From the NCBI GenBank assembly GCA_947458275.1, contig CANGYR010000002.1:1-64000 (forward strand): DNA of 64,000 nt, given 5' to 3'. Source of the stretch: Chitinophagaceae bacterium. Lineage in GTDB: Bacteria > Bacteroidota > Bacteroidia > Chitinophagales > Chitinophagaceae. The notes under the pieces are model-generated. The model had not been told where the DNA came from. It did not search any database and worked only from the letters and a program-made list of their open reading frames with translations. Shown piece by piece: positions 1 to 64,000 of this stretch (position 1 is its first letter; each line of letters begins with the position of its first letter). The translations under genes and the position numbers were made by a program.

Positions 1-277
1 ATGAGGTTGTATCTCCGCGTTAACATACTTTAAAGTTGTTTTGAAAGAAGTGTACTCTCATTCTTTTTCACCTATTTTATTCAAATATTGGTCGTAAATT
101 TAAAATCTCAAAGAACTATTTTTTAGTTAAAAGCAAACATAGGAGAAAGAAGGACGCTGAGTTAACGCAGAGGAAAGCATCTCTGCGAAACCTCTTTTTA
201 CTCTGGTTCTCTGCGGTAAAAAATAATTTACATTCAATTTTTAAAAATCATTCTTCAACCATTATACCAGCGAAGCG
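1..277. other. intergenic start of window
   Basis: No gene could be supported here. The stretch is AT-rich and holds one dispersed ACGCAGAG-type repeat (151-219), listed separately. No tRNA or hairpin terminator with a T-run was seen. Confidence 0.6.
151..219. repeat. ACGCAGAG / CTCTGCGG dispersed repeat, copy 1
   Basis: The words ACGCAGAG and CTCTGCG recur in both orientations, so the segment can fold on itself. Related copies are at 3029-3072 and 24248-24290. Those two are near-identical over about 38 bp but inverted relative to each other; this copy is more diverged. It lies downstream of the PspC-like gene, which is read away from it into this spacer. Confidence 0.7.
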
Positions 278-496
278 TTAGTACTTCAACGGATTCCTCC
301 TCGATGCAAAAATGTATTGTTTTATATTCATCCAGAACGCCACGAAGAAATAAACAATCACCGGCGAGCCCATGGTGAGAAAGGAGATGTAAATGAAATA
401 TTTTCTGATAATAGAGGTGGCAATACCCATGCGCTCCCCTATGGCACTACAAACGCCAAACACATGCCACTCCACAAAATGCCTGATTTTATTCAT
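278..496 (-). CDS. PspC-domain small membrane protein
   Basis: A 72-residue protein that matches the PspC fold in layout: a short N-terminal helix with the GVCSAIGE-like turn (residues about 15-22), then one long hydrophobic segment (about 33-57). PspC-family proteins are inner-membrane stress sensors or regulators, and Bacteroidetes often carry short stand-alone versions. No pspA-like partner is adjacent. The assignment rests on pattern only. The short basic tail suggests an N-out or single-pass topology that cannot be settled here. Confidence 0.65.
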   Translation of the reverse strand: MNKIRHFVEWHVFGVCSAIGERMGIATSIIRKYFIYISFLTMGSPVIVYFFVAFWMNIKQYIFASRRNPLKY

Positions 497-568
497 CGAT
501 ACTAAAATAATGTATTTTTTGGTAAAAACCTTAAGTGAATTTGATTAATTTTGCGGCAAAAGAAAAAC

Positions 569-713
569 GTTCAAAACGTTCAAAACGTTCAAAACGTTCA
601 AAACGTTCAAAACGTTCAAAACGTTCAAAACGTTCAAAACTCTTGAACCTCTTGAACCTCTTGAACCTCTTGAACCTCTTAAACCCCTTAAACCCCTTAA
701 ACCTCTTAAACCT
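569..713. repeat. 8+8 inverted array of 9-bp units before aconitase
   Basis: Eight perfect copies of GTTCAAAAC (569-640), one spacer base, then eight 9-bp units of the opposite sense: four CTTGAACCT (642-677) followed by two CTTAAACCC and two CTTAAACCT (678-713). The unit numbers match and the phase is unbroken. The inner units match the opposite arm at 7 of 9 positions, so RNA or single-stranded DNA could form a stem of about 72 bp per arm. The array ends 8 bp before the aconitase ATG, so it would lie in the 5' leader. It is open in one frame (KRS/LLN repeats), but this is not a credible protein. Confidence 0.95.
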
Positions 714-721
714 AATAAAAA

Positions 722-2992
722 ATGGCTTTCGATTTTGAAATGATTAAAAAAGTATACGCCAATTTCCCTGAGCGTATAGAAGCTGCAAGAAAAGTGCTAG
801 CAAGACCATTAACGCTGACAGAAAAAATTCTTTATGCACATCTTTGGCAGGGCAATGCCACTGAGGTTCAGGAAAGAGGAAAATCATATGTTGACTTTGC
901 GCCCGATCGTGTAGCGATGCAGGATGCCACCGCACAGATGGCACTGTTGCAGTTTATGCAATCAGGAAGATCCGCTGTAGCCGTTCCAAGTACTGTTCAC
1001 TGCGATCATTTAATTGAAGCTAAGGTTGACAGCAAAACAGATTTAGACCGTGCCGTTCATGAAAGCAGTGAAGTATATGATTTTTTAGCGTCGGTTTCCA
1101 ATAAGTATGGCATTGGGTTCTGGAAACCGGGAGCAGGAATTATCCACCAGGTGGTTTTGGAAAATTATGCCTTCCCTGGTGGGATGATGATTGGTACTGA
1201 CAGTCACACCGTTAATGCCGGTGGTCTGGGTATGATTGCCATTGGAGTCGGCGGTGCGGATGCCTGCGATGTGATGGCCGGATTGCCATGGGAATTGAAA
1301 ATGCCAAAACTAATTGGAGTTAAACTAACAGGAAAATTAAACGGCTGGGCTGCCCCTAAAGATGTGATTTTGAAAGTTGCAGGAATCCTTACGGTTAAAG
1401 GCGGTACCGGAGCTGTGGTAGAATATTTTGGGGAAGGTGCGGTAAGTATGAGTTGCACAGGTAAAGGCACCATCTGTAATATGGGTGCTGAAATAGGTGC
1501 TACTACTTCTACTTTCGGGTATGATGAAAGCATGAGTCGTTATCTGAAAGCGACCGGACGTGAAGAAATCGCTACTTTGGCAGATGGCATCAAAGAACAT
1601 CTTACGGGAGATGCTGAAGTATATGCAAATCCTGAGAAATATTTTGATCAGGTAATTGAAATCAATCTGAGCGAACTGGAGCCGCACTTGAATGGTCCGT
1701 TCACGCCAGATTTGGCAACACCCATTTCTAAAATGAAAGAAGCCGCTGCCGCCAACAACTGGCCTACGAAAATTGAAGTAGGTTTGATTGGTAGTTGCAC
1801 CAACTCTTCCTATGAAGATATCAGTAGAGCGGTAAGCTTAGCTAAACAAGTTTCAGAAAAGGGATTGAAATTAAATGCTGAATTTACCATTACTCCTGGT
1901 TCTGAATTGGTACGTTATACTATTGAAAGAGATGGCTATTTAGGTGTGTTTGATAAAATCGGCGCTACAGTATTTGCAAATGCCTGCGGACCTTGCATAG
2001 GCATGTGGGCAAGAGTAGGTGCGGAAAAAGCTGAGAAAAATACAATCGTGCATAGCTTCAACAGAAATTTCGCTAAGCGCGCAGATGGCAATCCGAATAC
2101 GTATGCATTTGTAGGTTCGCCTGAATTGGTTACCGCATTGGCAATTGCCGGCGATTTGAATTTTAATCCATTAACGGATACTTTAACTAATGACAAAGGT
2201 GAACAAGTAAAGTTGGATCCTCCATCAGGTGATGAGTTGCCTGTAAAAGGATTTGCTGCTGAAGATGCGGGCTACCAGGCTCCGGCAGAAGACGGAAGCG
2301 GCGTTCAGGTAAAAGTATCACCGGATAGCAAGCGCCTTCAAATACTCGAACCATTTGCTGCATGGGAAGGATCGGATTTGAAAGGATTGAAATTACTGAT
2401 CAAAGCAAAAGGAAAATGTACCACTGATCATATCTCCATGGCTGGTCCATGGTTGAAGTTCAGAGGACACCTGGACAACATCAGCAACAACATGCTGATT
2501 GGCGCAGTGAACTACTTCAACGAAAAAACCGACAATATTAAAAATCAACTGACCGGTGAATACGGTCCGGTTCCTGCCACACAAAGAGCATACAAAGCGG
2601 CAGGGATAGGCAGTATTGTAGTGGGAGATGAAAACTACGGAGAGGGTTCATCCCGTGAGCACGCTGCTATGGAACCGCGTCACCTGGGGGTAAGAGCTGT
2701 ATTGGTTAAATCATTTGCGCGCATACACGAAACCAATCTGAAAAAGCAAGGTATGCTGGCACTGACTTTTGATAACAAAGCCGACTACGATAAATTCAAA
2801 GAAGATGATACCATCGATATCATTGGACTGACAACATTTGCGCCCAATCAAAAATTACAATTGGTATTACATCACGCCGACGGCACTAAAGACGAAATCA
2901 GTGTCAATCATTCATACAATGAACAACAAATTGAATGGTTTAAAGAAGGAGCTGCGCTGAATATAATTAGAAGAGAGTTCGCGAAGAAATAG
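722..2992 (+). CDS. acnA: aconitate hydratase (mitochondrial-type)
   Basis: Interconverts citrate and isocitrate in the TCA cycle via a [4Fe-4S] cluster. At 756 residues it is the length of the mitochondrial-type enzyme rather than the longer AcnA/IRP or AcnB types. The three cluster cysteines are visible at about C359 (GSCTNS) and C422/C425 (ACGPC). The swivel domain has the [10 protein letters not shown] motif near residue 640. The start at 722 follows AATAAAAA without a Shine-Dalgarno, as usual in Bacteroidetes. The leader consists of the 9-bp inverted array described separately. The symbol is a family label and the subfamily is mitochondrial-like. Confidence 0.96.
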
Positions 2993-3007
2993 TTAGCGCG
3001 GAGCGGG

Positions 3008-3158
3008 TTTTGGTTTGGAGTTTGGAGTTTCTCTGCGTAAACTCTGCGTTCTTATTTCTCTGCGGTGAAAATATAAATTGCGCTTTTATGCTTATAGTTT
3101 GGGGTTAAACCATTAAACCAGCGTCAGCGATTTAAACCAGCCGCAGGCGACTTAAACC
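3008..3158. repeat. mosaic intergenic repeat (TTTGGAG, CTCTGCG, AAACCAGC words)
   Basis: Three word families in series: TTTGGAG-type (3008-3030), CTCTGCG-type (3029-3072) and 19-bp units of the form AAACCAGCGTCAGCGATTT (about 3117-3158). The last family runs directly into the stop codon of the minus-strand SET gene at 3159. The CTCTGCG part is the inverted twin of 24248-24290. The spacer lies between the convergent ends of aconitase and the SET-domain gene, so it may act on transcript ends. Confidence 0.8.
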
Positions 3159-3542
3159 TTACTCCGCTTCAAACCAAACCCTCTTCCCATCATCCCAATC
3201 TCCATTGTAGTTGATGGTTAATTCCTCACCTTTTAGAATTTCTCTGACTGTCTGTATGAAGATGTGTTTCTTTTTAAAATCCATCACGTACTCGCAGTTG
3301 CTGGTATAGCTGTGGTTATACATGGGTATAAATCCCAGAGCCATGCAGCATTGATTTTTCTTTTCTCCCCATTCAAAAATATAATCGTGTAAAAGGGTTT
3401 TGTCGAGATATGTTCTGTCTTTTTTTGACATCACAATTACCGGCGAAACCTCAATGATGGTGTCTGCAGGTATTTTCTCAGAAGTGAATACGCCCCTGCC
3501 CTTGCCTTTGATAGATTTTATATGAAGTGAAGGATGCAACAT
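3159..3542 (-). CDS. SET-domain protein (putative lysine methyltransferase)
   Basis: A 127-residue SET domain. Visible hallmarks are KGRGVF near the N-terminus, NHS followed by NC (the conserved NHS..N block) near the middle, and GEELTINY close to the C-terminus. Such proteins transfer methyl groups from SAM to lysine; bacterial substrates are mostly unknown. I chose the ATG at 3542, just before LHPSLHIKS, because the longer start at 3635 would overlap the divergent mgtE start and adds an unrelated N-terminus. The stop codon touches a word array. Confidence 0.85.
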   Translation of the reverse strand: MLHPSLHIKSIKGKGRGVFTSEKIPADTIIEVSPVIVMSKKDRTYLDKTLLHDYIFEWGEKKNQCCMALGFIPMYNHSYTSNCEYVMDFKKKHIFIQTVREILKGEELTINYNGDWDDGKRVWFEAE

Positions 3543-3556
3543 GCTATTTCTTTTGG

Positions 3557-3589
3557 TAAAATTATTAAAGTAACTTGCAGTGCCCAAAA
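3557..3589 (-). promoter_or_regulatory. candidate Bacteroidetes promoter for the SET gene
   Basis: On the minus strand, TTTTG (3585-3589) is followed after 20 bp by TAATTTTA (3557-3564). This approximates the -33 TTTG / -7 TAnnTTTG pattern, with one mismatch in the -7 box. It lies 15 bp upstream of the chosen start and supports that choice over 3635. Confidence 0.35.
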
Positions 3590-3628
3590 TAATAAGTTTT
3601 CCCATATAACTGAAGGCAATAAATTGGA

Positions 3629-5020
3629 ATGGCACTTGAACTGGATGACATATCGTTGCAGCAAAAGTTTGAAGAAGTCATCGCTTCCGAAGACAAACTG
3701 GCTATTCAGGAGTTTCTGAACAACCAGAACATCAGTGATGTGGCCAATCTGATTTATGACAATCCCGACTACGAATCTCAGATCATATCACATCTTTCCA
3801 TTCACAGGGCGGCGGGCGTTTTTAAAATACTTGATCCTGGTGAGCAAAAAAGAATCATCAAGAATCTTCCGGCTTTTACATCTGCAGAACTATTGAATGA
3901 ACTGCCTGCGGATGACAGGGTTGCCTTTCTGGAAGCATTGCCCAATAGTACGGTAAGGGATTTAATCAAGACATTGGACCCTGATGAAAGAAAGATTACG
4001 CTTGAATTACTTGGATATCCGGAGAATAGTGTGGGAAGGCTGATGAATCCCGATTATGTGTATGTATATGAATACAACACTGTAAAAGAAGTTATTGAAA
4101 CAATCAGAAGATTCGGATCCAACAGCGAAACCATTGATGTAATCTATGTTATCAACTACAAAGGAGAATTACTCGATGATATAAGAATCAGAGATATCAT
4201 ACTTGCTGCACCTGAAGTAAAAGTAAGTGAACTAATGGACGATCGTTTTATTGCTTTGAAAGCCACTGATGACCAGGAGATTGCCAATGAAGTCTTTAAA
4301 ATGAATAATCGTGTAGCCCTTCCCGTTACCGATGAACAAAATATTCTATTAGGTATCATAACCATCGATGACGTTCTCTGGGTTGCCAATGAGGAATTCA
4401 GTGAGGACATTCAGAAAATTGGTGGTACCGAGGCATTGGAAGAACCCTATTTGGATATCAGCATCGCTAAACTTTTAAAAAAGCGGGTGGGATGGTTGAT
4501 ATTGTTATTGTTGGGTGAAATGCTCACCGCCTCCGCCATGCAATACTTTCAAAATGAGATTGAAGCAGCAACAGTTTTGGCCCTATTCATACCATTGATT
4601 ATGAGTAGCGGAGGGAACAGCGGATCGCAGGCTTCTACGCTAATCATTCAGGCAATGGCCCTGGGTGAACTGACCATTGCCGACTGGTGGAAGGTAATGA
4701 GAAGAGAGATTATTACAGGATTTCTATTGGGGGCTGTTTTGGGATGCATCGGTTTAATTAGAATTGTGCTATGGCAAAAACTACAGATTTTTGATTACGG
4801 GCAATATTGGGATTTACTTTCTTATACTATTTTCTTTTCACTCATGGGCATCGTTTTATGGGGAAGTCTGATGGGTTCTATGCTACCAATCATTCTCAAA
4901 CGCCTCAAACTGGATCCTGCCGCATCCTCTGCTCCCTTCGTTGCCACATTGGTAGACGTCACCGGTATTGTTCTTTACTTTTCCATGGCATACCTTTTCT
5001 TGCATGGTAAACTGCTTTAA
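3629..5020 (+). CDS. mgtE: magnesium transporter MgtE
   Basis: A 463-residue Mg2+ channel/transporter of the inner membrane. In order: cytosolic N domain (about 30-130) rich in LP/LD helices, two CBS domains (about 135-250), then five hydrophobic helices from about 285 to the end. The pore signature GGNSGSQAST follows the second helix, and the acidic residue in the last membrane segment (LVDVTG) is present. Length is typical for the family. It diverges from the SET gene with an 86-bp spacer. No Mg2+ riboswitch could be recognised upstream. Confidence 0.95.
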   Translation: MALELDDISLQQKFEEVIASEDKLAIQEFLNNQNISDVANLIYDNPDYESQIISHLSIHRAAGVFKILDPGEQKRIIKNLPAFTSAELLNELPADDRVAFLEALPNSTVRDLIKTLDPDERKITLELLGYPENSVGRLMNPDYVYVYEYNTVKEVIETIRRFGSNSETIDVIYVINYKGELLDDIRIRDIILAAPEVKVSELMDDRFIALKATDDQEIANEVFKMNNRVALPVTDEQNILLGIITIDDVLWVANEEFSEDIQKIGGTEALEEPYLDISIAKLLKKRVGWLILLLLGEMLTASAMQYFQNEIEAATVLALFIPLIMSSGGNSGSQASTLIIQAMALGELTIADWWKVMRREIITGFLLGAVLGCIGLIRIVLWQKLQIFDYGQYWDLLSYTIFFSLMGIVLWGSLMGSMLPIILKRLKLDPAASSAPFVATLVDVTGIVLYFSMAYLFLHGKLL

Positions 5021-5193
5021 CTCATACATACAAATGCCGGATAAAAGGCAAAAAATCCCAAAAATGATTAAATTGCAGGTCTAACAAAAGGTTTTTTTCA
5101 TAACTAATTGACTATCAATTATTTTTAATTGTGGCGGTTTAATACAGTTGAAAACTCTCCTTTTATACCAAAACAAACTAAAACAGATAATAC

Positions 5194-7035
5194 ATGTGCG
5201 GAATTGTAGGATATACGGGCCCAAGACAAGCATACCCTGTGATTTTGAAAGGATTGAAGCGACTTGAATACAGAGGATATGACAGCAGCGGTGTAGCTTT
5301 ATTGAAAGATGGTAGTATCAGTGTCTATAAGAAGAAAGGAAAAGTAGCCGATCTGGAGGAATCCATGATAGGCAAAAACATTGATGCTCAAATTGGCATT
5401 GGCCACACCCGTTGGGCTACACATGGTGAGCCTAGCGACCGAAACGCACATCCGCATTCTTCCTCAAGCGGAAAACTGGCCATGATTCATAATGGCATTA
5501 TTGAAAACTATGCTCAAATAAAACAGGAACTTCAAAAAAAAGGATACAAATTCTTGAGTGATACCGATACTGAAGTGCTATTGAATTTTATCGAAGATAT
5601 ATACCTAAACAACGATGACTGCAGTCTCGAAGAAGCTTTGCGTATTGCACTGAAAAGAGTAAGTGGCGCATATTGTATTTTGTTGATTGAACAGGACAAT
5701 CCTGATACCATCATTGCTGCTCGTAAAGGAAGTCCGTTAGTAATAGGCATTGGCAAAGGCGAGCATTTTCTGGCAAGCGACGCCTCTCCTATCATTGAAT
5801 ACACCAAAGAGGTTGTGTACGTGAATGACTACGAACTGGCTATTGTAAAACCGGATGAACTCATTCTGAAAAATCTTGGCAACGAAAAAATTACTCCATA
5901 CATCACCAAACTTGACATGGAACTAGCTGCCATTGAAAAAGGCGGCTATGAACATTTCATGCTTAAAGAAATATTTGAGCAACCCAGCACCATATTTGAT
6001 TGCTTACGGGGAAGATTAGACGCAAAAGAGGGATTGATAAAAATGAGTGGCGTTGACAACAATATTGAACAACTGATAAACGCCAATCGTATTATTATCC
6101 TCGCTTGCGGCACCAGCTGGCACGCGGGTCTGGTGGCTGAATATATCATCGAAGAAATATGCCGTATACCTGTTGAAGTGGAATACGCCTCCGAATTCAG
6201 ATACAGAAACCCGATTGTAAATAAGGGGGATGTGATTATTGCTATTTCACAAAGTGGTGAAACAGCAGACACATTAGTAGCACTGGAAAAAGCCAAAGAA
6301 AACGGCGCCTTCATTTTCGGAGTGGTGAATGCAGTTGGCTCATCCATTGCAAGAATATCTGATGCAGGTGCTTACACACATGCAGGTCCGGAAATCGGCG
6401 TGGCTTCTACCAAAGCATTTACAGGACAGTTGGCTGTCCTGATGATGATCGCGTTATCTATAGCCAAGCATAAAAAAACCATTACTGATGACCGTTATAG
6501 CGCTCTGGTTCTGGAACTCGATCAGGTGCCAGAAAAAGTTCAGGCCATTCTCAAAAATGCTGATGAATTGAAAGCTGTTGCAGAAAAATATAAAAACGCA
6601 TCTGACTTTTTATTTCTCGGAAGAGGATACAATTTCCCCATCGCTCTAGAAGGTGCATTAAAATTAAAAGAAATCTCATACATACATGCCGAAGGCTATC
6701 CTGCTGCCGAAATGAAGCATGGCCCTATCGCACTAGTAGATGAAAAGCTTCCTGTAGTATTTATTGCAACAAAAGACCTCTATCATGAAAAGATTGTCAG
6801 CAATATGCAGGAGATTAAAGCAAGGAAAGGAAAGATTATTTCAATTATAACAGAAGGAGATACTGCCACTGCAGAACTCAGTAATGATTATTTTGCAATC
6901 CCTCCTGCAGATGAATTGATTGCCCCTATACTAACTGTAGTTCCATTACAATTACTCTCCTATTATGTGGGCACTTTAAAAGGTATTGATGTAGACAAAC
7001 CGAGAAACCTAGCAAAAAGTGTAACGGTGGAGTAA
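5194..7035 (+). CDS. glmS: glutamine--fructose-6-phosphate aminotransferase
   Basis: Makes glucosamine-6-phosphate from fructose-6-phosphate and glutamine, the first step to UDP-GlcNAc for peptidoglycan and lipid A. The N-terminus MCGIVGYTG leaves Cys1 as the amidotransferase nucleophile after Met removal. Two SIS domains follow, with CGTSWHAG near residue 306 and SQSGETADT near 352. It ends with the family signature DKPRNLAKSVTVE. 613 residues is full length. The 173-bp upstream spacer contains no recognisable glmS ribozyme, which is a Firmicutes feature. A DUF4954 gene follows after 93 bp. Confidence 0.98.
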   Translation: MCGIVGYTGPRQAYPVILKGLKRLEYRGYDSSGVALLKDGSISVYKKKGKVADLEESMIGKNIDAQIGIGHTRWATHGEPSDRNAHPHSSSSGKLAMIHNGIIENYAQIKQELQKKGYKFLSDTDTEVLLNFIEDIYLNNDDCSLEEALRIALKRVSGAYCILLIEQDNPDTIIAARKGSPLVIGIGKGEHFLASDASPIIEYTKEVVYVNDYELAIVKPDELILKNLGNEKITPYITKLDMELAAIEKGGYEHFMLKEIFEQPSTIFDCLRGRLDAKEGLIKMSGVDNNIEQLINANRIIILACGTSWHAGLVAEYIIEEICRIPVEVEYASEFRYRNPIVNKGDVIIAISQSGETADTLVALEKAKENGAFIFGVVNAVGSSIARISDAGAYTHAGPEIGVASTKAFTGQLAVLMMIALSIAKHKKTITDDRYSALVLELDQVPEKVQAILKNADELKAVAEKYKNASDFLFLGRGYNFPIALEGALKLKEISYIHAEGYPAAEMKHGPIALVDEKLPVVFIATKDLYHEKIVSNMQEIKARKGKIISIITEGDTATAELSNDYFAIPPADELIAPILTVVPLQLLSYYVGTLKGIDVDKPRNLAKSVTVE

Positions 7036-7128
7036 GGATATAATTCTTCTTTGGATCAATTAATTTGATTATCTTACTTGTAGATTAACTTATCCAACAA
7101 CATCAAAATCATCTGTGCTGCTTAGGCT

Positions 7129-9252
7129 ATGAATATCATCAAAAAACATCCGGTTCATAAAATAGGATATGACTTTATTGAACCAAAATATATCCCCAAG
7201 GGAAAAGATGAATATTATCTGCGCAATGAACAAAGCAGAGCCGTCCGTTCTTTCGAGCATCTGACGAATGATCAGATAGATGTGCTTATCAAAAACAACA
7301 ATACTTCTGACAACTGGAGCAATATTCTCGTTGCCGATGGATTTAATCCTTCTCTTGTAAAAAATTGTGAATTTTTCGGACTGATACGAATTGGAAAACT
7401 GAATGCGGAGTACCATGAATACCATGATTTGCGCATGCCCGTTGGTATCTACAACAGCAAAATCATCAGTTGCGATATAGGTGATGATGTTTGTATAGAC
7501 AATGTCGGATACATGAGTCATTATATCATCGAGAAAGATGTAATGCTGGTCAATATCAATGAACTGATTTGTTCCAACAAAGCCAAATTCGGAAACGGGA
7601 TATTGAAAGACGGAGAAGAAGATGAAAAACTTCGTATTAAAATTGAAGTAAGCAATGAGAACGGCGGAAGAAGCATAGTACCTTACAATGGCATGCTTGC
7701 AGGAGATGCGTTTATGTGGAGTAAATACAGGGATGACAAAACGCTTCTCAAAAAATTTGAAGAGCTGACCGAAAAGAAATTCGATAAACGCAGAGGATAC
7801 TATGGAAAAATTTGCACCCGTACTGTAATCAAAAGTTGTCAGAGCATTAAAGACACCTGGATAGGAACAGATGCTTATATTAAAGGAGCCAACAAACTCA
7901 AAAATATCACCATTAACAGTGATGCTGAAAGAAACTCTCAGATTGGAGAAGGTTGTGAACTGGTAAACGGTATTGTCGGTTTTGGATGCCGAATTTTTTA
8001 TGGTGTGAAAGCTGTCAGATTCATCACGGCTTCTCATTCTCAGTTGAAATATGGTGCGCGTCTGATTAATTCTTATCTGGGCAACAACTCAACGATCTCT
8101 TGTTGCGAGGTATTAAATACTATGATTTTCCCGGCCCATGAGCAGCACCACAACAACTCTTTTCTTTGTGCTGCATTGGTGATGGGACAAAGCAACATAG
8201 CTGCCGGAGCAACTATTGGCAGTAATCACAACAGCCGGAGTGCAGATGGTGAAATTGTTGCGGGCAGAGGATTCTGGCCCGGTCTATGTGTAAGTTTAAA
8301 ACACAATTCCAAATTTGCCTCTTTTACTATTCTCGCAAAAGGTGACTACCCTTCCGAACTCAATATCCGCTTCCCTTTTTGTCTGGTCAGCAATGATGTA
8401 TCCAAAGATCGTCTGTTGATTATCCCTGCATACTGGTTTATGTACAATATGTATGCACTGGCAAGAAATGCACAGAAATATAATGACCGTGATCTGCGAA
8501 CAAAAAAAACGCAGCTGATTGAATATGATTATCTGGCTCCCGACACCATCAATGAAATTTTTGATGCACTTGCAATACTTGAGAAGTTAACTGTAAACGA
8601 GAAAGGAGAAGCAGTTGTAAATAACTGGGAGAATTCAAAAAGACCTACGGTAATTGCCAAAATCCCTCAATCGGTAAAAGTATTTAGAGAAATGATTAAG
8701 CTGTATGCCTGCAACAAGCTTATAGATCATATTAATGATAACAACTACAAGGATTTTGACTCATTCAAACAGTCGTTAAAATACCGCAGCCGCAGAAGTA
8801 AATGGATCAATATTGGAGGACAGCTGATGCAGGAAGAAGTTGTTGAGCAATTGAAGTCCGGAATAAAATCCAACAAAATAAAAAGCTGGGAAGAAGTGCA
8901 TAATTTCTACCAGGACCAGGGTGTTGCTTACAAGAAAAATGTTTTGCAACATGCTTACAGCGGATTACTCGAACTGCTGAAAGTTAAACCAAAAGATTTT
9001 ACGCCTGCATTCTTCAAGACACTTTTAAAAGAAATGATTGCTACAAAAGAATGGATGACGGAAGGCATCCATGCAGCAAGGGAAAAAGACTATACTAGTC
9101 CATACCGTAAAATGATTTATGAAAACAATAAAGAAATGACAGAAGTGCTTGGCAAACTGGAAGACAATAGTTTTATCAACAAAGAAAAAGCCGCATTTGA
9201 ACAGCTGAAAAAAGATACTGAGAAGCTAATCAGAAAATTGAAGCTGAAATAA
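7129..9252 (+). CDS. DUF4954 family protein (left-handed beta-helix)
   Basis: A 707-residue cytosolic protein matching the DUF4954 family of Bacteroidetes and spirochaetes. The middle part (about 250-400) shows the hexapeptide-like periodicity typical of left-handed beta-helix acyl/nucleotidyl transferases (stretches such as IGEGCELVNGIVG and AAGATIGSNHNS). The C-terminal 250 residues are helical and lysine/glutamate-rich. Function is not established. The position directly after glmS (93-bp gap, same strand) suggests, by inference only, a link to amino-sugar metabolism, since GlmU-like enzymes also use this fold. Confidence 0.8.
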   Translation: MNIIKKHPVHKIGYDFIEPKYIPKGKDEYYLRNEQSRAVRSFEHLTNDQIDVLIKNNNTSDNWSNILVADGFNPSLVKNCEFFGLIRIGKLNAEYHEYHDLRMPVGIYNSKIISCDIGDDVCIDNVGYMSHYIIEKDVMLVNINELICSNKAKFGNGILKDGEEDEKLRIKIEVSNENGGRSIVPYNGMLAGDAFMWSKYRDDKTLLKKFEELTEKKFDKRRGYYGKICTRTVIKSCQSIKDTWIGTDAYIKGANKLKNITINSDAERNSQIGEGCELVNGIVGFGCRIFYGVKAVRFITASHSQLKYGARLINSYLGNNSTISCCEVLNTMIFPAHEQHHNNSFLCAALVMGQSNIAAGATIGSNHNSRSADGEIVAGRGFWPGLCVSLKHNSKFASFTILAKGDYPSELNIRFPFCLVSNDVSKDRLLIIPAYWFMYNMYALARNAQKYNDRDLRTKKTQLIEYDYLAPDTINEIFDALAILEKLTVNEKGEAVVNNWENSKRPTVIAKIPQSVKVFREMIKLYACNKLIDHINDNNYKDFDSFKQSLKYRSRRSKWINIGGQLMQEEVVEQLKSGIKSNKIKSWEEVHNFYQDQGVAYKKNVLQHAYSGLLELLKVKPKDFTPAFFKTLLKEMIATKEWMTEGIHAAREKDYTSPYRKMIYENNKEMTEVLGKLEDNSFINKEKAAFEQLKKDTEKLIRKLKLK

Positions 9253-9256
9253 GTTC

Positions 9257-9676
9257 TTATACTCCCTGAAAAAAACCAAATGCCAGTTCATACCCCTTTA
9301 AGCCAAGACCACTAATAATTCCTTTCGCTTTGGGTGATACAAAAGAAGTTTTTCTAAATTCTTCTCTGGCATATACATTGGAAATATGCACTTCTATCAC
9401 AGGAGCAGAAATGGCAGCCACGGCATCTCCTATTGCTACAGACGTATGGGTATATCCACCCGGATTAAAAATGATACCATCATAATCGAAGCCGACGCGG
9501 TGCAGCTCATTGATGATTTCTCCTTCAACATTGCTCTGAAAATAGCTGATCTCATCCTGAGTATATTTTCCCTTAAGATAGGAAAGGTAATCTTCGAAAG
9601 ATTCAGTACCGTAAACTGATGGCTCTCTTTTACCGAGAAGATTTAGGTTGGGACCGTTGATAATGGCTATTCGCAT
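9257..9676 (-). CDS. aroQ: type II 3-dehydroquinate dehydratase
   Basis: Dehydrates 3-dehydroquinate to 3-dehydroshikimate in the shikimate pathway. The 139-residue length, the start IINGPNLNLLGKREPSVYG with the catalytic Arg/Tyr loop, NPGGYTHTSVAIGDA, and EVHISNVYAREEFR with the catalytic His are all type II signatures. The enzyme is a dodecamer in known cases. It starts 17 bp after the carA stop and probably shares its transcript. It is convergent with the DUF4954 gene, 4 bp apart, with no terminator seen. Confidence 0.96.
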   Translation of the reverse strand: MRIAIINGPNLNLLGKREPSVYGTESFEDYLSYLKGKYTQDEISYFQSNVEGEIINELHRVGFDYDGIIFNPGGYTHTSVAIGDAVAAISAPVIEVHISNVYAREEFRKTSFVSPKAKGIISGLGLKGYELAFGFFQGV

Positions 9677-9693
9677 TGAAAATAATTATTTAA

Positions 9694-10803
9694 TTAATTG
9701 TTTTGTATCATTGAAATGAAATCATCAAACAAATATCTGCTGTCGTGGGGACCGGGTGTTGCTTCCGGGTGGTATTGAACAGAAAATGCTTTTTTCCCTT
9801 TTACCCGAATTCCTTCTATGCTCTCATCATTGAGATTAACGTGGGTTATTTCAACTTGATTGCTTTTTCTCACTGCGTCCGGATCAATTCCGAAGCCATG
9901 ATTCTGTGTAGTAATTTCTGATTTGCCTGTCACCAGATTTTTGACTGGATGATTGAGGCCTCTATGACCGTGATGCATTTTGAAAGTAGGAATGTCATTC
10001 GCTAATGCCAGCAATTGGTGTCCCAAACAAATACCAAACAAAGGCATATCACTTGCCAAAATTTGTTTTACTGTCTGAACGGCATATGTCATCGGAGCTG
10101 GATCGCCGGGACCATTGCTGATAAAATATCCTTTGGGATTGAATTGTTTTAATTCTTCAAAACTAGTTTTGGCATTAAATACTTTCACATATGCTCCTCT
10201 CTCAACGAGGCAATTAAGGATGTTTTTTTTCACGCCGAAATCAAGTACAGCTATACGTAAATCACTCGCTTCATTACCAAGCGTATATGGCGCGCTGGTA
10301 CTTACGGTTGAAGCCAATTCCAGTCCGTCCATGGAAGGCACTTCCTTCAACTGTTTTTTCAGACTCTCAATATCCAAATCGGCAGATGAAATAATACAAT
10401 TCATGGCGCCTTTGGTTCTGATATGTGCAACCAAAGCTCTTGTGTCCACTTCATTGATGGCAACAATATTGTTTTTTATAAAATATTCCTGCAGAGATCC
10501 TTCTGCCAAAAAACGGCTGAATGGTTCTTCCAGATTGCGACCTATGACTGATTTAACCTTTACGCCCTCACTCTCCACATCTCCCGGTTTTACACCGTAG
10601 TTGCCAATGTGGGCGTTGTTCATTATCAGTACCTGGCCATAATAACTGGGATCAGTAAATACCTCCTGGTATCCGGTCATGCCGGTATTGAAACATATTT
10701 CTCCGGTGGCTGTTCCTTTTGTACCAAAAGCCTTACCATATAAAACTGTCCCGTCTTCCAGGATTAAAATTGCCTTATCTTTTACGTTTGTAAGAGTAGA
10801 CAT
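9694..10803 (-). CDS. carA: carbamoyl-phosphate synthase small subunit
   Basis: Glutamine amidotransferase subunit that feeds ammonia to CarB for carbamoyl phosphate, needed for pyrimidines and arginine. The N-terminal CPSase domain includes GMTGYQEVFTDPSY. The C-terminal class I amidotransferase has the nucleophile Cys near residue 258 in FGICLGHQLL and the His/Glu pair in VQYHPEATPGPHDS. 369 residues is typical. carB is not adjacent. The 136-bp upstream spacer contains the terminator of the ribosomal cluster. Confidence 0.97.
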   Translation of the reverse strand: MSTLTNVKDKAILILEDGTVLYGKAFGTKGTATGEICFNTGMTGYQEVFTDPSYYGQVLIMNNAHIGNYGVKPGDVESEGVKVKSVIGRNLEEPFSRFLAEGSLQEYFIKNNIVAINEVDTRALVAHIRTKGAMNCIISSADLDIESLKKQLKEVPSMDGLELASTVSTSAPYTLGNEASDLRIAVLDFGVKKNILNCLVERGAYVKVFNAKTSFEELKQFNPKGYFISNGPGDPAPMTYAVQTVKQILASDMPLFGICLGHQLLALANDIPTFKMHHGHRGLNHPVKNLVTGKSEITTQNHGFGIDPDAVRKSNQVEITHVNLNDESIEGIRVKGKKAFSVQYHPEATPGPHDSRYLFDDFISMIQNN

Positions 10804-10892
10804 AGTGTTGATTATTCTTTAGAAGATTTTGAATAAAATGGTTGCAATTATTTTACAAAGAAAAACAAAGCCATCTGATTTTAAAAAAAATA

Positions 10893-10920
10893 TCAAAAAA
10901 AAGCCCCGAATTTTCGGGGC
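10893..10920 (-). terminator. Rho-independent terminator of the ribosomal cluster
   Basis: The palindrome GCCCCGAATTTTCGGGGC (10903-10920) reads on the minus strand as a 7-bp GC-rich hairpin followed by a run of eight Ts (10895-10902). It lies 20 bp downstream of the rplQ stop and closes the infA-to-rplQ cluster before carA. Confidence 0.93.
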
Positions 10921-10939
10921 AGTTATATCAAAAAAACGA

Positions 10940-11470
10940 TTAAGCTTCAGTTTTTTCTTCAGTAGTTGTATCTGCTTCGGGGGTTTCTACCACCTCAGTA
11001 GCTTCAGCTGATTCAGCGCCTGCTTTTTTCTTAGCACCTGAACGACGAGTTTTCTTAGCCGGCTCAGCTGCAGAAGCAGTTCCTTTGCCATAGATTTCGT
11101 TGAAATCTACCAATTCAATCATTGCCAATTCAGCGTTATCCCCGATACGTGCGCCTAATTTGATAATGCGTGTATAACCACCAGGACGTCCTGCTACTTT
11201 TGGAGCAACAACTGTAAACAATTCTTTTACAGCTTGTTTATCGTGAAGATAGCTGAATACAATCCTGTGATTGTGCATAATCTGCTCTTTATTATCGCCA
11301 GCCTTAGATTTGGTGATCAATGGCTCAATATAAGTACGCAGTGCTTTAGCTTTAGCTAAAGTGGTAGTAATTCTTTTGTGAACAATCAATTGACTACCCA
11401 AATTTTTCAAAAGAGCTTTTCTATGAGAAGCTGTTCTGCTTAAATTGTTGTTTTTGTTTCCGTGACGCAT
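10940..11470 (-). CDS. rplQ: 50S ribosomal protein L17
   Basis: The L17 core is in the first 120 residues, starting [21 protein letters not shown]; it binds 23S rRNA near the exit tunnel. A lysine-rich then strongly acidic Ala/Glu/Thr tail (about 130-176) extends the protein well beyond the usual ~120 residues. Such tails are common in Bacteroidetes L17. It is the last gene of the cluster, 67 bp after rpoA, and is followed by a strong terminator. Confidence 0.97.
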
Positions 11471-11537
11471 GACTTTGTGTTTTAACCTTGTACCGTGTCA
11501 GGAATTACAAGGTGGTTTGATAATTTAAATTTAAATC

Positions 11538-12536
11538 TTAGAGCTCATCATCCAATTTCAACTTGCTCAGGTCCATTCCGAAGCTTAATCCTCTTTCGTG
11601 GAGTACCAGATCAATTTCGCTCAATGATTTTTGTCCGAAGTTTCTGAACTTCATCAAGTCTTCTTGTTCGTACTGAACGAGTTCGCTTAATGAGTTGATT
11701 TTCGCAGCTTTCAAGCAATTGAATGCACGTACTGAAAGATCCAAATCTTCCAATGGCGTTTTCAACATTTTGCGTAATTGCAAAGTTTGCTCGTCAACCA
11801 AATCTTCTTTCTTATCTTCTTTAGTATCGAAAGTGATGTTTTCGTCGGTAATGATCATCAGATGCTGAATCAAAATACGGCTGGCTTGTTTTACAGCCTC
11901 TTCAGGATGAATAGTACCGTCTGTTACAACGTCCATGATTAATTTTTCAAAATCGGTACGTTGTTCAACCCTTGTATTTTCTATCAGATACTTCACATTT
12001 TTGATGGGAGTGTAAATAGAGTCTACAGGAATGTAACCGAAATGAGAACTTTTTTCTTTATGCTCTTCTGCAGGCACATAACCACGACCTTTACCGATGG
12101 TGATTTCGATATCCAGTTTAGCACTGCTATCTAATGTACAAATCAACAATTCAGGATTCATCACCTCAAATGCAGGAGAAGCCTCACCTATCATACCGGC
12201 AGTTAATTCAGTTTTATTTTTTATAGAAAGTGTTACTTTCTCAGAGTTAACGTCGTGTTCAACCTTTGATTTGAAACGAACTTGTTTCAGATTAAGGATG
12301 ATTTCGGTAACATCTTCAGTTACACCTTTGATAGTAGCAAATTCATGATCTGCACCAGAGATGTTTACGCCGATAATGGCGTATCCTTCCAGTGAGTTGA
12401 GCAACACCCTGCGTAAAGCGTTACCTATAGTTACACCATATCCTGGCTCCAATGGACGAAATTCGAATTGTGCTTCAAAATCTGTTGCTTTCTGAAGAAC
12501 GATTTTGTCTGGTTTAACAAAATTAAAAATGGCCAT
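11538..12536 (-). CDS. rpoA: RNA polymerase alpha subunit
   Basis: 332 residues. The N-terminal dimerisation/assembly domain (about 1-230) includes [22 protein letters not shown]-like sequence (here [11 protein letters not shown]). The C-terminal DNA- and activator-binding domain (about 255-320) contains [14 protein letters not shown] and the helix-hairpin-helix [12 protein letters not shown]. It follows rpsD after 29 bp, the conserved order in Bacteroidetes. Confidence 0.98.
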   Translation of the reverse strand: [332 protein letters not shown]

Positions 12537-12565
12537 TTGTATTTTGTTTTAAAATTTTAAAAAGA

Positions 12566-13171
12566 TTATTTACTGTATAATTCCACAATCAATTGCTCCT
12601 TGATATTTTCAGGAACGCTTTCTCTTTCGGGATAAGTGATGAAAGTACCTTTCAGATCACCTTCGTTCCAATCCAGCCAGCTGAATTTTGGATTCTTCCC
12701 GCGGATGTTTCCGGTAATGGTGGTATTCGCTGCACTCTTATTTTTCAATCCGATGCTATCACCGGGTTTGCAACTGAATGAAGGAACGTTAACCACTTCA
12801 CCGTTTACAGTAATGTGTTTATGGCTCACCATTTGGCGTGCTGCTTGACGACTTGGAGCAATTCCCAGTCTGTAAATAGTATTATCAAGACGTGCTTCCA
12901 GCAATTTGATTAAGTTTTCGCCGGTAACACCTTTTTTTCTTGCAGCTTCTTCAAAAGTCTTACGGAATTGTTTCTCCAATACACCGTAAGTATATTTTGC
13001 TTTTTGTTTTTCTTTGAGCTGAACACCATATTCGCTCAATGTTTTACGTTTCTTAGTTCCGCCGTGCTGTCCGGGAGGATTGCTGTTTTTTGTCAACCAT
13101 TTTCCGTTGCCGGTAACTAATTCACCGAATCTGCGAGAGATTTTTGTTTTGGGGCCTGTATAACGTGCCAT
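12566..13171 (-). CDS. rpsD: 30S ribosomal protein S4
   Basis: A 201-residue primary 16S rRNA-binding protein. It begins MARYTGPKTKISRRFGE, and the S4 RNA-binding domain is at about 90-155 (LEARLDNTIYRLGIA). In many bacteria S4 also represses its own operon by binding the mRNA. The spacer to rpsK is 126 bp, long for this operon, because a word-array hairpin sits in it. Confidence 0.98.
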   Translation of the reverse strand: MARYTGPKTKISRRFGELVTGNGKWLTKNSNPPGQHGGTKKRKTLSEYGVQLKEKQKAKYTYGVLEKQFRKTFEEAARKKGVTGENLIKLLEARLDNTIYRLGIAPSRQAARQMVSHKHITVNGEVVNVPSFSCKPGDSIGLKNKSAANTTITGNIRGKNPKFSWLDWNEGDLKGTFITYPERESVPENIKEQLIVELYSK

Positions 13172-13251
13172 AATTGTAAATTGACCTTTTAGTGTCGATG
13201 CATCATCGTAAAGGTCTTTTAAAATAGATGATACACCCGTTAAATAATATT

Positions 13252-13297
13252 GTTTGGGGTTTGGAGTTTGGGGTTTAGAGTTAACCCAACTCCAAAA
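13252..13297. repeat. TTTGGAG/TTTGGGG word hairpin inside the ribosomal operon
   Basis: Tandem heptamer-like words (GTTTGGGGTTTGGAG and so on) are followed by their inverse (AACTCCAAAAC). The outer arms GTTTGGAGTT and AACTCCAAAAC pair almost perfectly. The element begins directly after the rpsK stop codon at 13298 and lies between rpsK and rpsD, which are normally tightly spaced. Confidence 0.85.
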
Positions 13298-13708
13298 CTA
13301 TACTCTTCTTTTCTTTGGAGGGCGGCAGCCGTTGTGCGGAAGAGGAGTAACGTCTTTAATCAACGAAACTTCCAGGCCGCTTTGTGACAGAGAACGGATA
13401 GCACCTTCACGACCGCTTCCGGGGCCTTTAACAAACACATCTACTCTTTTCAAACCTGCATCAATAGCGGTTTTAGCTGCATCCGCAGCGGCCATTTGCG
13501 CTGCATAAGGAGTATTTTTCTTACTTCCTTTGAAACCCATTTTACCGGCAGATGACCAGGAGATAACCTGACCTTGCTTGTTGGTTAAACTGATGATGAT
13601 GTTGTTGAAACTTGCCACGATGTGTGCATCGCCATAGCTGTCAACTTTTACTACTCTTTTTTTTGCCGCTGCTTTTGCGCTTTGGCCTTTTTGTTGTGCC
13701 TTTGCCAT
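13298..13708 (-). CDS. rpsK: 30S ribosomal protein S11
   Basis: 136 residues. An Ala/Lys-rich N-terminal extension precedes the S11 core, with [16 protein letters not shown], and the C-terminal signature [18 protein letters not shown]11 contacts the 16S rRNA platform near the E site. It sits between rpsM and rpsD as expected. The stop codon TAG merges with the following word array. Confidence 0.98.
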
Positions 13709-13738
13709 AGTTTTTTTTAGGTAATCTTTAAAAATTAG

Positions 13739-13755
13739 TCCCGAATTTTTCGGGA
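13739..13755 (-). terminator. weak hairpin between rpsM and rpsK
   Basis: TCCCGAATTTTTCGGGA forms a 6-bp stem. On the minus strand it lies about 30 bp before the rpsK start, inside the operon, followed by an interrupted T-run. A second hairpin with ACCGG/CCGGT arms is at 13838-13858, directly after the rpsM stop. Together they could attenuate or process the operon transcript. This is inference from shape only. Confidence 0.4.
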
Positions 13756-13868
13756 TTGAATCAACCCTCCTGCTGACTTAAGAAGCTATCCGGCGCTGAT
13801 TCAGATTGTATTTATATAAGTCTATATAAACAACGAAACCGGCCTGTGAAAGACCGGTGTCGATTATA

Positions 13869-14249
13869 TTATTTTTTAGCGACTTTCTTCTTACCTGCAA
13901 CCGTTTTACGTTTACCTTTTCTGGTACGGCTGTTGGTACGGGTACGCTGACCACGCAAAGGCAATCCTTTACGATGGCGAAGACCACGGTAGCAGGCGAT
14001 ATCAAGCAAACGCTTGATGTTCAGCTGCGTTTCACTGCGCAATGCACCTTCTGTCTTGAATTCAGTGTTGATGACATTACGAATGGCAGTTTGCTCATCA
14101 TCATTCCACTGATTTACTTTTTTATTCAAATCAATTCCTGATTTTGTCAGAATATATCTGGCAGTTGAGCGACCAATTCCATAGATATAGGTTAATCCTA
14201 TTTCTCCTCTTTTGTTTTTTGGTAAATCTATACCGGCAATACGAGCCAT
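13869..14249 (-). CDS. rpsM: 30S ribosomal protein S13
   Basis: 126 residues beginning [21 protein letters not shown]. The helix-two-turn-helix RNA-binding region is followed by [17 protein letters not shown] and a basic tail. S13 contacts the P-site tRNA and bridges the subunits. It follows rpmJ by 47 bp. Confidence 0.98.
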
Positions 14250-14296
14250 ATTTGATAATCTTGTTTTTGTTTAATTAAAAAAAGTCAGAAAAATAA

Positions 14297-14413
14297 TTAT
14301 CCTTGCTTTTGCTTAAAGCGAGGATTTTTTTTGTTGATCACATACAAACGACCTTTTCTTCTAACGATTTTACAGTCGGTACTGCGTTTTTTTATTGAAG
14401 CTCTTACCTTCAT
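14297..14413 (-). CDS. rpmJ: 50S ribosomal protein L36
   Basis: A 38-codon gene between infA and rpsM. Translation starts [20 protein letters not shown] and ends [12 protein letters not shown]. The usual L36 zinc ligands C-x2-C...C-x4-H are reduced to a single Cys, so this appears to be the zinc-independent (C-minus) type. The context infA-rpmJ-rpsM is the conserved bacterial order, which makes the call secure despite its size. Confidence 0.95.
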
Positions 14414-14461
14414 TGTTTTGTTTTTTAATCTTTTATAAATTGCTGATCAAACAGCCTTCAT

Positions 14462-14680
14462 TTATTTATACCTAAAAATGATTCTTCCTCTTGTTAAGTC
14501 GTACGGACTCATCTCTACACCCACTTTATCGCCTGGCAAAATACGGATGTAGTGCATCCTCATTTTTCCGGAAATAGTGGCCAAAATTTCATGGCCATTT
14601 TCAAGCTTAACCTTAAACATAGCATTGCTTAATGCCTCGATAATGGTTCCGTCTTGTTTAATTAGTGCCTGTTTAGCCAT
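14462..14680 (-). CDS. infA: translation initiation factor IF-1
   Basis: 72 residues starting [17 protein letters not shown]. This is a single OB-fold that blocks the A site during initiation, with the family C-terminus [13 protein letters not shown] longer frame opens at 14725, but the extra 15 residues are not part of the family and would run across the promoter candidate. First gene of the ribosomal cluster visible here. Confidence 0.97.
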
Positions 14681-14693
14681 AAATTTGGGAGCG

Positions 14694-14726
14694 CGAAGAT
14701 AGGAATAAAATTTAATTATTTGCAAA
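14694..14726 (-). promoter_or_regulatory. candidate promoter for infA-rpmJ-rpsM operon
   Basis: On the minus strand, TTTG (14723-14726) is followed after 21 bp by TATCTTCG (14694-14701), one mismatch from TAnnTTTG. It ends 13 bp before the infA ATG. The spacing fits the Bacteroidetes primary sigma factor, so the cluster probably has its own promoter here. Confidence 0.55.
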
Positions 14727-14763
14727 TTTTTACGGACATTTAACCCCTAAAACATCATTTTTT

Positions 14764-15528
14764 ATGAAAAAATTACTTTTCGCTTGCTTTTCACTGCTTA
14801 TTTTGGGCACTTCCTGTAAAAAATCGGGCGCTGGCTCCGGTTCCGGCGGAACGGCTTTTATGACACTAACCTCCGGGTCAACCTGGAATTACAAAGAAAC
14901 TAACCTTAATAATAGTACCTCTGCAGATTATACCCTTTCAGCCACCAGCAAGGATTCTCTGGTCAATGGCAGATCTTATCGTGTATTTACTTTCAACAGA
15001 AATGGCGCCAACAGTTCGGATTATTATAATATTTCTGGTGGGACATATTATCAATACACTACCCTGTCGCCTGTCCTCCCCCGTTTTGAATTTCGTTATC
15101 TGGTAGACAATGCGCCCAACTGGAGCGATCCGCTACAACAAACAATCGGAAATGATGTTCTCAGTCAAATTCCTAATATTCCTTCCGGCACTGAAGCAAG
15201 CATAACTGCAAGCATAAAAAATACTAACGATGCAAGTGTGACAACGCTTGCAGTGAATAACATCAATTACACCGGTGTAAAAAAAATTGTCACAAAAATA
15301 GAATCAATTAAAGCGATTATTGAATTTAATAACATACCCGTCCCAAATACCATTCAGGCAACAGAAAATGAGATTATAAGTTATTATGCTCCTAAAGTGG
15401 GACTGATAAAAAGAGAAACTAAACTTAAAATAGCTATTCAACTAAACATTCCTGGTCAAACAATCCCGCCTGTTGATGTTTCAAATATAAACAGCAAGAT
15501 TGAGCTCATGTCTTCTAAGATTTTATAA
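14764..15528 (+). CDS. hypothetical lipoprotein
   Basis: 254 residues. The signal peptide ends in a lipobox (LGTSC, Cys18), followed by KK and a Ser/Gly-rich linker, so it should be lipidated. The body is Thr/Ser/Asn-rich and predicted beta, starting with the TLTSGSTWNYKET stretch seen in many Bacteroidetes lipoproteins of unknown role. No catalytic motif is recognised. It diverges from infA and ends at a bidirectional terminator shared with the OmpA-like gene. Confidence 0.8.
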   Translation: MKKLLFACFSLLILGTSCKKSGAGSGSGGTAFMTLTSGSTWNYKETNLNNSTSADYTLSATSKDSLVNGRSYRVFTFNRNGANSSDYYNISGGTYYQYTTLSPVLPRFEFRYLVDNAPNWSDPLQQTIGNDVLSQIPNIPSGTEASITASIKNTNDASVTTLAVNNINYTGVKKIVTKIESIKAIIEFNNIPVPNTIQATENEIISYYAPKVGLIKRETKLKIAIQLNIPGQTIPPVDVSNINSKIELMSSKIL

Positions 15529-15540
15529 TACTTTCTGCAT

Positions 15541-15573
15541 AAAAAAAGAGCGAACTACATTCGCTCTTTTTTT
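15541..15573. terminator. bidirectional Rho-independent terminator
   Basis: An 11-bp perfect stem (AAAAAGAGCGA / TCGCTCTTTTT) with a 7-nt loop has an A-run on one side and a T-run on the other. It lies between the convergent lipoprotein and OmpA-like genes and can serve both. Confidence 0.92.
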
Positions 15574-15591
15574 ATGTCTGTAAAAGGCCAA

Positions 15592-16296
15592 TTAAAGTAT
15601 GGTCACTTCTGTTCTTCTGTTAGCAGCCCTTCCTTCAGCCGTTTTATTATTTTCAATGGGCTTGGTACTTCCATATCCTTTTGTTAGAATTCTGGATTCA
15701 TCAACTCCTTTACTCACCAAGTACTCCTTCACCGCAATGGCTCTGTCTGATGATAATTTTAAATTACTTGCCGCACTGCCAACATTATCGGTATGACCTC
15801 CTATCTCAATTCTATCATCATCTTTCCTTTTCATGTAAGCCACCAGTTCATCCAACACTTTAAAGGATGTTTCCTGCAACGTGGCCTTACCATTATCAAA
15901 AGTACAGTCTTCCAACACAAAACTTTTTGATGGCATAAACTGATATGCAACTACAAAAGGATTTTTGTAATATTTATTTCCTTCCAAAGCAGGAATGACT
16001 AAAGAGTCGATGGAGGTTGAGTCTTTAAAACCAAGAATAAAAATATCATACACATCGCCGGCAGGGAGACGGGTGGAGAATTTTCCCGCATCATTGGTGA
16101 GTCCCTGATATTCTCTCTCGTTACGGCGGCTTCTGAAAACCATTATCTCATTTGACAATGGAATATCTTTAAAGTCAGTTACTGTTACATCTATAGGCGC
16201 ATCTTTGGGTATAGAAGCATTTTGCGCCGGAGTGTTCTGCGCAAACGCAAAACCGACAATAAGAATAGATAAAGAGAGGGTTAGTATTTGTTTCAT
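15592..16296 (-). CDS. OmpA-family outer-membrane/periplasmic protein
   Basis: 234 residues. The signal peptide ends near AFAQ (about 20). A carboxypeptidase-regulatory-like beta sandwich follows (about 35-95; FSTRLPAGDVYDIFILGF). The C-terminal OmpA/MotB peptidoglycan-binding domain (about 125-234) has IGGHTDNVG, LSSDRAIAVKEYLVSKG and the terminal NRRTEVTIL. It probably links the envelope to peptidoglycan. Its 5' leader consists of 9-bp GTTTAAGAG-type units (16302-16338), as in the aconitase and dihydroorotase genes. Confidence 0.9.
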   Translation of the reverse strand: MKQILTLSLSILIVGFAFAQNTPAQNASIPKDAPIDVTVTDFKDIPLSNEIMVFRSRRNEREYQGLTNDAGKFSTRLPAGDVYDIFILGFKDSTSIDSLVIPALEGNKYYKNPFVVAYQFMPSKSFVLEDCTFDNGKATLQETSFKVLDELVAYMKRKDDDRIEIGGHTDNVGSAASNLKLSSDRAIAVKEYLVSKGVDESRILTKGYGSTKPIENNKTAEGRAANRRTEVTIL

Positions 16297-16301
16297 AAAA
16301 T

Positions 16302-16338
16302 GTTTAAGAGGTTTAAGGAGTTTAAGAGGATTAAGAGG
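16302..16338. repeat. 9-bp word array in the OmpA-like gene leader
   Basis: Four consecutive units of the form GTTTAAGAG (one with an extra base) directly precede the start codon at 16296, separated by ATTTT on the coding strand. On the coding strand the units read CTCTTAAAC, the same words as the downstream arm of the aconitase array at 678-713. Confidence 0.85.
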
Positions 16339-16341
16339 TCT

Positions 16342-16421
16342 CCGCTGTTGGTGTTATCACCAACAGCAAAAGGCGTTATACCCATATTTTCTTGTTGGTG
16401 ATAACACCAACAAGGGTGAAA
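16342..16421. repeat. paired palindromic (REP-like) element, copy 1
   Basis: Two 22-bp palindromes of opposite loop sequence. The first (16345-16366) has 9-bp arms CTGTTGGTG/CACCAACAG with loop TTAT. The second (16391-16414) has arms CTTGTTGGTG/CACCAACAAG with loop ATAA. They are separated by a 24-bp spacer containing AAAAGGCGTT and followed by GGTGAA. The whole unit is repeated at 16460-16540. The layout resembles paired REP sequences. Confidence 0.9.
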
Positions 16422-16459
16422 TATTTTACATTTTTAATTTTAAATTTTAAATTTTTTCC

Positions 16460-16540
16460 CCGCTGTTGGTGTTATCACCAACAGCAAAAGGCGTTGTAGT
16501 CCATATTCTCTTGTTGGTGATAACACCAACAAGGGTGAAT
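16460..16540. repeat. paired palindromic (REP-like) element, copy 2
   Basis: Direct repeat of 16342-16421 with a few spacer changes; palindromes at 16463-16484 and 16510-16533. The palindromes are unchanged while the spacer has drifted, suggesting that pairing is conserved. Single palindromes of the same family occur at 23125-23148 and 24297-24320. Confidence 0.9.
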
Positions 16541-16580
16541 TTACTTTTTACTTTTTACTTTTTACTTTTTACTTTTTTTT
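16541..16580. repeat. TTTTTAC heptamer array at the tgt stop
   Basis: About five TTTTTAC heptamers followed by a T-run lie between the REP pair and the tgt stop codon (TAG at 16581-16583). In tgt sense this reads AAAAAGTAAAAAGT and starts immediately after the stop. Confidence 0.85.
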
Positions 16581-17720
16581 CTAAATTCTTCGCTGCATTC
16601 TTTCCACCATATCATTTTTCCAGCTGTTGAAATCACCTTTAATGATATGCTGCCTGGCTTCTTTCACCAGCCAAAGATAAAAAGAAAGATTGTGTACACT
16701 TGCAATGGTAAATCCTAAAAATTCCTGCGACTTCATCAGATGCCTCAAATATGCCTTTGAATAGTAGGCGCTCATTTCGCATCCTATCGTTTCATCAATG
16801 GGCGAAAAATCTTTTTCCCACTTTTTATTATCAATATTGATAACACCATTGGCGGTGAACAACATCGCGTTTCTTCCATTGCGTGTTGGCATTACACAGT
16901 CGAACATATCCACCCCCATGCCAATGGCTTCGAGAATATTCCATGGTGTGCCTACGCCCATCAGATAGCGCGGCTTTTTTTCGGGAAGATGCTCGCAGCA
17001 AAGCGCACAGATTTCATACATTTTTTCAGTGGGCTCCCCTACACTCAACCCTCCTATTGCATTGCCCACAGCATTTTTGCTGCTGATATACTCGCATGAC
17101 AATTTTCTCAAATCATGATGCACTCCTCCCTGGACAATGGGAAATAAATTTTGCGTGTATCCATACTTGTCAGCCGTTTCATTGAATCGCTTAAAACACC
17201 TGTCGAGCCAGCGATGCGTCAGCTCCAAAGATTTTTTTGCATAGCTATGATCACTGGCACCTGGCGGACATTCGTCGAAGGCCATGATGATATCTCCGCC
17301 AATGGTTCGCTGGGTATCCATCACATTTTCCGGTGTAAACAAATGTTTGCTGCCATCGATATGAGACTGAAAAACGACCCCCTCCTCTGTAATCTTTCTG
17401 CTCTTGGCCAGCGAAAACACCTGAAAGCCTCCACTGTCTGTCAATATTGGCCTGTCCCAACCATTGAATTTGTGCAATCCTCCGGCACCTTCCAAGATTT
17501 CCAAACCCGGTCTTAAATAAAGATGATATGTATTGCCCAAAATGATCTGGGCTCCTACATGATCCTTTAATTGCTGCTGTGTAACGGCCTTCACTGTTCC
17601 GGCAGTCCCAACAGGCATAAAGATGGGAGTAAGAATCTCTCCGTGATCAGTAGTTATTTTGCCGGCCCTTGCCTTGCTATTATTATCTGTATGTTGGAGA
17701 TCGAATTGTAATGCCGGCAT
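16581..17720 (-). CDS. tgt: tRNA-guanine transglycosylase
   Basis: Exchanges guanine for preQ1 at the wobble base of GUN-anticodon tRNAs. 379 residues, with RPILTDSGGFQVFSL (active-site Asp), GGLSVGEP and DMFDCVMPTRNGRNA (nucleophile Asp) all intact. The zinc site looks degenerate: where E. coli has C-x-C-x2-C before the S-R/K-A-Y segment, this protein has IGCEMSAYYSKAY with one Cys only, although the downstream His (SVHNLSFYL) is kept. From memory, this may be shared by other Bacteroidetes TGTs. It diverges from the glycosyltransferase gene. Confidence 0.95.
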   Translation of the reverse strand: MPALQFDLQHTDNNSKARAGKITTDHGEILTPIFMPVGTAGTVKAVTQQQLKDHVGAQIILGNTYHLYLRPGLEILEGAGGLHKFNGWDRPILTDSGGFQVFSLAKSRKITEEGVVFQSHIDGSKHLFTPENVMDTQRTIGGDIIMAFDECPPGASDHSYAKKSLELTHRWLDRCFKRFNETADKYGYTQNLFPIVQGGVHHDLRKLSCEYISSKNAVGNAIGGLSVGEPTEKMYEICALCCEHLPEKKPRYLMGVGTPWNILEAIGMGVDMFDCVMPTRNGRNAMLFTANGVINIDNKKWEKDFSPIDETIGCEMSAYYSKAYLRHLMKSQEFLGFTIASVHNLSFYLWLVKEARQHIIKGDFNSWKNDMVERMQRRI

Positions 17721-17740
17721 AGTAAATCAGAATATATCTG

Positions 17741-17748
17741 CAAATATA
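17741..17748 (-). promoter_or_regulatory. candidate -7 box for tgt
   Basis: The minus strand reads TATATTTG, a full TAnnTTTG match, 20 bp before the tgt ATG. No TTTG was found at the expected -33 distance. Confidence 0.4.
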
Positions 17749-17795
17749 AATTTTAAAAATGCTTTTAAAATAAAAGCTTTAACCAAACGATAGAT

Positions 17796-17803
17796 TATTT
17801 TTG
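17796..17803 (+). promoter_or_regulatory. candidate -7 box for the glycosyltransferase
   Basis: TATTTTTG matches TAnnTTTG and ends only 5 bp before the ATG at 17809, which would give a leaderless or nearly leaderless transcript. No -33 TTTG is seen. Confidence 0.35.
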
Positions 17804-17808
17804 CAGGA

Positions 17809-18942
17809 ATGAACATACCTGAAATTTTTGCCAACTGGAAATTGATGATTTTTATTTCGTTTTGCGCCGTAGCATTAATTCAAGTCTTTTATTTTATCTT
17901 TTTTTTCTGCCGACTGGCATTCTATTCAACAACACCAAGAAAAAGTTCTCAGACACACCCTGTAAGTGTAATCATCTGCGCCAGAGATGAGGCGGCAAAC
18001 CTTGCACAGTATCTTCAAGGAGTATTGATACAGGACTTCCCTACCTCACATGAAGTGCTTGTTGTAAATGACAACTCATTTGACGACAGCAAATATGTAT
18101 TGGAAGAATTAAAAAAAACATACAAGCAATTACATCCCATTGAGCTGATACAGGAAGCTAAGCTTATCCCCGGAAAAAAATTCCCATTGTCAGTAGGTAT
18201 CAAGACAGCTAAACATGAAATTGTTTTGCTCACCGATGCCGACTGCGTGCCGGCTTCAGACAAATGGATACAAAGTATGCAAAGCAGTTATCTAGATAAT
18301 ACTGAAATTGTTTTGGGATACGGTTCATTTTACAAGAAAAAAAATCTACTCAATAAAATTATCAGATGGGAAGGATATCACGCTGCCTTACAATATTTCA
18401 GCTATGCTTTGGCAGGAATACCATACATGGGCGTTGGCAGAAATCTAAGTTATAAAAAATCTGTTTTTTTCAGACATAAAGGATTCTCCTCGCACAACAA
18501 CGTTCCTGGAGGTGATGATGATTTATTTATCAATATGGCTGCAAATAATAAAAATACAAGGATAAATATCGATCCGGAAAGTTTTACCATCAGCAAAACG
18601 CCGGCAACATGGAAACAATGGCTTTGGCAAAAAAATAGGCATTACACTACAGGCAAATTTTATAAACCCTTACATAAATTTTTGCTTGGACTCTACTCTT
18701 TTTCTCATTTTTTATTCTATCCTTTGCTGATAACGAGCTGCATCTTTTTCAACTGGCAAATAGCGCTTTCGATTTTTGGATTCAGAATGCTCATACAAAG
18801 TATTGTTTACTACAGAACCATGCATAAGCTTGATGAGAAAGATCTTTGGCCGATGTTTTTATTCTTCGATTTGTGGATGTTTTTCTACTACCTGATTTTT
18901 GCACCGGCTCTGATAAGAAAACCCAGACCTACCTGGAAATAG
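17809..18942 (+). CDS. family 2 glycosyltransferase, membrane-bound
   Basis: 377 residues. An N-terminal membrane helix (about 12-35) precedes a GT-A domain: SVIICARDEAANL (nucleotide binding), VLVVNDNSFDDS, and LLTDADCVP with the metal-binding acidic pair. GGDDDLFINMAA (putative catalytic acid) and the KNRHYTTG segment (QxxRW-like position) follow. Two or three hydrophobic helices lie at about 295-370. The architecture fits processive or envelope-polysaccharide transferases; donor and acceptor are unknown. No biosynthetic cluster surrounds it. Confidence 0.9.
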   Translation: MNIPEIFANWKLMIFISFCAVALIQVFYFIFFFCRLAFYSTTPRKSSQTHPVSVIICARDEAANLAQYLQGVLIQDFPTSHEVLVVNDNSFDDSKYVLEELKKTYKQLHPIELIQEAKLIPGKKFPLSVGIKTAKHEIVLLTDADCVPASDKWIQSMQSSYLDNTEIVLGYGSFYKKKNLLNKIIRWEGYHAALQYFSYALAGIPYMGVGRNLSYKKSVFFRHKGFSSHNNVPGGDDDLFINMAANNKNTRINIDPESFTISKTPATWKQWLWQKNRHYTTGKFYKPLHKFLLGLYSFSHFLFYPLLITSCIFFNWQIALSIFGFRMLIQSIVYYRTMHKLDEKDLWPMFLFFDLWMFFYYLIFAPALIRKPRPTWK

Positions 18943-18950
18943 ACATGTTA

Positions 18951-19538
18951 TTAAAGTTCTAAAAATCCCCATTGCTCTCTTAGCTGAGCAAGTTCGTTGC
19001 CGGTAACCTGCGGTTGATTGTAATGCCCGGCAATATTTTTCTGACGATAGGCCTCATAAAGAGATACGGCACAAGCCACTGATATATTGAGCGACTTTAT
19101 GATTCCCACCTGAGGGATAATAAAATTACCGTCTGCCAGAGCTATCAGTTCTTCACTTACACCACTGTGTTCATTTCCGAAGACCAACGCTACTTCTTCT
19201 GTTAAATTCATATCATGGAGATCTACCGCATCCGAGCTAAGATGTGTGGTATATATTTTTTTATACCTTTTTCTCAAAGCGTCGAAACAGGATTGAACAT
19301 CCGTAAACTGATGAATGGTAAGCCACTTGGATGCACTGGAACTGCTTTTAGCGCCCCATTTTTTATGCCTGGGTATTACCGTATTCAAAATATAAATTTC
19401 CTGAATACCTACGGCATCGCAGGTGCGCATCACTGCAGAAATATTATGCGGATCAGCTACATTTTCCAGCACTACAGTCAGATTCAACTGGCGCTTATTT
19501 AATACATTGGTCAATCTTTCAGAACGCTCCGGTGTCAT
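18951..19538 (-). CDS. trmH: tRNA (Gm18) 2'-O-methyltransferase, SpoU family
   Basis: 195 residues starting MTPERSERLTNVLNKRQLNL, close to the TrmH N-terminus. The SPOUT knot motifs are NVADPHNISAVMRTCDA, ALVFGNEHSGVSEE and IPQVGIIKSLNISVA. It uses SAM to methylate G18 in the tRNA D-loop. A specific TrmH call is likely from length and N-terminus; another SpoU enzyme in the window (58843-59589) is of the rRNA type. Confidence 0.9.
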   Translation of the reverse strand: MTPERSERLTNVLNKRQLNLTVVLENVADPHNISAVMRTCDAVGIQEIYILNTVIPRHKKWGAKSSSSASKWLTIHQFTDVQSCFDALRKRYKKIYTTHLSSDAVDLHDMNLTEEVALVFGNEHSGVSEELIALADGNFIIPQVGIIKSLNISVACAVSLYEAYRQKNIAGHYNQPQVTGNELAQLREQWGFLEL

Positions 19539-19625
19539 ATAATTAAATTAAAGAGGCGGAAAGATAAAAATAATTTCAGCGAGAAAAAATCATTTGTTAC
19601 ATTTAAGTACTAAAAATTCATAAAC

Positions 19626-21659
19626 ATGCTAAAGCCTTTCCTGTTCATCAGTCTCACTGTACTTTTTTTATCCTGCAAAAACAATGGATCTTCAGAGAAC
19701 AATAAACCTGATTTTCTTGCTGCGAATATTGATTCCACAGTCAATCCCGGTGATGACTTTTTTTTATTTGCAAACGGTAGCTGGATAAAAAACAATCCCA
19801 TTCCGAATGAGCAATCCAGCTGGGGAATTGGCAATCTTGTTATTGAAGAAAACTTAAAAAGACTTCGTACCATCAGTGAAGATGCTGCCAAAAAAAATAC
19901 AGCCAATGGAACTAATGATCAAAAAATTGGAGATTTCTGGACTGTAGCCATGGATACGGTGAAGCTGGAAAAAGAAGGCCTGCAACCCATTCAGCCTTTG
20001 CTTGACAAAATAAATGCAATAGCTGATGTGAAATCATTGATTACTACAGTGGCTGATTTTAAAAAAATCGGTTCCTCTACTCTGTTTGGCGAAGCAGTTA
20101 GTCAGGATCCCAAAAACAGCGAGACAATGGCTTTCATGTTGTGGCAGGGAGGAATTGGTCTGCCTGAAAGAGAATATTATTTTAAAAATGACAGTACCAC
20201 CAATGAGATCAGAGCTAAATATATCAGTTATATCACCAAAATACTGACCATGTCGGGCGAGACAGCCACCAACGCAGCTGATGCAGCAAAAAATATTCTG
20301 GCATTGGAGACGAAACTTGCCGCTGCATCAAGAAAAATTGAAGACCTTAGAGATCCTTATAAGAATTACAATAAAATGAAGATTACAGACCTGAACAACC
20401 TTTCAGATAAAATAGACTGGAATCTTTATCTCACGAAATTAGAAGTAAAAAATATCGACTCGGTGATTGTAGGCCAACCCGAATTTTTTAAAGCCCTAAA
20501 TACGCAACTAACGGCTACGCCTATCAGTGTTTGGAAAAGCTATGTGAAATTCAATCTACTCAGCGATTTGTCGGGTGTATTGCCGGATGCATACGGACAG
20601 GAAGCTTTTGATTTCAATAAATTATTCAGTGGCGCGAAAGTCAGAAAGCCCAGATGGAAACGTGTCATTCAGATGGAAGAACAGGCAATGGGCGAAATGC
20701 TTGGTCAGTTGTATGTAAAAGAATTTTTCAATGAGAAAGCCAAGAAAAGATATACTGACATGGTTGAAGCGATAAGAGGCGCATTGAAAGACAGAATAGG
20801 CCGACTGACCTGGATGAGTGACAGCACAAAAACAAAAGCGTATGCCAAACTCGCTGCCATCAAAAGCAAAGTAGGTTATCCTGATAAGTGGAAAGATTTT
20901 TCTTCTATGGAAATAGGAAAAGAAAGTCTGGCTAAAAATTACATGAACGCCAATCTCTGGTGGCATCAATATGAATTCAACAAATTGGGCAAACCTGTAG
21001 ACAGAGATGAATGGGAAATGACGCCACAGACCTACAATGCATATTACAATCCCAGCAACAATGAAATTGTTCTGCCTGCAGGCATTTTCACTGTCCCCGG
21101 ATACAGAGATGAAGAGCTGGATGATGCTTTAGTATATGGCTATGCGGGCGCCAGCACCATTGGCCATGAAATCACGCACGGTTTCGACGACGAAGGAAGA
21201 CAATTTGATGAGAAAGGCAACCTGAAAAGTTGGTGGACGGCTGCCGACGAGGAGGCATTTAAAAAACGTGCAGATGTGATGGTCAAACAATTTGATGCAT
21301 ACGAACCTGTGAAAGGATATCATATCAATGGGAAAGCCACACTGGGAGAAAACATTGCTGATCTGGGAGGCATACTTCTTGGATTAGAGGCGTTCAAAAA
21401 AACGACCCAATACAAAGAAGGAAAAAGCATTGCCAATTTGAATCCTATGCAGCGATATTTTCTTGGATATTCTTTAGGATGGCTGGGACACACCCGAATA
21501 GAAAATCAAAAAAACAGATTACTGACGGATGTGCATTCACCTGAAAAATATAGAGTCAACGGGCCTTTTGCAGATGTGGATGAGTTTTACACTACCTTCA
21601 ACATCAAACCCGGAGTAGCCATGTACAGAGCGGACAGTACGAGAGTGAGAATTTGGTAG
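19626..21659 (+). CDS. M13-family zinc metallopeptidase, lipoprotein
   Basis: 677 residues, neprilysin/PepO-like. The signal peptide ends in a lipobox (FLSC, Cys17). The long helical N-terminal domain leads to the zinc site HEITH near residue 514, followed by GFDDEGRQFDEKGN. The third ligand is in GENIADLGG (near 574), and the family C-terminus carries RVNGPFADVDEF. It probably cleaves short peptides in the periplasm or at the surface. 2 bp separate it from the convergent pyrC stop. Confidence 0.96.
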   Translation: MLKPFLFISLTVLFLSCKNNGSSENNKPDFLAANIDSTVNPGDDFFLFANGSWIKNNPIPNEQSSWGIGNLVIEENLKRLRTISEDAAKKNTANGTNDQKIGDFWTVAMDTVKLEKEGLQPIQPLLDKINAIADVKSLITTVADFKKIGSSTLFGEAVSQDPKNSETMAFMLWQGGIGLPEREYYFKNDSTTNEIRAKYISYITKILTMSGETATNAADAAKNILALETKLAAASRKIEDLRDPYKNYNKMKITDLNNLSDKIDWNLYLTKLEVKNIDSVIVGQPEFFKALNTQLTATPISVWKSYVKFNLLSDLSGVLPDAYGQEAFDFNKLFSGAKVRKPRWKRVIQMEEQAMGEMLGQLYVKEFFNEKAKKRYTDMVEAIRGALKDRIGRLTWMSDSTKTKAYAKLAAIKSKVGYPDKWKDFSSMEIGKESLAKNYMNANLWWHQYEFNKLGKPVDRDEWEMTPQTYNAYYNPSNNEIVLPAGIFTVPGYRDEELDDALVYGYAGASTIGHEITHGFDDEGRQFDEKGNLKSWWTAADEEAFKKRADVMVKQFDAYEPVKGYHINGKATLGENIADLGGILLGLEAFKKTTQYKEGKSIANLNPMQRYFLGYSLGWLGHTRIENQKNRLLTDVHSPEKYRVNGPFADVDEFYTTFNIKPGVAMYRADSTRVRIW

Positions 21660-21660
21660 A

Positions 21661-23004
21661 TTATTTTTTCACCACCAATGGCATTCCTCTTGATGCTTCG
21701 TTGAATACGCCGTTGTCATACACCAGATTTCCGTTCACGAATGTGTGCGTAATCATGCTGTGAAACGTAGTGCCTTCCAGAGGCGACCAGCCGCACTTGG
21801 TTAGATTATTGCTCTTATCAACTGTGTACTGTTGGTTTAAATCAACTATGGTGAGGTCTGCATAATATCCCTCACGGACATATCCCCTATTCTCTATGCT
21901 GTACAATTTTGCAGGATTATGAGCCATTTTTTCGACAATCTTTTCCAATGAAATGAGTCCCTGATAATAAAACTCCAGCATGATATTGAGCGAGTGCTGA
22001 ATGATAGGTGCGCCGGACATAGATTTGAAATAGGACTTTTGTTTTTCCTCCAGCGTGTGAGGCGCATGATCCGTAGTGACGATATCAATTCGATCATCAA
22101 TCAATGCCTTCAGCAAACCGGTTTTATCTTTTTCTGTTTTGATGGCAGGGTTCCATTTGATCAATGTCCCCAATCTGCCATAGTCTTTATCGGAAAACCA
22201 AAGATGATGAACCGACACCTCCGTAGTGATCTTTTTTTCTTCAAGCGGAGTGTCATTTCTGAATAGGTGCGTCTCGGCTTCTGTAGTAAGATGCAAAATA
22301 TGTAAACGGGCATTGTGTTTGTTGGCCAATTCTATGGCTCTTTTGGTTGCTTCGAAACAAGCCTGTTCGCTCCGTATCAGCGGATGGCATTCCACCGGCA
22401 CCTCCTCTCCGTATTTATCTCTGTAGATTTTTTCATTCTCTTCGATGATCTGTTCTTTTTCAGAATGAATAGCGATGATTGATTTGCAGTTGGCAAAAAG
22501 TTTCTCCAGCGTTTCCGGATTATCGGCAAGCAGATTCCCTTTGCCGCTGAAATAAAGGCCATCATCGGATACTGCCAAAAGACCGGAAGTATCCAGCTTG
22601 ATAATCTCATCTATATTACCACCATTGACTCCGAGAAAGAAACCAAAATTAGCCAAGGATTTTTCAGCGGCCAGTTTGTACTTTTCATTAAGTATGTCCA
22701 TATTCAACACATTGGGCAATGTGTTGGGCATATCGATGAATGAGGTGACACCGCCGGCTACGGCAGCCTTACTTTCTGAATACAAATCAGCCTTGTGCGT
22801 CAATCCCGGCTCACGAAAATGCACCTGCCCGTCGATGATACCGGGGAATAAGTACTTTCCAGTTCCGTCAATGATACCGGCATTTTCATGATGAATATCA
22901 TTTCCAATTTTTTGAATGATGCCTTCATGGATGTAGATGTCGCTTACAGCAATTTTACCTTCGTTTACGATGCTGATGTTTTTTATTATGTAGTTGTTGT
23001 TCAT
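21661..23004 (-). CDS. pyrC: dihydroorotase
   Basis: Closes carbamoyl-aspartate to dihydroorotate in pyrimidine synthesis. 447 residues, amidohydrolase fold, with the metal-binding motif DGQVHFREPG (His62, His64 equivalent position is Phe-Arg shifted as in the class), later histidines in ILHLTTEAET and VHHLWFS, and the catalytic Asp in TTDHAPHT. It is a class I-type Bacteroidetes dihydroorotase; related allantoinases share the fold, but the motif set favours PyrC. The leader is six in-phase 9-bp words (23011-23064). Confidence 0.93.
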   Translation of the reverse strand: MNNNYIIKNISIVNEGKIAVSDIYIHEGIIQKIGNDIHHENAGIIDGTGKYLFPGIIDGQVHFREPGLTHKADLYSESKAAVAGGVTSFIDMPNTLPNVLNMDILNEKYKLAAEKSLANFGFFLGVNGGNIDEIIKLDTSGLLAVSDDGLYFSGKGNLLADNPETLEKLFANCKSIIAIHSEKEQIIEENEKIYRDKYGEEVPVECHPLIRSEQACFEATKRAIELANKHNARLHILHLTTEAETHLFRNDTPLEEKKITTEVSVHHLWFSDKDYGRLGTLIKWNPAIKTEKDKTGLLKALIDDRIDIVTTDHAPHTLEEKQKSYFKSMSGAPIIQHSLNIMLEFYYQGLISLEKIVEKMAHNPAKLYSIENRGYVREGYYADLTIVDLNQQYTVDKSNNLTKCGWSPLEGTTFHSMITHTFVNGNLVYDNGVFNEASRGMPLVVKK

Positions 23005-23010
23005 TTTTTA

Positions 23011-23105
23011 GGTTTAATAGATTGAACAAGTTCAAGAGGTTAAAAAGGTTCAATAGTTCAATATCTCCACATTTTCAAATCTCCTCATTTCCACATCTCC
23101 AAATT
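23011..23105. repeat. 9-bp leader array of pyrC followed by ATCTCC-type words
   Basis: Six consecutive 9-bp units (such as GGTTTAATA, AGTTCAAGA, GGTTCAATA) occupy 23011-23064 and end 6 bp from the pyrC start at 23004. Beyond them, up to about 23105, are words of the CCACATCTCCAAAT family. On the coding strand the order is (GATGTGGAGAT)n, then (TTGAACC-type)n, then ATG. Confidence 0.85.
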
Positions 23106-23124
23106 TAACTAAATCCTCTGATTG

Positions 23125-23148
23125 CTTGTTGGTGATAACACCAACAAG
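23125..23148. repeat. single REP-like palindrome
   Basis: 10-bp arms CTTGTTGGTG/CACCAACAAG with loop ATAA, followed by GGTGAA: identical to the right half of the paired elements at 16342-16540. It lies between the epimerase stop and the pyrC leader. Confidence 0.9.
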
Positions 23149-23187
23149 GGTGAACTTTCTTATTCCTTATTTTTAATTCCTTATTTA

Positions 23188-24198
23188 TCATTTCAACAGA
23201 ACTCCCAACCCCGGCTTATCATTAAAAATAATCTTCCCGTAATCATACCCCACTCCTTCTGCAATATCTTCGCTGAGTAATAAAGGCCCATCCATATCCA
23301 GATAATCTGTCAGTGGTGCCAGATGAGCAATAGCGGCACTGCCAATAGAACTTTCATTCATACAACCTATCATGACTTTCATATTCATCTCTCGGGCTTT
23401 TTGGATCATTCTTCTTGCGGGAGTGATGCCGCTGCATTTGGTGAGTTTGATATTTATTCCGTGAAAAAATCCGGCGCATTTCTCTACATCATTGTCTTTG
23501 ACACAGGACTCATCGGCAAATAAAGGCAACGGTGATTTTTCAAATAAGATTTTCATCCCCTCCCAATCATCTTTTGCGAGTGGCTGTTCCACCAATTCCA
23601 CCCCCAACTCTTTAAGCAAGGGTATTTTTTGAAGGGCAATGTCCAAAGTCCAGGCAGCATTGGCATCTACCCTAAAAATAGCATCGGTATGTTTTCTTAA
23701 TTCGGCTACTGTCTCAATGTCATTATCAAAACCCACTTTGATTTTATAAATCGGCCAAGGCTTTTCTTTCATTTTTTGAATCATGATATCCGGCTCATCG
23801 ATGCCTATGGTATAGTCAGTGAGCGGAGTCTTGTTGATATCCAGATTCCAGTATTGATATAAAGGCTGTCTTTTTATTTTACCAAAAATATCCCATCCCG
23901 CCATGTCCAATGCGCAAACCAAAAATGAATTTTCTGGAAATAAATGATGGAGATAATGCCAGTATCTTTCCGGGTCGGAAAAAGCAAACTTCTCAACGAA
24001 AGTTTTTTTTCTTTCGAGATCTTCGGCCATCTTCTCAACAGGAATATTATAATAACTGATGGCCGGTGCCTCCCCATATCCCTTGATACCAAAATGATCA
24101 AGTTCGACTATAAATGTAGGCTGATGGGTTTTTGTTCCTTTGGAAATAGTGAAAGGATGTTTGAACGGGAGGTGGTGTATTTTGTAAGAGACTTTCAA
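23188..24198 (-). CDS. dipeptide epimerase (enolase superfamily)
   Basis: 336 residues of the muconate-lactonising subgroup. Visible are the catalytic lysine pair YKIKVG, the metal ligands in VDANAAW, the E of LVEQPL and the D of ADES, the second-half lysine in NIKLTKCSG, and the C-terminal specificity segment DMDGP. The last is characteristic of L-Ala-D/L-Glu-type dipeptide epimerases, which recycle murein peptides. The exact dipeptide preference cannot be read from sequence. It lies between pyrC and the glucanotransferase with repeat-rich spacers on both sides. Confidence 0.88.
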   Translation of the reverse strand: MKVSYKIHHLPFKHPFTISKGTKTHQPTFIVELDHFGIKGYGEAPAISYYNIPVEKMAEDLERKKTFVEKFAFSDPERYWHYLHHLFPENSFLVCALDMAGWDIFGKIKRQPLYQYWNLDINKTPLTDYTIGIDEPDIMIQKMKEKPWPIYKIKVGFDNDIETVAELRKHTDAIFRVDANAAWTLDIALQKIPLLKELGVELVEQPLAKDDWEGMKILFEKSPLPLFADESCVKDNDVEKCAGFFHGINIKLTKCSGITPARRMIQKAREMNMKVMIGCMNESSIGSAAIAHLAPLTDYLDMDGPLLLSEDIAEGVGYDYGKIIFNDKPGLGVLLK

Positions 24199-24247
24199 CT
24201 CGTCAATTTTAAAGGTTGAAGATAGTTGAAAATAGTTGAACTAAAAC

Positions 24248-24510
24248 TTCTCACCGCAGAGAAATAAGAACGCTGAGTTTACGCAGAGATAGATTACTTG
24301 TTGATGATAACACCAACAAGAGTGAGGGGTTTAAAGGTTAAACGGTTTAAAGGTTTAATGGTTAAACCTTAAACCAGCTTCAGCGATTTAAACCAGCTTC
24401 AGCGATTTAAACCTTCTTCAGCGATTTAAACCTTCTTCCAGCACATCTTCACATCTTCAAATTTCCACATCTTCAAATCGTCGAATTGTCAAATCATCAA
24501 ATTGTCAAAT
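24248..24510. repeat. compound mosaic repeat between malQ and the epimerase
   Basis: Four families in series: CTCTGCG/ACGCAGAG (24248-24290), a one-mismatch REP-like palindrome (24297-24320), GGTTTAA words leading into 19-bp units AAACCAGCTTCAGCGATTT (24371-24435), and CTTCAAATTTCCAC-type words (24436-24510). The last family runs directly into the malQ stop codon at 24511. In malQ sense the order is TTTGAC/GATGTG words, 19-bp units, palindrome, ACGCAGAG unit. Confidence 0.85.
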
Positions 24511-27171
24511 TTACCTCCCCGTCGCCAACACCATTCCATGTATCGCATTATTGAAATTTTCCTGTGAGAGTAAAAACTCCAGTGTCAGATGCATCCTGTA
24601 ATTCCAGTAGTGATTGGGATCGGCAGGGATATTGATTCTTTCATCCGAAGGTTTCTCTCTTCTGGTAACAGGATCAATCGACATGAGGTCTTGCAACAAA
24701 AATACACTCCACATTGCAGGTGATTGCATGTGTTGGAGAATGATGTCTCTGGCAATCCAGGGTTCGCAATAATAAGGAGCGGCACCATAGTGACCCAGCA
24801 AATGATTGTAAAAACTCTGTGTAACTTTTCTGTCTTCTTCCCACCACTGACGAATGGTACTCATATCATGCGTAGAAGGTGTTACGACAGATAAATAAGG
24901 AGCGTTGGCAGGATGCGAGAATTCTTCTGTTGCTTTTTTAGGCATCCGTTGTACTTGCAAAGCAAGCATCTCTCTTGATTTCAACACCCCTTCCACCATT
25001 TCTGGTACCATGCCCAGATCCTCCGCACAGATAAGCATATCGGAACTATTTTTCAACGCATCGAGTTTTGTCAATGCTACATTGTACCAAAGCTCATTCT
25101 GATTTTCAAAGAAATAGCGACGATACAACTCATCTATGATTGGCTTTTCATTGTTGTTCAAATAGCGATAGGAAGAAGTATCATTTATACTGATTCTGAA
25201 ATGATAATGATCTTGTTTTTTATCATCTCTGAATAATATCACATTACCCAGCAGATCAAACAAACGCTGCTGAACGTCTGTATTGTATTTATGCTTTTTG
25301 AAATAATCGGCAATAGCTCTTTGTGTTCTGAATTGTTCTTTGAATCTGTTGCCGTCAAAAATATGTTCTCTTACCCAGGCAGTATGTTCGCCAAAAGTTT
25401 CGTTGATAATTGCATCATTGATATATGGTTCACACAATCTGAAGTCATTGAAATGAATGCCGGCTCTGCGGAAATCGTCGGCATGCAAAGGATGTGCCGG
25501 GACAAACACACCGAATATCCCTTCAATGGCATGTAAAGGAATACTCCAGATTCTGAAGAAGCCCAATACATGATCAATACGAATGGCATCGAAATAGTTA
25601 CTCATGTGCTCCATGCGCTGACGCCACCATCCGTAATTGTTCTTCTGCATGGCCTCCCAATTGTATGTAGGGAAACTCCAGTTTTGGCCTTTAGAGGTAA
25701 ACGCATCCGGCGGTGCACCTGCCTGCATGTCCATATGAAACAATGTTGGATTTACCCAGGTGTCCACACTTAATCTTCCTACGCCAATAGGCAAATCGCC
25801 TTTTATGATGATGCCGTTCTTATGCGCATAATCCACCGCATCTCTTAATTGAAGATGAAGGTGATATTGTGTATAGTAGTGAATCGCAATTTTGTCATAA
25901 TGTCCGGAATCGGGACTAACCAATTGCTGGATTTTTTCTTCATCGTAAACCGCATAATCTTTCCACTGACTGAAATCGGCCGTTTTATATTTATCTCTCA
26001 AATAACAGAAAGCTGCATAAGGAACCAGCCATGTTCTGTTGAGCGCAAAGAAATCAAAATAGCCAAAATCATCTTTGAAAGAATACTTTTCCTTTTCATA
26101 CAATTCAGAAATGGCGTTGTATTTAATTTTCACCACACTGTCATAATCCATGGTAGGAAGGTCGTTGATCTTTTTTACCTCCTCCAGCAAATCTTCCGGA
26201 AATTCAAGATTAGCAGCGCGGGCCATTTTCTTTACGTTCAGAAAAACAGGATGGAGCGCGAAAGCAGATATAGCGGAATAGGGATAAGAATCATTTCGGT
26301 CATACGTTACCGTTGTATCGTTGATGGGTAACAGTTGAATCATTTTAATTCCCGTGGCAATAGACCAGTCTGTCAGCAAATTGACATCTGTGAAATCGCC
26401 AATTCCCCAGCTGTTTTCCGACTTGAGTGCGGACAGTTGCACATTCACTCCGGCGCCCTTCCAGGTATGGCCGTAAAAGTTCACAAACTGATGAAGGATG
26501 TTTACCCTACCCTTTTCATTTGCCTGATTCAGCACTCTGTTGCTGCCATCTTCAATATGTCTGATTTGTTTGTTTACCGTATCGTAAATAGCGAATTTAT
26601 ATTCAATAGGGAATGACTCTTTGGAAAGGTTGAGTTTAGCAGTCCAGCAATTATTTTTTCTTTTGAATAATACAGGATTTTCCTTATCCCAGTCATTCAG
26701 TTTTTTTCCTGATCCAATAAGGCAAAGAATATGATCTTGCGGCAAATGAGAAGAGTTTACCTCAAAAATGTGAGTCGGACTTTTGGTAGTTGACTCTTTC
26801 CCTTTTGCGGAGTGTTCTTCAAAAACTTTTGTGAATGCCCGGGTAGCGAAAACGGAACTGTAAAAAGCAATATCCTGCCAGTCGTCGTAAATGAAAACCG
26901 ATTTTGACGTAATTTTTTTGAGATTCAGAGAACGGTTGCTCCACAATTCAGATTTAATAATTGAATTGTTTTCCAACAGGTGATATTGATAATAAAAATG
27001 ACCTTCCTGCTGATCTGCTGAAGGCTCAAATATTCCGTACCAATATTCATCATTCAGGTATTGAAGTGCAATCTCCTGTGCATTGTCTGCATTGTTTTCT
27101 GCATTTTTTAAATGGATGGCCAGAGACTGCCCGTATGGTGTTTTGTATCTGATGTAAAAGTGAACCGTCAT
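24511..27171 (-). CDS. malQ: 4-alpha-glucanotransferase, DPE2-type with CBM20 domains
   Basis: 886 residues. The N-terminal ~250 residues look like two starch-binding CBM20-type beta domains. The GH77 catalytic part follows: QLLPINDTTVT, IKGDLPIGVGRLSVDTWVNP, AIRIDHVLGFFRIW (nucleophile Asp), CAEDLGMVPE (acid Glu) and TPSTHDMSTIRQWWEE. This layout is that of plant DPE2 and Bacteroidetes MalQ rather than the shorter E. coli enzyme. It transfers glucan segments during maltose/glycogen turnover in the cytosol. No other glycogen genes are adjacent. Confidence 0.95.
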   Translation of the reverse strand: MTVHFYIRYKTPYGQSLAIHLKNAENNADNAQEIALQYLNDEYWYGIFEPSADQQEGHFYYQYHLLENNSIIKSELWSNRSLNLKKITSKSVFIYDDWQDIAFYSSVFATRAFTKVFEEHSAKGKESTTKSPTHIFEVNSSHLPQDHILCLIGSGKKLNDWDKENPVLFKRKNNCWTAKLNLSKESFPIEYKFAIYDTVNKQIRHIEDGSNRVLNQANEKGRVNILHQFVNFYGHTWKGAGVNVQLSALKSENSWGIGDFTDVNLLTDWSIATGIKMIQLLPINDTTVTYDRNDSYPYSAISAFALHPVFLNVKKMARAANLEFPEDLLEEVKKINDLPTMDYDSVVKIKYNAISELYEKEKYSFKDDFGYFDFFALNRTWLVPYAAFCYLRDKYKTADFSQWKDYAVYDEEKIQQLVSPDSGHYDKIAIHYYTQYHLHLQLRDAVDYAHKNGIIIKGDLPIGVGRLSVDTWVNPTLFHMDMQAGAPPDAFTSKGQNWSFPTYNWEAMQKNNYGWWRQRMEHMSNYFDAIRIDHVLGFFRIWSIPLHAIEGIFGVFVPAHPLHADDFRRAGIHFNDFRLCEPYINDAIINETFGEHTAWVREHIFDGNRFKEQFRTQRAIADYFKKHKYNTDVQQRLFDLLGNVILFRDDKKQDHYHFRISINDTSSYRYLNNNEKPIIDELYRRYFFENQNELWYNVALTKLDALKNSSDMLICAEDLGMVPEMVEGVLKSREMLALQVQRMPKKATEEFSHPANAPYLSVVTPSTHDMSTIRQWWEEDRKVTQSFYNHLLGHYGAAPYYCEPWIARDIILQHMQSPAMWSVFLLQDLMSIDPVTRREKPSDERINIPADPNHYWNYRMHLTLEFLLSQENFNNAIHGMVLATGR

Positions 27172-27201
27172 TCAAAAAAAATTTAGGTCGGCAATATACT
27201 C

Positions 27202-27215
27202 AATTATGTATAATT
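27202..27215. promoter_or_regulatory. AT-rich palindrome upstream of malQ
   Basis: AATTATGTATAATT has perfect 6-bp arms and lies 31 bp before the malQ start, in the divergent spacer with the small membrane protein gene. It could be an operator, but palindromes arise easily in such AT-rich DNA. Confidence 0.25.
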
Positions 27216-27281
27216 TACACAATAACCCCAATTGGATTTGATTGAATTTTAAAAAAATATTCGCCTTTTTACAAACTGCAC

Positions 27282-27289
27282 TATATTTG
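27282..27289 (+). promoter_or_regulatory. candidate -7 box for the small membrane protein
   Basis: TATATTTG matches TAnnTTTG and ends 15 bp before the ATG at 27305. This supports transcription of the small gene and the choice of that start. Confidence 0.4.
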
Positions 27290-27304
27290 CGAAAACTTTT
27301 ATCA

Positions 27305-27460
27305 ATGGAAACGACAAAAAAATCTAGAGGTCTTTACTGGGTACTTTTCTTTCTTTCTATAGCTGCTTTTTTCTGGGTATATTCTATTGGGGGAGGCTAT
27401 TGCTCAATGGTACTTCCTTTTAATGTGACCTTCTTTGCTATGGCGATGGATTTGATGTAA
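27305..27460 (+). CDS. small membrane protein, 51 residues
   Basis: A short charged N-terminus (METTKKSRG) is followed by one long hydrophobic segment (about 10-28) and a second weaker one containing GGGYCSMVLPFN. I do not recognise a family. The ATG at 27305 is preferred to the upstream in-frame start because a TAnnTTTG box lies just before it. A mini-hairpin GCACTTCGTGC follows the stop. Confidence 0.5.
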   Translation: METTKKSRGLYWVLFFLSIAAFFWVYSIGGGYCSMVLPFNVTFFAMAMDLM

Positions 27461-27477
27461 AGCACTTCGTGCAGTGG

Positions 27478-27516
<39 letters not shown>

Positions 27517-27861
27517 TTATAGAGACCTGATGAGGCCTGTAATGATTTTTGAAATTTCCTCAGTCTGAATAAATAGTTTCTCGAAATCTTTTTCGGAAAT
27601 TTTATTCAGCTCCTTAGCTAAAATAAGCATAGAACGAACCTCGCCACAAGAACCCTTGGCTATATATAGAAAATAGGCAAACTCCTTATTCCCTTTTCTT
27701 TCAAACCCCTCAGCGATATTATTCATTACAGAAACAGATGCTCGTTGTATCTGATCCTTAAAGCCAAAATCTTTACTGTTTTCAAATAGACTATAAATTT
27801 GAACTGTAATACCTTTTGCTTTCTGCCAGGCAATAATATCCTCAAATCTTTCTATACGCAT
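27517..27861 (-). CDS. four-helix-bundle protein (S23/IVP family)
   Basis: 114 residues of the family found inside 23S rRNA intervening sequences and as Avd in diversity-generating retroelements. Recognisable segments are FEDIIAWQKAK at the start, QIQRASVSVMNNIAEGFERKGNKEF in the middle (R-A-x2-S-x3-N-IAEG core), and SCGEVRSML. No rRNA or reverse transcriptase is near, so this is a stand-alone copy. It is flanked by inverted AAAGTATAAAG arrays that start at its stop codon and just before its start, as if the gene and its flanks form one unit. Confidence 0.88.
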   Translation of the reverse strand: MRIERFEDIIAWQKAKGITVQIYSLFENSKDFGFKDQIQRASVSVMNNIAEGFERKGNKEFAYFLYIAKGSCGEVRSMLILAKELNKISEKDFEKLFIQTEEISKIITGLIRSL

Positions 27862-27899
27862 ACTTTGAACTTTATACTTTATACTTTCTACTTTATTTG
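27862..27899. repeat. AAAGTATAAAG heptamer array, right of the IVP gene
   Basis: The inverse of 27478-27516 (CTTTATACTTTATACTTT and so on), beginning directly upstream of the IVP gene start. With the left array it forms inverted repeats of about 38 bp around the gene. Confidence 0.9.
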
Positions 27900-27902
27900 A
27901 AC

Positions 27903-27934
27903 AAAAACGCCCTCCAACTTAGTTGAGAGGGCGT
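27903..27934 (-). terminator. terminator of dnaK
   Basis: The minus strand has an 8-bp stem ACGCCCTC/GAGGGCGT extended by CAAC/GTTG, then TTTTTG. It lies 19 bp after the dnaK stop. Confidence 0.88.
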
Positions 27935-27952
27935 TCGTGATTTTATTACTTA

Positions 27953-29857
27953 CTATTTAACTTCTTCAAACTCGGCATCGGTAACATTTTCCGATCCCTG
28001 GGCCTGTGAACCACCTGCTGCTTCAGCACCTGCTCCCGGTTGAGCACCTGCTTCCTGAGTGGCTTTATACATCTCCTCACTGGCAGCTGTCCATGCTGTA
28101 TTTAGCTCATTCACTGCCGCATCGATTTGTCCGAGATCCTGAGATTTATGGGCTTCTTTCAGTTTGGCCAGTGCCGCTTCAATGATCGCTTTTTTATCAG
28201 CCGAAATTTTCTCACCGTACTCTTTCAGTTGCTTATCACTTTGGAAAATCAGACTGTCCGCCTCATTGATTTTGTCCACTTTCTCTTTCTCCGCTTTATC
28301 TGCCGCTTCATTGGCTTTAGCTTCGTTCTTCATTTTTTCAATCTCTTCTTTGCTCAAACCACTGCCGGCTTCGATGCGGATTTTCTGCTCTTTACCAGTT
28401 CCTTTATCTTTAGCACTAACGTGCAGTATACCATTAGCATCTATGTCGAAAGTAACTTCTACCTGAGGTACTCCTCTTGGTGCAGGTGGAATTCCGTCGA
28501 GGTTGAACATACCCAGACTCTTGTTTTGATTGGACATTGGCCTTTCGCCCTGTAATACATGGATTTGAACTCCGGGCTGGTTGTCGCTGGCTGTACTGAA
28601 TACTTCTGATTTTCTTGTAGGAATAGTAGTGTTGCTTTCAATCAATCTTGTCATCACTCCTCCCATGGTTTCGATACCCAGACTAAGTGGAGTAACGTCC
28701 AACAAGAGAACGTCTTTTACATCTCCTGACAACACGGCACCCTGAATACCGGCACCGATGGCTACCACTTCATCAGGGTTCACGCCTTTATTGGGTTTTT
28801 TACCGAAAAATTTCTCTACAATTTCCTGCACTTTTGGAATACGGCTGCTACCTCCCACCAGAATCACCTCGTCAATTTGAGAAGTGCTGATACCGGCATC
28901 TTTCAATGCTGCTTCGCAGGGTTTCAGACAGCGCTCAAAAAGATTGTCTGCAAGTGCTTCAAATTTAGCGCGGGTAAGTTTTTTCACTAAGTGCTTGGGC
29001 ACACCGTCAACTGCAGTGATATAAGGAAGATTAATTTCTGTCTCAGATGAAGAAGACAACTCTACTTTCGCTTTTTCAGAAGCCTCTTTCAAACGCTGTA
29101 AAGCCATTGGATCTTTGCGAAGATCGATGGCTTCGTCTGACTTGAACTCATCTGCCAACCAGTCCATGATTATTTTATCAAAATCATCCCCACCGAGATG
29201 CGTATCTCCGTTGGTAGATTTCACTTCAAACACACCGTCACCCAGCTCCAGAACGGACACATCGAAGGTACCACCACCCAAATCGAATACCACGATTTTC
29301 TGGTCTTTTCCTTTTTTATCCAGACCGTATGCCAGAGCGGCAGCGGTAGGTTCGTTTACAATACGGCGTACATTCAGACCTGCAATTTCGCCGGCCTCTT
29401 TGGTAGCCTGACGCTGTGCGTCGTTGAAGTAAGCGGGCACCGTGATTACTGCTTCGCTGACTTCCTGACCGAGATAGTCTTCTGCCGTTTTTTTCATTTT
29501 CTGCAATACCATTGCGCTGATTTCCTGAGGAGTATATAATCTTCCATCAATATCAATTCTAACGGTATTGTTATCGCCTTTAACCACTTTATAGCTCCAG
29601 TGAGAGCTTTCTTCTGTGACCTCATCGAATCTGCGGCCCATAAAGCGTTTAACACTGGAAATGGTATTTTGCGGGTTAGTGATTGCCTGACGTTTTGCAG
29701 GATCGCCCACCTTACGTTCTCCATTTTTTAAAAAAGCAACTACCGAAGGGGTTGTACGTCTTCCTTCGTCATTTGCAATAACCACGGGCTCATTCCCTTC
29801 CATTACGGAAACGCAGCTATTGGTTGTTCCTAAGTCAATGCCTATAATTTTTCCCAT
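27953..29857 (-). CDS. dnaK: molecular chaperone DnaK (Hsp70)
   Basis: 634 residues. The nucleotide-binding domain starts [15 protein letters not shown], with the phosphate loop [13 protein letters not shown] and the adenosine motif [13 protein letters not shown]. The [14 protein letters not shown] linker leads to the substrate-binding domain and the helical lid. The Gly/Ala-rich tail ends DAEFEEVK, close to the EEVD/EEVK-like ends of bacterial DnaK. grpE and dnaJ are not adjacent. No CIRCE inverted repeat was seen upstream. Confidence 0.98.
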
Positions 29858-29964
29858 CTTTTTTGGTTTTAAAGATTAATTTCCATTAGATAGTCAATCA
29901 TTATGCCACAGCCCGAGAGGGTGAAAAAATGGCAGAAAACTGCTGAATTAGGGGAAAATATGAC

Positions 29965-30156
29965 AATTTGTGGATTTGGAGATGAGGAGATGAGGAGATT
30001 TGGAGATGGAGTATGGATTTAAGGGTTTAAAACGCTGCGCTGGTTTAACGGTTTAACGGTTGTATTTTTAATTGTCAATTCGTCAAATCGTCGAATTGTC
30101 AAATCTCCACATCTCCAAATCTCCAAATTTTCACATCTTCTCATTGCCCTAAACTC
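29965..30156. repeat. compound repeat with inverted ATCTCC/GGAGAT arms
   Basis: Left arm: GATTTGGAGATGAGGAG-type words (29970-30012). Centre: GTTTAAAACGCTGCGCTGG and GGTTTAACGGTTGTA (30021-30065), the core shared with the elements at 45.1, 46.2 and 47.2 kb. Right arm: CGTCAAATCG and CCACATCTCCAAATCTCC words (30070-30145), which can pair with the left arm. Then CTAAACTCCTAATCC words run into the 3' end of the exosortase-partner gene and supply its last codons and stop. With the dnaK upstream region this fills the spacer 29858-30156. Confidence 0.85.
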
Positions 30157-30483
30157 CTAATCCTCTAAACTCCTAAACTGAGAATAATAGTATCCAAGCA
30201 ACAATATCAACAACCCTACATTAGTGACCGAGGTTACGAGCATCGTGTGGAGCATGAAGGCCATTATAATAAAAACAACAATCCAGGAGTATGGGAACTG
30301 CCAGCGACGCATGATAATGGACAACAGCAGAACTTGTAAGGACGCAATCCCCCAACCCATTATTTTTTCTCCGTATCCCTGAAATCCTTGCCAGCTGCGG
30401 AATACGTTGAGTGCTTTCACACCGTACAGCAATATCCAGAGATACAAGTCTTTCTCTACTTTTTTAAAGAGATCTTTAACCAT
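30157..30483 (-). CDS. exosortase-associated membrane protein (putative)
   Basis: 108 residues with three to four hydrophobic helices (about 12-28, 42-60, 66-82, 86-100). It starts inside the end of the exosortase gene (28-bp overlap), so the two are almost certainly co-translated. I know of partner membrane proteins next to exosortases in Bacteroidetes, but I cannot name the subfamily with certainty. The last residues (SQFRSLED) and the TAG stop are encoded by a TTTAGGAGTTTAGAGGATTAG-like word array at the spacer edge, so the native C-terminus may have been altered. Confidence 0.65.
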   Translation of the reverse strand: MVKDLFKKVEKDLYLWILLYGVKALNVFRSWQGFQGYGEKIMGWGIASLQVLLLSIIMRRWQFPYSWIVVFIIMAFMLHTMLVTSVTNVGLLILLLGYYYSQFRSLED

Positions 30484-30998
30484 ACGATGAAGATTACGAG
30501 CAAGCTCACATGCGTGATGAGATTAACTGCGATTTTTAAGTACTTGAAATACTGCGAATAGTCGTTTCCGTTAGTAATAGCCAGCAGTCCTACTCTGGCC
30601 ACATTGCAGCAATACAACAACAACAGCGCCAGCGGAATATACCATAGTTTCTTCAGCACCGGTCCGGGAAAAGCCAGCAGCAGACTGAGCAGTAGGAGCA
30701 GATTAGGAAATCCGTTGCAATCCGGAATGATCAGTACGCGCCCCACTCCATTGGTAGAGATGGTATAACCAACTGCATGCGTGGCGTTTGTCATGCTCGC
30801 GTTTATATTAAAAATCGATAAAAAAGATACCACATGACGGGAATACATTGTCGTGAACGGATCCACATGTCCGGGACCCTGTTGCGCATAAGGCGCCAGG
30901 TAAAAATGCTGGTACAAATAATCCACGCCGAAGTAAGTCACGGTGACGATGAGGAGGAATCGTACTATTGGCCAGGTATCATTTTTCGAAGAGATCAT
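30456..30998 (-). CDS. exosortase/archaeosortase family protein (Xrt)
   Basis: 180 residues, multi-pass membrane cysteine protease/transpeptidase. The three family residues are in place: Cys in IPDCNGFPN (about 97), Arg in CNVARVGLL (about 135) and His in NLITHVSLL (about 164). The AFPGP..KLWYIPL segment between them is typical of Bacteroidetes exosortases. Such enzymes recognise a short C-terminal tripartite sorting signal and process the substrate at the inner membrane. A candidate substrate (32141-32404) lies about 1.1 kb upstream on the same strand, across a HEPN/MNT insertion. Confidence 0.88.
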   Translation of the reverse strand: MISSKNDTWPIVRFLLIVTVTYFGVDYLYQHFYLAPYAQQGPGHVDPFTTMYSRHVVSFLSIFNINASMTNATHAVGYTISTNGVGRVLIIPDCNGFPNLLLLLSLLLAFPGPVLKKLWYIPLALLLLYCCNVARVGLLAITNGNDYSQYFKYLKIAVNLITHVSLLVIFIVWLKISLKK

Positions 30999-31008
30999 TG
31001 AACATGTT

Positions 31009-31126
31009 TGGGGTTTGGTTGCGCTTCGCGCGTTTGGGGTTAACGTTTAACGTTAAAATAACTTTGGACGTTGAACCTTGAACGATTACTATCTTCACAT
31101 CGTCGAATTGCCGAATTATCAAATTA
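31009..31126. repeat. word-repeat spacer left of mntA, including direct repeat copy 1
   Basis: TTTGGGGTTTGG words and a GCGCTTCGCGC mini-hairpin precede the 50-bp direct repeat 31055-31104. That is followed by GTCGAATTGCCGAATTATC words running into the mntA stop codon at 31127. Confidence 0.85.
31055..31104. repeat. 50-bp perfect direct repeat, copy 1
   Basis: Identical base for base to 31967-32016, same orientation, 912 bp apart. It contains TTTGGACGTTGAACCTTGAA and ends CACATCGTC. The pair brackets the MNT and HEPN genes exactly. Confidence 0.97.
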
Positions 31127-31435
31127 TCAAAAATTTATTTCAATACCTGTTTTTTTAATTTCATAGGCGAAGGGATTATTGGTATTAAAATCTTTTGTAT
31201 TGATGGGATGAGGCTCTATTCTGAGATCTACTTTCCTCCTAAGCTTCATTAACTGAGTTTGTACAGAAAAAAAATCGGACATATTATCCAGAACTACTGC
31301 AATATCAATGTCACTTTCTTCTTTTTGCACTCCCTTGGAAAATGATCCGAAAAGATATACTTCCTTGACACCAAAATCTTGCGGTATCAACAGTACATAA
31401 TTTTTTATTTTCTCTATAATTGATTGATCAACCAT
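31127..31435 (-). CDS. MNT-type nucleotidyltransferase (antitoxin-like)
   Basis: 102 residues of the minimal nucleotidyltransferase family. The motif GSFSKG (about 31-36) is followed by EESDIDIAVVL carrying the two metal-binding aspartates, with the third acid in VDLRIEP (about 71). It overlaps the upstream HEPN gene by 22 bp. In the known HEPN/MNT (HepT/MntA) systems the MNT protein neutralises the HEPN RNase by adding AMP. All three acids are present, so this copy looks active. Confidence 0.88.
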   Translation of the reverse strand: MVDQSIIEKIKNYVLLIPQDFGVKEVYLFGSFSKGVQKEESDIDIAVVLDNMSDFFSVQTQLMKLRRKVDLRIEPHPINTKDFNTNNPFAYEIKKTGIEINF

Positions 31436-31815
31436 TGTTTTAAAATTTCAATTTTTCCAACCCACATCATTGTAAATTCAGATGTGCAAAGCTTAAAAAA
31501 ATCATTTTTATAATTATCATAACGAGCATTGATATTGAAAGCAGAAATGCTATCCAACCAATCTGCATATTCATCACTTAATTCAACTCCTGATTTTACA
31601 GAAAGCCTCAACAGATCGTGAGTAAAAAAAGCATGCTTTTTATTTTTCTTTACATAATGTGCTTTCAATAATTTTTCCAAAACCAGATGTCCCATGAACA
31701 ACGCCCAACTATTATCCCTCGTTTTTAAGAGATTTTGCATAGTTGAGTGGTTCTGCTCAGCAGATTCTATCCAATATTGAACCACCTTTTCGACATTTTC
31801 AATACCGTCATCCAT
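31414..31815 (-). CDS. HEPN-domain protein (toxin-like)
   Basis: 133 residues from the ATG at 31815; a GTG at 31857 would add 14 residues and cannot be excluded. All-helical HEPN pattern: VEYWIESAEQNH-type start (here VVQYWIESAEQNHS), a GHLVLEKLLKAHYV helix, TFDL-like HDLLRL, and FNINARYDNYKNDF near the C-terminus. The RNase motif R-x4-6-H of canonical HepT toxins is not seen, so this belongs to the ARYP-type HEPN group whose activity is less clear. It forms an overlapping pair with the MNT gene inside the direct repeats. Confidence 0.8.
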   Translation of the reverse strand: MDDGIENVEKVVQYWIESAEQNHSTMQNLLKTRDNSWALFMGHLVLEKLLKAHYVKKNKKHAFFTHDLLRLSVKSGVELSDEYADWLDSISAFNINARYDNYKNDFFKLCTSEFTMMWVGKIEILKQWLINQL

Positions 31816-31889
31816 AAGGTAAATATAATCAATATTGCAATTTAAAAAATACCCCACATTCTTATTGCTTATTTGGCATTGCCGCTGTG

Positions 31890-32140
31890 AGGCGTTTGGA
31901 GTCGACCGCGCTTCGCGGGTTTGGTTGCGCAGAGCGAGGAACGTTCAACGTTTAAAGTTCAACGTGAAAATAACTTTGGACGTTGAACCTTGAACGATTA
32001 CTATCTTCACATCGTCACATTTAAAAAAACGTCCAAAATTCGAAGCGTAAACTTGAATCTTGGACGTTGAATATGCTGAAGTGGTTGAAAAGGTTGAAGA
32101 GGTTCAAGAGGTTGAAAAACTACAAACCAAAAACCACAAA
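31890..32140. repeat. word-repeat spacer between HEPN and PVDGG protein genes
   Basis: CGCGCTTCGCGGG mini-hairpin, GTTCAACG words and the 50-bp direct repeat copy 2 (31967-32016) come first. Then follow four 9-bp units (GGTTGAAAA/GGTTGAAGA/GGTTCAAGA; 32083-32118) and CTACAAA/CCACAAA heptamers (32120-32140) that run into the stop codon of the next minus-strand gene. Confidence 0.88.
31967..32016. repeat. 50-bp perfect direct repeat, copy 2
   Basis: Identical to 31055-31104. Perfect identity in fast-changing spacer DNA suggests a recent event or ongoing conversion. Recombination between the two copies would delete the HEPN/MNT pair and place the exosortase genes next to the PVDGG gene. Confidence 0.97.
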
Positions 32141-32404
32141 CTACAAACTAGAATTTTCCTTCCTCTTCTTATACTGCCTCAATTTCTTCGCTCCATATCC
32201 CGCGCCAACTGCTAGCACAATGGATAATCCGCCATCTACAGGCACTTCTGGAGGGCCCTCAAGACCTGTACCACTTGGTCCTCCTCCTAGTGGTCTTGGT
32301 AATACCAGCTGAGCATTAGACACAAGAGATATGAACATGAACAGAAAGACCATGGTCATATTTAGGAATAAATATTTCATAGATTTGAATAAGCTCGATT
32401 GCAT
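32141..32404 (-). CDS. small secreted protein with PVDGG C-terminal sorting signal
   Basis: 87 residues. Signal peptide at about 9-31 (ends SNAQ), then a short Pro/Gly-rich mature part. The C-terminal tripartite signal follows: P55-V-D-G-G59, a hydrophobic stretch (60-72, LSIVLAVGAGYGA) and a basic tail KKLRQYKKRK. This is the layout of the PID-CTERM type found with Bacteroidetes exosortases. Only about 23 residues would remain between signal peptide and sorting motif. It starts 18 bp after the stop of the 4041-residue T9SS protein, so the two are probably one transcript. It is the best candidate substrate for the exosortase at 30456-30998. Confidence 0.82.
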   Translation of the reverse strand: MQSSLFKSMKYLFLNMTMVFLFMFISLVSNAQLVLPRPLGGGPSGTGLEGPPEVPVDGGLSIVLAVGAGYGAKKLRQYKKRKENSSL

Positions 32405-32422
32405 AAATGTTGTTTATTCTTT

Positions 32423-35400
32423 TTACTGAATAACTACTTTTTCTGTTTGCTTAACCTCATTGTTTGAATACACTGTCAAAATATATTCTCCACCACTGAG
32501 ACGTTTCTTGCCTTTCAACTCCAGCGAGTAGGAAGATGTTCCTTCAGCATGTTGTAACACATTGCTATATACTCTTTGTCCTGATAACGTAGTCAATACT
32601 ACTTGGTATCTGCCGGACTGCTGGTCTTGCAAAAGTAAATTAATTTTTCCATTTGCAATAACATTAGGATAAATGCGTATCTGAGCATCTCTCAGCCACT
32701 GCACTTTGGCAATATTGCTGAATGAAACTTTACCATTTGCCTCCATATTGCGGATGCGGTAGTAGTTCCAGCCGATCAACGGTTGATTATCCATAATGGT
32801 GTAGGCCTGTGCTCCGGTAGCATTAACCACAGCAACACTGTTTACTTTGCTGAAAGCCATGCCGTCGGCACTTCTCTCCACTTCAAAGCTATTGATGCCT
32901 TCCACCTCAGATGCCTCCCACTTCACTTCTACGGCAGCATCTTTCTTCTCGGCATTAAGTTTGGTGAAGCGCACAGGAGCCTGCTGTTGGGTTGGGATAT
33001 CTTTGAACACAATCACAAACCTGTCGGAGCTTCTACCCTGAGCAGCATTGCTTACAGAGAAGGTATAATCTGTGTATCCACCGGTCATATCAATCGGAGT
33101 AGATTTATTGGTTACACGGTCTATCAATGCTGCAGAACCATATTTGGCATCCCAGTTGGTTGTATTGATTCTCATCTTGTAACTGCGGACGCCCAGGTTC
33201 CAGAAGGACAGATGCACTGTATCTTTTTCTGTAGGCAGCGGACGACTCTCAATACTCAGGTAACGGTCGTTGCGAACAATGCTCAGGTTCTCATTAAATG
33301 AATTGAACTTGGTAGCATCATAAGATTCATCAGCAGCTTGTTTATAATTGTTGTTCAATCTCACTGCAACCCCATCAATAATACTGTTGCTGCTTGCCTC
33401 CTGGAGGTTGACATAAATCTTAGCTATTGAACCTTTTATGACCATCGGCGCATAAGGTCTCAATGCGTACCCGTTTGACCCTATCTTATCATTTTCTTCA
33501 ATCACAATTTGCTGAGGAGTTCCATAGCTACCACTCTTCTCAACAAAAAATGCCTGTCCTGATTGTACTTTGAGATAATCAGATACGTCACCGTCACCAC
33601 CTGTCATGGTATAGTTTCCATTGTTATCATCATCGCTTAATGCGCGGAATCCGCCAAAAGCAGTTTGAGTACTCAATGTAGCATCCCATATCCAGAAGTT
33701 ACGGAGAATTTTACCGCTATTAGCCGAATTGTTGTAAACAGCATTCAAATCTATCGGTGACGCATAAGGGTTACCTACTACCTCATATTGCTGGGTAATT
33801 GTGATATTCTGTGAACCAATTTTCAATGCGCCGGTTGGTTTAAGAGTGGTAATGGTTGAGCCAAACCAGGTTTTGGTGCGGTCGCCTCTTACAAAGAGCA
33901 TGTACCCTTGTTTGCCTGGAGCAGCCAAAATGTTGGGTGTATTGGATACTGAATTCCAGTGATTATTTACCGAATCATAGAATCTAATAGATGAGAATGC
34001 TTGATTGCTCAATCCGCTGAACCAGTCAAATCCAGCAGTTTTTGCTGCCGCGCTACTGCTAAATCCGTGACCGGTAATCAAGGTACCTGATCCTGCAGAC
34101 TCACCCAACGGAGCATTTTCATTAGCCCCAACTCCTGCCCATGCATTGCGTATAGTCGTTCCCGTTACCGGTATTGTCAACAATCGCCATGCGCGTTTGC
34201 CACTACCAATGTAGCGTTCTACGGTTACGTTGGAGGCACCAGATAATAAATTACCATTAGTACCTCCTATCGCCCCGATTGCAGCAGTTCCGGCGGCGGT
34301 TGATTTCAATACGACAGAATTGCCGCCAAAATTAGTTGTACCGGAGATGGCGAGTGTTTTGCCCGCAGACACTTCTAGCGTTCCCGCACCTGATAGTGTA
34401 AGTGTACCGGGAGTTGTTACGGCGAAATCCACATCCATAGTGGCAGCATGTGTAATTGAAATCTTGTTGGTAGATACCGGCTCCTGAGGGGCGGGACGCC
34501 ATCCATTACCATTGTTGTATTGCCAGTTTGTACCTGAAGTGAAATTAACAGCACCATTCGTTCTGAAATCGGCAAACTGAATGCTCTGCCATTTAGCATA
34601 TAACGTAGCATTTGATGCACTACTCATGGTATAACTTGCCTCATTTGCATACACTACAGGACCAGTTATGCTGGTAGCCCATCCAGTGAAGACATAACCA
34701 ATGATGGTATATTCGTTAGCAGTTAAATTAGCTGAGGAATTAAATGGTATTGACTGATCAGACATTGTCCCTTCGAGTGTACCTAGACTTCCTGCATTTC
34801 CGTCGAAAGTGATGGTGTAAGTGATCGGTGTCCATTGTGCATACAATGTTTGGTCAGCTGTGATTGTTACTTCACTTTCTGATGTAATCTCTGTACCTGC
34901 GCTACTTGCCGTAAACCATCCGTTGAATGTATAACCGGTACGTGTAGGGGTTGGCAAATCACCATAAGTTGAAGCGTACGTAACGGTTTTCGTAGCCGGT
35001 GTTACTGAACCGCCAGTGTAGTTAGCGCTAAACGTAACAGTAAAGGATGCCCAATTTCCAATCTGGAAAGCTCCATATCCGGTTTCACCGGTAATCACAT
35101 TGGTAGTACTTGTATTTGTTCCTTTTGTAGTGTTATTCCATTCACTGCTATTAAATCTTCTTGTAACGCTATTCACAACGCTGGTAAAGCCTGCATCAGC
35201 TGATGCATTTGTAAAGTCGAATGTACCGGTATAAGCTCCGCCGGTCATCGTTGTTGGTGTTAATGTCCATGTGCGATTAATACTCTTGTTGGGATCAATA
35301 ATTGAACTTGAAATACTAGGATGATCCCCTTGCGAGGTAGATGCAGTAAGTGTACCACCCACTGTGAGATTGGTCGTGTAAGCTACAGTAACAGGTGCAT

Positions 35401-38400
35401 AAGCATTGGCATCTCCAATTTCAAATTTACGGGATGGATTGCCGGTAGTAGGAATGCTGCTGAATGCTAAATTACCATTTACATAAGCTGAAGTGGATGC
35501 TCCTGAAACAGAAGATTCACTCACTGTAATTGTATTTGCATTTGTTCTAAGAATACCATTCAACGTAAGATCTGAAACCGTTCTGGAATCATGAAGGATT
35601 ACACCGGAAGATCCAATTGTTACGCCGGAAGGACCACTGGAAGAAGGCCACTCTGCACTGGTACTTGTTTGTTGGCTGGCACCGTTGTAGACCAACTTAC
35701 CCGATTGACCGTAAACAATAGTACCTGTGCCGGTTATAGTCCCGGAAGTATAGATGAATGCACTGTTGATTGTTAGCGTTACATTTGCATCCACCGTTAG
35801 GGTACCACTTGTAAGGGTAAGACTATCTAAAGTTTGGTTGGAACTGATTTTAAGTGTACCTCCATTGATTATAGCATCGTTTGTAGAAGGAATGGTAGCC
35901 CCACCCGTTCTGTTTAATGTGAGTGTTCCCCCTGTTACAGTTGTAAGGCCAGTATAGGTATTATTGCCTCCCAGAACTAAAGTACCTGCTCCTCTTTTGG
36001 TTAAAATACCATCTGTTGTATTGTTAGCAATAATTCCATTATAAGTTAATGTACCGGAAGTATTAACACTTATAGCAGTTCCGACAGTTTTTCCCAATTG
36101 AATACCCCTATTGGAATTTAATGTATAGTTTGTACCGCTGGATGTAGCCAGTGTTCCACCATCAATGACAATATAGCTTGACTGAACAGAGCCGGGGGCT
36201 GCACCAAAAGCGGCATCAGTATTTCCACGAAGTTCGGCAGCTTTTATACTTATCCTGTTACCTGATGTGGCCAAAGTGTTACTTCCAGTTAGTTCCAAGT
36301 AACCGGAGCCTGAACCCATTACAGATATCGGACCTGCTGCAGAAGTAATGTTGCTAGATATTATAACATTACCTATGCCGTCTATTTGAATAATATTATC
36401 GGTAGAATTAGCAAAAGCCATTCTCATGGTACCTGCGCCATTTTGAAATGTATGGCTTCCTGAAGATTGATTATTTATAACAACATTAGCAGTGCTATTT
36501 AGAATCACCCCAAATAGACTCAATATTCCCGATTGAGAAGTTGAACTATTCCCAATTAATCTATTACTGGTTGCATTGGTTGTATATAAAACACATCCAA
36601 GATAATGATTACCATTTTGTGTATTCATATTAATATTGCTGGTTAGCTGAGTATTGTTATTAAATCTAGCAATTTCAAATTCATAACCAGAGCCTGTAAA
36701 ATATTCTCCGGGGTACGTATTTAAATCCCAGTTAGAGTTTGTTAGCCATGCGCTGGAAGTACCAGTCCAGGTATAGGTCTTATAATTACTAATAGTCTGC
36801 AAACTGCCGTTACCCATTGTTCCTGTCCTATTGGTTGCAGGAGAACTCGTAAATGAATAATCACTTGTAGAAGATGTAAGAGTAATGTTTCTACCCACCG
36901 TTGACGAAACTCTGTAATCAACAGTTATGTAGAGATAGTAAGTGGTACCGACTGTCAAGCCCTCGTTGATGTTGCTTGTAAAAGCAAGTGATTCCCCACT
37001 ACCAGTTGAAGATGACAAACTGTTTCCTATCTGAGTGGCAGTACCGGTAGAGAAGGTACTGTTGGTACTTATCCAAAGCTTGAAACCATTGGCAGCAATG
37101 TCCGAAGAATTGTATGAGCCATCGCTGGATATACTTGAAACTGTAACGCCTGTAAACGTAGTATTATTACCGGTCACATCCAAGTTTGCCTGGTAAATCA
37201 CATTATTAGAGCTGCCAATGAAAGCATTCGCTGATGTGGATGAAGTAGTAAGACTGAAGGCCACACTAGGTGCACCTGGTGTATAATTTAATAAAAGATT
37301 GTTACCTGAAACTGAAATATTGAAGATGCCGCTGCCAATGCTGTTGGTTATACCGGTAGTACTGATGGTATAGCTTGCATTATTAGTGATACCTGATGAA
37401 GTAGTGGCAATGGTCCAGGATGCAGCTGTAGCATAAGAGAAATTAGAGATGGTTCCTGATAATGTAATGTTTACGGTACCACCGGTTGTCAATGAACCGG
37501 TAATGGCAAGCAAATCATTAATGGTGCCTGCACTACCGCTTACATTGCCGATATTAATTACATAGGTGCTACCGCTATTCCAAGTCTGGCTGCCGGTATT
37601 CAGCGTACCAATAGTACTGCTAGTGTTAGGACTTATGGTCCCGGAATTACTCACAGTACCGGCTGCGGTACCCATACCGATTAAACTGGCGCCACTGGAA
37701 ATTGTAACGGCAGAGGAAGAGGAAAGAGTGCCCGTTAGATTAAGTGTCCCGGCACTGACGCTTGTTGTGCCTGTATATGTATTAGTATTAGCTAAAACTA
37801 ATGATCCGGCGCCTGTTTTAGTTAAACTTCCCGCAGCGCCATTATCTGCAATTACACCATTGATTGTAAAGGTTCTTGAAGAAGCTACATCTATGGTTCC
37901 ACCTGAAGTACCCAAACCTAATCCAAGGTTGGCTGACGTTGAGAATGAATTTGTGATAATTGCCAAAGTACCACCGTTTAAAATCACATTGGTAGTCGGA
38001 CTTGCAGGAATAGCACCAAGATTGGCAGCTGCGCTGATTGTTAATGTGCCTTGAGTCACCGTAGTACCGCCGGAGTAAGTGTTTGTATTACTTAATGTAA
38101 GTCCGCCCGGGCCATTCTTTGTGAAGAAACCGGCACCACCATTATCTGCAATGATACCTGCAACAGTAAGAGTAGTTCCTGATGCGGTATTAAAGACACC
38201 TCCATTTGATGTAATACCTACACCCCTGTTTGCTGCAATGCTAAATGATGTTGCACTTTGAAGTACTCCTCCATCAAGCACTAAATTGTTAACAGTGGCA
38301 GATGCAGGTGAACTTCCCAAGTCTGTATTTTTATTGACTTGAAGTATACCTTCACTAATTGTAGTCCCCCCCGACCATGTATGGTTGGTAGCATTTGTCG

Positions 38401-41400
38401 AAGGAAAAATAAGGGATCCAGCCCCGATCTTATTCAACCTTCCGCTTCCGCTACCGCTGACTGTTGAAGCTGATGCAAAGGTGTAAGTTTGACTGCTGTT
38501 GATATCAATCGTACTGGCACTATTTCCAATTACAAAATTTCTTGAGCTCGAAATTCCTGAAAGTACTTTAAAGGTTCCGGCATTGATAGTTAGCGCTCCT
38601 GTACTAGCACCTAACCTGTTAGCACCATCTATACTGAGCGTTCCGGCATTAATGGTAGTACCTCCTGAGTAAGAATTTGAACCATTGGAAAGCAATAATG
38701 TCCCGGTTCCCGTTTTAGTTAAAGAAGCTGTTCCTGAAATGATACCACTGAGGGTAAGATCCGCGCCGGTTATAGGAGAAACAGTAATATTATTTGAACC
38801 TAACCCTATATCTCCACTCATTGTTATGGCACTTGAACCGGTTGTCGCTAATGTATAACCTGAAGACTGCACTGTAGTGCTGCTGGGTGCTACAGAAGCA
38901 GATAACGTTACGGTGCCACCTGTGCCGGCAAGGTAAGCCGGATTTGCATCAGCCCATGTTGCCTGACTACCGTTATTGTCTATACGCCAATTGTTCGTAC
39001 CACTCCAGTTGCCACTTCCTCCCAAAGCGGGATTCTGCGTATTGTCTCCTCCGTTCCAGTAATAACCTGCTCCTAAAGTAGTAACGGAGGTTGTTTTGGC
39101 ACCTGTGGTAAAGTAGTTATATGTTTCTGGATTGGTGCCATCCCAGGTATAAGGGATAATAGTGAGATTGTACGTTGTTAGGGCAGCAAGTCCGGTGGCT
39201 GTTAAACCAGAAACCGAAGGTGCTGTGGGGGCATTGGCCTCCGTTACAGCTATTTGTGTTCCAACACTGATGGCAGAAGCCGGGGCCTGACCATTAGGGC
39301 TTGCCACCAAAGCAGGAGTTCCCGTGCCGTATAATAATAAATAACCCGACTTAGTAGCACCCGATGAAGGATAAGTTGCGCTACCTGTTAAGGAAACACT
39401 GATGGAAGTGGTTCCAAGTGCAGTGGCCGACAAAGTAGTTGGCTGCGCTGTTGCAGGTGCAGAAAGTGTGCGGAAACTGATATCTGATCCATAAGATGTT
39501 CCACCCGCATTGGTTGCATAAGCTCTCACAAAATATTGTGTTTGCGCGCTAAGCGAACTTGCCGTCTGATTAAAGGACCCCGTAGCTGTAGCACCGCTTG
39601 AAGTTAGCGTGGTAGGCGAAGCCGAAGTGCCTATTGCCAAACCGCGAGCTGTTAATGTAGCACCTCCCCCGGCAGTAACACTGTTATTACTAATTACTGC
39701 TGAAGTACTGGTAATCGTTCCCGAAGTTCCTGTTGTTACTGAAGCAAGCGTTGTGGCATTGGCCGACGAACCGGAAGAATATAAATTATTGCCATCATAG
39801 GAGAATGCTCTGTAGTAATATATTTGATTGGATGTTAGACTGGTATGATTGCTTAATCCACTGGCAGCACCAAGATATACGATGTTGCCTCCCGAACCTG
39901 TAAGAATATCACCAACGCTACCCGGTGCTGATCCTGCAGTTGGTGCAGTAAATGTACCCGTTCCATTGGTAACCACTACGATGTTATCTGTATTTGAATT
40001 GGCGGTACTTGCTAAATTTATTTGTGCACTGCTATTGGTAGTAGCCGTAAAGGATGTAGGATTAGCGGGAACTACAGTAAATTCTGTGCTGGTGCCATCG
40101 GCAAGTGTAATACTTCCGCTTGTTTGGGTAGCAGTAAGTGTTATACCTGTACCTGTACTACTCAAAATTAATCCGGTAAGCGTTACGCTATTGCTTCCGG
40201 AAGCAATTGTTCCGGAAGTGGTACCGCTTAATGTTCCTCCTCCAGTATTGCTAAGAGAAAATTGAGTAGCGTCGGTTACATTGCGGGCATTACCATTATC
40301 ATCCAACGATTTTACGGTAACTGAAAATCCTGTTCCTACAGTTGCTGAAGAAGGAACCGTAGTAAACGAAAGTTTGGTAGGTGAGCTTGCGCCTGTGGTA
40401 GTACCTGAACCCTCTGCGGCGGCTGAATAGTTGTATGCTTTGTCTACCGTGTACACTTTGTACCAATAATCAGTACCGGTAGAAAGACTGTTGTCGGTAA
40501 ATGACGTTGAAGTTCCGATATACACAACCGTACCGGTTAAACTACCCGTACCATTGGTAATAGTATTGCCTGTGGTATAAATACCCTGTTGATTAGGGGC
40601 ATTGTCGGCAGCGGGTGATGAAGTGTAACGAACCACTACATAGCCGCCTCCATCAATATCACTTGACGCTCCCCAACTAACATTCAAAGATGTGTTGGTT
40701 GCGGAGCCAACGGTTACCGCTCCGGGAGCACCGGGAAGAGTAATATCAGCAGAACTTCCCGCATAAACTACTACATCGTCTATGTCAATAGCATTACTTC
40801 CCATACTGGCATTACTTCTAAACTGAATCATACCATAGCGTGAATTTGTTGCGCTTATTCCGGTAGGTGAAGTTCCTGCATTTGAAGTTAGTAGTACTGT
40901 TCTTTTAGTCCATGCTCCACTTGTAGTAGATAGTGTACCGGTAGTTTCTAAGGTAGACCAGTTTGTTGTTCCATCAATAGATATAGCAGTACCAAAGCTA
41001 TTGACCCCAGCAGTTCTGTAATAATACTGAATTATGTAATTTGTACTGGCTTGGAAGCCGCCAGAGCTAGCAGCACTAACTGTAGGAGATTGAATCCTTC
41101 TTGTTCCTGAACTTGTACTAGAATATGAGATGTAGAATGGACCAGAACGACCACCAGTAGAAGAAATTGAAGATGTTGCAGAAGAACTATTATTTAATGA
41201 CCAAGTTGAATATTGTGTGGCCTGTGCGTACGAAGATGTAACGCTACCTAAAGATTGTGCTTCAAATCCACCTACTATTTCCGGAAACGCTCCCAATCCT
41301 GTTAATGGTGCAGGTATCGCAAAACCCGGTGTTGATGTTGCACTGGCTAAGCCGGTAGAAGCAAATGTTATAGTGGCAGAAGCAACTGCGGCTGAACTGG

Positions 41401-44400
41401 TGGCTGTTAGGTTTGTAAAGGTAGCTACACCCAAGGATGCACTTACTGAAGTGGTACCACCCAATGTCCAGGTAGCTTCCGCTGCAGATGCCGTAATACT
41501 TGCTGAGCTACCGGTAATAGTGTTACCATACTGATCCTGCACTGTAACAACCGGCTGCGTAGCTAACGCATTGCCATTTCTTGTAGGTGCAATAGGTTGA
41601 GTTGTAACAGCCAATTTATTGGCGGCAGCAGCATTAATCGTAGCACCTTGATTAGCAGAAGTGATTGTAGAAGGAGAAGTACTAGCTAACGTTATTGTTG
41701 GCGTACCTGATTTAGTATCTGTATAAGTAAACGTTGTACTACTGCTTCCATTAGAAATGGTTAAAGAAACCGGATTAAAGGTTACCGCACCTGTTGAATT
41801 GCTTGACAAATTAATAGTTCTGTTTGCATCTGTTGAGTTTGCGTTACCAAATGCATCCTGTCTTTGAACCGTGATTGAGGAGGATGCCACACCGGCAGTG
41901 GTGGTTACAGCAGAAGAGGTGATGGCCAATTTGGTAGATGCACCTGCACTAACCGTAACGCTTAACCGATCAGTTAATGTTGATGATATCGTTCCGTCTG
42001 TTACAGCAATAGTGGCTGATTCAGCATTATATAAAATCATGGACCCTGAGCCAACACCATTTGTAAATGTTATGCTGGTAGAAGAACCGAATGCTATGGC
42101 TGCTGATGAAGCGTTTGTAACCGTTGGAGCGGTTACCGGTGATGCAGAGCTGGTGGCTCCGCTAAAAGTAAGTGATTTACTTCCGGTATAACCGGTTGCA
42201 GTATTTCCGTTAGCATCCTGTGCTGTTATGGTAATTGTTTGTGCTGAACCGGCAGTTTGCGTTCCGGTTCCGGTAACAATTAACTTGGTAGCAGTGCCTG
42301 CTGTATAAGTTATAGTGGAGGTGACCTGACTGGCCGTACCTGCCTTAACAGTTGTACCACCTAAGGTTGCACCAAATACACCACTGCCAGTAGCAGTGGG
42401 TGAAGTTACAGTAGCAGTGTAGGTGCCATTAGCATTATCAGTAACGCTACCTATTGTACCGCTACCGCTGGATCTGGTAATAGCCACTGTAGCACCGCCG
42501 GCTGACAGGTTGTTACCATATTGATCTTTGGCAGTTACGGTTAAGGTTTGAATGCTTGAACCATTGGCTGTAATGCTTGCTGAGGTGGGAGTAAGTGTGG
42601 ATTGATTTGCATTGGCTGCGCCAACTGCAATTGCCTGAGTTAAAGTAGAAGTTGCGGTGTAGCCGTCTGAGTTAATTATTATAGATTTATTACCCGGCGT
42701 TTGCAACAAAGCATCATTGGCTGGATTAAAGCGAATTAATCCTGAAATTGTTTTATCGTAAGCCGTAGCCGACAGCGTGCTGCCGCCGACTGTGATGCTG
42801 CTGATATTAGTTCTCCATGTAGCATCGTCGGTTCCTAGTGACACATCAAAGGTTCCATCAACTGTTGCGCCTGTTGCTGCAGTGAGTGTGGGTGGAGTAG
42901 CATTGCCGCTGGAATTTATAGTAAAGGACTGTGTACCGGAAGCCGATGCCGCACCGGATGTAGTTACTCCAACATTTACAGATCCGGAACTCGCAATGTC
43001 ACTAGCGCTTATAGATGCTGTTAATTGAGTTGAGCTTACAAATGTAGTTGTACGATTACTTCCTCCCCATGTTACGGTTGAAAGTCCGCTTACGAAATTG
43101 GTACCGTTTACGGTTAAGGTAAAACCTACTCCTCCTGCTGTGGCGCTTGTTGGAGATATGCTTGTTGTGGTTGGGGTAGATTGAGATGCAATTGTACGTG
43201 AAACCGACGCCATTGAGCCGGTATTTAAAGGTGCTGATGTTGTGAATGCAGCAGAACCAATACTAACCCCAACACTTGCTGCTGTGGCTCCTGAAGCGAT
43301 ATCTCCTACAATTAAATAATTTCTGGCTGACGTAAAACCTGTTTCACCGGAAATAGTAATGCTCATTGTAGTACCAAAGCTGACAGCGGATGCTGAAACA
43401 GCGGCATCAGTGCCGCCAGTTGTATTAATTAGCCCATCACCATTAAAATCTCTGAAAATACGAACATTCGAAACATCAGAAGAAGTGGCAGTAGCACCAG
43501 TAACGGTTAGTGCAGTAAAATTAGCTCCTTGAGTAGGTGGGGTAACGGTAAAACCCGCCAAAGGAACATTAGTAGCTGCTTTCAAAACATTGCCGGATAA
43601 TTGTGTGCCATAGGCTGCTAAAGTCGAAGTTGTGGCTGCGGCGAGATTTGACCATGCGGTTGCGGATGGAGAAGCATATGCGACTCTTATAGCATCAATA
43701 TTATAAGCCGGAGTTGTTGAAGCTGTTGCTCTGGTGAAAAAACCAAATGCATTTGTAAAGTTAGATGCGTTAGCTACTCCGCTAGTAATAGATGCTTCTA
43801 CACCTGAGCTTGTTGAAGGCTCTGAAGATAGTGAGGGATTAACCCATAAGTATACAGGATCTGAATTAGTTACTCCAGTATAAGAATATCTAACCACAAT
43901 CAAATAAGTTGTCCCTGCATTTAAAGTAGTAGTACCATATGTTCCTGTACCACCAGCTTTTGAGATCCCTAAATTATAAGTTGAAGATGAAACATATTTT
44001 ATAAAAAGTCTAGCGAAATAAGATGTAGCATTATTATTCAATCCCGCAATATAATCTACTACTCCGGTCCCAATTCCAGTTGGAACATTTAATAAAAAAG
44101 AGTAGTAGAAAGTATTTGAAGAGCTTGAAACACTGGTTGATCCAGGACCTCCAACACCAGCAGTTCCACTTGGGACATTCACATAATTACCACCTCCTCC
44201 ATTGTAGCCAGAATATGTTAAGGACAAAGAATTTGCTACTTTAAACCCAGACACTGCACCTGAAAATTGAGTCCAACTCAATCCTCCTGAACCAGAAGCT
44301 GTATTAACCGCAGTACCGCTAGTTGCTGCTGTAGCGTCTTGATTAAATACTAACTGCCCCCACCCCACGTTACTTATCATTAGAAGAAGAATCAACATCA

Positions 44401-44548
44401 GTGATGAGAGATGAGTGATGAGTGATGAGTGTTTCACTTTTAACTTTTCACTTTTTACTTCAGCACACACGAGTGATGAGTGATGAGTGTTAAGTGATGA
44501 ATCGTTGATGTAGATGTTTGTCATACAATCTTTTTTTTGTTGTTGCAA
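32423..44548 (-). CDS. giant T9SS-secreted surface protein, 4041 residues
   Basis: Signal peptide core at about 50-65 ([16 protein letters not shown]). Then: a LamG-like beta domain (about 70-310), an IPT/TIG-type domain ([14 protein letters not shown]), several invasin/Big-1-like repeats with [18 protein letters not shown], and fibronectin III-like domains (about 1270-1700). Four autotransporter-associated strand repeats follow (patterns [26 protein letters not shown]; about 1940-2280 and 2860), two InlB-type B repeats ([18 protein letters not shown]; about 3170-3320), and a T9SS sorting domain (about 3957-4041, RIYPNV...[10 protein letters not shown]). It is Thr/Ser/Gly-rich, adhesin-like and probably exported across the outer membrane by the T9SS. 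The first 50 residues are encoded by word repeats. Confidence 0.93.
44398..44500. repeat. TCATCACTC and AAAGTGAAAAGT word arrays inside the giant gene
   Basis: On the plus strand: GATGAGTGATGAGTG words (about 44401-44432), CACTTTTAACTTTTCAC words (44434-44460), then GAGTGATGAGTGATGAGTG (44471-44490). On the coding strand these make the peptide segments [17 protein letters not shown] and [10 protein letters not shown], just before the hydrophobic core of the signal peptide. Confidence 0.88.
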
Positions 44549-44973
44549 AATTCATCAGCAGATGAATGATGAAATATTTTTTATTAATTCTTAAAAAACA
44601 AAAATTAATTTTTTAATCTGCACGATTAAATTTTTGTGCAGAAAAAAAATCACAAATTGATTTGTCGCAAATGCGTTTTATAATTTCTACAAAACGTTTG
44701 TTTGCACGTAATGGTTTTATGGAAGCGGATCGGTTAGTTTTTGGAGAGGATATATGGCACTAGCGTTAACAAAAATATAACTAATTTAGCTAAGAAAATC
44801 CGATTTCTCACATGATTTCTCAACATTAATCCACAAATCTAATATATTTTTTATTTTCAAGTGTTTGCGCTTGTAAAATGGTGGGTTTCAGGGATTTTGG
44901 TTTTTGGGGAATGTGTTGGGGAGGGAGGAAAGTTAATGAAAAATTAATATAGGGGCGCGGAGCGGCGTTGAAC
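44549..44973. other. AT-rich leader region of the giant gene
   Basis: No gene. Two stem-loops lie in the probable leader: TTCATC-AGCA-GATGAA (44551-44566), directly upstream of the start codon, and arms TCTGCAC/GTGCAGA (44617-44642) with a 12-nt loop. No full TAnnTTTG box was found on the minus strand. From 44650 to 44973 I see nothing further beyond AT-rich DNA. Confidence 0.5.
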
Positions 44974-45178
44974 GGTTTAAGTCGCTGACGCTGGTTTAAG
45001 TCACTGCGTTGGTTTAAGTCGCTGCGCTGGTTTAAGTCGCTGCGCTGGTTTAAGTCGCTGCGCTGGTTTAAATCGCTGCGCTGGTATAAATCGCTGCGCT
45101 GGTATAAGGGTTTAACGGTTGTAACCACATTTTCAAATTTCCAAATTTCCACATCTTCAAATTTTCACATCGTCAATT
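44974..45178. repeat. compound repeat, copy 1 (7 units)
   Basis: Seven units of GGTTTAAGTCGCTGCGCT type (first 19 bp, then 18 bp each; 44974-45100). A conserved core follows, GGTATAAGGGTTTAACGG then TTGTAACCACATTT (45101-45134), and then CAAATTTCCACATC words to 45178. A short head GCGCGGAGCGGCG precedes it. The same element, with four and two units, is at 46.2 and 47.2 kb, and a shorter relative is at 30.0 kb. Confidence 0.93.
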
Positions 45179-45310
45179 GGCCCACATTACCAAAAAGGAT
45201 CCACCGATTTTTGAAAAGAAAATTCTTTTCTGTAAACCTGGAATACATCATCTATAAATTAGTCAAAATGATTCTTTTTGTCTCAAATTTTTCCCAACTT
45301 AAAAAACACG

Positions 45311-45691
45311 ATGGAATTAACCAAAGAGCTCATAACTGATTTTATTAAAAAAAATCAAATTGAGTTATCCCCTACGCAATCAAAAATGAGTCTGCCAATC
45401 ATCAACAGAATATTTAAAAAAATGTCTGCGGGATTAAAATTCTCCGGAATAAAAATTGAGAGGAATTGTATCTGTGACGGACACCACCGATACATCGCAT
45501 CTCTATTTTCTAACTTTCCAATCGAAAGACTTCCGGGAATCATCTCACCTTCTGTTGCCACAATTGACTGGGAATCAGTTGAATTCGAATATGAAGATTG
45601 GGATACTCCGGCAAAAATTAAATTATTAAATGAACAAGATGCTGTGTTTAATAAAATATCCATTGAGAAAATTATAGACTTGCTTAAATAA
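45311..45691 (+). CDS. small protein with ParB/sulfiredoxin-like DGHHR motif
   Basis: 126 residues from the ATG at 45311; a TTG start 33 bp upstream is possible but less likely. The only recognisable feature is CICDGHHRYIAS (about 56-67), which matches the phosphoryl/nuclease motif of ParB-like and sulfiredoxin folds. The rest is unassigned. It precedes a HAD gene by 16 bp, and the two form a cassette between compound repeats copies 1 and 2. The function is unknown; a nucleic-acid role fits both partners but is inference. Confidence 0.6.
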   Translation: MELTKELITDFIKKNQIELSPTQSKMSLPIINRIFKKMSAGLKFSGIKIERNCICDGHHRYIASLFSNFPIERLPGIISPSVATIDWESVEFEYEDWDTPAKIKLLNEQDAVFNKISIEKIIDLLK

Positions 45692-45707
45692 ATTCTACCT
45701 TTACTTT

Positions 45708-46163
45708 ATGTTATTTTTTCTTGACATAGACGGCGTGATGGTGCCTGCCAAAGGCTGGAAAACTCCGGAATTTCTGAGTGATGGATTTCCGGCATTCAGC
45801 ATTAAAGCCGTACGTGCCCTTCAGAACTTGATTGTTGATAACGACACCGTAATACTTACAACTTCTCATAAATCAAGATTCAGCATTGATCAATGGAAAA
45901 ATATTTTCAAGAACAGGGGCATTGTAATCAAAAAAATAAAACTGCTTCCAGACAATTCCAATCATGCCAGCAGAAAAGATGAAATTATCAATTGGCTGAA
46001 TGCAAACAAGCCCAATGAAGAATTCATTATTATTGATGATGATCAATCTTTGAATGAGTTGCCTGAATTGTTAAAGGATCATTTGATACAAACGAGTTCT
46101 CTCATAGGCCTCACTGAAGATCATACCGAAATTATAAAAGCTATCTCACTAAACAGGAATTAA
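45708..46163 (+). CDS. HAD-family phosphatase-like protein
   Basis: 151 residues. HAD motif I appears as FFLDIDGVMVP at the N-terminus (nucleophile and acid Asp), motif II as ILTTSHKSR, and motif IV as IIDDDQSLNELPELL. It resembles the HAD domain of the 'Swiss Army knife' RNA-repair proteins, which act on RNA ends. Second gene of the DGHHR cassette. A compound repeat starts a few bases after its stop codon. Confidence 0.78.
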   Translation: MLFFLDIDGVMVPAKGWKTPEFLSDGFPAFSIKAVRALQNLIVDNDTVILTTSHKSRFSIDQWKNIFKNRGIVIKKIKLLPDNSNHASRKDEIINWLNANKPNEEFIIIDDDQSLNELPELLKDHLIQTSSLIGLTEDHTEIIKAISLNRN

Positions 46164-46182
46164 AAAGTTTTGCTGGTTGAAG

Positions 46183-46365
46183 GGTTTAAATCACTGCGTT
46201 GGTTTAAACCACTGCGTTGGTATAATTCGCTGCGCTGGTTTTATTCGCTGCGCTGGTATAAGGGTTTAACGGTTGTAACTACATTTTCAAATTTTCACAT
46301 TTCCAAATTTTCAAATCTTCAAATTGCCGAATTGTCAAATCGTCAAATTGGCACATCAGCAAACT
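46183..46365. repeat. compound repeat, copy 2 (4 units)
   Basis: Four 18-bp units (46183-46254) of GGTTTAAATCACTGCGTT type are followed by the core GGTATAAGGGTTTAACGG (46255) and TTTCAAATTTTCAC / GAATTGTCAAATCGTC words to about 46365. Same orientation as copies 1 and 3. Confidence 0.93.
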
Positions 46366-46473
46366 GGAACCTCGACAGAAAAAAAGCGACTCATGTCCGT
46401 TATTTTCCCCTTGTTAATTTGATGTCGAAAATGATTTTTGCTGGATAAAATATCAAAAAATAATCGCAATAAA

Positions 46474-46491
46474 GTTTCTATATAACGAAAC
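46474..46491. promoter_or_regulatory. candidate operator of the toxin-antitoxin operon
   Basis: GTTTCTATATAACGAAAC has 5-bp inverted arms (GTTTC/GAAAC) around an AT core. It lies 29 bp before the toxin start, where XRE-type antitoxins usually bind to autoregulate. Confidence 0.4.
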
Positions 46492-46519
46492 ATTATTTAA
46501 CTTCGTAAATGTCTTGTGA

Positions 46520-46864
46520 ATGATTACGTTTTTTGAAGTCATCTTTTCAGAAGAAGCATTTGAATTTTTAAAGGGCTTGGGGAAAAAGGAGCAAAATAAA
46601 ATTCTATTTAATATTCGGAAAGCACAGGTAGAAAAAGACACCGCTTTATTCAAAAAATTAACTGATGATATATGGGAATTCAGAACATTATATAACGGTA
46701 TTCAATACAGATTATTGGCTTTTTGGGACAAAACATCTTCTATGAAAACACTGGTAATTTGCGCACACGGATTCATAAAAAAAAGCAACAAAGTGCCGGA
46801 TAGAGAAATCTTGAAGGCGATGGAATTAAAAAAATATTACTTCAGCATTAAAGAAAAGAAATGA
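46520..46864 (+). CDS. RelE/HigB-like toxin
   Basis: 114 residues of the Gp49/HigB-like RelE superfamily. Typical segments are EVIFSEEAFEFLKGLGKKEQNKI, a LFKKLTDDIWEFRTLYNGIQYRLLAFWD core with the conserved W-E-x-R and Y-R, and the C-terminal ICAHGFIKKSNKVPDREI. These toxins cleave mRNA on the ribosome. The toxin gene comes first, as in higBA operons, and overlaps the antitoxin by 4 bp. Confidence 0.9.
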   Translation: MITFFEVIFSEEAFEFLKGLGKKEQNKILFNIRKAQVEKDTALFKKLTDDIWEFRTLYNGIQYRLLAFWDKTSSMKTLVICAHGFIKKSNKVPDREILKAMELKKYYFSIKEKK

Positions 46865-47148
46865 AGACATATACTTTAACTCAAGTTCAGGATAAACTGA
46901 TAGGTAAAAAAGGCACTCCAGAAAGGGAGCTATTTGAATATAAGTTGCAATTAGAAATTATTGGAAAAGCCATCAGAGATACAAGAAAAAAAAGGAATCT
47001 TACACAGGAGGAACTCGGAAAACTAATTGGCGTTCAGAAAGCCCAAATATCCAGAATTGAAAGTAATATCAGCAATGTAACTATTGATACCCTGGTAAGA
47101 GTATTTGCTGCACTCAAAACAAAAGTAAAGCTTCAGATCAGTATTTGA
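46861..47148 (+). CDS. XRE-family antitoxin
   Basis: 95 residues. The helix-turn-helix at about 38-90 (IRDTRKKRNLTQEELGKLIGVQKAQISRIE) is a Cro/cI-type DNA-binding domain. The N-terminal ~35 residues probably contact the toxin. The ATGA overlap with the toxin implies coupled translation. It probably represses the operon through the palindrome at 46474-46491. Confidence 0.9.
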   Translation: MKTYTLTQVQDKLIGKKGTPERELFEYKLQLEIIGKAIRDTRKKRNLTQEELGKLIGVQKAQISRIESNISNVTIDTLVRVFAALKTKVKLQISI

Positions 47149-47156
47149 GAGATTAG

Positions 47157-47325
47157 GGACGCGGAGCGCCGTTAACGGTTTAAGACACTGCGTTGGTTTA
47201 AATCGCTGCGCTGGTATAAGGGTTTAACGGTTGTAACCACATTTCCAAATTTTCACATTTCCACATCTTCAAATTTTCACATCTCCACATCTCCAAATTT
47301 CCACATCGTCGAATTGTCGAATTGT
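47157..47325. repeat. compound repeat, copy 3 (2 units)
   Basis: Head GCGGAGCGCCG, two 18-bp units (47177-47212), core GGTATAAGGGTTTAACGG (47213), then CCACATCTTCAAAT and GTCGAATTGTCG words that run into the GtrA stop codon at 47326. It begins 9 bp after the antitoxin stop on the other side. Confidence 0.93.
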
Positions 47326-47802
47326 CTAATTATTCTTAATCCTAAAAGTAAAATACTTCTGCGTAACATAACTCACCGCAATGATGATGATGGTACAAAC
47401 AAGCTGGCTGATGTATGGTTCTATCTTGAGCATGTCAACAAAAAGTTTGAGCAGTAGATAGTTAAGCCCTAAATTAAAAAAGAAAGAAAGTAAATACCTG
47501 ATAAACTGTACCCTACCTCTGAGGTATGATTCGGTGAAGACAATATAACGGTTAAGCATAAAGCCCACCATGAAAGTTGTAGTGCCGGACACAAACAAAG
47601 CCGCCATGTGCGGTTTAAAAACCAAAGGACCTACTGAAATATTTTCATTAGCAAATACGAAATAGCATAAAAAATTATAGAGCAGCAATCCCAGCACAGT
47701 ATTAGCACTGCCACAGGCGGCATATCTGTAGGTGACTACAGGCATGAACTTCCTGAAAGGAGGATAAAAGAAATCCAGTGTGGCAGTGATGATGTTTTTC
47801 AA
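47326..47802 (-). CDS. GtrA-family membrane protein
   Basis: 158 residues with four hydrophobic helices (about 24-46, 64-84, 100-120, 128-150) and the FMLNRYIVFTES turn typical of GtrA/DPMS-like proteins. Members flip or support transfer of polyprenyl-linked sugars across the inner membrane. No glycosyltransferase is adjacent. It starts 11 bp after the ABC-F stop. Confidence 0.85.
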   Translation of the reverse strand: MKNIITATLDFFYPPFRKFMPVVTYRYAACGSANTVLGLLLYNFLCYFVFANENISVGPLVFKPHMAALFVSGTTTFMVGFMLNRYIVFTESYLRGRVQFIRYLLSFFFNLGLNYLLLKLFVDMLKIEPYISQLVCTIIIIAVSYVTQKYFTFRIKNN

Positions 47803-47813
47803 CTTATAACATT

Positions 47814-49481
<1,668 letters not shown>

Positions 49482-49489
49482 TTAATTGT

Positions 49490-49497
49490 TATTTTTG
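49490..49497 (+). promoter_or_regulatory. candidate -7 box for argS
   Basis: TATTTTTG ends 4 bp before the argS ATG at 49502. If used, the transcript would be leaderless or nearly so. No -33 TTTG is visible. Confidence 0.4.
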
Positions 49498-49501
49498 CAA
49501 A

Positions 49502-51277
49502 ATGAGTATTGTTAAACATTTACAAGAAGCCGTTGTTGATACACTATCCAAACTGTATAACAACACATTTACAGAAAAGGATTTTCAAATAAATCAGACC
49601 AAAACGGAATTTGAAGGCGATTATACGGTGGTATTGTTTTCCCTGGTGAAATCACTCAAACAATCTCCCGACAGCATAGGCAACGAGCTGGGAGAAGGGC
49701 TCATTAAAAACCATCCCCATCTTTTTACTTCATTCAATATCATCAAAGGTTTTTTGAATGTAACCATCTCAGATGTTTACTGGATAAGTTTGCTGAAAAG
49801 AAATTATCATGATATCTGTTTTGGCAAACAAGCCATGAACGGCAAGAAAGTGATGGTGGAATATTCTTCTCCCAATACCAATAAGCCATTGCATTTGGGC
49901 CATTTAAGAAATAATTTTTTGGGATGGAGTGTGGCTGAAATTCTGAAAGCGAATGGATATGAAGTCATCAAAAGTTGCATAGTAAATGACCGAGGCATAC
50001 ATATCTGTAAAAGTATGATTGCCTGGCAGCTCTTCGCCAACGGAGCTACGCCGGTTTCCACCAACACCAAGGGCGATCATTTTGTGGGTGAATACTATGT
50101 AAAATTCAATGATGAATACAAGAAGCAAATAAAAGAATTGATGGATCAAGGGGCTTCAGAAGCCGATGCTGAGAAGAATGCGCCTATCATGTTGCAAACC
50201 CAGCAAATGCTGCAGGACTGGGAAGCAGGAAAGCCGGAAGTAATACAACTCTGGAAAGAAATGAACGGCTGGGTGTACGCAGGATTTGATGTGACGTATA
50301 AATCAATCGGAAGTGATTTTGACAAAACCTACTATGAAAGCAATACTTATTTGCTGGGAAAAGATATTGTGCAAGCAGGGCTGGATAAAAATGTTTTTTA
50401 TAAAAAAGAAGACGGCAGTGTTTGGATAGACCTTACAGCCGATGGACTGGATGAAAAATTGGTGTTGAGAAAAGACGGAACATCTGTTTACATCACGCAG
50501 GATATTGGTTTGGCCCAACAAAAATATGATCAGTACAAAATAGACCAAAGCATTTATGTGATTGGTGATGAACAGAACTATCACATGAAAGTGTTGAAGC
50601 TGATTGCGCAGAAACTGGGATTGCCCTATGCCGATCATATTTACCACCTCAGTTATGGCATGGTGGAACTGCCTACCGGAAAAATGAAAAGCAGAGAAGG
50701 AACGGTGGTGGATGCCGATGATCTGGTGAAGGAAATGATTGACACGGCAAGGCATCATACAGAAGCGTTGGGTAAGGTAAAAGATTTTGATGCAGATGAA
50801 CTGGATGCTCTTTATCGTACCATCGGTTTGGGTGCCATGAAATTTTATCTGCTGCGGGTGGATCCGAAAAAGAAAATGATTTTCAATCCGGAGGACTCAA
50901 TAGATTTCCATGGATTTACAGGGCCCTTTGTTCAATATACTTATGCAAGGATTAAGAGCATTTTAAGAAAACAATCTTTAAACAACCAAGAAGCGGTGAG
51001 TGATGCTTTATTGCCTTTGGAAAAAGAGCTGATGGTGGTACTGGAACAATTCCCGTCTGCCATTGAGAGCGCCGCTGCCGAATTGAACCCTTCTGCCATT
51101 GCGAATTATGTTTTTTTACTGGCAAAAACATTCAATTCTCTTTATACCGAACATTCTATCGCCAACGCGGAAACTGCTGAAAAAAGGGCATTGAGACTGC
51201 AATTGTCGTCCATGACCGCCAATGTACTGGAAAGCGGCATGCAGTTGCTGGGCATTAACGTACCCGAAAGGATGTAG
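49502..51277 (+). CDS. argS: arginine--tRNA ligase
   Basis: 591 residues, class I synthetase. The Add-1 N-terminal domain is followed by the HIGH-type motif in NKPLHLGHLRNNFLG (about 124-138), VNDRGIHICKSM, the KMSK-equivalent GKMKSREGTVVDADDL, and the helical anticodon-binding domain from about 470. Charges tRNA-Arg. Length is normal. Confidence 0.98.
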   Translation: MSIVKHLQEAVVDTLSKLYNNTFTEKDFQINQTKTEFEGDYTVVLFSLVKSLKQSPDSIGNELGEGLIKNHPHLFTSFNIIKGFLNVTISDVYWISLLKRNYHDICFGKQAMNGKKVMVEYSSPNTNKPLHLGHLRNNFLGWSVAEILKANGYEVIKSCIVNDRGIHICKSMIAWQLFANGATPVSTNTKGDHFVGEYYVKFNDEYKKQIKELMDQGASEADAEKNAPIMLQTQQMLQDWEAGKPEVIQLWKEMNGWVYAGFDVTYKSIGSDFDKTYYESNTYLLGKDIVQAGLDKNVFYKKEDGSVWIDLTADGLDEKLVLRKDGTSVYITQDIGLAQQKYDQYKIDQSIYVIGDEQNYHMKVLKLIAQKLGLPYADHIYHLSYGMVELPTGKMKSREGTVVDADDLVKEMIDTARHHTEALGKVKDFDADELDALYRTIGLGAMKFYLLRVDPKKKMIFNPEDSIDFHGFTGPFVQYTYARIKSILRKQSLNNQEAVSDALLPLEKELMVVLEQFPSAIESAAAELNPSAIANYVFLLAKTFNSLYTEHSIANAETAEKRALRLQLSSMTANVLESGMQLLGINVPERM

Positions 51278-51400
51278 CCCTTAAACAAAAGCAAATTAAA
51301 ATTGTATTTATTGCAGTTGTGTGGGAAGGCGTTTTCCCCAATTTACTTACAGAATCTATTAATAAATAATGATTAAGAAGATAGATTCATTTTTAATGTG

Positions 51401-51408
51401 TAAATTTG
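51401..51408 (+). promoter_or_regulatory. candidate -7 box for pfkA
   Basis: TAAATTTG matches TAnnTTTG and lies 39 bp before the chosen pfkA ATG (51448). It overlaps the alternative TTG start at 51406, which argues against that start. Confidence 0.4.
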
Positions 51409-51447
51409 ACACAACAAAAAACAGCAGGTTTTAATTCAAATACTACT

Positions 51448-52431
51448 ATGTCGAAAAAAGTACACAAAATCGGAGTCTTAACTAGCGGCGGTGACAGTCC
51501 GGGTATGAATGCTGCCATCAGAGCGGTGGTAAGAACCGGCAATTATCACAAGCTGGAAATGTACGGCATCATGCGCGGCTACAGCGGTATGGTGGAGGAT
51601 GATATTTTCAGAATGGAAAACCGCAGTGTGGCCAATATCATTCAGAGAGGCGGGACTATTCTTAAGACCGCCCGTTGCATGGAATTTTTCACCCCCGAAG
51701 GAAGAAAAAAAGCATACGATAATCTGACAAAAAGAGGCATTGACGGATTGGTAATCATTGGCGGCGACGGTAGTTTCCGTGGGGCACAGACGTTCAGCAA
51801 TGAATATGATATTCCCTGCATAGGACTTCCGGGTACTATTGATAAAGATATTGCAGGTACAGATTTTACCATAGGATTTGATACGGCGGTGAATACTGCG
51901 GTTGAAGCAATAGATAAAGTAAGAGATACAGCTGATGCACACGATCGTTTATTCGTGATAGAGGTGATGGGAAGAGATGCCGGCTACATTGCTTTGCACA
52001 GCGGTATTGCTACAGGGGCAGAGAACATTCTCATCCCTGAAAGAAAAACCAATATTGAAGATGTAATCAAATCTTTGGAAGAAAGAGAGAAACGTAAAAA
52101 ACTGGTGAATCTGATCATCGTTGCAGAGGGAGATGAATTTGGAGGAGCAAATGAGCTAACCAATGTAATTAAAGACAGACTTCCTAAAATGGAGGTGAGG
52201 GTATGTATCCTCGGCCACATTCAACGTGGTGGCTCGCCTACCTGTATGGACAGAGTCATTGCCAGCAGAATGGGCTATCATGCCGTTGAGTGCCTGATGG
52301 AAGGCAGACACAATGTTTTTGTGGGCATCCTGAACAACAAAATGAATTATACTCCCCTGAACGAAGCCGTAAAGAAAAAACAACGTATCAATGAAGAGTG
52401 GATGAATATCGTTAAGATACTTGCCACATAA
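51448..52431 (+). CDS. pfkA: ATP-dependent 6-phosphofructokinase
   Basis: 327 residues from MSKKVHKIG. A longer frame opens with TTG at 51406, but it adds 14 unconserved residues and starts inside a promoter-like box. Motifs: TSGGDSPGMNAAIR (ATP), IGGDGSFRGA, LPGTIDKDIAGTDFTIGFDTA (catalytic Asp), GRDAGYIAL, LGHIQRGGSPTCMDR. It commits fructose-6-phosphate to glycolysis. Pyruvate kinase follows 87 bp downstream on the same strand. Confidence 0.97.
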   Translation: MSKKVHKIGVLTSGGDSPGMNAAIRAVVRTGNYHKLEMYGIMRGYSGMVEDDIFRMENRSVANIIQRGGTILKTARCMEFFTPEGRKKAYDNLTKRGIDGLVIIGGDGSFRGAQTFSNEYDIPCIGLPGTIDKDIAGTDFTIGFDTAVNTAVEAIDKVRDTADAHDRLFVIEVMGRDAGYIALHSGIATGAENILIPERKTNIEDVIKSLEEREKRKKLVNLIIVAEGDEFGGANELTNVIKDRLPKMEVRVCILGHIQRGGSPTCMDRVIASRMGYHAVECLMEGRHNVFVGILNNKMNYTPLNEAVKKKQRINEEWMNIVKILAT

Positions 52432-52518
52432 CATGAACGCATAAACGAAAAATTAACAAAATCAATTAATCAACAACCGAATCATTTACCGGAAATAAAG
52501 GTTGCATAAAAGAACAAA

Positions 52519-54009
52519 ATGAGCAAAAAAATTGAAAAGTACCTGCACCAGGAGATGGATAATCAGGCGGGTATTGCGCACTCTCAAAAAAGAACAAAGA
52601 TTGTTGCTACCGTTGGTCCTGCCTGCAGCACTTACGACAAATTATTATCTCTTGTAAAAGCCGGGGTGAATGTATTCAGACTGAATTTCTCTCACGGCGC
52701 TCATGATGACAAAAAAGCAATCATTGAAGCCATTCGCAAAATCAATAAAACAGAACCTTACAACATAGCCATTCTGGGAGACCTTCAGGGACCTAAACTC
52801 AGAGTAGGAGAAATAGAACATGGAAGCATAGATTTGAAACCCGGAAATGATATCATTTTCACTACAGAAAAAATCGTGGGTACTAAAGAGAAAGTATATG
52901 TCTCCTACCCCAACCTCACCACCGATGTGAAAGTAAATGAGCGTATCTTTCTGGATGACGGGAAGATGGAAGTCAAGGTAAAAGAAATACTGAATAACAA
53001 GGATGTATTGGTAACGGTGGTGCTTGGAGGAATCTTACTCCCTAAAAAAGGCGTGAATCTGCCCGACAGTGATTTGAGTATGCCATCACTGACAGAAAAA
53101 GACATTGCCGATCTGGAGTTTATCATAGAGCAGAACCTCGACTGGGTGGCGCTGTCTTTTGTGCGTAAGGCCATTGATATCATCGAACTTAAAAAAAGAA
53201 TCAAAGAAAAGAACAGCAAAATAAAAGTCATTGCCAAAATTGAAATGCCGGAAGCATTGAAAAACCTTCGCGACATCATCATTGAGAGCGATGGCGTAAT
53301 GATTGCCAGAGGCGACCTGGGTGTTGAAATACCCATTGAACAAGTGCCTGTTATGCAGAAAGAAATCATCCGCAAGTGTATGCACCGCGCGAAGCCGGTT
53401 ATTGTAGCCACACAGATGATGGAGAGCATGATAGACCGTACCAAGCCCAACAGAAGTGAAGTGAGTGATGTGGCCAATGCCGTTCTGGAAGGGGCAGATG
53501 CCGTAATGTTGAGCGGAGAAACAGCCATGGGGAATTTCCCTACATTAGTGGTGGAAACCATGAGTAAAATCATTACCGAAGTGGAAGCAAGTGTATATGA
53601 TTATGACCGTGATGACATACTGGCTCCTCAACCCCACTCTCCCTCTTTTATGAGTGATGCCATTTGTTACAGCGCCTGTAAACTTGCCAGTGATGCCCAT
53701 GCCAATGCTATTATTGGTATGACTCAAAGCGGCTATACTGCGTTTATGCTTAGCAGTTACAGACCAAAAAGTCCATTATATATTTTCAGCAAGGAAAGAA
53801 CGTTGATTAGCCAGCTTAGCTTAAGCTGGGGCGTGAGGGCATTCTACTATGGTGAAGAAGAAAGTCTGGATGATATCATTTTTGATCAAATAAATATTCT
53901 TAAAGAAAGAGGATACATCAAAAAAGATGATGTCGTGGTAAATACAGGAAGTACGCCGGTGGATAAGCATTTGCCGACGAATATTATTAAGATCACCAAG
54001 GTTGAATAA
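52519..54009 (+). CDS. pyk: pyruvate kinase
   Basis: 496 residues. The N-terminus KIVATVGPACSTYDKL and RLNFSHGAHDDK belong to the A domain. The B domain is at about 90-190. The active site is in IKVIAKIEMPEALKN and MIARGDLGVEIPIEQVP (K+ and Mg2+ sites), then MLSGETAMG. The C-terminal domain ends with NTGSTPVDKHLPTNIIKI. Catalyses the last step of glycolysis; the pfkA-pyk pairing suggests joint control. The stop is followed by an inverted TTTAG array shared with the convergent trpF-like gene. Confidence 0.97.
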   Translation: MSKKIEKYLHQEMDNQAGIAHSQKRTKIVATVGPACSTYDKLLSLVKAGVNVFRLNFSHGAHDDKKAIIEAIRKINKTEPYNIAILGDLQGPKLRVGEIEHGSIDLKPGNDIIFTTEKIVGTKEKVYVSYPNLTTDVKVNERIFLDDGKMEVKVKEILNNKDVLVTVVLGGILLPKKGVNLPDSDLSMPSLTEKDIADLEFIIEQNLDWVALSFVRKAIDIIELKKRIKEKNSKIKVIAKIEMPEALKNLRDIIIESDGVMIARGDLGVEIPIEQVPVMQKEIIRKCMHRAKPVIVATQMMESMIDRTKPNRSEVSDVANAVLEGADAVMLSGETAMGNFPTLVVETMSKIITEVEASVYDYDRDDILAPQPHSPSFMSDAICYSACKLASDAHANAIIGMTQSGYTAFMLSSYRPKSPLYIFSKERTLISQLSLSWGVRAFYYGEEESLDDIIFDQINILKERGYIKKDDVVVNTGSTPVDKHLPTNIIKITKVE

Positions 54010-54013
54010 CATC

Positions 54014-54084
54014 GTTTGGTAGTTTAGTGGATTAGAAGTTTAGAGAAGTATATACCTAAACCCCTAATCCCCTAAACGTCTAAA
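54014..54084. repeat. inverted TTTAG/CTAAAC word array at convergent gene ends
   Basis: Left words TAGTTTAG, GGATTAG, AAGTTTAG; right words CTAAACC, CCTAATCC, CCTAAACG, CTAAAC. The arms pair over GGATTAG-x2-GTTTAG, with the right arm one unit longer. The right arm runs into the trpF-like stop codon TAG at 54085. It could end both transcripts. Confidence 0.85.
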
Positions 54085-54729
54085 CTAATTATTGACTTGC
54101 CTAATGGCTTGCACAAAAGTCAAAACAAGTGCCATGTCCTTGATGCCGGGTGTTTTTTCAAAATGCCGGTTCAGTTCCACTCCGAAATAGTCCGGATGTC
54201 TGAAATTATTTAAGAATCTTGCATCCGAAGGTCTGGTGGTATTCCCTCCCAAAAAGAATGGTTTCTGAATTTGTATTTGCTCTAAAATATTCCAGCGTGA
54301 AAAGTCTGAGTTAGAAGCCCCTTTTTGATTTGTGCTGAAATCAAAAGAATAATAGTCACATACTTCATCGTATTGTGCCAGTGTATCTGTAAAATTTTCG
54401 GACGTATAATTGTCTAAAAAAATATTTTTGATGATGGGAGCATCTTCAGAAAGTTGGCGGCAAAAATCAGGCGTTTCTGAACCATTTAACTGCACCAGAT
54501 CAAGACGGTAACTTTCAATGGTTTCGATAATCTCGTCAATCGTTGAATTAACAAAAACGCCTACTTTTTTTATATCAAAATCTATCGCTTTTATTTGATC
54601 AGCGTGAATGTTTTTACCGGCATATTGCGGGGATGTCTTATCAAAAACCAATCCAACAAAATCAATATCCAGTCTGTCCAGCTCCAACAGCTGCTGCATG
54701 GTACCAACGCCGGATACTTTGATGTTCAT
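54085..54729 (-). CDS. trpF: divergent phosphoribosylanthranilate isomerase-like protein
   Basis: 214 residues with a TIM-barrel TrpF pattern throughout (KVGVFVNSTIDEI, LVQLNGSETPDFC, FFLGGNTTRPSDARFL, TPGIKD). Active-site positions differ: the N-terminal K-V-C-G, whose Cys is the general base, reads KVSG here; the phosphate loop D-x-S-S-G-V-E reads ELNRHFE; the general-acid Asp region FDFS keeps its Asp. No trp genes are adjacent; its neighbour is pyk. Either a diverged TrpF with altered chemistry or a paralogue with another role; the symbol is the family label. Confidence 0.7.
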   Translation of the reverse strand: MNIKVSGVGTMQQLLELDRLDIDFVGLVFDKTSPQYAGKNIHADQIKAIDFDIKKVGVFVNSTIDEIIETIESYRLDLVQLNGSETPDFCRQLSEDAPIIKNIFLDNYTSENFTDTLAQYDEVCDYYSFDFSTNQKGASNSDFSRWNILEQIQIQKPFFLGGNTTRPSDARFLNNFRHPDYFGVELNRHFEKTPGIKDMALVLTFVQAIRQVNN

Positions 54730-54871
54730 TTTCTGAATTTTTATAAAGAAAAGTTCCGCTGTTTTCGAATTTTCTCAATTGTAATTTATTGAAAATTCTA
54801 ATACCCTTTTGTTTTTATATTTTTCGTTTAAAAATATTTAATAATAGTTTAGTAATTTCATTTAATCTTCA

Positions 54872-55282
54872 ATGAAAAAAGTATTTATCAGTCCGGTATT
54901 ATTCTCAATTTTATTTTCACTCGTGCCGGTTCTGTCAATGGCGCAAAAGATTGACAGTATATACATCAATCTCTATACAGATAGTCTCAAAAAAGGCAGC
55001 TACAATTATATCAATGTAGACGGTCTTCTTCAAAATGGGAAGTACATTCCCTTAGATACGAGTCATATCATATTCAGCAGTTCGGCAGGTGTCTTTTCCG
55101 GAAACAGTCTGGTGCTTCCTTTTGATTTTACTGAGGAAAAAGTTGATATCAGGGTCGTGCTAAAAAACACGACGATACAAAAAGATTTCACCATGTACGT
55201 GAAAAGAAAAGAAGAAGCCCCTCTCCCTACACTGGAAGAAATTTATGCTCCTCCGGCAAGAAAGAAAAGAAAAAATCAGTAG
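54872..55282 (+). CDS. hypothetical secreted protein
   Basis: 136 residues. Signal peptide ends near SMAQ (about 24). The mature part is a short beta-rich domain (DSIYINLYTDSLKKGSYNYINVDG...) followed by a Lys/Arg-rich tail (PPARKKRKNQ). No known motif. It sits between the trpF-like gene and fsa, convergent with the latter (19 bp), without an evident terminator. Confidence 0.72.
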   Translation: MKKVFISPVLFSILFSLVPVLSMAQKIDSIYINLYTDSLKKGSYNYINVDGLLQNGKYIPLDTSHIIFSSSAGVFSGNSLVLPFDFTEEKVDIRVVLKNTTIQKDFTMYVKRKEEAPLPTLEEIYAPPARKKRKNQ

Positions 55283-55301
55283 CGCTCTTTAGTGAATGAA
55301 T

Positions 55302-55955
55302 TTATGCAAATTTCTTCGCGTCTTCCAGAAACTTAGCCAAACCTATGTCAGTAAGCGGATGTTTCAATAATCCCAGAATTGAATCTAAAGGACAAGTACA
55401 CACATCTGCGCCGGCTTCAGCACATTTGATAATGTGATTTGGATTACGGATAGACGCAGCAAGGATTTCAGTCTCATAGCCCTGCACGCTGAAAATATGG
55501 CTTAACTGCTGGATCAACTCCATCCCATCCCAGCCACTGTCATCAATTCTTCCGATAAATGGAGATACATAAGTGGCCCCGGCTTTTGCAGCGAGAATTG
55601 CCTGACCGGCAGAGAATACCAGCGTACAGTTGGTGCGGATGTTATTTTCAGTAAACCATTTGATTGCTTTGATACCATCTTTTATCATCGGCACCTTTAC
55701 AACAATATTTTTATGAATAGTCACCAGTTTTTTACCTTCTGCTATAATACCATCGAAATCGGTTGAAATAACTTCAGCACTAATATCTCCGTCAACCATT
55801 TCACAAATGGTTTTATAGTGCTGCATCACAGCTTCCGTGCCTTTGATTCCTTCCTTTGCCATAAGAGACGGATTGGTGGTCACGCCGTCTAAAATTCCTA
55901 AATCATGGGCTTCTCTAATCTGTGCAAGGTTTGCTGTGTCTATAAAAAATTTCAT
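55302..55955 (-). CDS. fsa: fructose-6-phosphate aldolase / transaldolase family protein
   Basis: 217 residues, the short transaldolase subfamily (MipB/TalC/FSA). Start MKFFIDTANLAQIREA, GVTTNPSLMAKEG, the Schiff-base lysine in IVVKVPMI (about 85), NCTLVFSAGQAILAAKAGATYVSPFIGRIDD, and the C-terminal GADVCTCP. The enzyme either cleaves fructose-6-phosphate or acts as transaldolase; sequence alone does not decide. Confidence 0.93.
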   Translation of the reverse strand: MKFFIDTANLAQIREAHDLGILDGVTTNPSLMAKEGIKGTEAVMQHYKTICEMVDGDISAEVISTDFDGIIAEGKKLVTIHKNIVVKVPMIKDGIKAIKWFTENNIRTNCTLVFSAGQAILAAKAGATYVSPFIGRIDDSGWDGMELIQQLSHIFSVQGYETEILAASIRNPNHIIKCAEAGADVCTCPLDSILGLLKHPLTDIGLAKFLEDAKKFA

Positions 55956-55989
55956 TCCGATGAGGTTTTAAATATGATACGCTAAATTA

Positions 55990-56066
55990 GAGTAAAAAGT
56001 ATAAAGTGAAAAGTATAAAGTGAAAAGTGAAAAGTAAATTAAAAATTTTTAATTTTTAATTAAAAA
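55990..56066. repeat. AAAGTGAAAAGTATAAAG array between fsa and the SRP RNA gene
   Basis: AAAAGTATAAAGTG words (about 55991-56036) are followed by an AT-rich inverted repeat of AATTTTTAATT type (56037-56066) directly downstream of the SRP RNA 3' end. The AT part may serve as the RNA's terminator. Confidence 0.75.
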
Positions 56067-56067
56067 T

Positions 56068-56163
56068 GGCAAGTTACTTACATCGCACCGCTCAACCGTC
56101 TACCCTTGCTACCTTCCGGTCCTGGGGGAGTTCAACAGGAGCTGGTCGTATAAGACTTGCCGG
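56068..56163 (-). ncRNA. ffs: signal recognition particle RNA (4.5S-type)
   Basis: The minus strand has terminal arms GGCAAGT/ACTTGCC and the universal SRP domain IV core CAGGACCGGAAGGTAGCA, enclosed by the matching stem (TTGAACTCCCC ... the paired GGGTAGACGGTTGAG side). About 96 nt, the short bacterial form that binds Ffh to target membrane proteins. A TATCTTTG box lies 3 bp upstream of the 5' arm. Confidence 0.94.
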
Positions 56164-56165
56164 TG

Positions 56166-56173
56166 CAAAGATA
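56166..56173 (-). promoter_or_regulatory. -7 box of the SRP RNA gene
   Basis: The minus strand reads TATCTTTG, a full TAnnTTTG match placed to start transcription at the first bases of the SRP RNA. The -33 region is only TTTA at about 19 bp. Confidence 0.55.
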
Positions 56174-56191
56174 AGGAATAAAGAATACAGT

Positions 56192-57508
56192 TTAAAATGA
56201 AAAACCGGGCCGGTCTGTTCTTGAATTGATGGTGCTGCATCCTATCAACCGGTCGTTTCTGTCGGTAAAGGATTTATAATATACCAAAACGGTATAACTG
56301 TTCTCAGTCTCCCAGTAATTACCTTCCAGCGGAAACTGCTGTTCCGGATTTTTTTGATCTACAGAAACATAGGTGTAATTATAATATCCCTGCTTGAGAA
56401 AAGCTCTGCATTCATGCAAGCCGGTTGATGGGTTGAATTTTAATTTCCAGTCATCAGTCAACTGATACCCGGTAAATTGTCCGGCCAGATAAACGTCTTT
56501 GTAATTATACTCAATGCTGTTTTCTGTATCAAATTTAAAATGTACCGTAGCATAGTCACCCTGCCATAGTGGATTGATGCTTTCATAGGTAACAATATTA
56601 TACATTCCATTATAATCGGGAAAATAAACATACCGCTGTCCGGAGCGATTGACATCAGTCTTTAAAAAAATATCCGTTGTTTTATTATTACTCGACGAAC
56701 TGTCTGCTCTGTCGCTCAAAAGTCTGAAACTTCTCAAATCTAGCCAGCGCCATTCCTTACCTCCCGGAAAAACTCCAACATTTTCGGTATTGTATTCCAA
56801 AACACTTCCTCTTACAAAAGTGGGAAGGATGTCTTTTTTGGCATTGTCCCATCTGTTATTTTGCAACACAACTACTTTAATTTGTTGCGCCGCGCTGAAA
56901 CTATTGATATCTTTTATGTTGGCGGAGAACCTTACACGCTGGTGCGTATTGAACAGTTGAGGAGTAAAAGGCTGCACTACCGCCGCATTGATGATTGCTT
57001 TAGGCTCAACCACCATCATTTGTTTGGTAAAGACCGTCTTTGATGTATCTCCGTCCAAAAAAACTTTGAGGAGATAGTTGCCGGACTGAGTGGGGATCGC
57101 ATTCTGATCAGGTAAAAATGCCTGGTAATGTGTGTAACGCGTGAAAGCGATGCTTGAAAATCTGTAGGTGTTGATGCGGTTTTGAGTAAATCCTTTAATA
57201 TAGTCAAACACGTTTAGGTTGGATGGTCTCCAGTTGTAATCACACAACACAAATGTGTAATAGTAGTTTTTTACGTTCCCTTCCAAATCGTCGAATTCCA
57301 ATTGCAATTTACGATTGCTGTTAAGCACATATACAGGTAAACCCTGCTGGTTGCCAGATTCAAATAACTGTGCTGTTTTGATGAAAGGGACATATACTCT
57401 TTCAACATGCTGAGCATTTAAATAATTAAATGAAAAAATCAGAAAAAAAATAATTGATTTTCTGATTAGTTTTCTTAGAAATCCAAAATTGATGCTAATG
57501 ACAGACAA
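56192..57508 (-). CDS. type IX secretion system plug protein (DUF5103)
   Basis: 438 residues. Signal peptide ends near NAQ (about 32). Two beta domains: an N-terminal one with YYYTFVLCDYNWRPSNL and YHQAFLPDQ-like segments, and a C-terminal one with DVYLAGQFTGYQLTDDWKL, QGYYNYTYVSV and FPLEGNYWETENSYTVLVYY. This is the pattern of DUF5103 proteins, identified as the plug that closes the SprA translocon of the T9SS. It fits the presence of a T9SS substrate (32423-44548). It may start downstream of 57508, but the signal peptide supports this start region. Confidence 0.9.
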   Translation of the reverse strand: MSVISINFGFLRKLIRKSIIFFLIFSFNYLNAQHVERVYVPFIKTAQLFESGNQQGLPVYVLNSNRKLQLEFDDLEGNVKNYYYTFVLCDYNWRPSNLNVFDYIKGFTQNRINTYRFSSIAFTRYTHYQAFLPDQNAIPTQSGNYLLKVFLDGDTSKTVFTKQMMVVEPKAIINAAVVQPFTPQLFNTHQRVRFSANIKDINSFSAAQQIKVVVLQNNRWDNAKKDILPTFVRGSVLEYNTENVGVFPGGKEWRWLDLRSFRLLSDRADSSSSNNKTTDIFLKTDVNRSGQRYVYFPDYNGMYNIVTYESINPLWQGDYATVHFKFDTENSIEYNYKDVYLAGQFTGYQLTDDWKLKFNPSTGLHECRAFLKQGYYNYTYVSVDQKNPEQQFPLEGNYWETENSYTVLVYYKSFTDRNDRLIGCSTINSRTDRPGFSF

Positions 57509-57577
57509 ACGGCAGAATTTTTGAAATTGAAGAAACGAAAGTTAACAACTTAAGTTAAATAAATAAGTTAAATAATT

Positions 57578-57585
57578 TACTTTTG
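57578..57585 (+). promoter_or_regulatory. candidate -7 box for the LolC-like permease
   Basis: TACTTTTG matches TAnnTTTG, 22 bp before the TTG start at 57608. No -33 TTTG is visible. Confidence 0.38.
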
Positions 57586-57607
57586 AAAGGTAGGAAAATT
57601 TTATCTA

Positions 57608-58837
57608 TTGAACTTATCATTATTTATAGCTAAAAGATTAAGTCTGCAAAGCAGAAAAACCTTTTCCCGGTTTATCATCCGACTGGCCATAGGCTCTACC
57701 GCATTGAGCGTAATGATAATGATTGTTGCTCTTAGTTTCGTAAATGGCTTTCAGCAGGTAATCAGCAATAAAGTATTCAGTTTCTGGGGACATATTCGTG
57801 TTCAGCAAAACATTAATAATAATGTAAGCATTGCAGAGGAGATGCCAATTTACACCGACAAGGGCGTTGAAGATTATCTTTTCAAAATACCTGAAGCCGT
57901 ATCAGTAGAAAGATATGCAAGCAAATCTGCCCTGTTGAAATATGAGACATCCATTGAAAGCGTACTTTTAAAAGGAATCGACAGCAGTTTCAATTTCGGC
58001 AGATTAGAACCATTTCTTCAAAATGGGAAATGGGCATCATTCAAAGACAGTGGTTACAGCAAGGAAATAAACATCAGTGCCCATACTGCAAAACAACTGC
58101 AGATTAAAACCGGCGACAGTCTACTGGTATTTTTCTTCAGAGCAGATGGCAGCAAAGCTACACGCAGACTTACTATAGCCGGTATTTACAAAACCGGCAT
58201 TGAAGAGTATGATAAAAATTTTGCTTTGTGCGATATCAATCTAATAAGAAGACTCAATAACTGGGGAGGGAATCAAATCGGAGGTTACGAAATTTTTCTG
58301 AAGGATTATATGATGACGGACAGCATCAACACCAGGATTTATAACCGTTTGCCGCAAACCTGGTACAGCAAAAGCATCAAAGAAATTTATCCTAATATTT
58401 TCGACTGGCTTAACCTGCAAGGGCAGATAAAAAATATACTTCTTGCCATCATGCTCGTTATTGCCGTTGTTAATTTAATCACCTGTCTGATTATTCTGGT
58501 ACTGGAAAGAACAAGAATGACAGGCATTCTAAAGGCAGTGGGCACGGACAACTGGACCATACAAAAAATATTTTTGTACAACACAGCGCTGATAGCTTCT
58601 GCAGGAATTTTAATAGGGACCATTGCCGGACTGGCCATTTGTTTTATCCAACAAAAAACCGGATTTATAAAATTGGATGAAGAAGCTTACTATATGAGCA
58701 CAGCCAGTGTAAAAATAATCTGGTGGCAGGTAGTTGCAATAGATATCGTTACGCTGATTGTTTGTTTTGCCACTTTGATTATTCCTACCATGCTAATCAA
58801 AAAAGTCTCCCCTGTAAAGGCAATACAATTCAAATAA
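57608..58837 (+). CDS. LolC/LolE-like ABC transporter permease
   Basis: 409 residues. MacB/FtsX-type topology: one helix at about 25-48, a large periplasmic domain (about 50-270), then three helices (about 280-300, 330-355, 370-395). The N-terminal [15 protein letters not shown] is typical of Bacteroidetes lipoprotein-release permeases and supports the TTG start at 57608. The motif [14 protein letters not shown] follows the second helix. Probably helps extract lipoproteins from the inner membrane; the ATPase partner is not in the window. Confidence 0.88.
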
Positions 58838-58842
58838 ACATT

Positions 58843-59589
58843 TTACTGAGTAAGTGCATGCAGCAGAATGCCTGTTGCCACAGCTGCATTAAGAGATTCG
58901 GCATGACCAATACGAGGTATGGTTACCTGTTTATCAGACATTTCCAAGATTTCAGGTCGAATACCATTGGATTCATTACCGATGATTAAAATCATTGGTG
59001 AGCTGTTTTTCACTTTATCAGGATGAATTCCATCTAGCGTTGCTGCAATGACAGGAACCATGTTATTGGCATTCAGCCATTCCGGGAGATTGACATACAA
59101 AATATTTACTCTTGCCAGACTGGCCATGGTGCTTTGTACCACTTTGTTGTTGTACATATCCACTGTATCTTCGGAACAAACAATATTCTTTATGCCAAAC
59201 CAATCCGCCGTTCTGATGATCGTCCCGAAATTACCGGGGTCTTTTATATTGTCAAGCACTAAAGTAATCCCTTCATTAACCTCAATTTTATCAATCGGCT
59301 TTCTTATTGAAAAAATTGCCACAACCTGATTGGGAGTAGTATAAAATGCAATCTTTTCCAGTTCAAACTGCTCAACCTGCTCTAAGTTATTGCCAGCAAT
59401 ATTGAGGATGGTTTCACTCTGTGAATTGACCCATTCCTCAAGTGCAAAAATCCTTTTACATTCAAATACACCTGAGCGTAAGAGTTCATTGACTACCTTT
59501 GGCCCTTCGGCCATAAAAACCTGATATTCATCTCTGAATTTTTTGTGCTGTAAACTTTGAATATATTTGATGTTTGATTTGCTTAACAT
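58843..59589 (-). CDS. SpoU-family rRNA 2'-O-methyltransferase
   Basis: 248 residues from the ATG at 59589 (MLSKSNIKYIQSL); a longer frame to 59754 would run into the divergent TamL gene and is rejected. An N-terminal L30e-like substrate domain (about 1-90) precedes the SPOUT domain with LDNIKDPGNFGTIIRTADWFGI, LIIGNESNGI and IPRIGHAESLNAAVATGILL. It resembles RlmB-type enzymes, so an rRNA guanosine is the likely target. Confidence 0.9.
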   Translation of the reverse strand: MLSKSNIKYIQSLQHKKFRDEYQVFMAEGPKVVNELLRSGVFECKRIFALEEWVNSQSETILNIAGNNLEQVEQFELEKIAFYTTPNQVVAIFSIRKPIDKIEVNEGITLVLDNIKDPGNFGTIIRTADWFGIKNIVCSEDTVDMYNNKVVQSTMASLARVNILYVNLPEWLNANNMVPVIAATLDGIHPDKVKNSSPMILIIGNESNGIRPEILEMSDKQVTIPRIGHAESLNAAVATGILLHALTQ

Positions 59590-59595
59590 GTTGTA

Positions 59596-62040
59596 ATGGC
59601 TATGGCTTTTTTTATTACTAAAGATACAAAGTTGCTTTTTCGGAAGGGAATTATTTTTCTCGTCATCCTTCTCTCCTCCTGCGGAAAACAATTTGTATTG
59701 AATCCACCCAAAGATCAGTTTTATCTTTATAAAAATAAGATTGATGTAAAGCAAAGTAAATTTACAAAAATTGAAAAACCATTCATTTTACAAAGACTTT
59801 TTACTCAGATAGATGAAAATGCCAAGGTAAAAGTAAAAAAGAGTCTTGTCTTTTTTAAAACAATCAATCACCCTTCTGTTTACGATAGTTCTCTGACAAA
59901 TTCATCTGCAAAAAATATGCGCAGCTCAATGTATCATTTGGGCTACTATAATGCAATCGTAGATACCAAAACAGATACATCGGGCAGAAAGATAACGGTG
60001 AAATATATAGTCAAATCGAACACCCCTACATTGATTGACACATTGAATTACCGTTTCAGAAAAACTGACTTACAATTACTCGGAGAAAAATTCAAGACGG
60101 AAACTCTTCTGAAAAATAACACTCCAATAACCAAGACAAATGTCATTACTGAAATCAACAGACTTGTAGACAGTTTCAGGAACAACGGATATTATAAAAT
60201 TACTGCTGCTGAATTTAAAGCGAAAGGAGACACCTCCATTGAAGCGCTTACTTCAGTGTCTAATGACCCATTTGAACAACTGATCTTACTGACAAAAGCT
60301 CAAGAGAACAGAGCGCATCCAAAAATAAGAATGACGATTGCATTGAATCCGCCTGCTGACTCAACAAAACTTAATCAATATCACATCGGAAAAATTGTAA
60401 TCATTCCCGACTCCCGACAAGGAGATGACTATCTGGATACTTCAGGTATGATTCAAACTTCTACCAATCATTTTGAATTAAGATACCATAAAAAGCTATT
60501 CAATTCGGGCGTATTTGATAAAGTAATCAGTATAAGGAGTGGCGATTTGTATAATCAAAATGAGTATTATAAAACTCTTTACAATATTTCAAAAGCAGGA
60601 ACCTGGCAAACTTCCAATATCTATTTTCATGAATCAAAAAATAACAATGGGGTGCTGGATATGTTTATTGTAATGATCCCCGTAAGAAAATACGGTTTTG
60701 AATCTGCGATTGAGTTGAGTTATTCTGCAGCCAGTAACACCAGTAATATCGTTGCAGGTAATCTTTTTGGCTTGTCGGGAAATTTATCTTTTACTAACAG
60801 AAATGTTGCCAGGGAAGCCATCCGTATGACTCACAACATTCGTGCAGGTTTGGAATTAAACAACAACACCGGTAAGGCCAATAACAGACTCATTAACTCT
60901 AATGAATTGAGCTACAGCAATAATACTTTTTTTCCGGGATTACTTTTATCTGCCGTTCCAAATATTTTTCACAAGAACAAATCCAATACCGGTGAGACTT
61001 TCATCTCCAGTACGCTTTCATTCAATCAGAGAATCAATCTTTTTAATTTAAGATCATTTAATGCAAGCTTTGGTTGGACCGGTATCAATAAAAAGAACTG
61101 GAAATGGACATTTTCTCCTTTTAGTACCGGCTTTAGCAATCTTTTCAATCAAACAGACAGTTTCAGAAATATCCTAAAAGAAAATCCATTTCTCCGATCT
61201 TCTTATAATACAGCCTTTGTAGCCGGAATGGGCGTTGTAGTATCTAAAACCTTCAACGGATTAAATCATCCCAACAGTCTTTCTAAAGAACTGAGCACCA
61301 GATTCAGTTTGGAAGAATCCGGACTTACCTGGGGATTGTTGCCTGTCTTCACCAATTATAAAAGAAGATTCATAAAGGCAGATGCAGACATAAGGTATAA
61401 TATCGCTTTTGATAAAAGCGCCCTTGCTTTCAGAGGTCTGGTAGGAGTTGGTATTCCCCTTTTGGGTATTGATACCAACAGAACGTTGCCATTTTTCAAA
61501 CAATATTTTGGCGGTGGAAGTAACAGTATGAGAGCATGGCCTGTAAGAGGAATTGGCCCCGGAGGACGTGGGCTTGTTCCGTTTTCATCCACCAGAACCA
61601 TCTTCAATGATCGTACTGGAGATATTCAACTCGAGTTGAATGCTGAATACAGATATGACATTGCGCAAATCATCCCGAACACATTAAAACTGAAGGGAGC
61701 AATTTTTGCTGACATCGGCAACGTATGGAATTATAAAAATACCAAAACAGACGGCACAGCAGACACTACGCAATTCTCTTTGAAAAACTTTTACAGTCAG
61801 CTAGGCGTTGCTGCAGGAACGGGGCTCAGACTGGATTTTAACTACTTTGTAGTGCGACTTGATTTCGGATTCCGTTTCAAACGACCTGAGTTGTATTATA
61901 TAAACGACGGATGGAAAGCACCCGACATCCGCTTTAATGATGTTTTCAAAAAACTATTTGCAAGAGGCGATAATGACGAATACCGAAAATGGAGATATGA
62001 AAATTTTAACTTTACTATCGGTATAGGATATGCGTTCTGA
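59596..62040 (+). CDS. tamL: TamL-type BamA/TamA-family outer-membrane lipoprotein
   Basis: 814 residues. Signal peptide with lipobox LSSC (Cys29), POTRA-like repeats in the first ~400 residues, and a C-terminal 16-strand barrel of the Omp85 type, with GGGSNSMRAWPVRGIGPG (the conserved strap-loop RGF/RGW-like motif) near 635 and FTIGIGYAF at the end. Bacteroidetes TamL replaces TamA and is lipidated. It starts 6 bp from the divergent methyltransferase start, so the promoters must lie in the neighbouring coding sequence. Confidence 0.92.
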   Translation: MAMAFFITKDTKLLFRKGIIFLVILLSSCGKQFVLNPPKDQFYLYKNKIDVKQSKFTKIEKPFILQRLFTQIDENAKVKVKKSLVFFKTINHPSVYDSSLTNSSAKNMRSSMYHLGYYNAIVDTKTDTSGRKITVKYIVKSNTPTLIDTLNYRFRKTDLQLLGEKFKTETLLKNNTPITKTNVITEINRLVDSFRNNGYYKITAAEFKAKGDTSIEALTSVSNDPFEQLILLTKAQENRAHPKIRMTIALNPPADSTKLNQYHIGKIVIIPDSRQGDDYLDTSGMIQTSTNHFELRYHKKLFNSGVFDKVISIRSGDLYNQNEYYKTLYNISKAGTWQTSNIYFHESKNNNGVLDMFIVMIPVRKYGFESAIELSYSAASNTSNIVAGNLFGLSGNLSFTNRNVAREAIRMTHNIRAGLELNNNTGKANNRLINSNELSYSNNTFFPGLLLSAVPNIFHKNKSNTGETFISSTLSFNQRINLFNLRSFNASFGWTGINKKNWKWTFSPFSTGFSNLFNQTDSFRNILKENPFLRSSYNTAFVAGMGVVVSKTFNGLNHPNSLSKELSTRFSLEESGLTWGLLPVFTNYKRRFIKADADIRYNIAFDKSALAFRGLVGVGIPLLGIDTNRTLPFFKQYFGGGSNSMRAWPVRGIGPGGRGLVPFSSTRTIFNDRTGDIQLELNAEYRYDIAQIIPNTLKLKGAIFADIGNVWNYKNTKTDGTADTTQFSLKNFYSQLGVAAGTGLRLDFNYFVVRLDFGFRFKRPELYYINDGWKAPDIRFNDVFKKLFARGDNDEYRKWRYENFNFTIGIGYAF

Positions 62041-62069
62041 TTTGCGCTAATATTGTTGAGTACCAAACA

Positions 62070-62786
62070 TCAGATTTTCCAGAAATCTTCCATTCCAACA
62101 GCATGACTGACTTCAAAATCGCCTATGCGTGTTCTGCGAAGACTTGAGAGATAGGCGCCGCAACCAATAATTTTACCAAAATCATTGGCAATACTTCGTA
62201 TATACGTTCCCGTTGAACATACAATTTTAAAATTCACAACAGGCAATTCAACAGATGTAATTTCAAATGATTGAATAAAAATTTTCCGTGCTTCCAGTTC
62301 CACCTCTTCTCCCCTTCTGGCCAGCTCATACAATGGAGTCCCTTTCTTTTTTATAGCCGAATAAATGGGCGGAAACTGTTCTATATGACCGGTAAGTTGT
62401 TTTACCGCGGAGTCTATTTGTTCAATGGTTACCCCTGAGTAATCTTTGTGATTTTCAGGATTGCTTTCCAAATCATAGGTAGGCGTAACGGCTCCCAACA
62501 CGAAGGAACCTCTATATTCTTTTTCCTGAGCCATGTACTCATTGATCTTCTTCGTATACTTTCCGGTACAAACTATGAGCAACCCACTTGCGAGCGGATC
62601 CAATGTGCCGGCATGCCCAACTTTTTTAATTCTTATGGTACCGCGAATTTTTCTTACCACATCAAAAGATGTCCAGTGTAATGGCTTATCAATTAACAAT
62701 ACCCTGCCTGCTTCAAAGCCGGCACGCTGTTCTTCGGTCAATACAACGGGAGGTTGTTTCTGTTGCAACTCCTCCCCGTTTCCCAT
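62070..62786 (-). CDS. truB: tRNA pseudouridine-55 synthase
   Basis: 238 residues from the ATG at 62786; a TTG at 62831 would add 15 residues. RVLLIDKPLHWTSFDVV, the catalytic motif HAGTLDPLASGLLIV, YRGSFVLGAVTPTYD, and the C-terminal TGTYIRSIANDFG and LSSLRRTRIGDF. It forms the psi55 of the T-loop in tRNAs. Typical short Bacteroidetes form without a PUA domain. Confidence 0.95.
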   Translation of the reverse strand: MGNGEELQQKQPPVVLTEEQRAGFEAGRVLLIDKPLHWTSFDVVRKIRGTIRIKKVGHAGTLDPLASGLLIVCTGKYTKKINEYMAQEKEYRGSFVLGAVTPTYDLESNPENHKDYSGVTIEQIDSAVKQLTGHIEQFPPIYSAIKKKGTPLYELARRGEEVELEARKIFIQSFEITSVELPVVNFKIVCSTGTYIRSIANDFGKIIGCGAYLSSLRRTRIGDFEVSHAVGMEDFWKI

Positions 62787-62861
62787 AGTTTGCGCAAGAT
62801 GCTTTTGACGGTATGATCCCTTATTACCCAATATTGAATGAGAAAAAATTTAATGAAATAA

Positions 62862-64000
62862 TTAATACGCTCTGGCAAACAAAACCCGCTCCTTACTTGG
62901 CTTTCCAGTAAGAATGCAACTGCCATTTTCCTGTTTGTTATTCAGAGGAATACACCTTATCGTAGCTTTTGTCATTTCTTTAATCTTCTCCTCCGTTTCA
63001 GGTGTCCCGTCCCAATGAGCAGATATAAAGCCGGCTTTAGTGTCGAGCAATGACACAAACTCATCCCATGTATTTGCTTCACGGATGTTTTCATTTCTGA
63101 AAGCCAACGCTCTGTTGAAAATATTTTGTTGTATTTCTTCCAGCAGATTGCTGACATACTGAGCAAGCCCGTCAATAGAAACAGTATTTTTTTCTTTGGT
63201 GTCTCTGCGCGCAAGTTCAACTACATTGTTCTCCAAATCTCTTAAACCCAGCGCTATTCTCACAGGAACACCTTTCAATTCATACTCTGCAAATTTCCAT
63301 CCAGGTCTTGCATTGTCACTGTTGTCATATTTAACTGAAATACCCAGCGACTTCAATTCTTTTATTATGCCGTTTACTTTTTCGTCTATCACCGGCTTGC
63401 TTTCCTCTCCTTTATAAATTGGAACAATCACTACCTGTAAAGGCGCAATGCGGGGAGGAAGTATCAATCCCTGGTCATCACTGTGCGCCATAATGAGCGC
63501 ACCAATTAATCTGGTAGAAACGCCCCAGCTGGTAGCCCACACATATTCCTGTTTGTTTTCTTTGGTAAGGTATTGCACATCAAATGCCTTTGCAAAATTC
63601 TGACCGAGAAAATGTGAAGTACCTGCCTGCAATGCTTTACCATCCTGCATCAGCGCTTCAATGCAGTAAGTATCCTCCGCTCCGGCAAAACGCTCATTGG
63701 GCGTTTTTACACCCTTAACTACCGGAACAGCCATATAATGCTCTACAAATTCCGCATAAACATCCAGCATCTTTTTAGTTTCATCAATCGCTTCTTCTTT
63801 GGTGGCATGAGCCGTATGCCCTTCCTGCCACAAAAATTCGGCCGTACGCAAAAACAATCTGGTACGCATTTCCCAGCGAACCACATTGGCCCACTGGTTG
63901 ACAAGAATAGGTAAATCACGGTAAGACTGAATCCATCCTTTGTATGTATTCCAAATAATTGCTTCGCTGGTAGGTCTGATTACAAGCTCTTCTTCCAATT
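62862..64000 (-). CDS. proS: proline--tRNA ligase (C-terminal part, cut by window end)
   Basis: About 379 residues of the archaeal/eukaryotic-type (type 3) ProRS. Class II motif 2 is in [26 protein letters not shown], motif 3 in [30 protein letters not shown], then the anticodon domain and the C-terminal extension ending in the invariant Tyr (ARAY). The N-terminus with motif 1 lies beyond position 64000. It ends 30 bp from the truB TTG alternative start. Confidence 0.96.

Follow-up and report, generated by a model that had tools for sequence, protein, structure and literature searches.

Why should tandem arrays of short words begin at the stop codons of so many neighbouring genes? In the window, a stretch of 64,000 nucleotides from a Chitinophagaceae genome, the original prediction listed 11 minus-strand genes followed at once by such words. 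It read them as polar elements starting at stops, with word families in a fixed order and explained by no known protein or RNA class. The observation was partly confirmed and the interpretation partly supported. Words do follow all 11 stops: a TRF tandem array was present within 25 nt of ten of them, and at the stop at 23188 AATAAGGA-like words were recognized by eye only. The stop codon itself may lie within a word, as had been noticed, the TRF array overlapping the stop at 27517, 30157, 32141 and 54085.

On the minus strand, TRF detected 19-bp GGTTTAAGTCGC... units immediately 3' of the stop at 3159 (3113..3158), and TTTGGAG-type words followed by AACCCCAAACTCC words after the stop at 13298 (13252..13297). 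An AAAAAGT heptamer array follows the stop at 16581 (16540..16577; TRF, 5.4 copies, 100% match), and a C-word array, CCTCTTAAA in gene sense, occupies the far side of the same gap (16302..16339; TRF). The gap after 23188 (23010..23187) contains the AATAAGGA words, an inverted repeat, GGAGATGTG octamers (TRF, 23057-23106) and, by eye, CCTCTTGAA words. After the stop at 24511 come an octamer array of TTTGACAA/GATGTGGA (24442..24511) and, farther away, 19-bp GGTTTAAATCGCTGAAGCT units with TTTAAACC words (24328..24432), both found by TRF. The compound at the stop at 30157 is a nested palindrome, in which GTTTAGG words, octamers, AACCGTTAAACC and an 18-mer are succeeded by C-strand octamers (29978..30179; TRF). 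Octamers and GTTCAACG words follow the stop at 31127 (31050..31131; sequence and TRF), and TTTGTAG heptamers run across the stop at 32141 into CAACCTCTT words (32066..32150; TRF). All these features are on the minus strand.

Two of the three remaining TRF compounds do not obey strict polarity relative to the upstream gene. One (18-mers, GGTTTAACGGTTGTAA, octamers; 44974..45176, plus strand) is in a divergent gap and follows no stop; a 108-aa ORF in this gap consists of the array itself. A copy of it at 46183..46350 (plus strand) follows the plus-strand stop at 46163 in an order reversed relative to that gene, and another sits at the stop at 47326 in a convergent gap (47177..47331, minus strand). 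The order of families is not fixed either: between 24.4 and 45 kb, the 18/19-bp unit switches strand with respect to the octamers. By eye, the recurrent order goes back to a single compound that is present in similar copies (at 30, 45, 46 and 47 kb).

In a sample of 864 kb (30% of the genome), word arrays made up 8.8% of the intergenic and 0.4% of the coding sequence. TRF returned 251 rows of period 6-25, overlapping rows counted, across 121 of the 564 gaps, whereas second-order Markov copies of these gaps gave 21; at a score of at least 60, there were 95 real rows and none in the copies. With overlapping rows removed, and with a 12-nt margin, the count was 187 arrays in 128 gaps. The expected enrichment at stops, with few arrays in coding sequence, was borne out: 68 of 759 stops had an array at most 10 nt downstream, and 22 of 734 starts had one at most 10 nt upstream. 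In same-strand gaps with arrays (n = 87), arrays were separated from the stop by a median of 12 nt, and from the start by 59 nt. Array cover was 17% in convergent, 9% in co-directional and 5% in divergent gaps, and 20 of the 110 divergent gaps contained an array, that is, arrays also occur away from gene ends. Periods of 8 and 9 were encountered besides 7 and 14, the commonest in S23 arms. Nine word families, defined by hand-made patterns, take in 132 of the 187 arrays, and several are common to many gaps; words therefore also spread within the genome, and locus-specific renewal alone is insufficient. Arrays of such density are peculiar to this genome (7.7% of intergenic sequence, compared to 1.7-3.0% in four relatives).

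Most words contain G and almost no C on one strand. Within a gap, G-word arrays were placed to the left of C-word arrays in 35 cases and to the right in 2, regardless of gene strands; in the 40 stretches of the sample without the window, the proportion was 27 to 0. The G-word and C-word arrays of a gap are the two arms of a palindrome, and together they fill the space from one gene to the next, the stop-codon anchor being their outer end. An arms-only palindrome illustrates this in a convergent gap of the window, where the stop at 54085 is followed by the G-word arm TTTAGACGTTTAGGGGATTAGGGG (54055..54085, minus strand; TRF and sequence), which is matched by the C-word arm CTCTAAACTTCTAATCCACTAAACTACC, in gene sense (54014..54048, minus strand; sequence reading). 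The anchoring at stops was real, but polar arrays starting at stops are only half of the pattern.

The window also holds a complete word-palindrome cassette, with a gene in its loop. This gene (27517..27861, minus strand) encodes a 114-aa protein of family PF05635, the 23S rRNA intervening-sequence protein (23S_rRNA_IVP), also called S23 and Avd-like (Pfam E 5.9e-35; PDB relatives 2gsc and 2rld). Its upstream G-word arm consists of AAAGTAT words in gene sense (27860..27896, minus strand; TRF period 7), and its downstream C-word arm, of ATACTTT words in gene sense, runs from the S23 stop (27473..27517, minus strand; TRF period 7 at 27478-27517 with 93% match, and period 14 at 27473-27517 with 90%). 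The two arms pair in the minimum-energy RNA fold. In the first 40 nt after the 11 stops, read in gene sense, G exceeds C in nine cases and C exceeds G in two (13298 and 27517); this is expected at 27517, since the stop there belongs to the S23 gene itself and the downstream arm is made of C-words. Seven S23 copies were found in the genome. Each of the seven has a G-word array on one side and the matching reverse complement of that array on the other, the words being specific to the copy, and in the 7x7 matrix of arms the diagonal is highest in every row and column. In gaps without S23, palindromes exceeding the 95% cross-gap level numbered 26 among the 121 with arrays (some 6 expected) and 30 among the 307 array-free ones (some 15 expected). 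A matched hairpin in every gap is ruled out by the former figure, which indicates that most arrays of this genome are single arms or mixed families.

Arm matching was assessed by cross-locus rank, at p <= 0.05 per locus, uncorrected. Among the best-scoring copies in the matches listed, which are no random sample, S23 arms matched in 18 of 29 same-genus loci and in 16 of 27 order-wide loci (2 of 29 with short flanks being left out), and matching was not significant in 11 loci of each set. For named genomes, the set comprised the best 80 of at least 581 relatives, an uneven sample of which 79 were usable: arms matched in 61 and not significantly in 18. Divided by hand from the record titles, the matching loci were 35 of the 50 from Bacteroidota and 26 of the 29 from elsewhere. 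The full cassette form occurs in many bacterial phyla. Of the genomes examined, 55 of 59 in the same genus and 50 of 60 across the order had PF05635 itself above its curated cut-off. As a control, the flanks of the Gp49 gene matched in 1 of 26 loci (4 of 30 left out for short flanks); this gene is often followed by its antitoxin gene, which makes its flanks an imperfect control. All genes of the 864-kb sample with both neighbours and both flanks of at least 25 nt (378 of 790) served as another control. Only 5 of these 378 single genes scored at least 20, and two of the five were S23; no other S23 gene of the sample had both its flanks within reach, the one at the end of stretch L042 falling outside. 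A second gene family, PF13366 (GxxExxY nuclease), was represented by 30 loci, or 29 without the partial copy L187, of which 28 were usable; arms matched in 13 of these 28, again the best-scoring copies among the matches listed. There are thus two protein families that go with the arrays, contrary to the initial view that no known class explains them.

Boundaries, composition and folding were analyzed on S23 loci chosen for an arm score of at least 16. Among the neighbour ORFs that could be identified, the stop faces the cassette in 81 of 84 on the left, and the start does so in 74 of 83 on the right. From the left-neighbour stop, the arm is a median of 2 nt downstream (58 of 81 within -10..+15). 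Since cassettes lie between same-strand genes, a pure transcript-end role, as first envisaged, fits poorly. G exceeded C in 84 of 88 upstream arms, and downstream arms contained 29% C and 8% G. In 82 of 88 predicted minimum-energy RNA structures, at least half of the upstream arm was paired with the downstream arm, and the predicted arm duplex had a median of -39.4 kcal/mol, compared to -10.3 across loci. Mirrored unit order was considered as a proof of arm-to-arm copying; shared order was detectable in 38 of 103 loci only, which leaves this argument with low power. The idea that arms serve to encode stops was also set aside as weak (299 stop triplets in upstream S23 arms, versus 271 +- 6.6 in dinucleotide shuffles); PF13366 arms showed no stop-triplet excess (30 versus 27 +- 3).

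The gap before the thiolase gene could be compared at the same site in 30 genomes. S23 was present in 10, and 9 had short plain gaps of 13-43 nt; of the rest, 6 had arrays alone (by eye), 4 had other content and 1 was unreadable. The present genome has, by eye, neither S23 nor array at this site. S23 words there differ between genomes, with GTATTAAGTAC shared by two of them (L271 and L273). In orthologous pairs, the words drift and the matching within the locus is kept. Joint growth of both arms, which bears on the original suggestion of templated repeat growth, receives indirect support: words vary between species, yet match within a locus. Turnover is not fast everywhere, however, since different species have the same word family, by eye, at the rfbBA site and at the ALDH site. 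In an S23 tree built on 139 of 145 rows, three of the four rfbBA-site S23s form a clade (100/98), joined by the copy of the present genome (L066) at 89/12. Another clade (100/93) is made up of the four ALDH-site rows that the tree contains. S23 therefore looks vertically inherited at those sites. As a proof of a single old insertion at the thiolase site the tree was set aside, as it gives no answer there.

Three other explanations have to be weighed against these data. If S23 and its word arms were a transposable or integrating DNA unit, the arms would be terminal inverted repeats and the solitary arrays MITE-like derivatives. Presence and absence at one site across genera would be expected of such a unit, as would S23 with matching arms in many phyla (among the best 80 of at least 581 relatives) and the word families that S23 arms share with solitary arrays of the same genome. 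Yet copies within one genome differ in arm sequence, as the terminal repeats of known elements do not, the room between the arms, judged by its size alone, fits little besides S23, and the rfbBA- and ALDH-site clades look vertically inherited; we consider this reading unlikely. The genome has 3 Y1-transposase matches (2 above cut-off) and 1 reverse-transcriptase match.

The arrays might instead be bidirectional transcription terminators or rut-like signals, in which G-words followed by C-words place a hairpin or a C-rich, G-poor RNA ahead of the next gene from either side. The high cover of convergent gaps, the symmetry of the G-before-C rule and the C-rich composition of S23 downstream arms all agree with this, but most S23 cassettes separate genes of the same strand and end just short of the second start, so that a terminator would silence the second gene unless it had its own promoter, and arrays also occur in divergent gaps. 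A role of this kind seems quite improbable. Plain slipped-strand repeats, tolerated between genes and growing where they disturb neither promoter nor coding sequence, hence after stops, with S23 there by chance, are the least probable of all. The lower frequency of arrays near starts and in divergent gaps and the microsatellite-like drift of units would follow naturally; the G-before-C order is left unaccounted for, and reverse-complement arms around S23 and PF13366, against the single matching locus of the Gp49 control, already make this reading hard to hold.

We favor, with a probability of roughly 0.6, the reading that the arrays are arms, or remnants of arms, of intercistronic word palindromes that are IVS-like and have rapidly renewed arms, with a small helical-bundle gene inside when complete. 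In an operon mRNA, the arms would pair into a long stem that has the S23 gene in its loop, like the stem of a 23S rRNA intervening sequence (IVS). By insulating or processing the insert (for example through RNase III), this stem may allow the operon to tolerate it, and would for that reason be kept. Words may expand within an arm by slippage and be copied to the opposite arm by template switching across the hairpin, so that both arms would change together and the words of each locus become its own by drift. Solitary arrays, in this genome mostly single or unmatched arms, would be gene-less elements, elements that lost their gene, or decaying arms. A broader version is possible but doubtful: selfish intercistronic elements found bacteria-wide, with complementary arms made anew at each site as tandem words and rewritten in concert, carrying at least two unrelated cargos (the S23/Avd-like bundle and the GxxExxY PD-(D/E)XK nuclease), the cargo protein, besides host replication, driving arm synthesis or copying. 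Under the palindrome reading, PF05635, a common family of unknown function, gains a consistent genetic setting, 'word' repeats that otherwise resemble noise get an explanation, and rRNA intervening sequences may be a special case of a broader intercistronic element. It also raises the question of how arms several hundred bases apart stay matched while their words are replaced.

Known repeats share parts of this arrangement. REP/REPIN elements are intergenic palindromes and cyanobacterial STRRs are heptamer arrays, and the present arrays resemble both in these respects. In REP/BIME with RAYT, one palindrome is repeated over the genome and copies share sequence, whereas the seven S23 arm pairs of this genome differ from one another; its solitary arrays do share word families. 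The TAACTGA heptamers of Bacteroidetes, Cyanobacteria and Beggiatoaceae are intergenic direct repeats, some over stop codons (MacGregor 2015, PMC4679880). Tandem heptamers in intergenic space are common to these, to STRRs and to our arrays. The TAACTGA repeats are one fixed word, read there as a possible translational-regulation site before starts, with one inverted set among 170, in contrast to S23 arms, which are inverted and whose words vary. The tandem heptanucleotide and octanucleotide elements of Geobacter metallireducens are similar in being 7-8-mers; some classes are mostly paired and drawn as switching strands, and they are interpreted as regulator binding sites or RNA elements (PMC2700814). 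The terms '23S' and 'four helix' are absent from the main text of both articles, and titles and abstract openings in the open-access PMC literature yielded no link of PF05635 or PF13366 to such arms.

The closest parallel is the 23S rRNA IVS, for instance of Coxiella, in which complementary ends form a stem, the S23 gene lies in its loop and the distribution is patchy (PMC4990558). S23 cassettes have the same patchy distribution, and the gene likewise lies in a loop between complementary ends able to form a closing stem, as in the 82 predicted folds above. They differ in being located between protein genes and in having arms of tandem words, different at each locus of a genome. An Rfam scan of 20 non-Bacteroidota S23 loci at the gathering threshold found no rRNA and one tRNA in these loci. 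Avd of diversity-generating retroelements is described as a protein similar to PF05635 (PMC10053308); the sole reverse-transcriptase match of the present genome is on contig C41, which carries none of the seven S23 matches.

The window belongs to a draft genome, probably that of a member of the Bacteroidota, of 2.885 Mb in 87 contigs, which was sampled through the window and 40 stretches of 20 kb each. Genes were called by dicodon score (792, or 790 once array-made ones were removed), and tandem arrays of period 6-25 were detected with Tandem Repeats Finder. These arrays made up 8.8% of the bases between genes and 0.4% of those in coding sequence; the 251 array rows, compared to 21 in Markov-2 copies, were spread over 121 of 564 gaps, and their commonest periods were 7, 8 and 9. 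The intergenic share in arrays was 7.7% in this genome, against 1.7 to 3.0% in four relatives (G004, G008, G018 and G105, 100 kb each): it is an outlier among the genomes compared. The original prediction of word arrays directly after eleven stop codons was borne out in substance. Past the gene at 24511, the gap is only a few nucleotides long in several relatives, and another relative, G003, shows a gap with its own arrays there.

Among 187 non-overlapping arrays, the median absolute GC skew was 1.0, that is, in at least half of them a given strand contained G without C or C without G. In gaps with both orientations, the G-array preceded the C-array at 35 of 37 transitions (co-directional gaps 23/23, convergent 6/7, divergent 6/7; 27/27 in the 40 stretches alone). 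This rule is symmetric under reverse complement, and therefore the repeats after stop codons, which are real, constitute a 5' arm; the prediction had missed the other half, a 3' arm of the reverse-complement kind that precedes the next start. Some gaps contain true palindromes of one family (for example, 54014-54085), and many have one arm alone or two differing families.

A gene of family PF05635 (S23, the 23S rRNA intervening-sequence protein) lies at 27517-27861, between two AAAGTAT arrays. The genome has seven PF05635 matches, all flanked, by eye, by a G-word array upstream and the reverse complement of the same array downstream, with word sets that differ among all seven. When the upstream arms were compared with the reverse-complemented downstream arms (7x7), each diagonal value topped its row and column. 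Only 5 of 378 single genes with usable flanks in the sample reached an arm score of 20, namely both testable S23 genes, an Rrf2-like gene, CoaE, and a PD-(D/E)XK nuclease gene (PF13366). The case for this anatomy and for its association with the protein is strong, and we call an S23 gene between two arms a 'cassette'.

Within the genus, 56 of 59 genomes contained PF05635 (E <= 0.001), and across the order 51 of 60 did, the present one included. Tested against a cross-locus null (p <= 0.05), the arms matched in 18 of 29 same-genus and 16 of 27 order-wide best-scoring S23 loci; each of the genome's own seven loci ranked as high as it could (p 0.077, the lowest value attainable with seven loci). 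For the control PF05973, the arms matched in 1 of 26 loci (median p 0.67). Among named S23 loci (the best 80 of 581 relatives, 79 usable), the arms matched in 35 of the 50 from Bacteroidota and in 26 of the 29 from elsewhere, including Gallionella, Thiobacillus, Pirellulales, Syntrophus, Acetothermia, Acidobacteria and Vreelandella titanicae BH1. Arms of the same kind flanked PF13366 at 13 of the 28 loci compared (median p 0.055), with longer units (8-13, the commonest for S23 being 7 and 14).

Placement was counted on 88 S23 loci, all with an arm score of at least 16. The gene to the left faced the cassette with its stop in 81 of 84 cases, and the gene to the right with its start in 74 of 83. 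The upstream arm began a median of 2 nt past the left stop; the downstream arm ended a median of 11 nt ahead of the next start, only 35 of 74 lying within -10 to +15. Of 30 genomes of the order compared at the pre-thiolase site, 10 carried S23, 9 had a plain gap of 13-43 nt, 6 showed nothing but arrays (by eye), 4 had some other sequence and 1 could not be read; for one S23 case (G085), S23 was taken from the profile match and one side only was read. The words vary among the S23 cases; GTATTAAGTAC is common to loci L271 and L273.

In 82 of the 88 cassettes, which were chosen for arm score, the predicted minimum-energy RNA structure had half or more of the upstream arm paired to the downstream arm, with the S23 gene enclosed between them. 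Because the arms still match although their words are not the same from locus to locus and drift from one orthologue to another, arm pairing seems to be kept. The word family was kept across species at two sites, rfbBA (GTTTAGG) and ALDH (GTTTGGGG), by eye. Same-strand placement favours a role of the pairing at the RNA rather than the DNA level, although it is also expected from the need of S23 for transcription. Slippage and template switching across the hairpin would be the simplest known mechanism by which a pair of inverted arms could stay similar; such switching is known as quasi-palindrome correction.

The nearest known system is the 23S rRNA intervening sequence (IVS), where S23 is located in the loop of a stem (PMC4990558). 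An IVS sits in rRNA, whereas a scan of 20 S23 loci from outside the Bacteroidota detected rRNA in none of them, and the cassettes are therefore not classed as IVSs. We propose that they work like an IVS without being one: an IVS-like RNA function is most likely, if unproven, and descent of the genome's many solitary arrays from such cassettes is plausible, equally unproven. Avd is similar to PF05635 (PMC10053308), and MacGregor's TAACTGA heptamers (PMC4679880) and the Geobacter tandem heptamers (PMC2700814) may be relatives in kind of the word arrays. Searches of the open-access literature turned up no paper linking PF05635 or PF13366 with such arms.

An S23-bearing open frame of about 290-315 aa occurs in loci L070, L092, L096, L098 and L099, at the ALDH site, which we take from sequence to be aldehyde dehydrogenase/kynureninase-like. 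In L070 it crosses the C-word arm, so that the array would be translated as a linker, and carries on into a second part resembling RidA. The word string CTCTGCGTAAACTCTGCGTTCTTATTTCTCTGCGGTGAA and a variant are found at 3030-3070 and 24250-24291, and the same kind surrounds the genome's own PF13366 gene (locus L164).

Similar compound repeats in direct orientation (44974-45176, 46183-46350 and 47177-47331) bracket small accessory genes: a HAD_SAK_2 gene (45708-46163), and a PF05973 toxin-like gene (46520-46864) with a presumably helix-turn-helix-like partner ending at 47148. These genes look as if inserted by recombination between the repeats. At 31000-32140, two similar stretches containing GATGTGAAGATAGTAATCGTTCAAGGTTCAACGTCCAAAG, also direct, flank a pair of adjacent genes, one for a nucleotidyltransferase (31127-31435) and the other at 31414-31857. 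The inverted repeat TTGTTGGTGATAACACCAACAA and near copies recur among the gap arrays at 16342-16578, which holds two 118-bp copies, and at 23126-23150 and 24297-24320. Two 9-bp arrays, AAAACGTTC (100% match) and AAACCTCTT (92% match), lie at 564-713, directly ahead of the gene starting at 722, and a 4041-aa open reading frame occupies the minus strand at 32423-44548.
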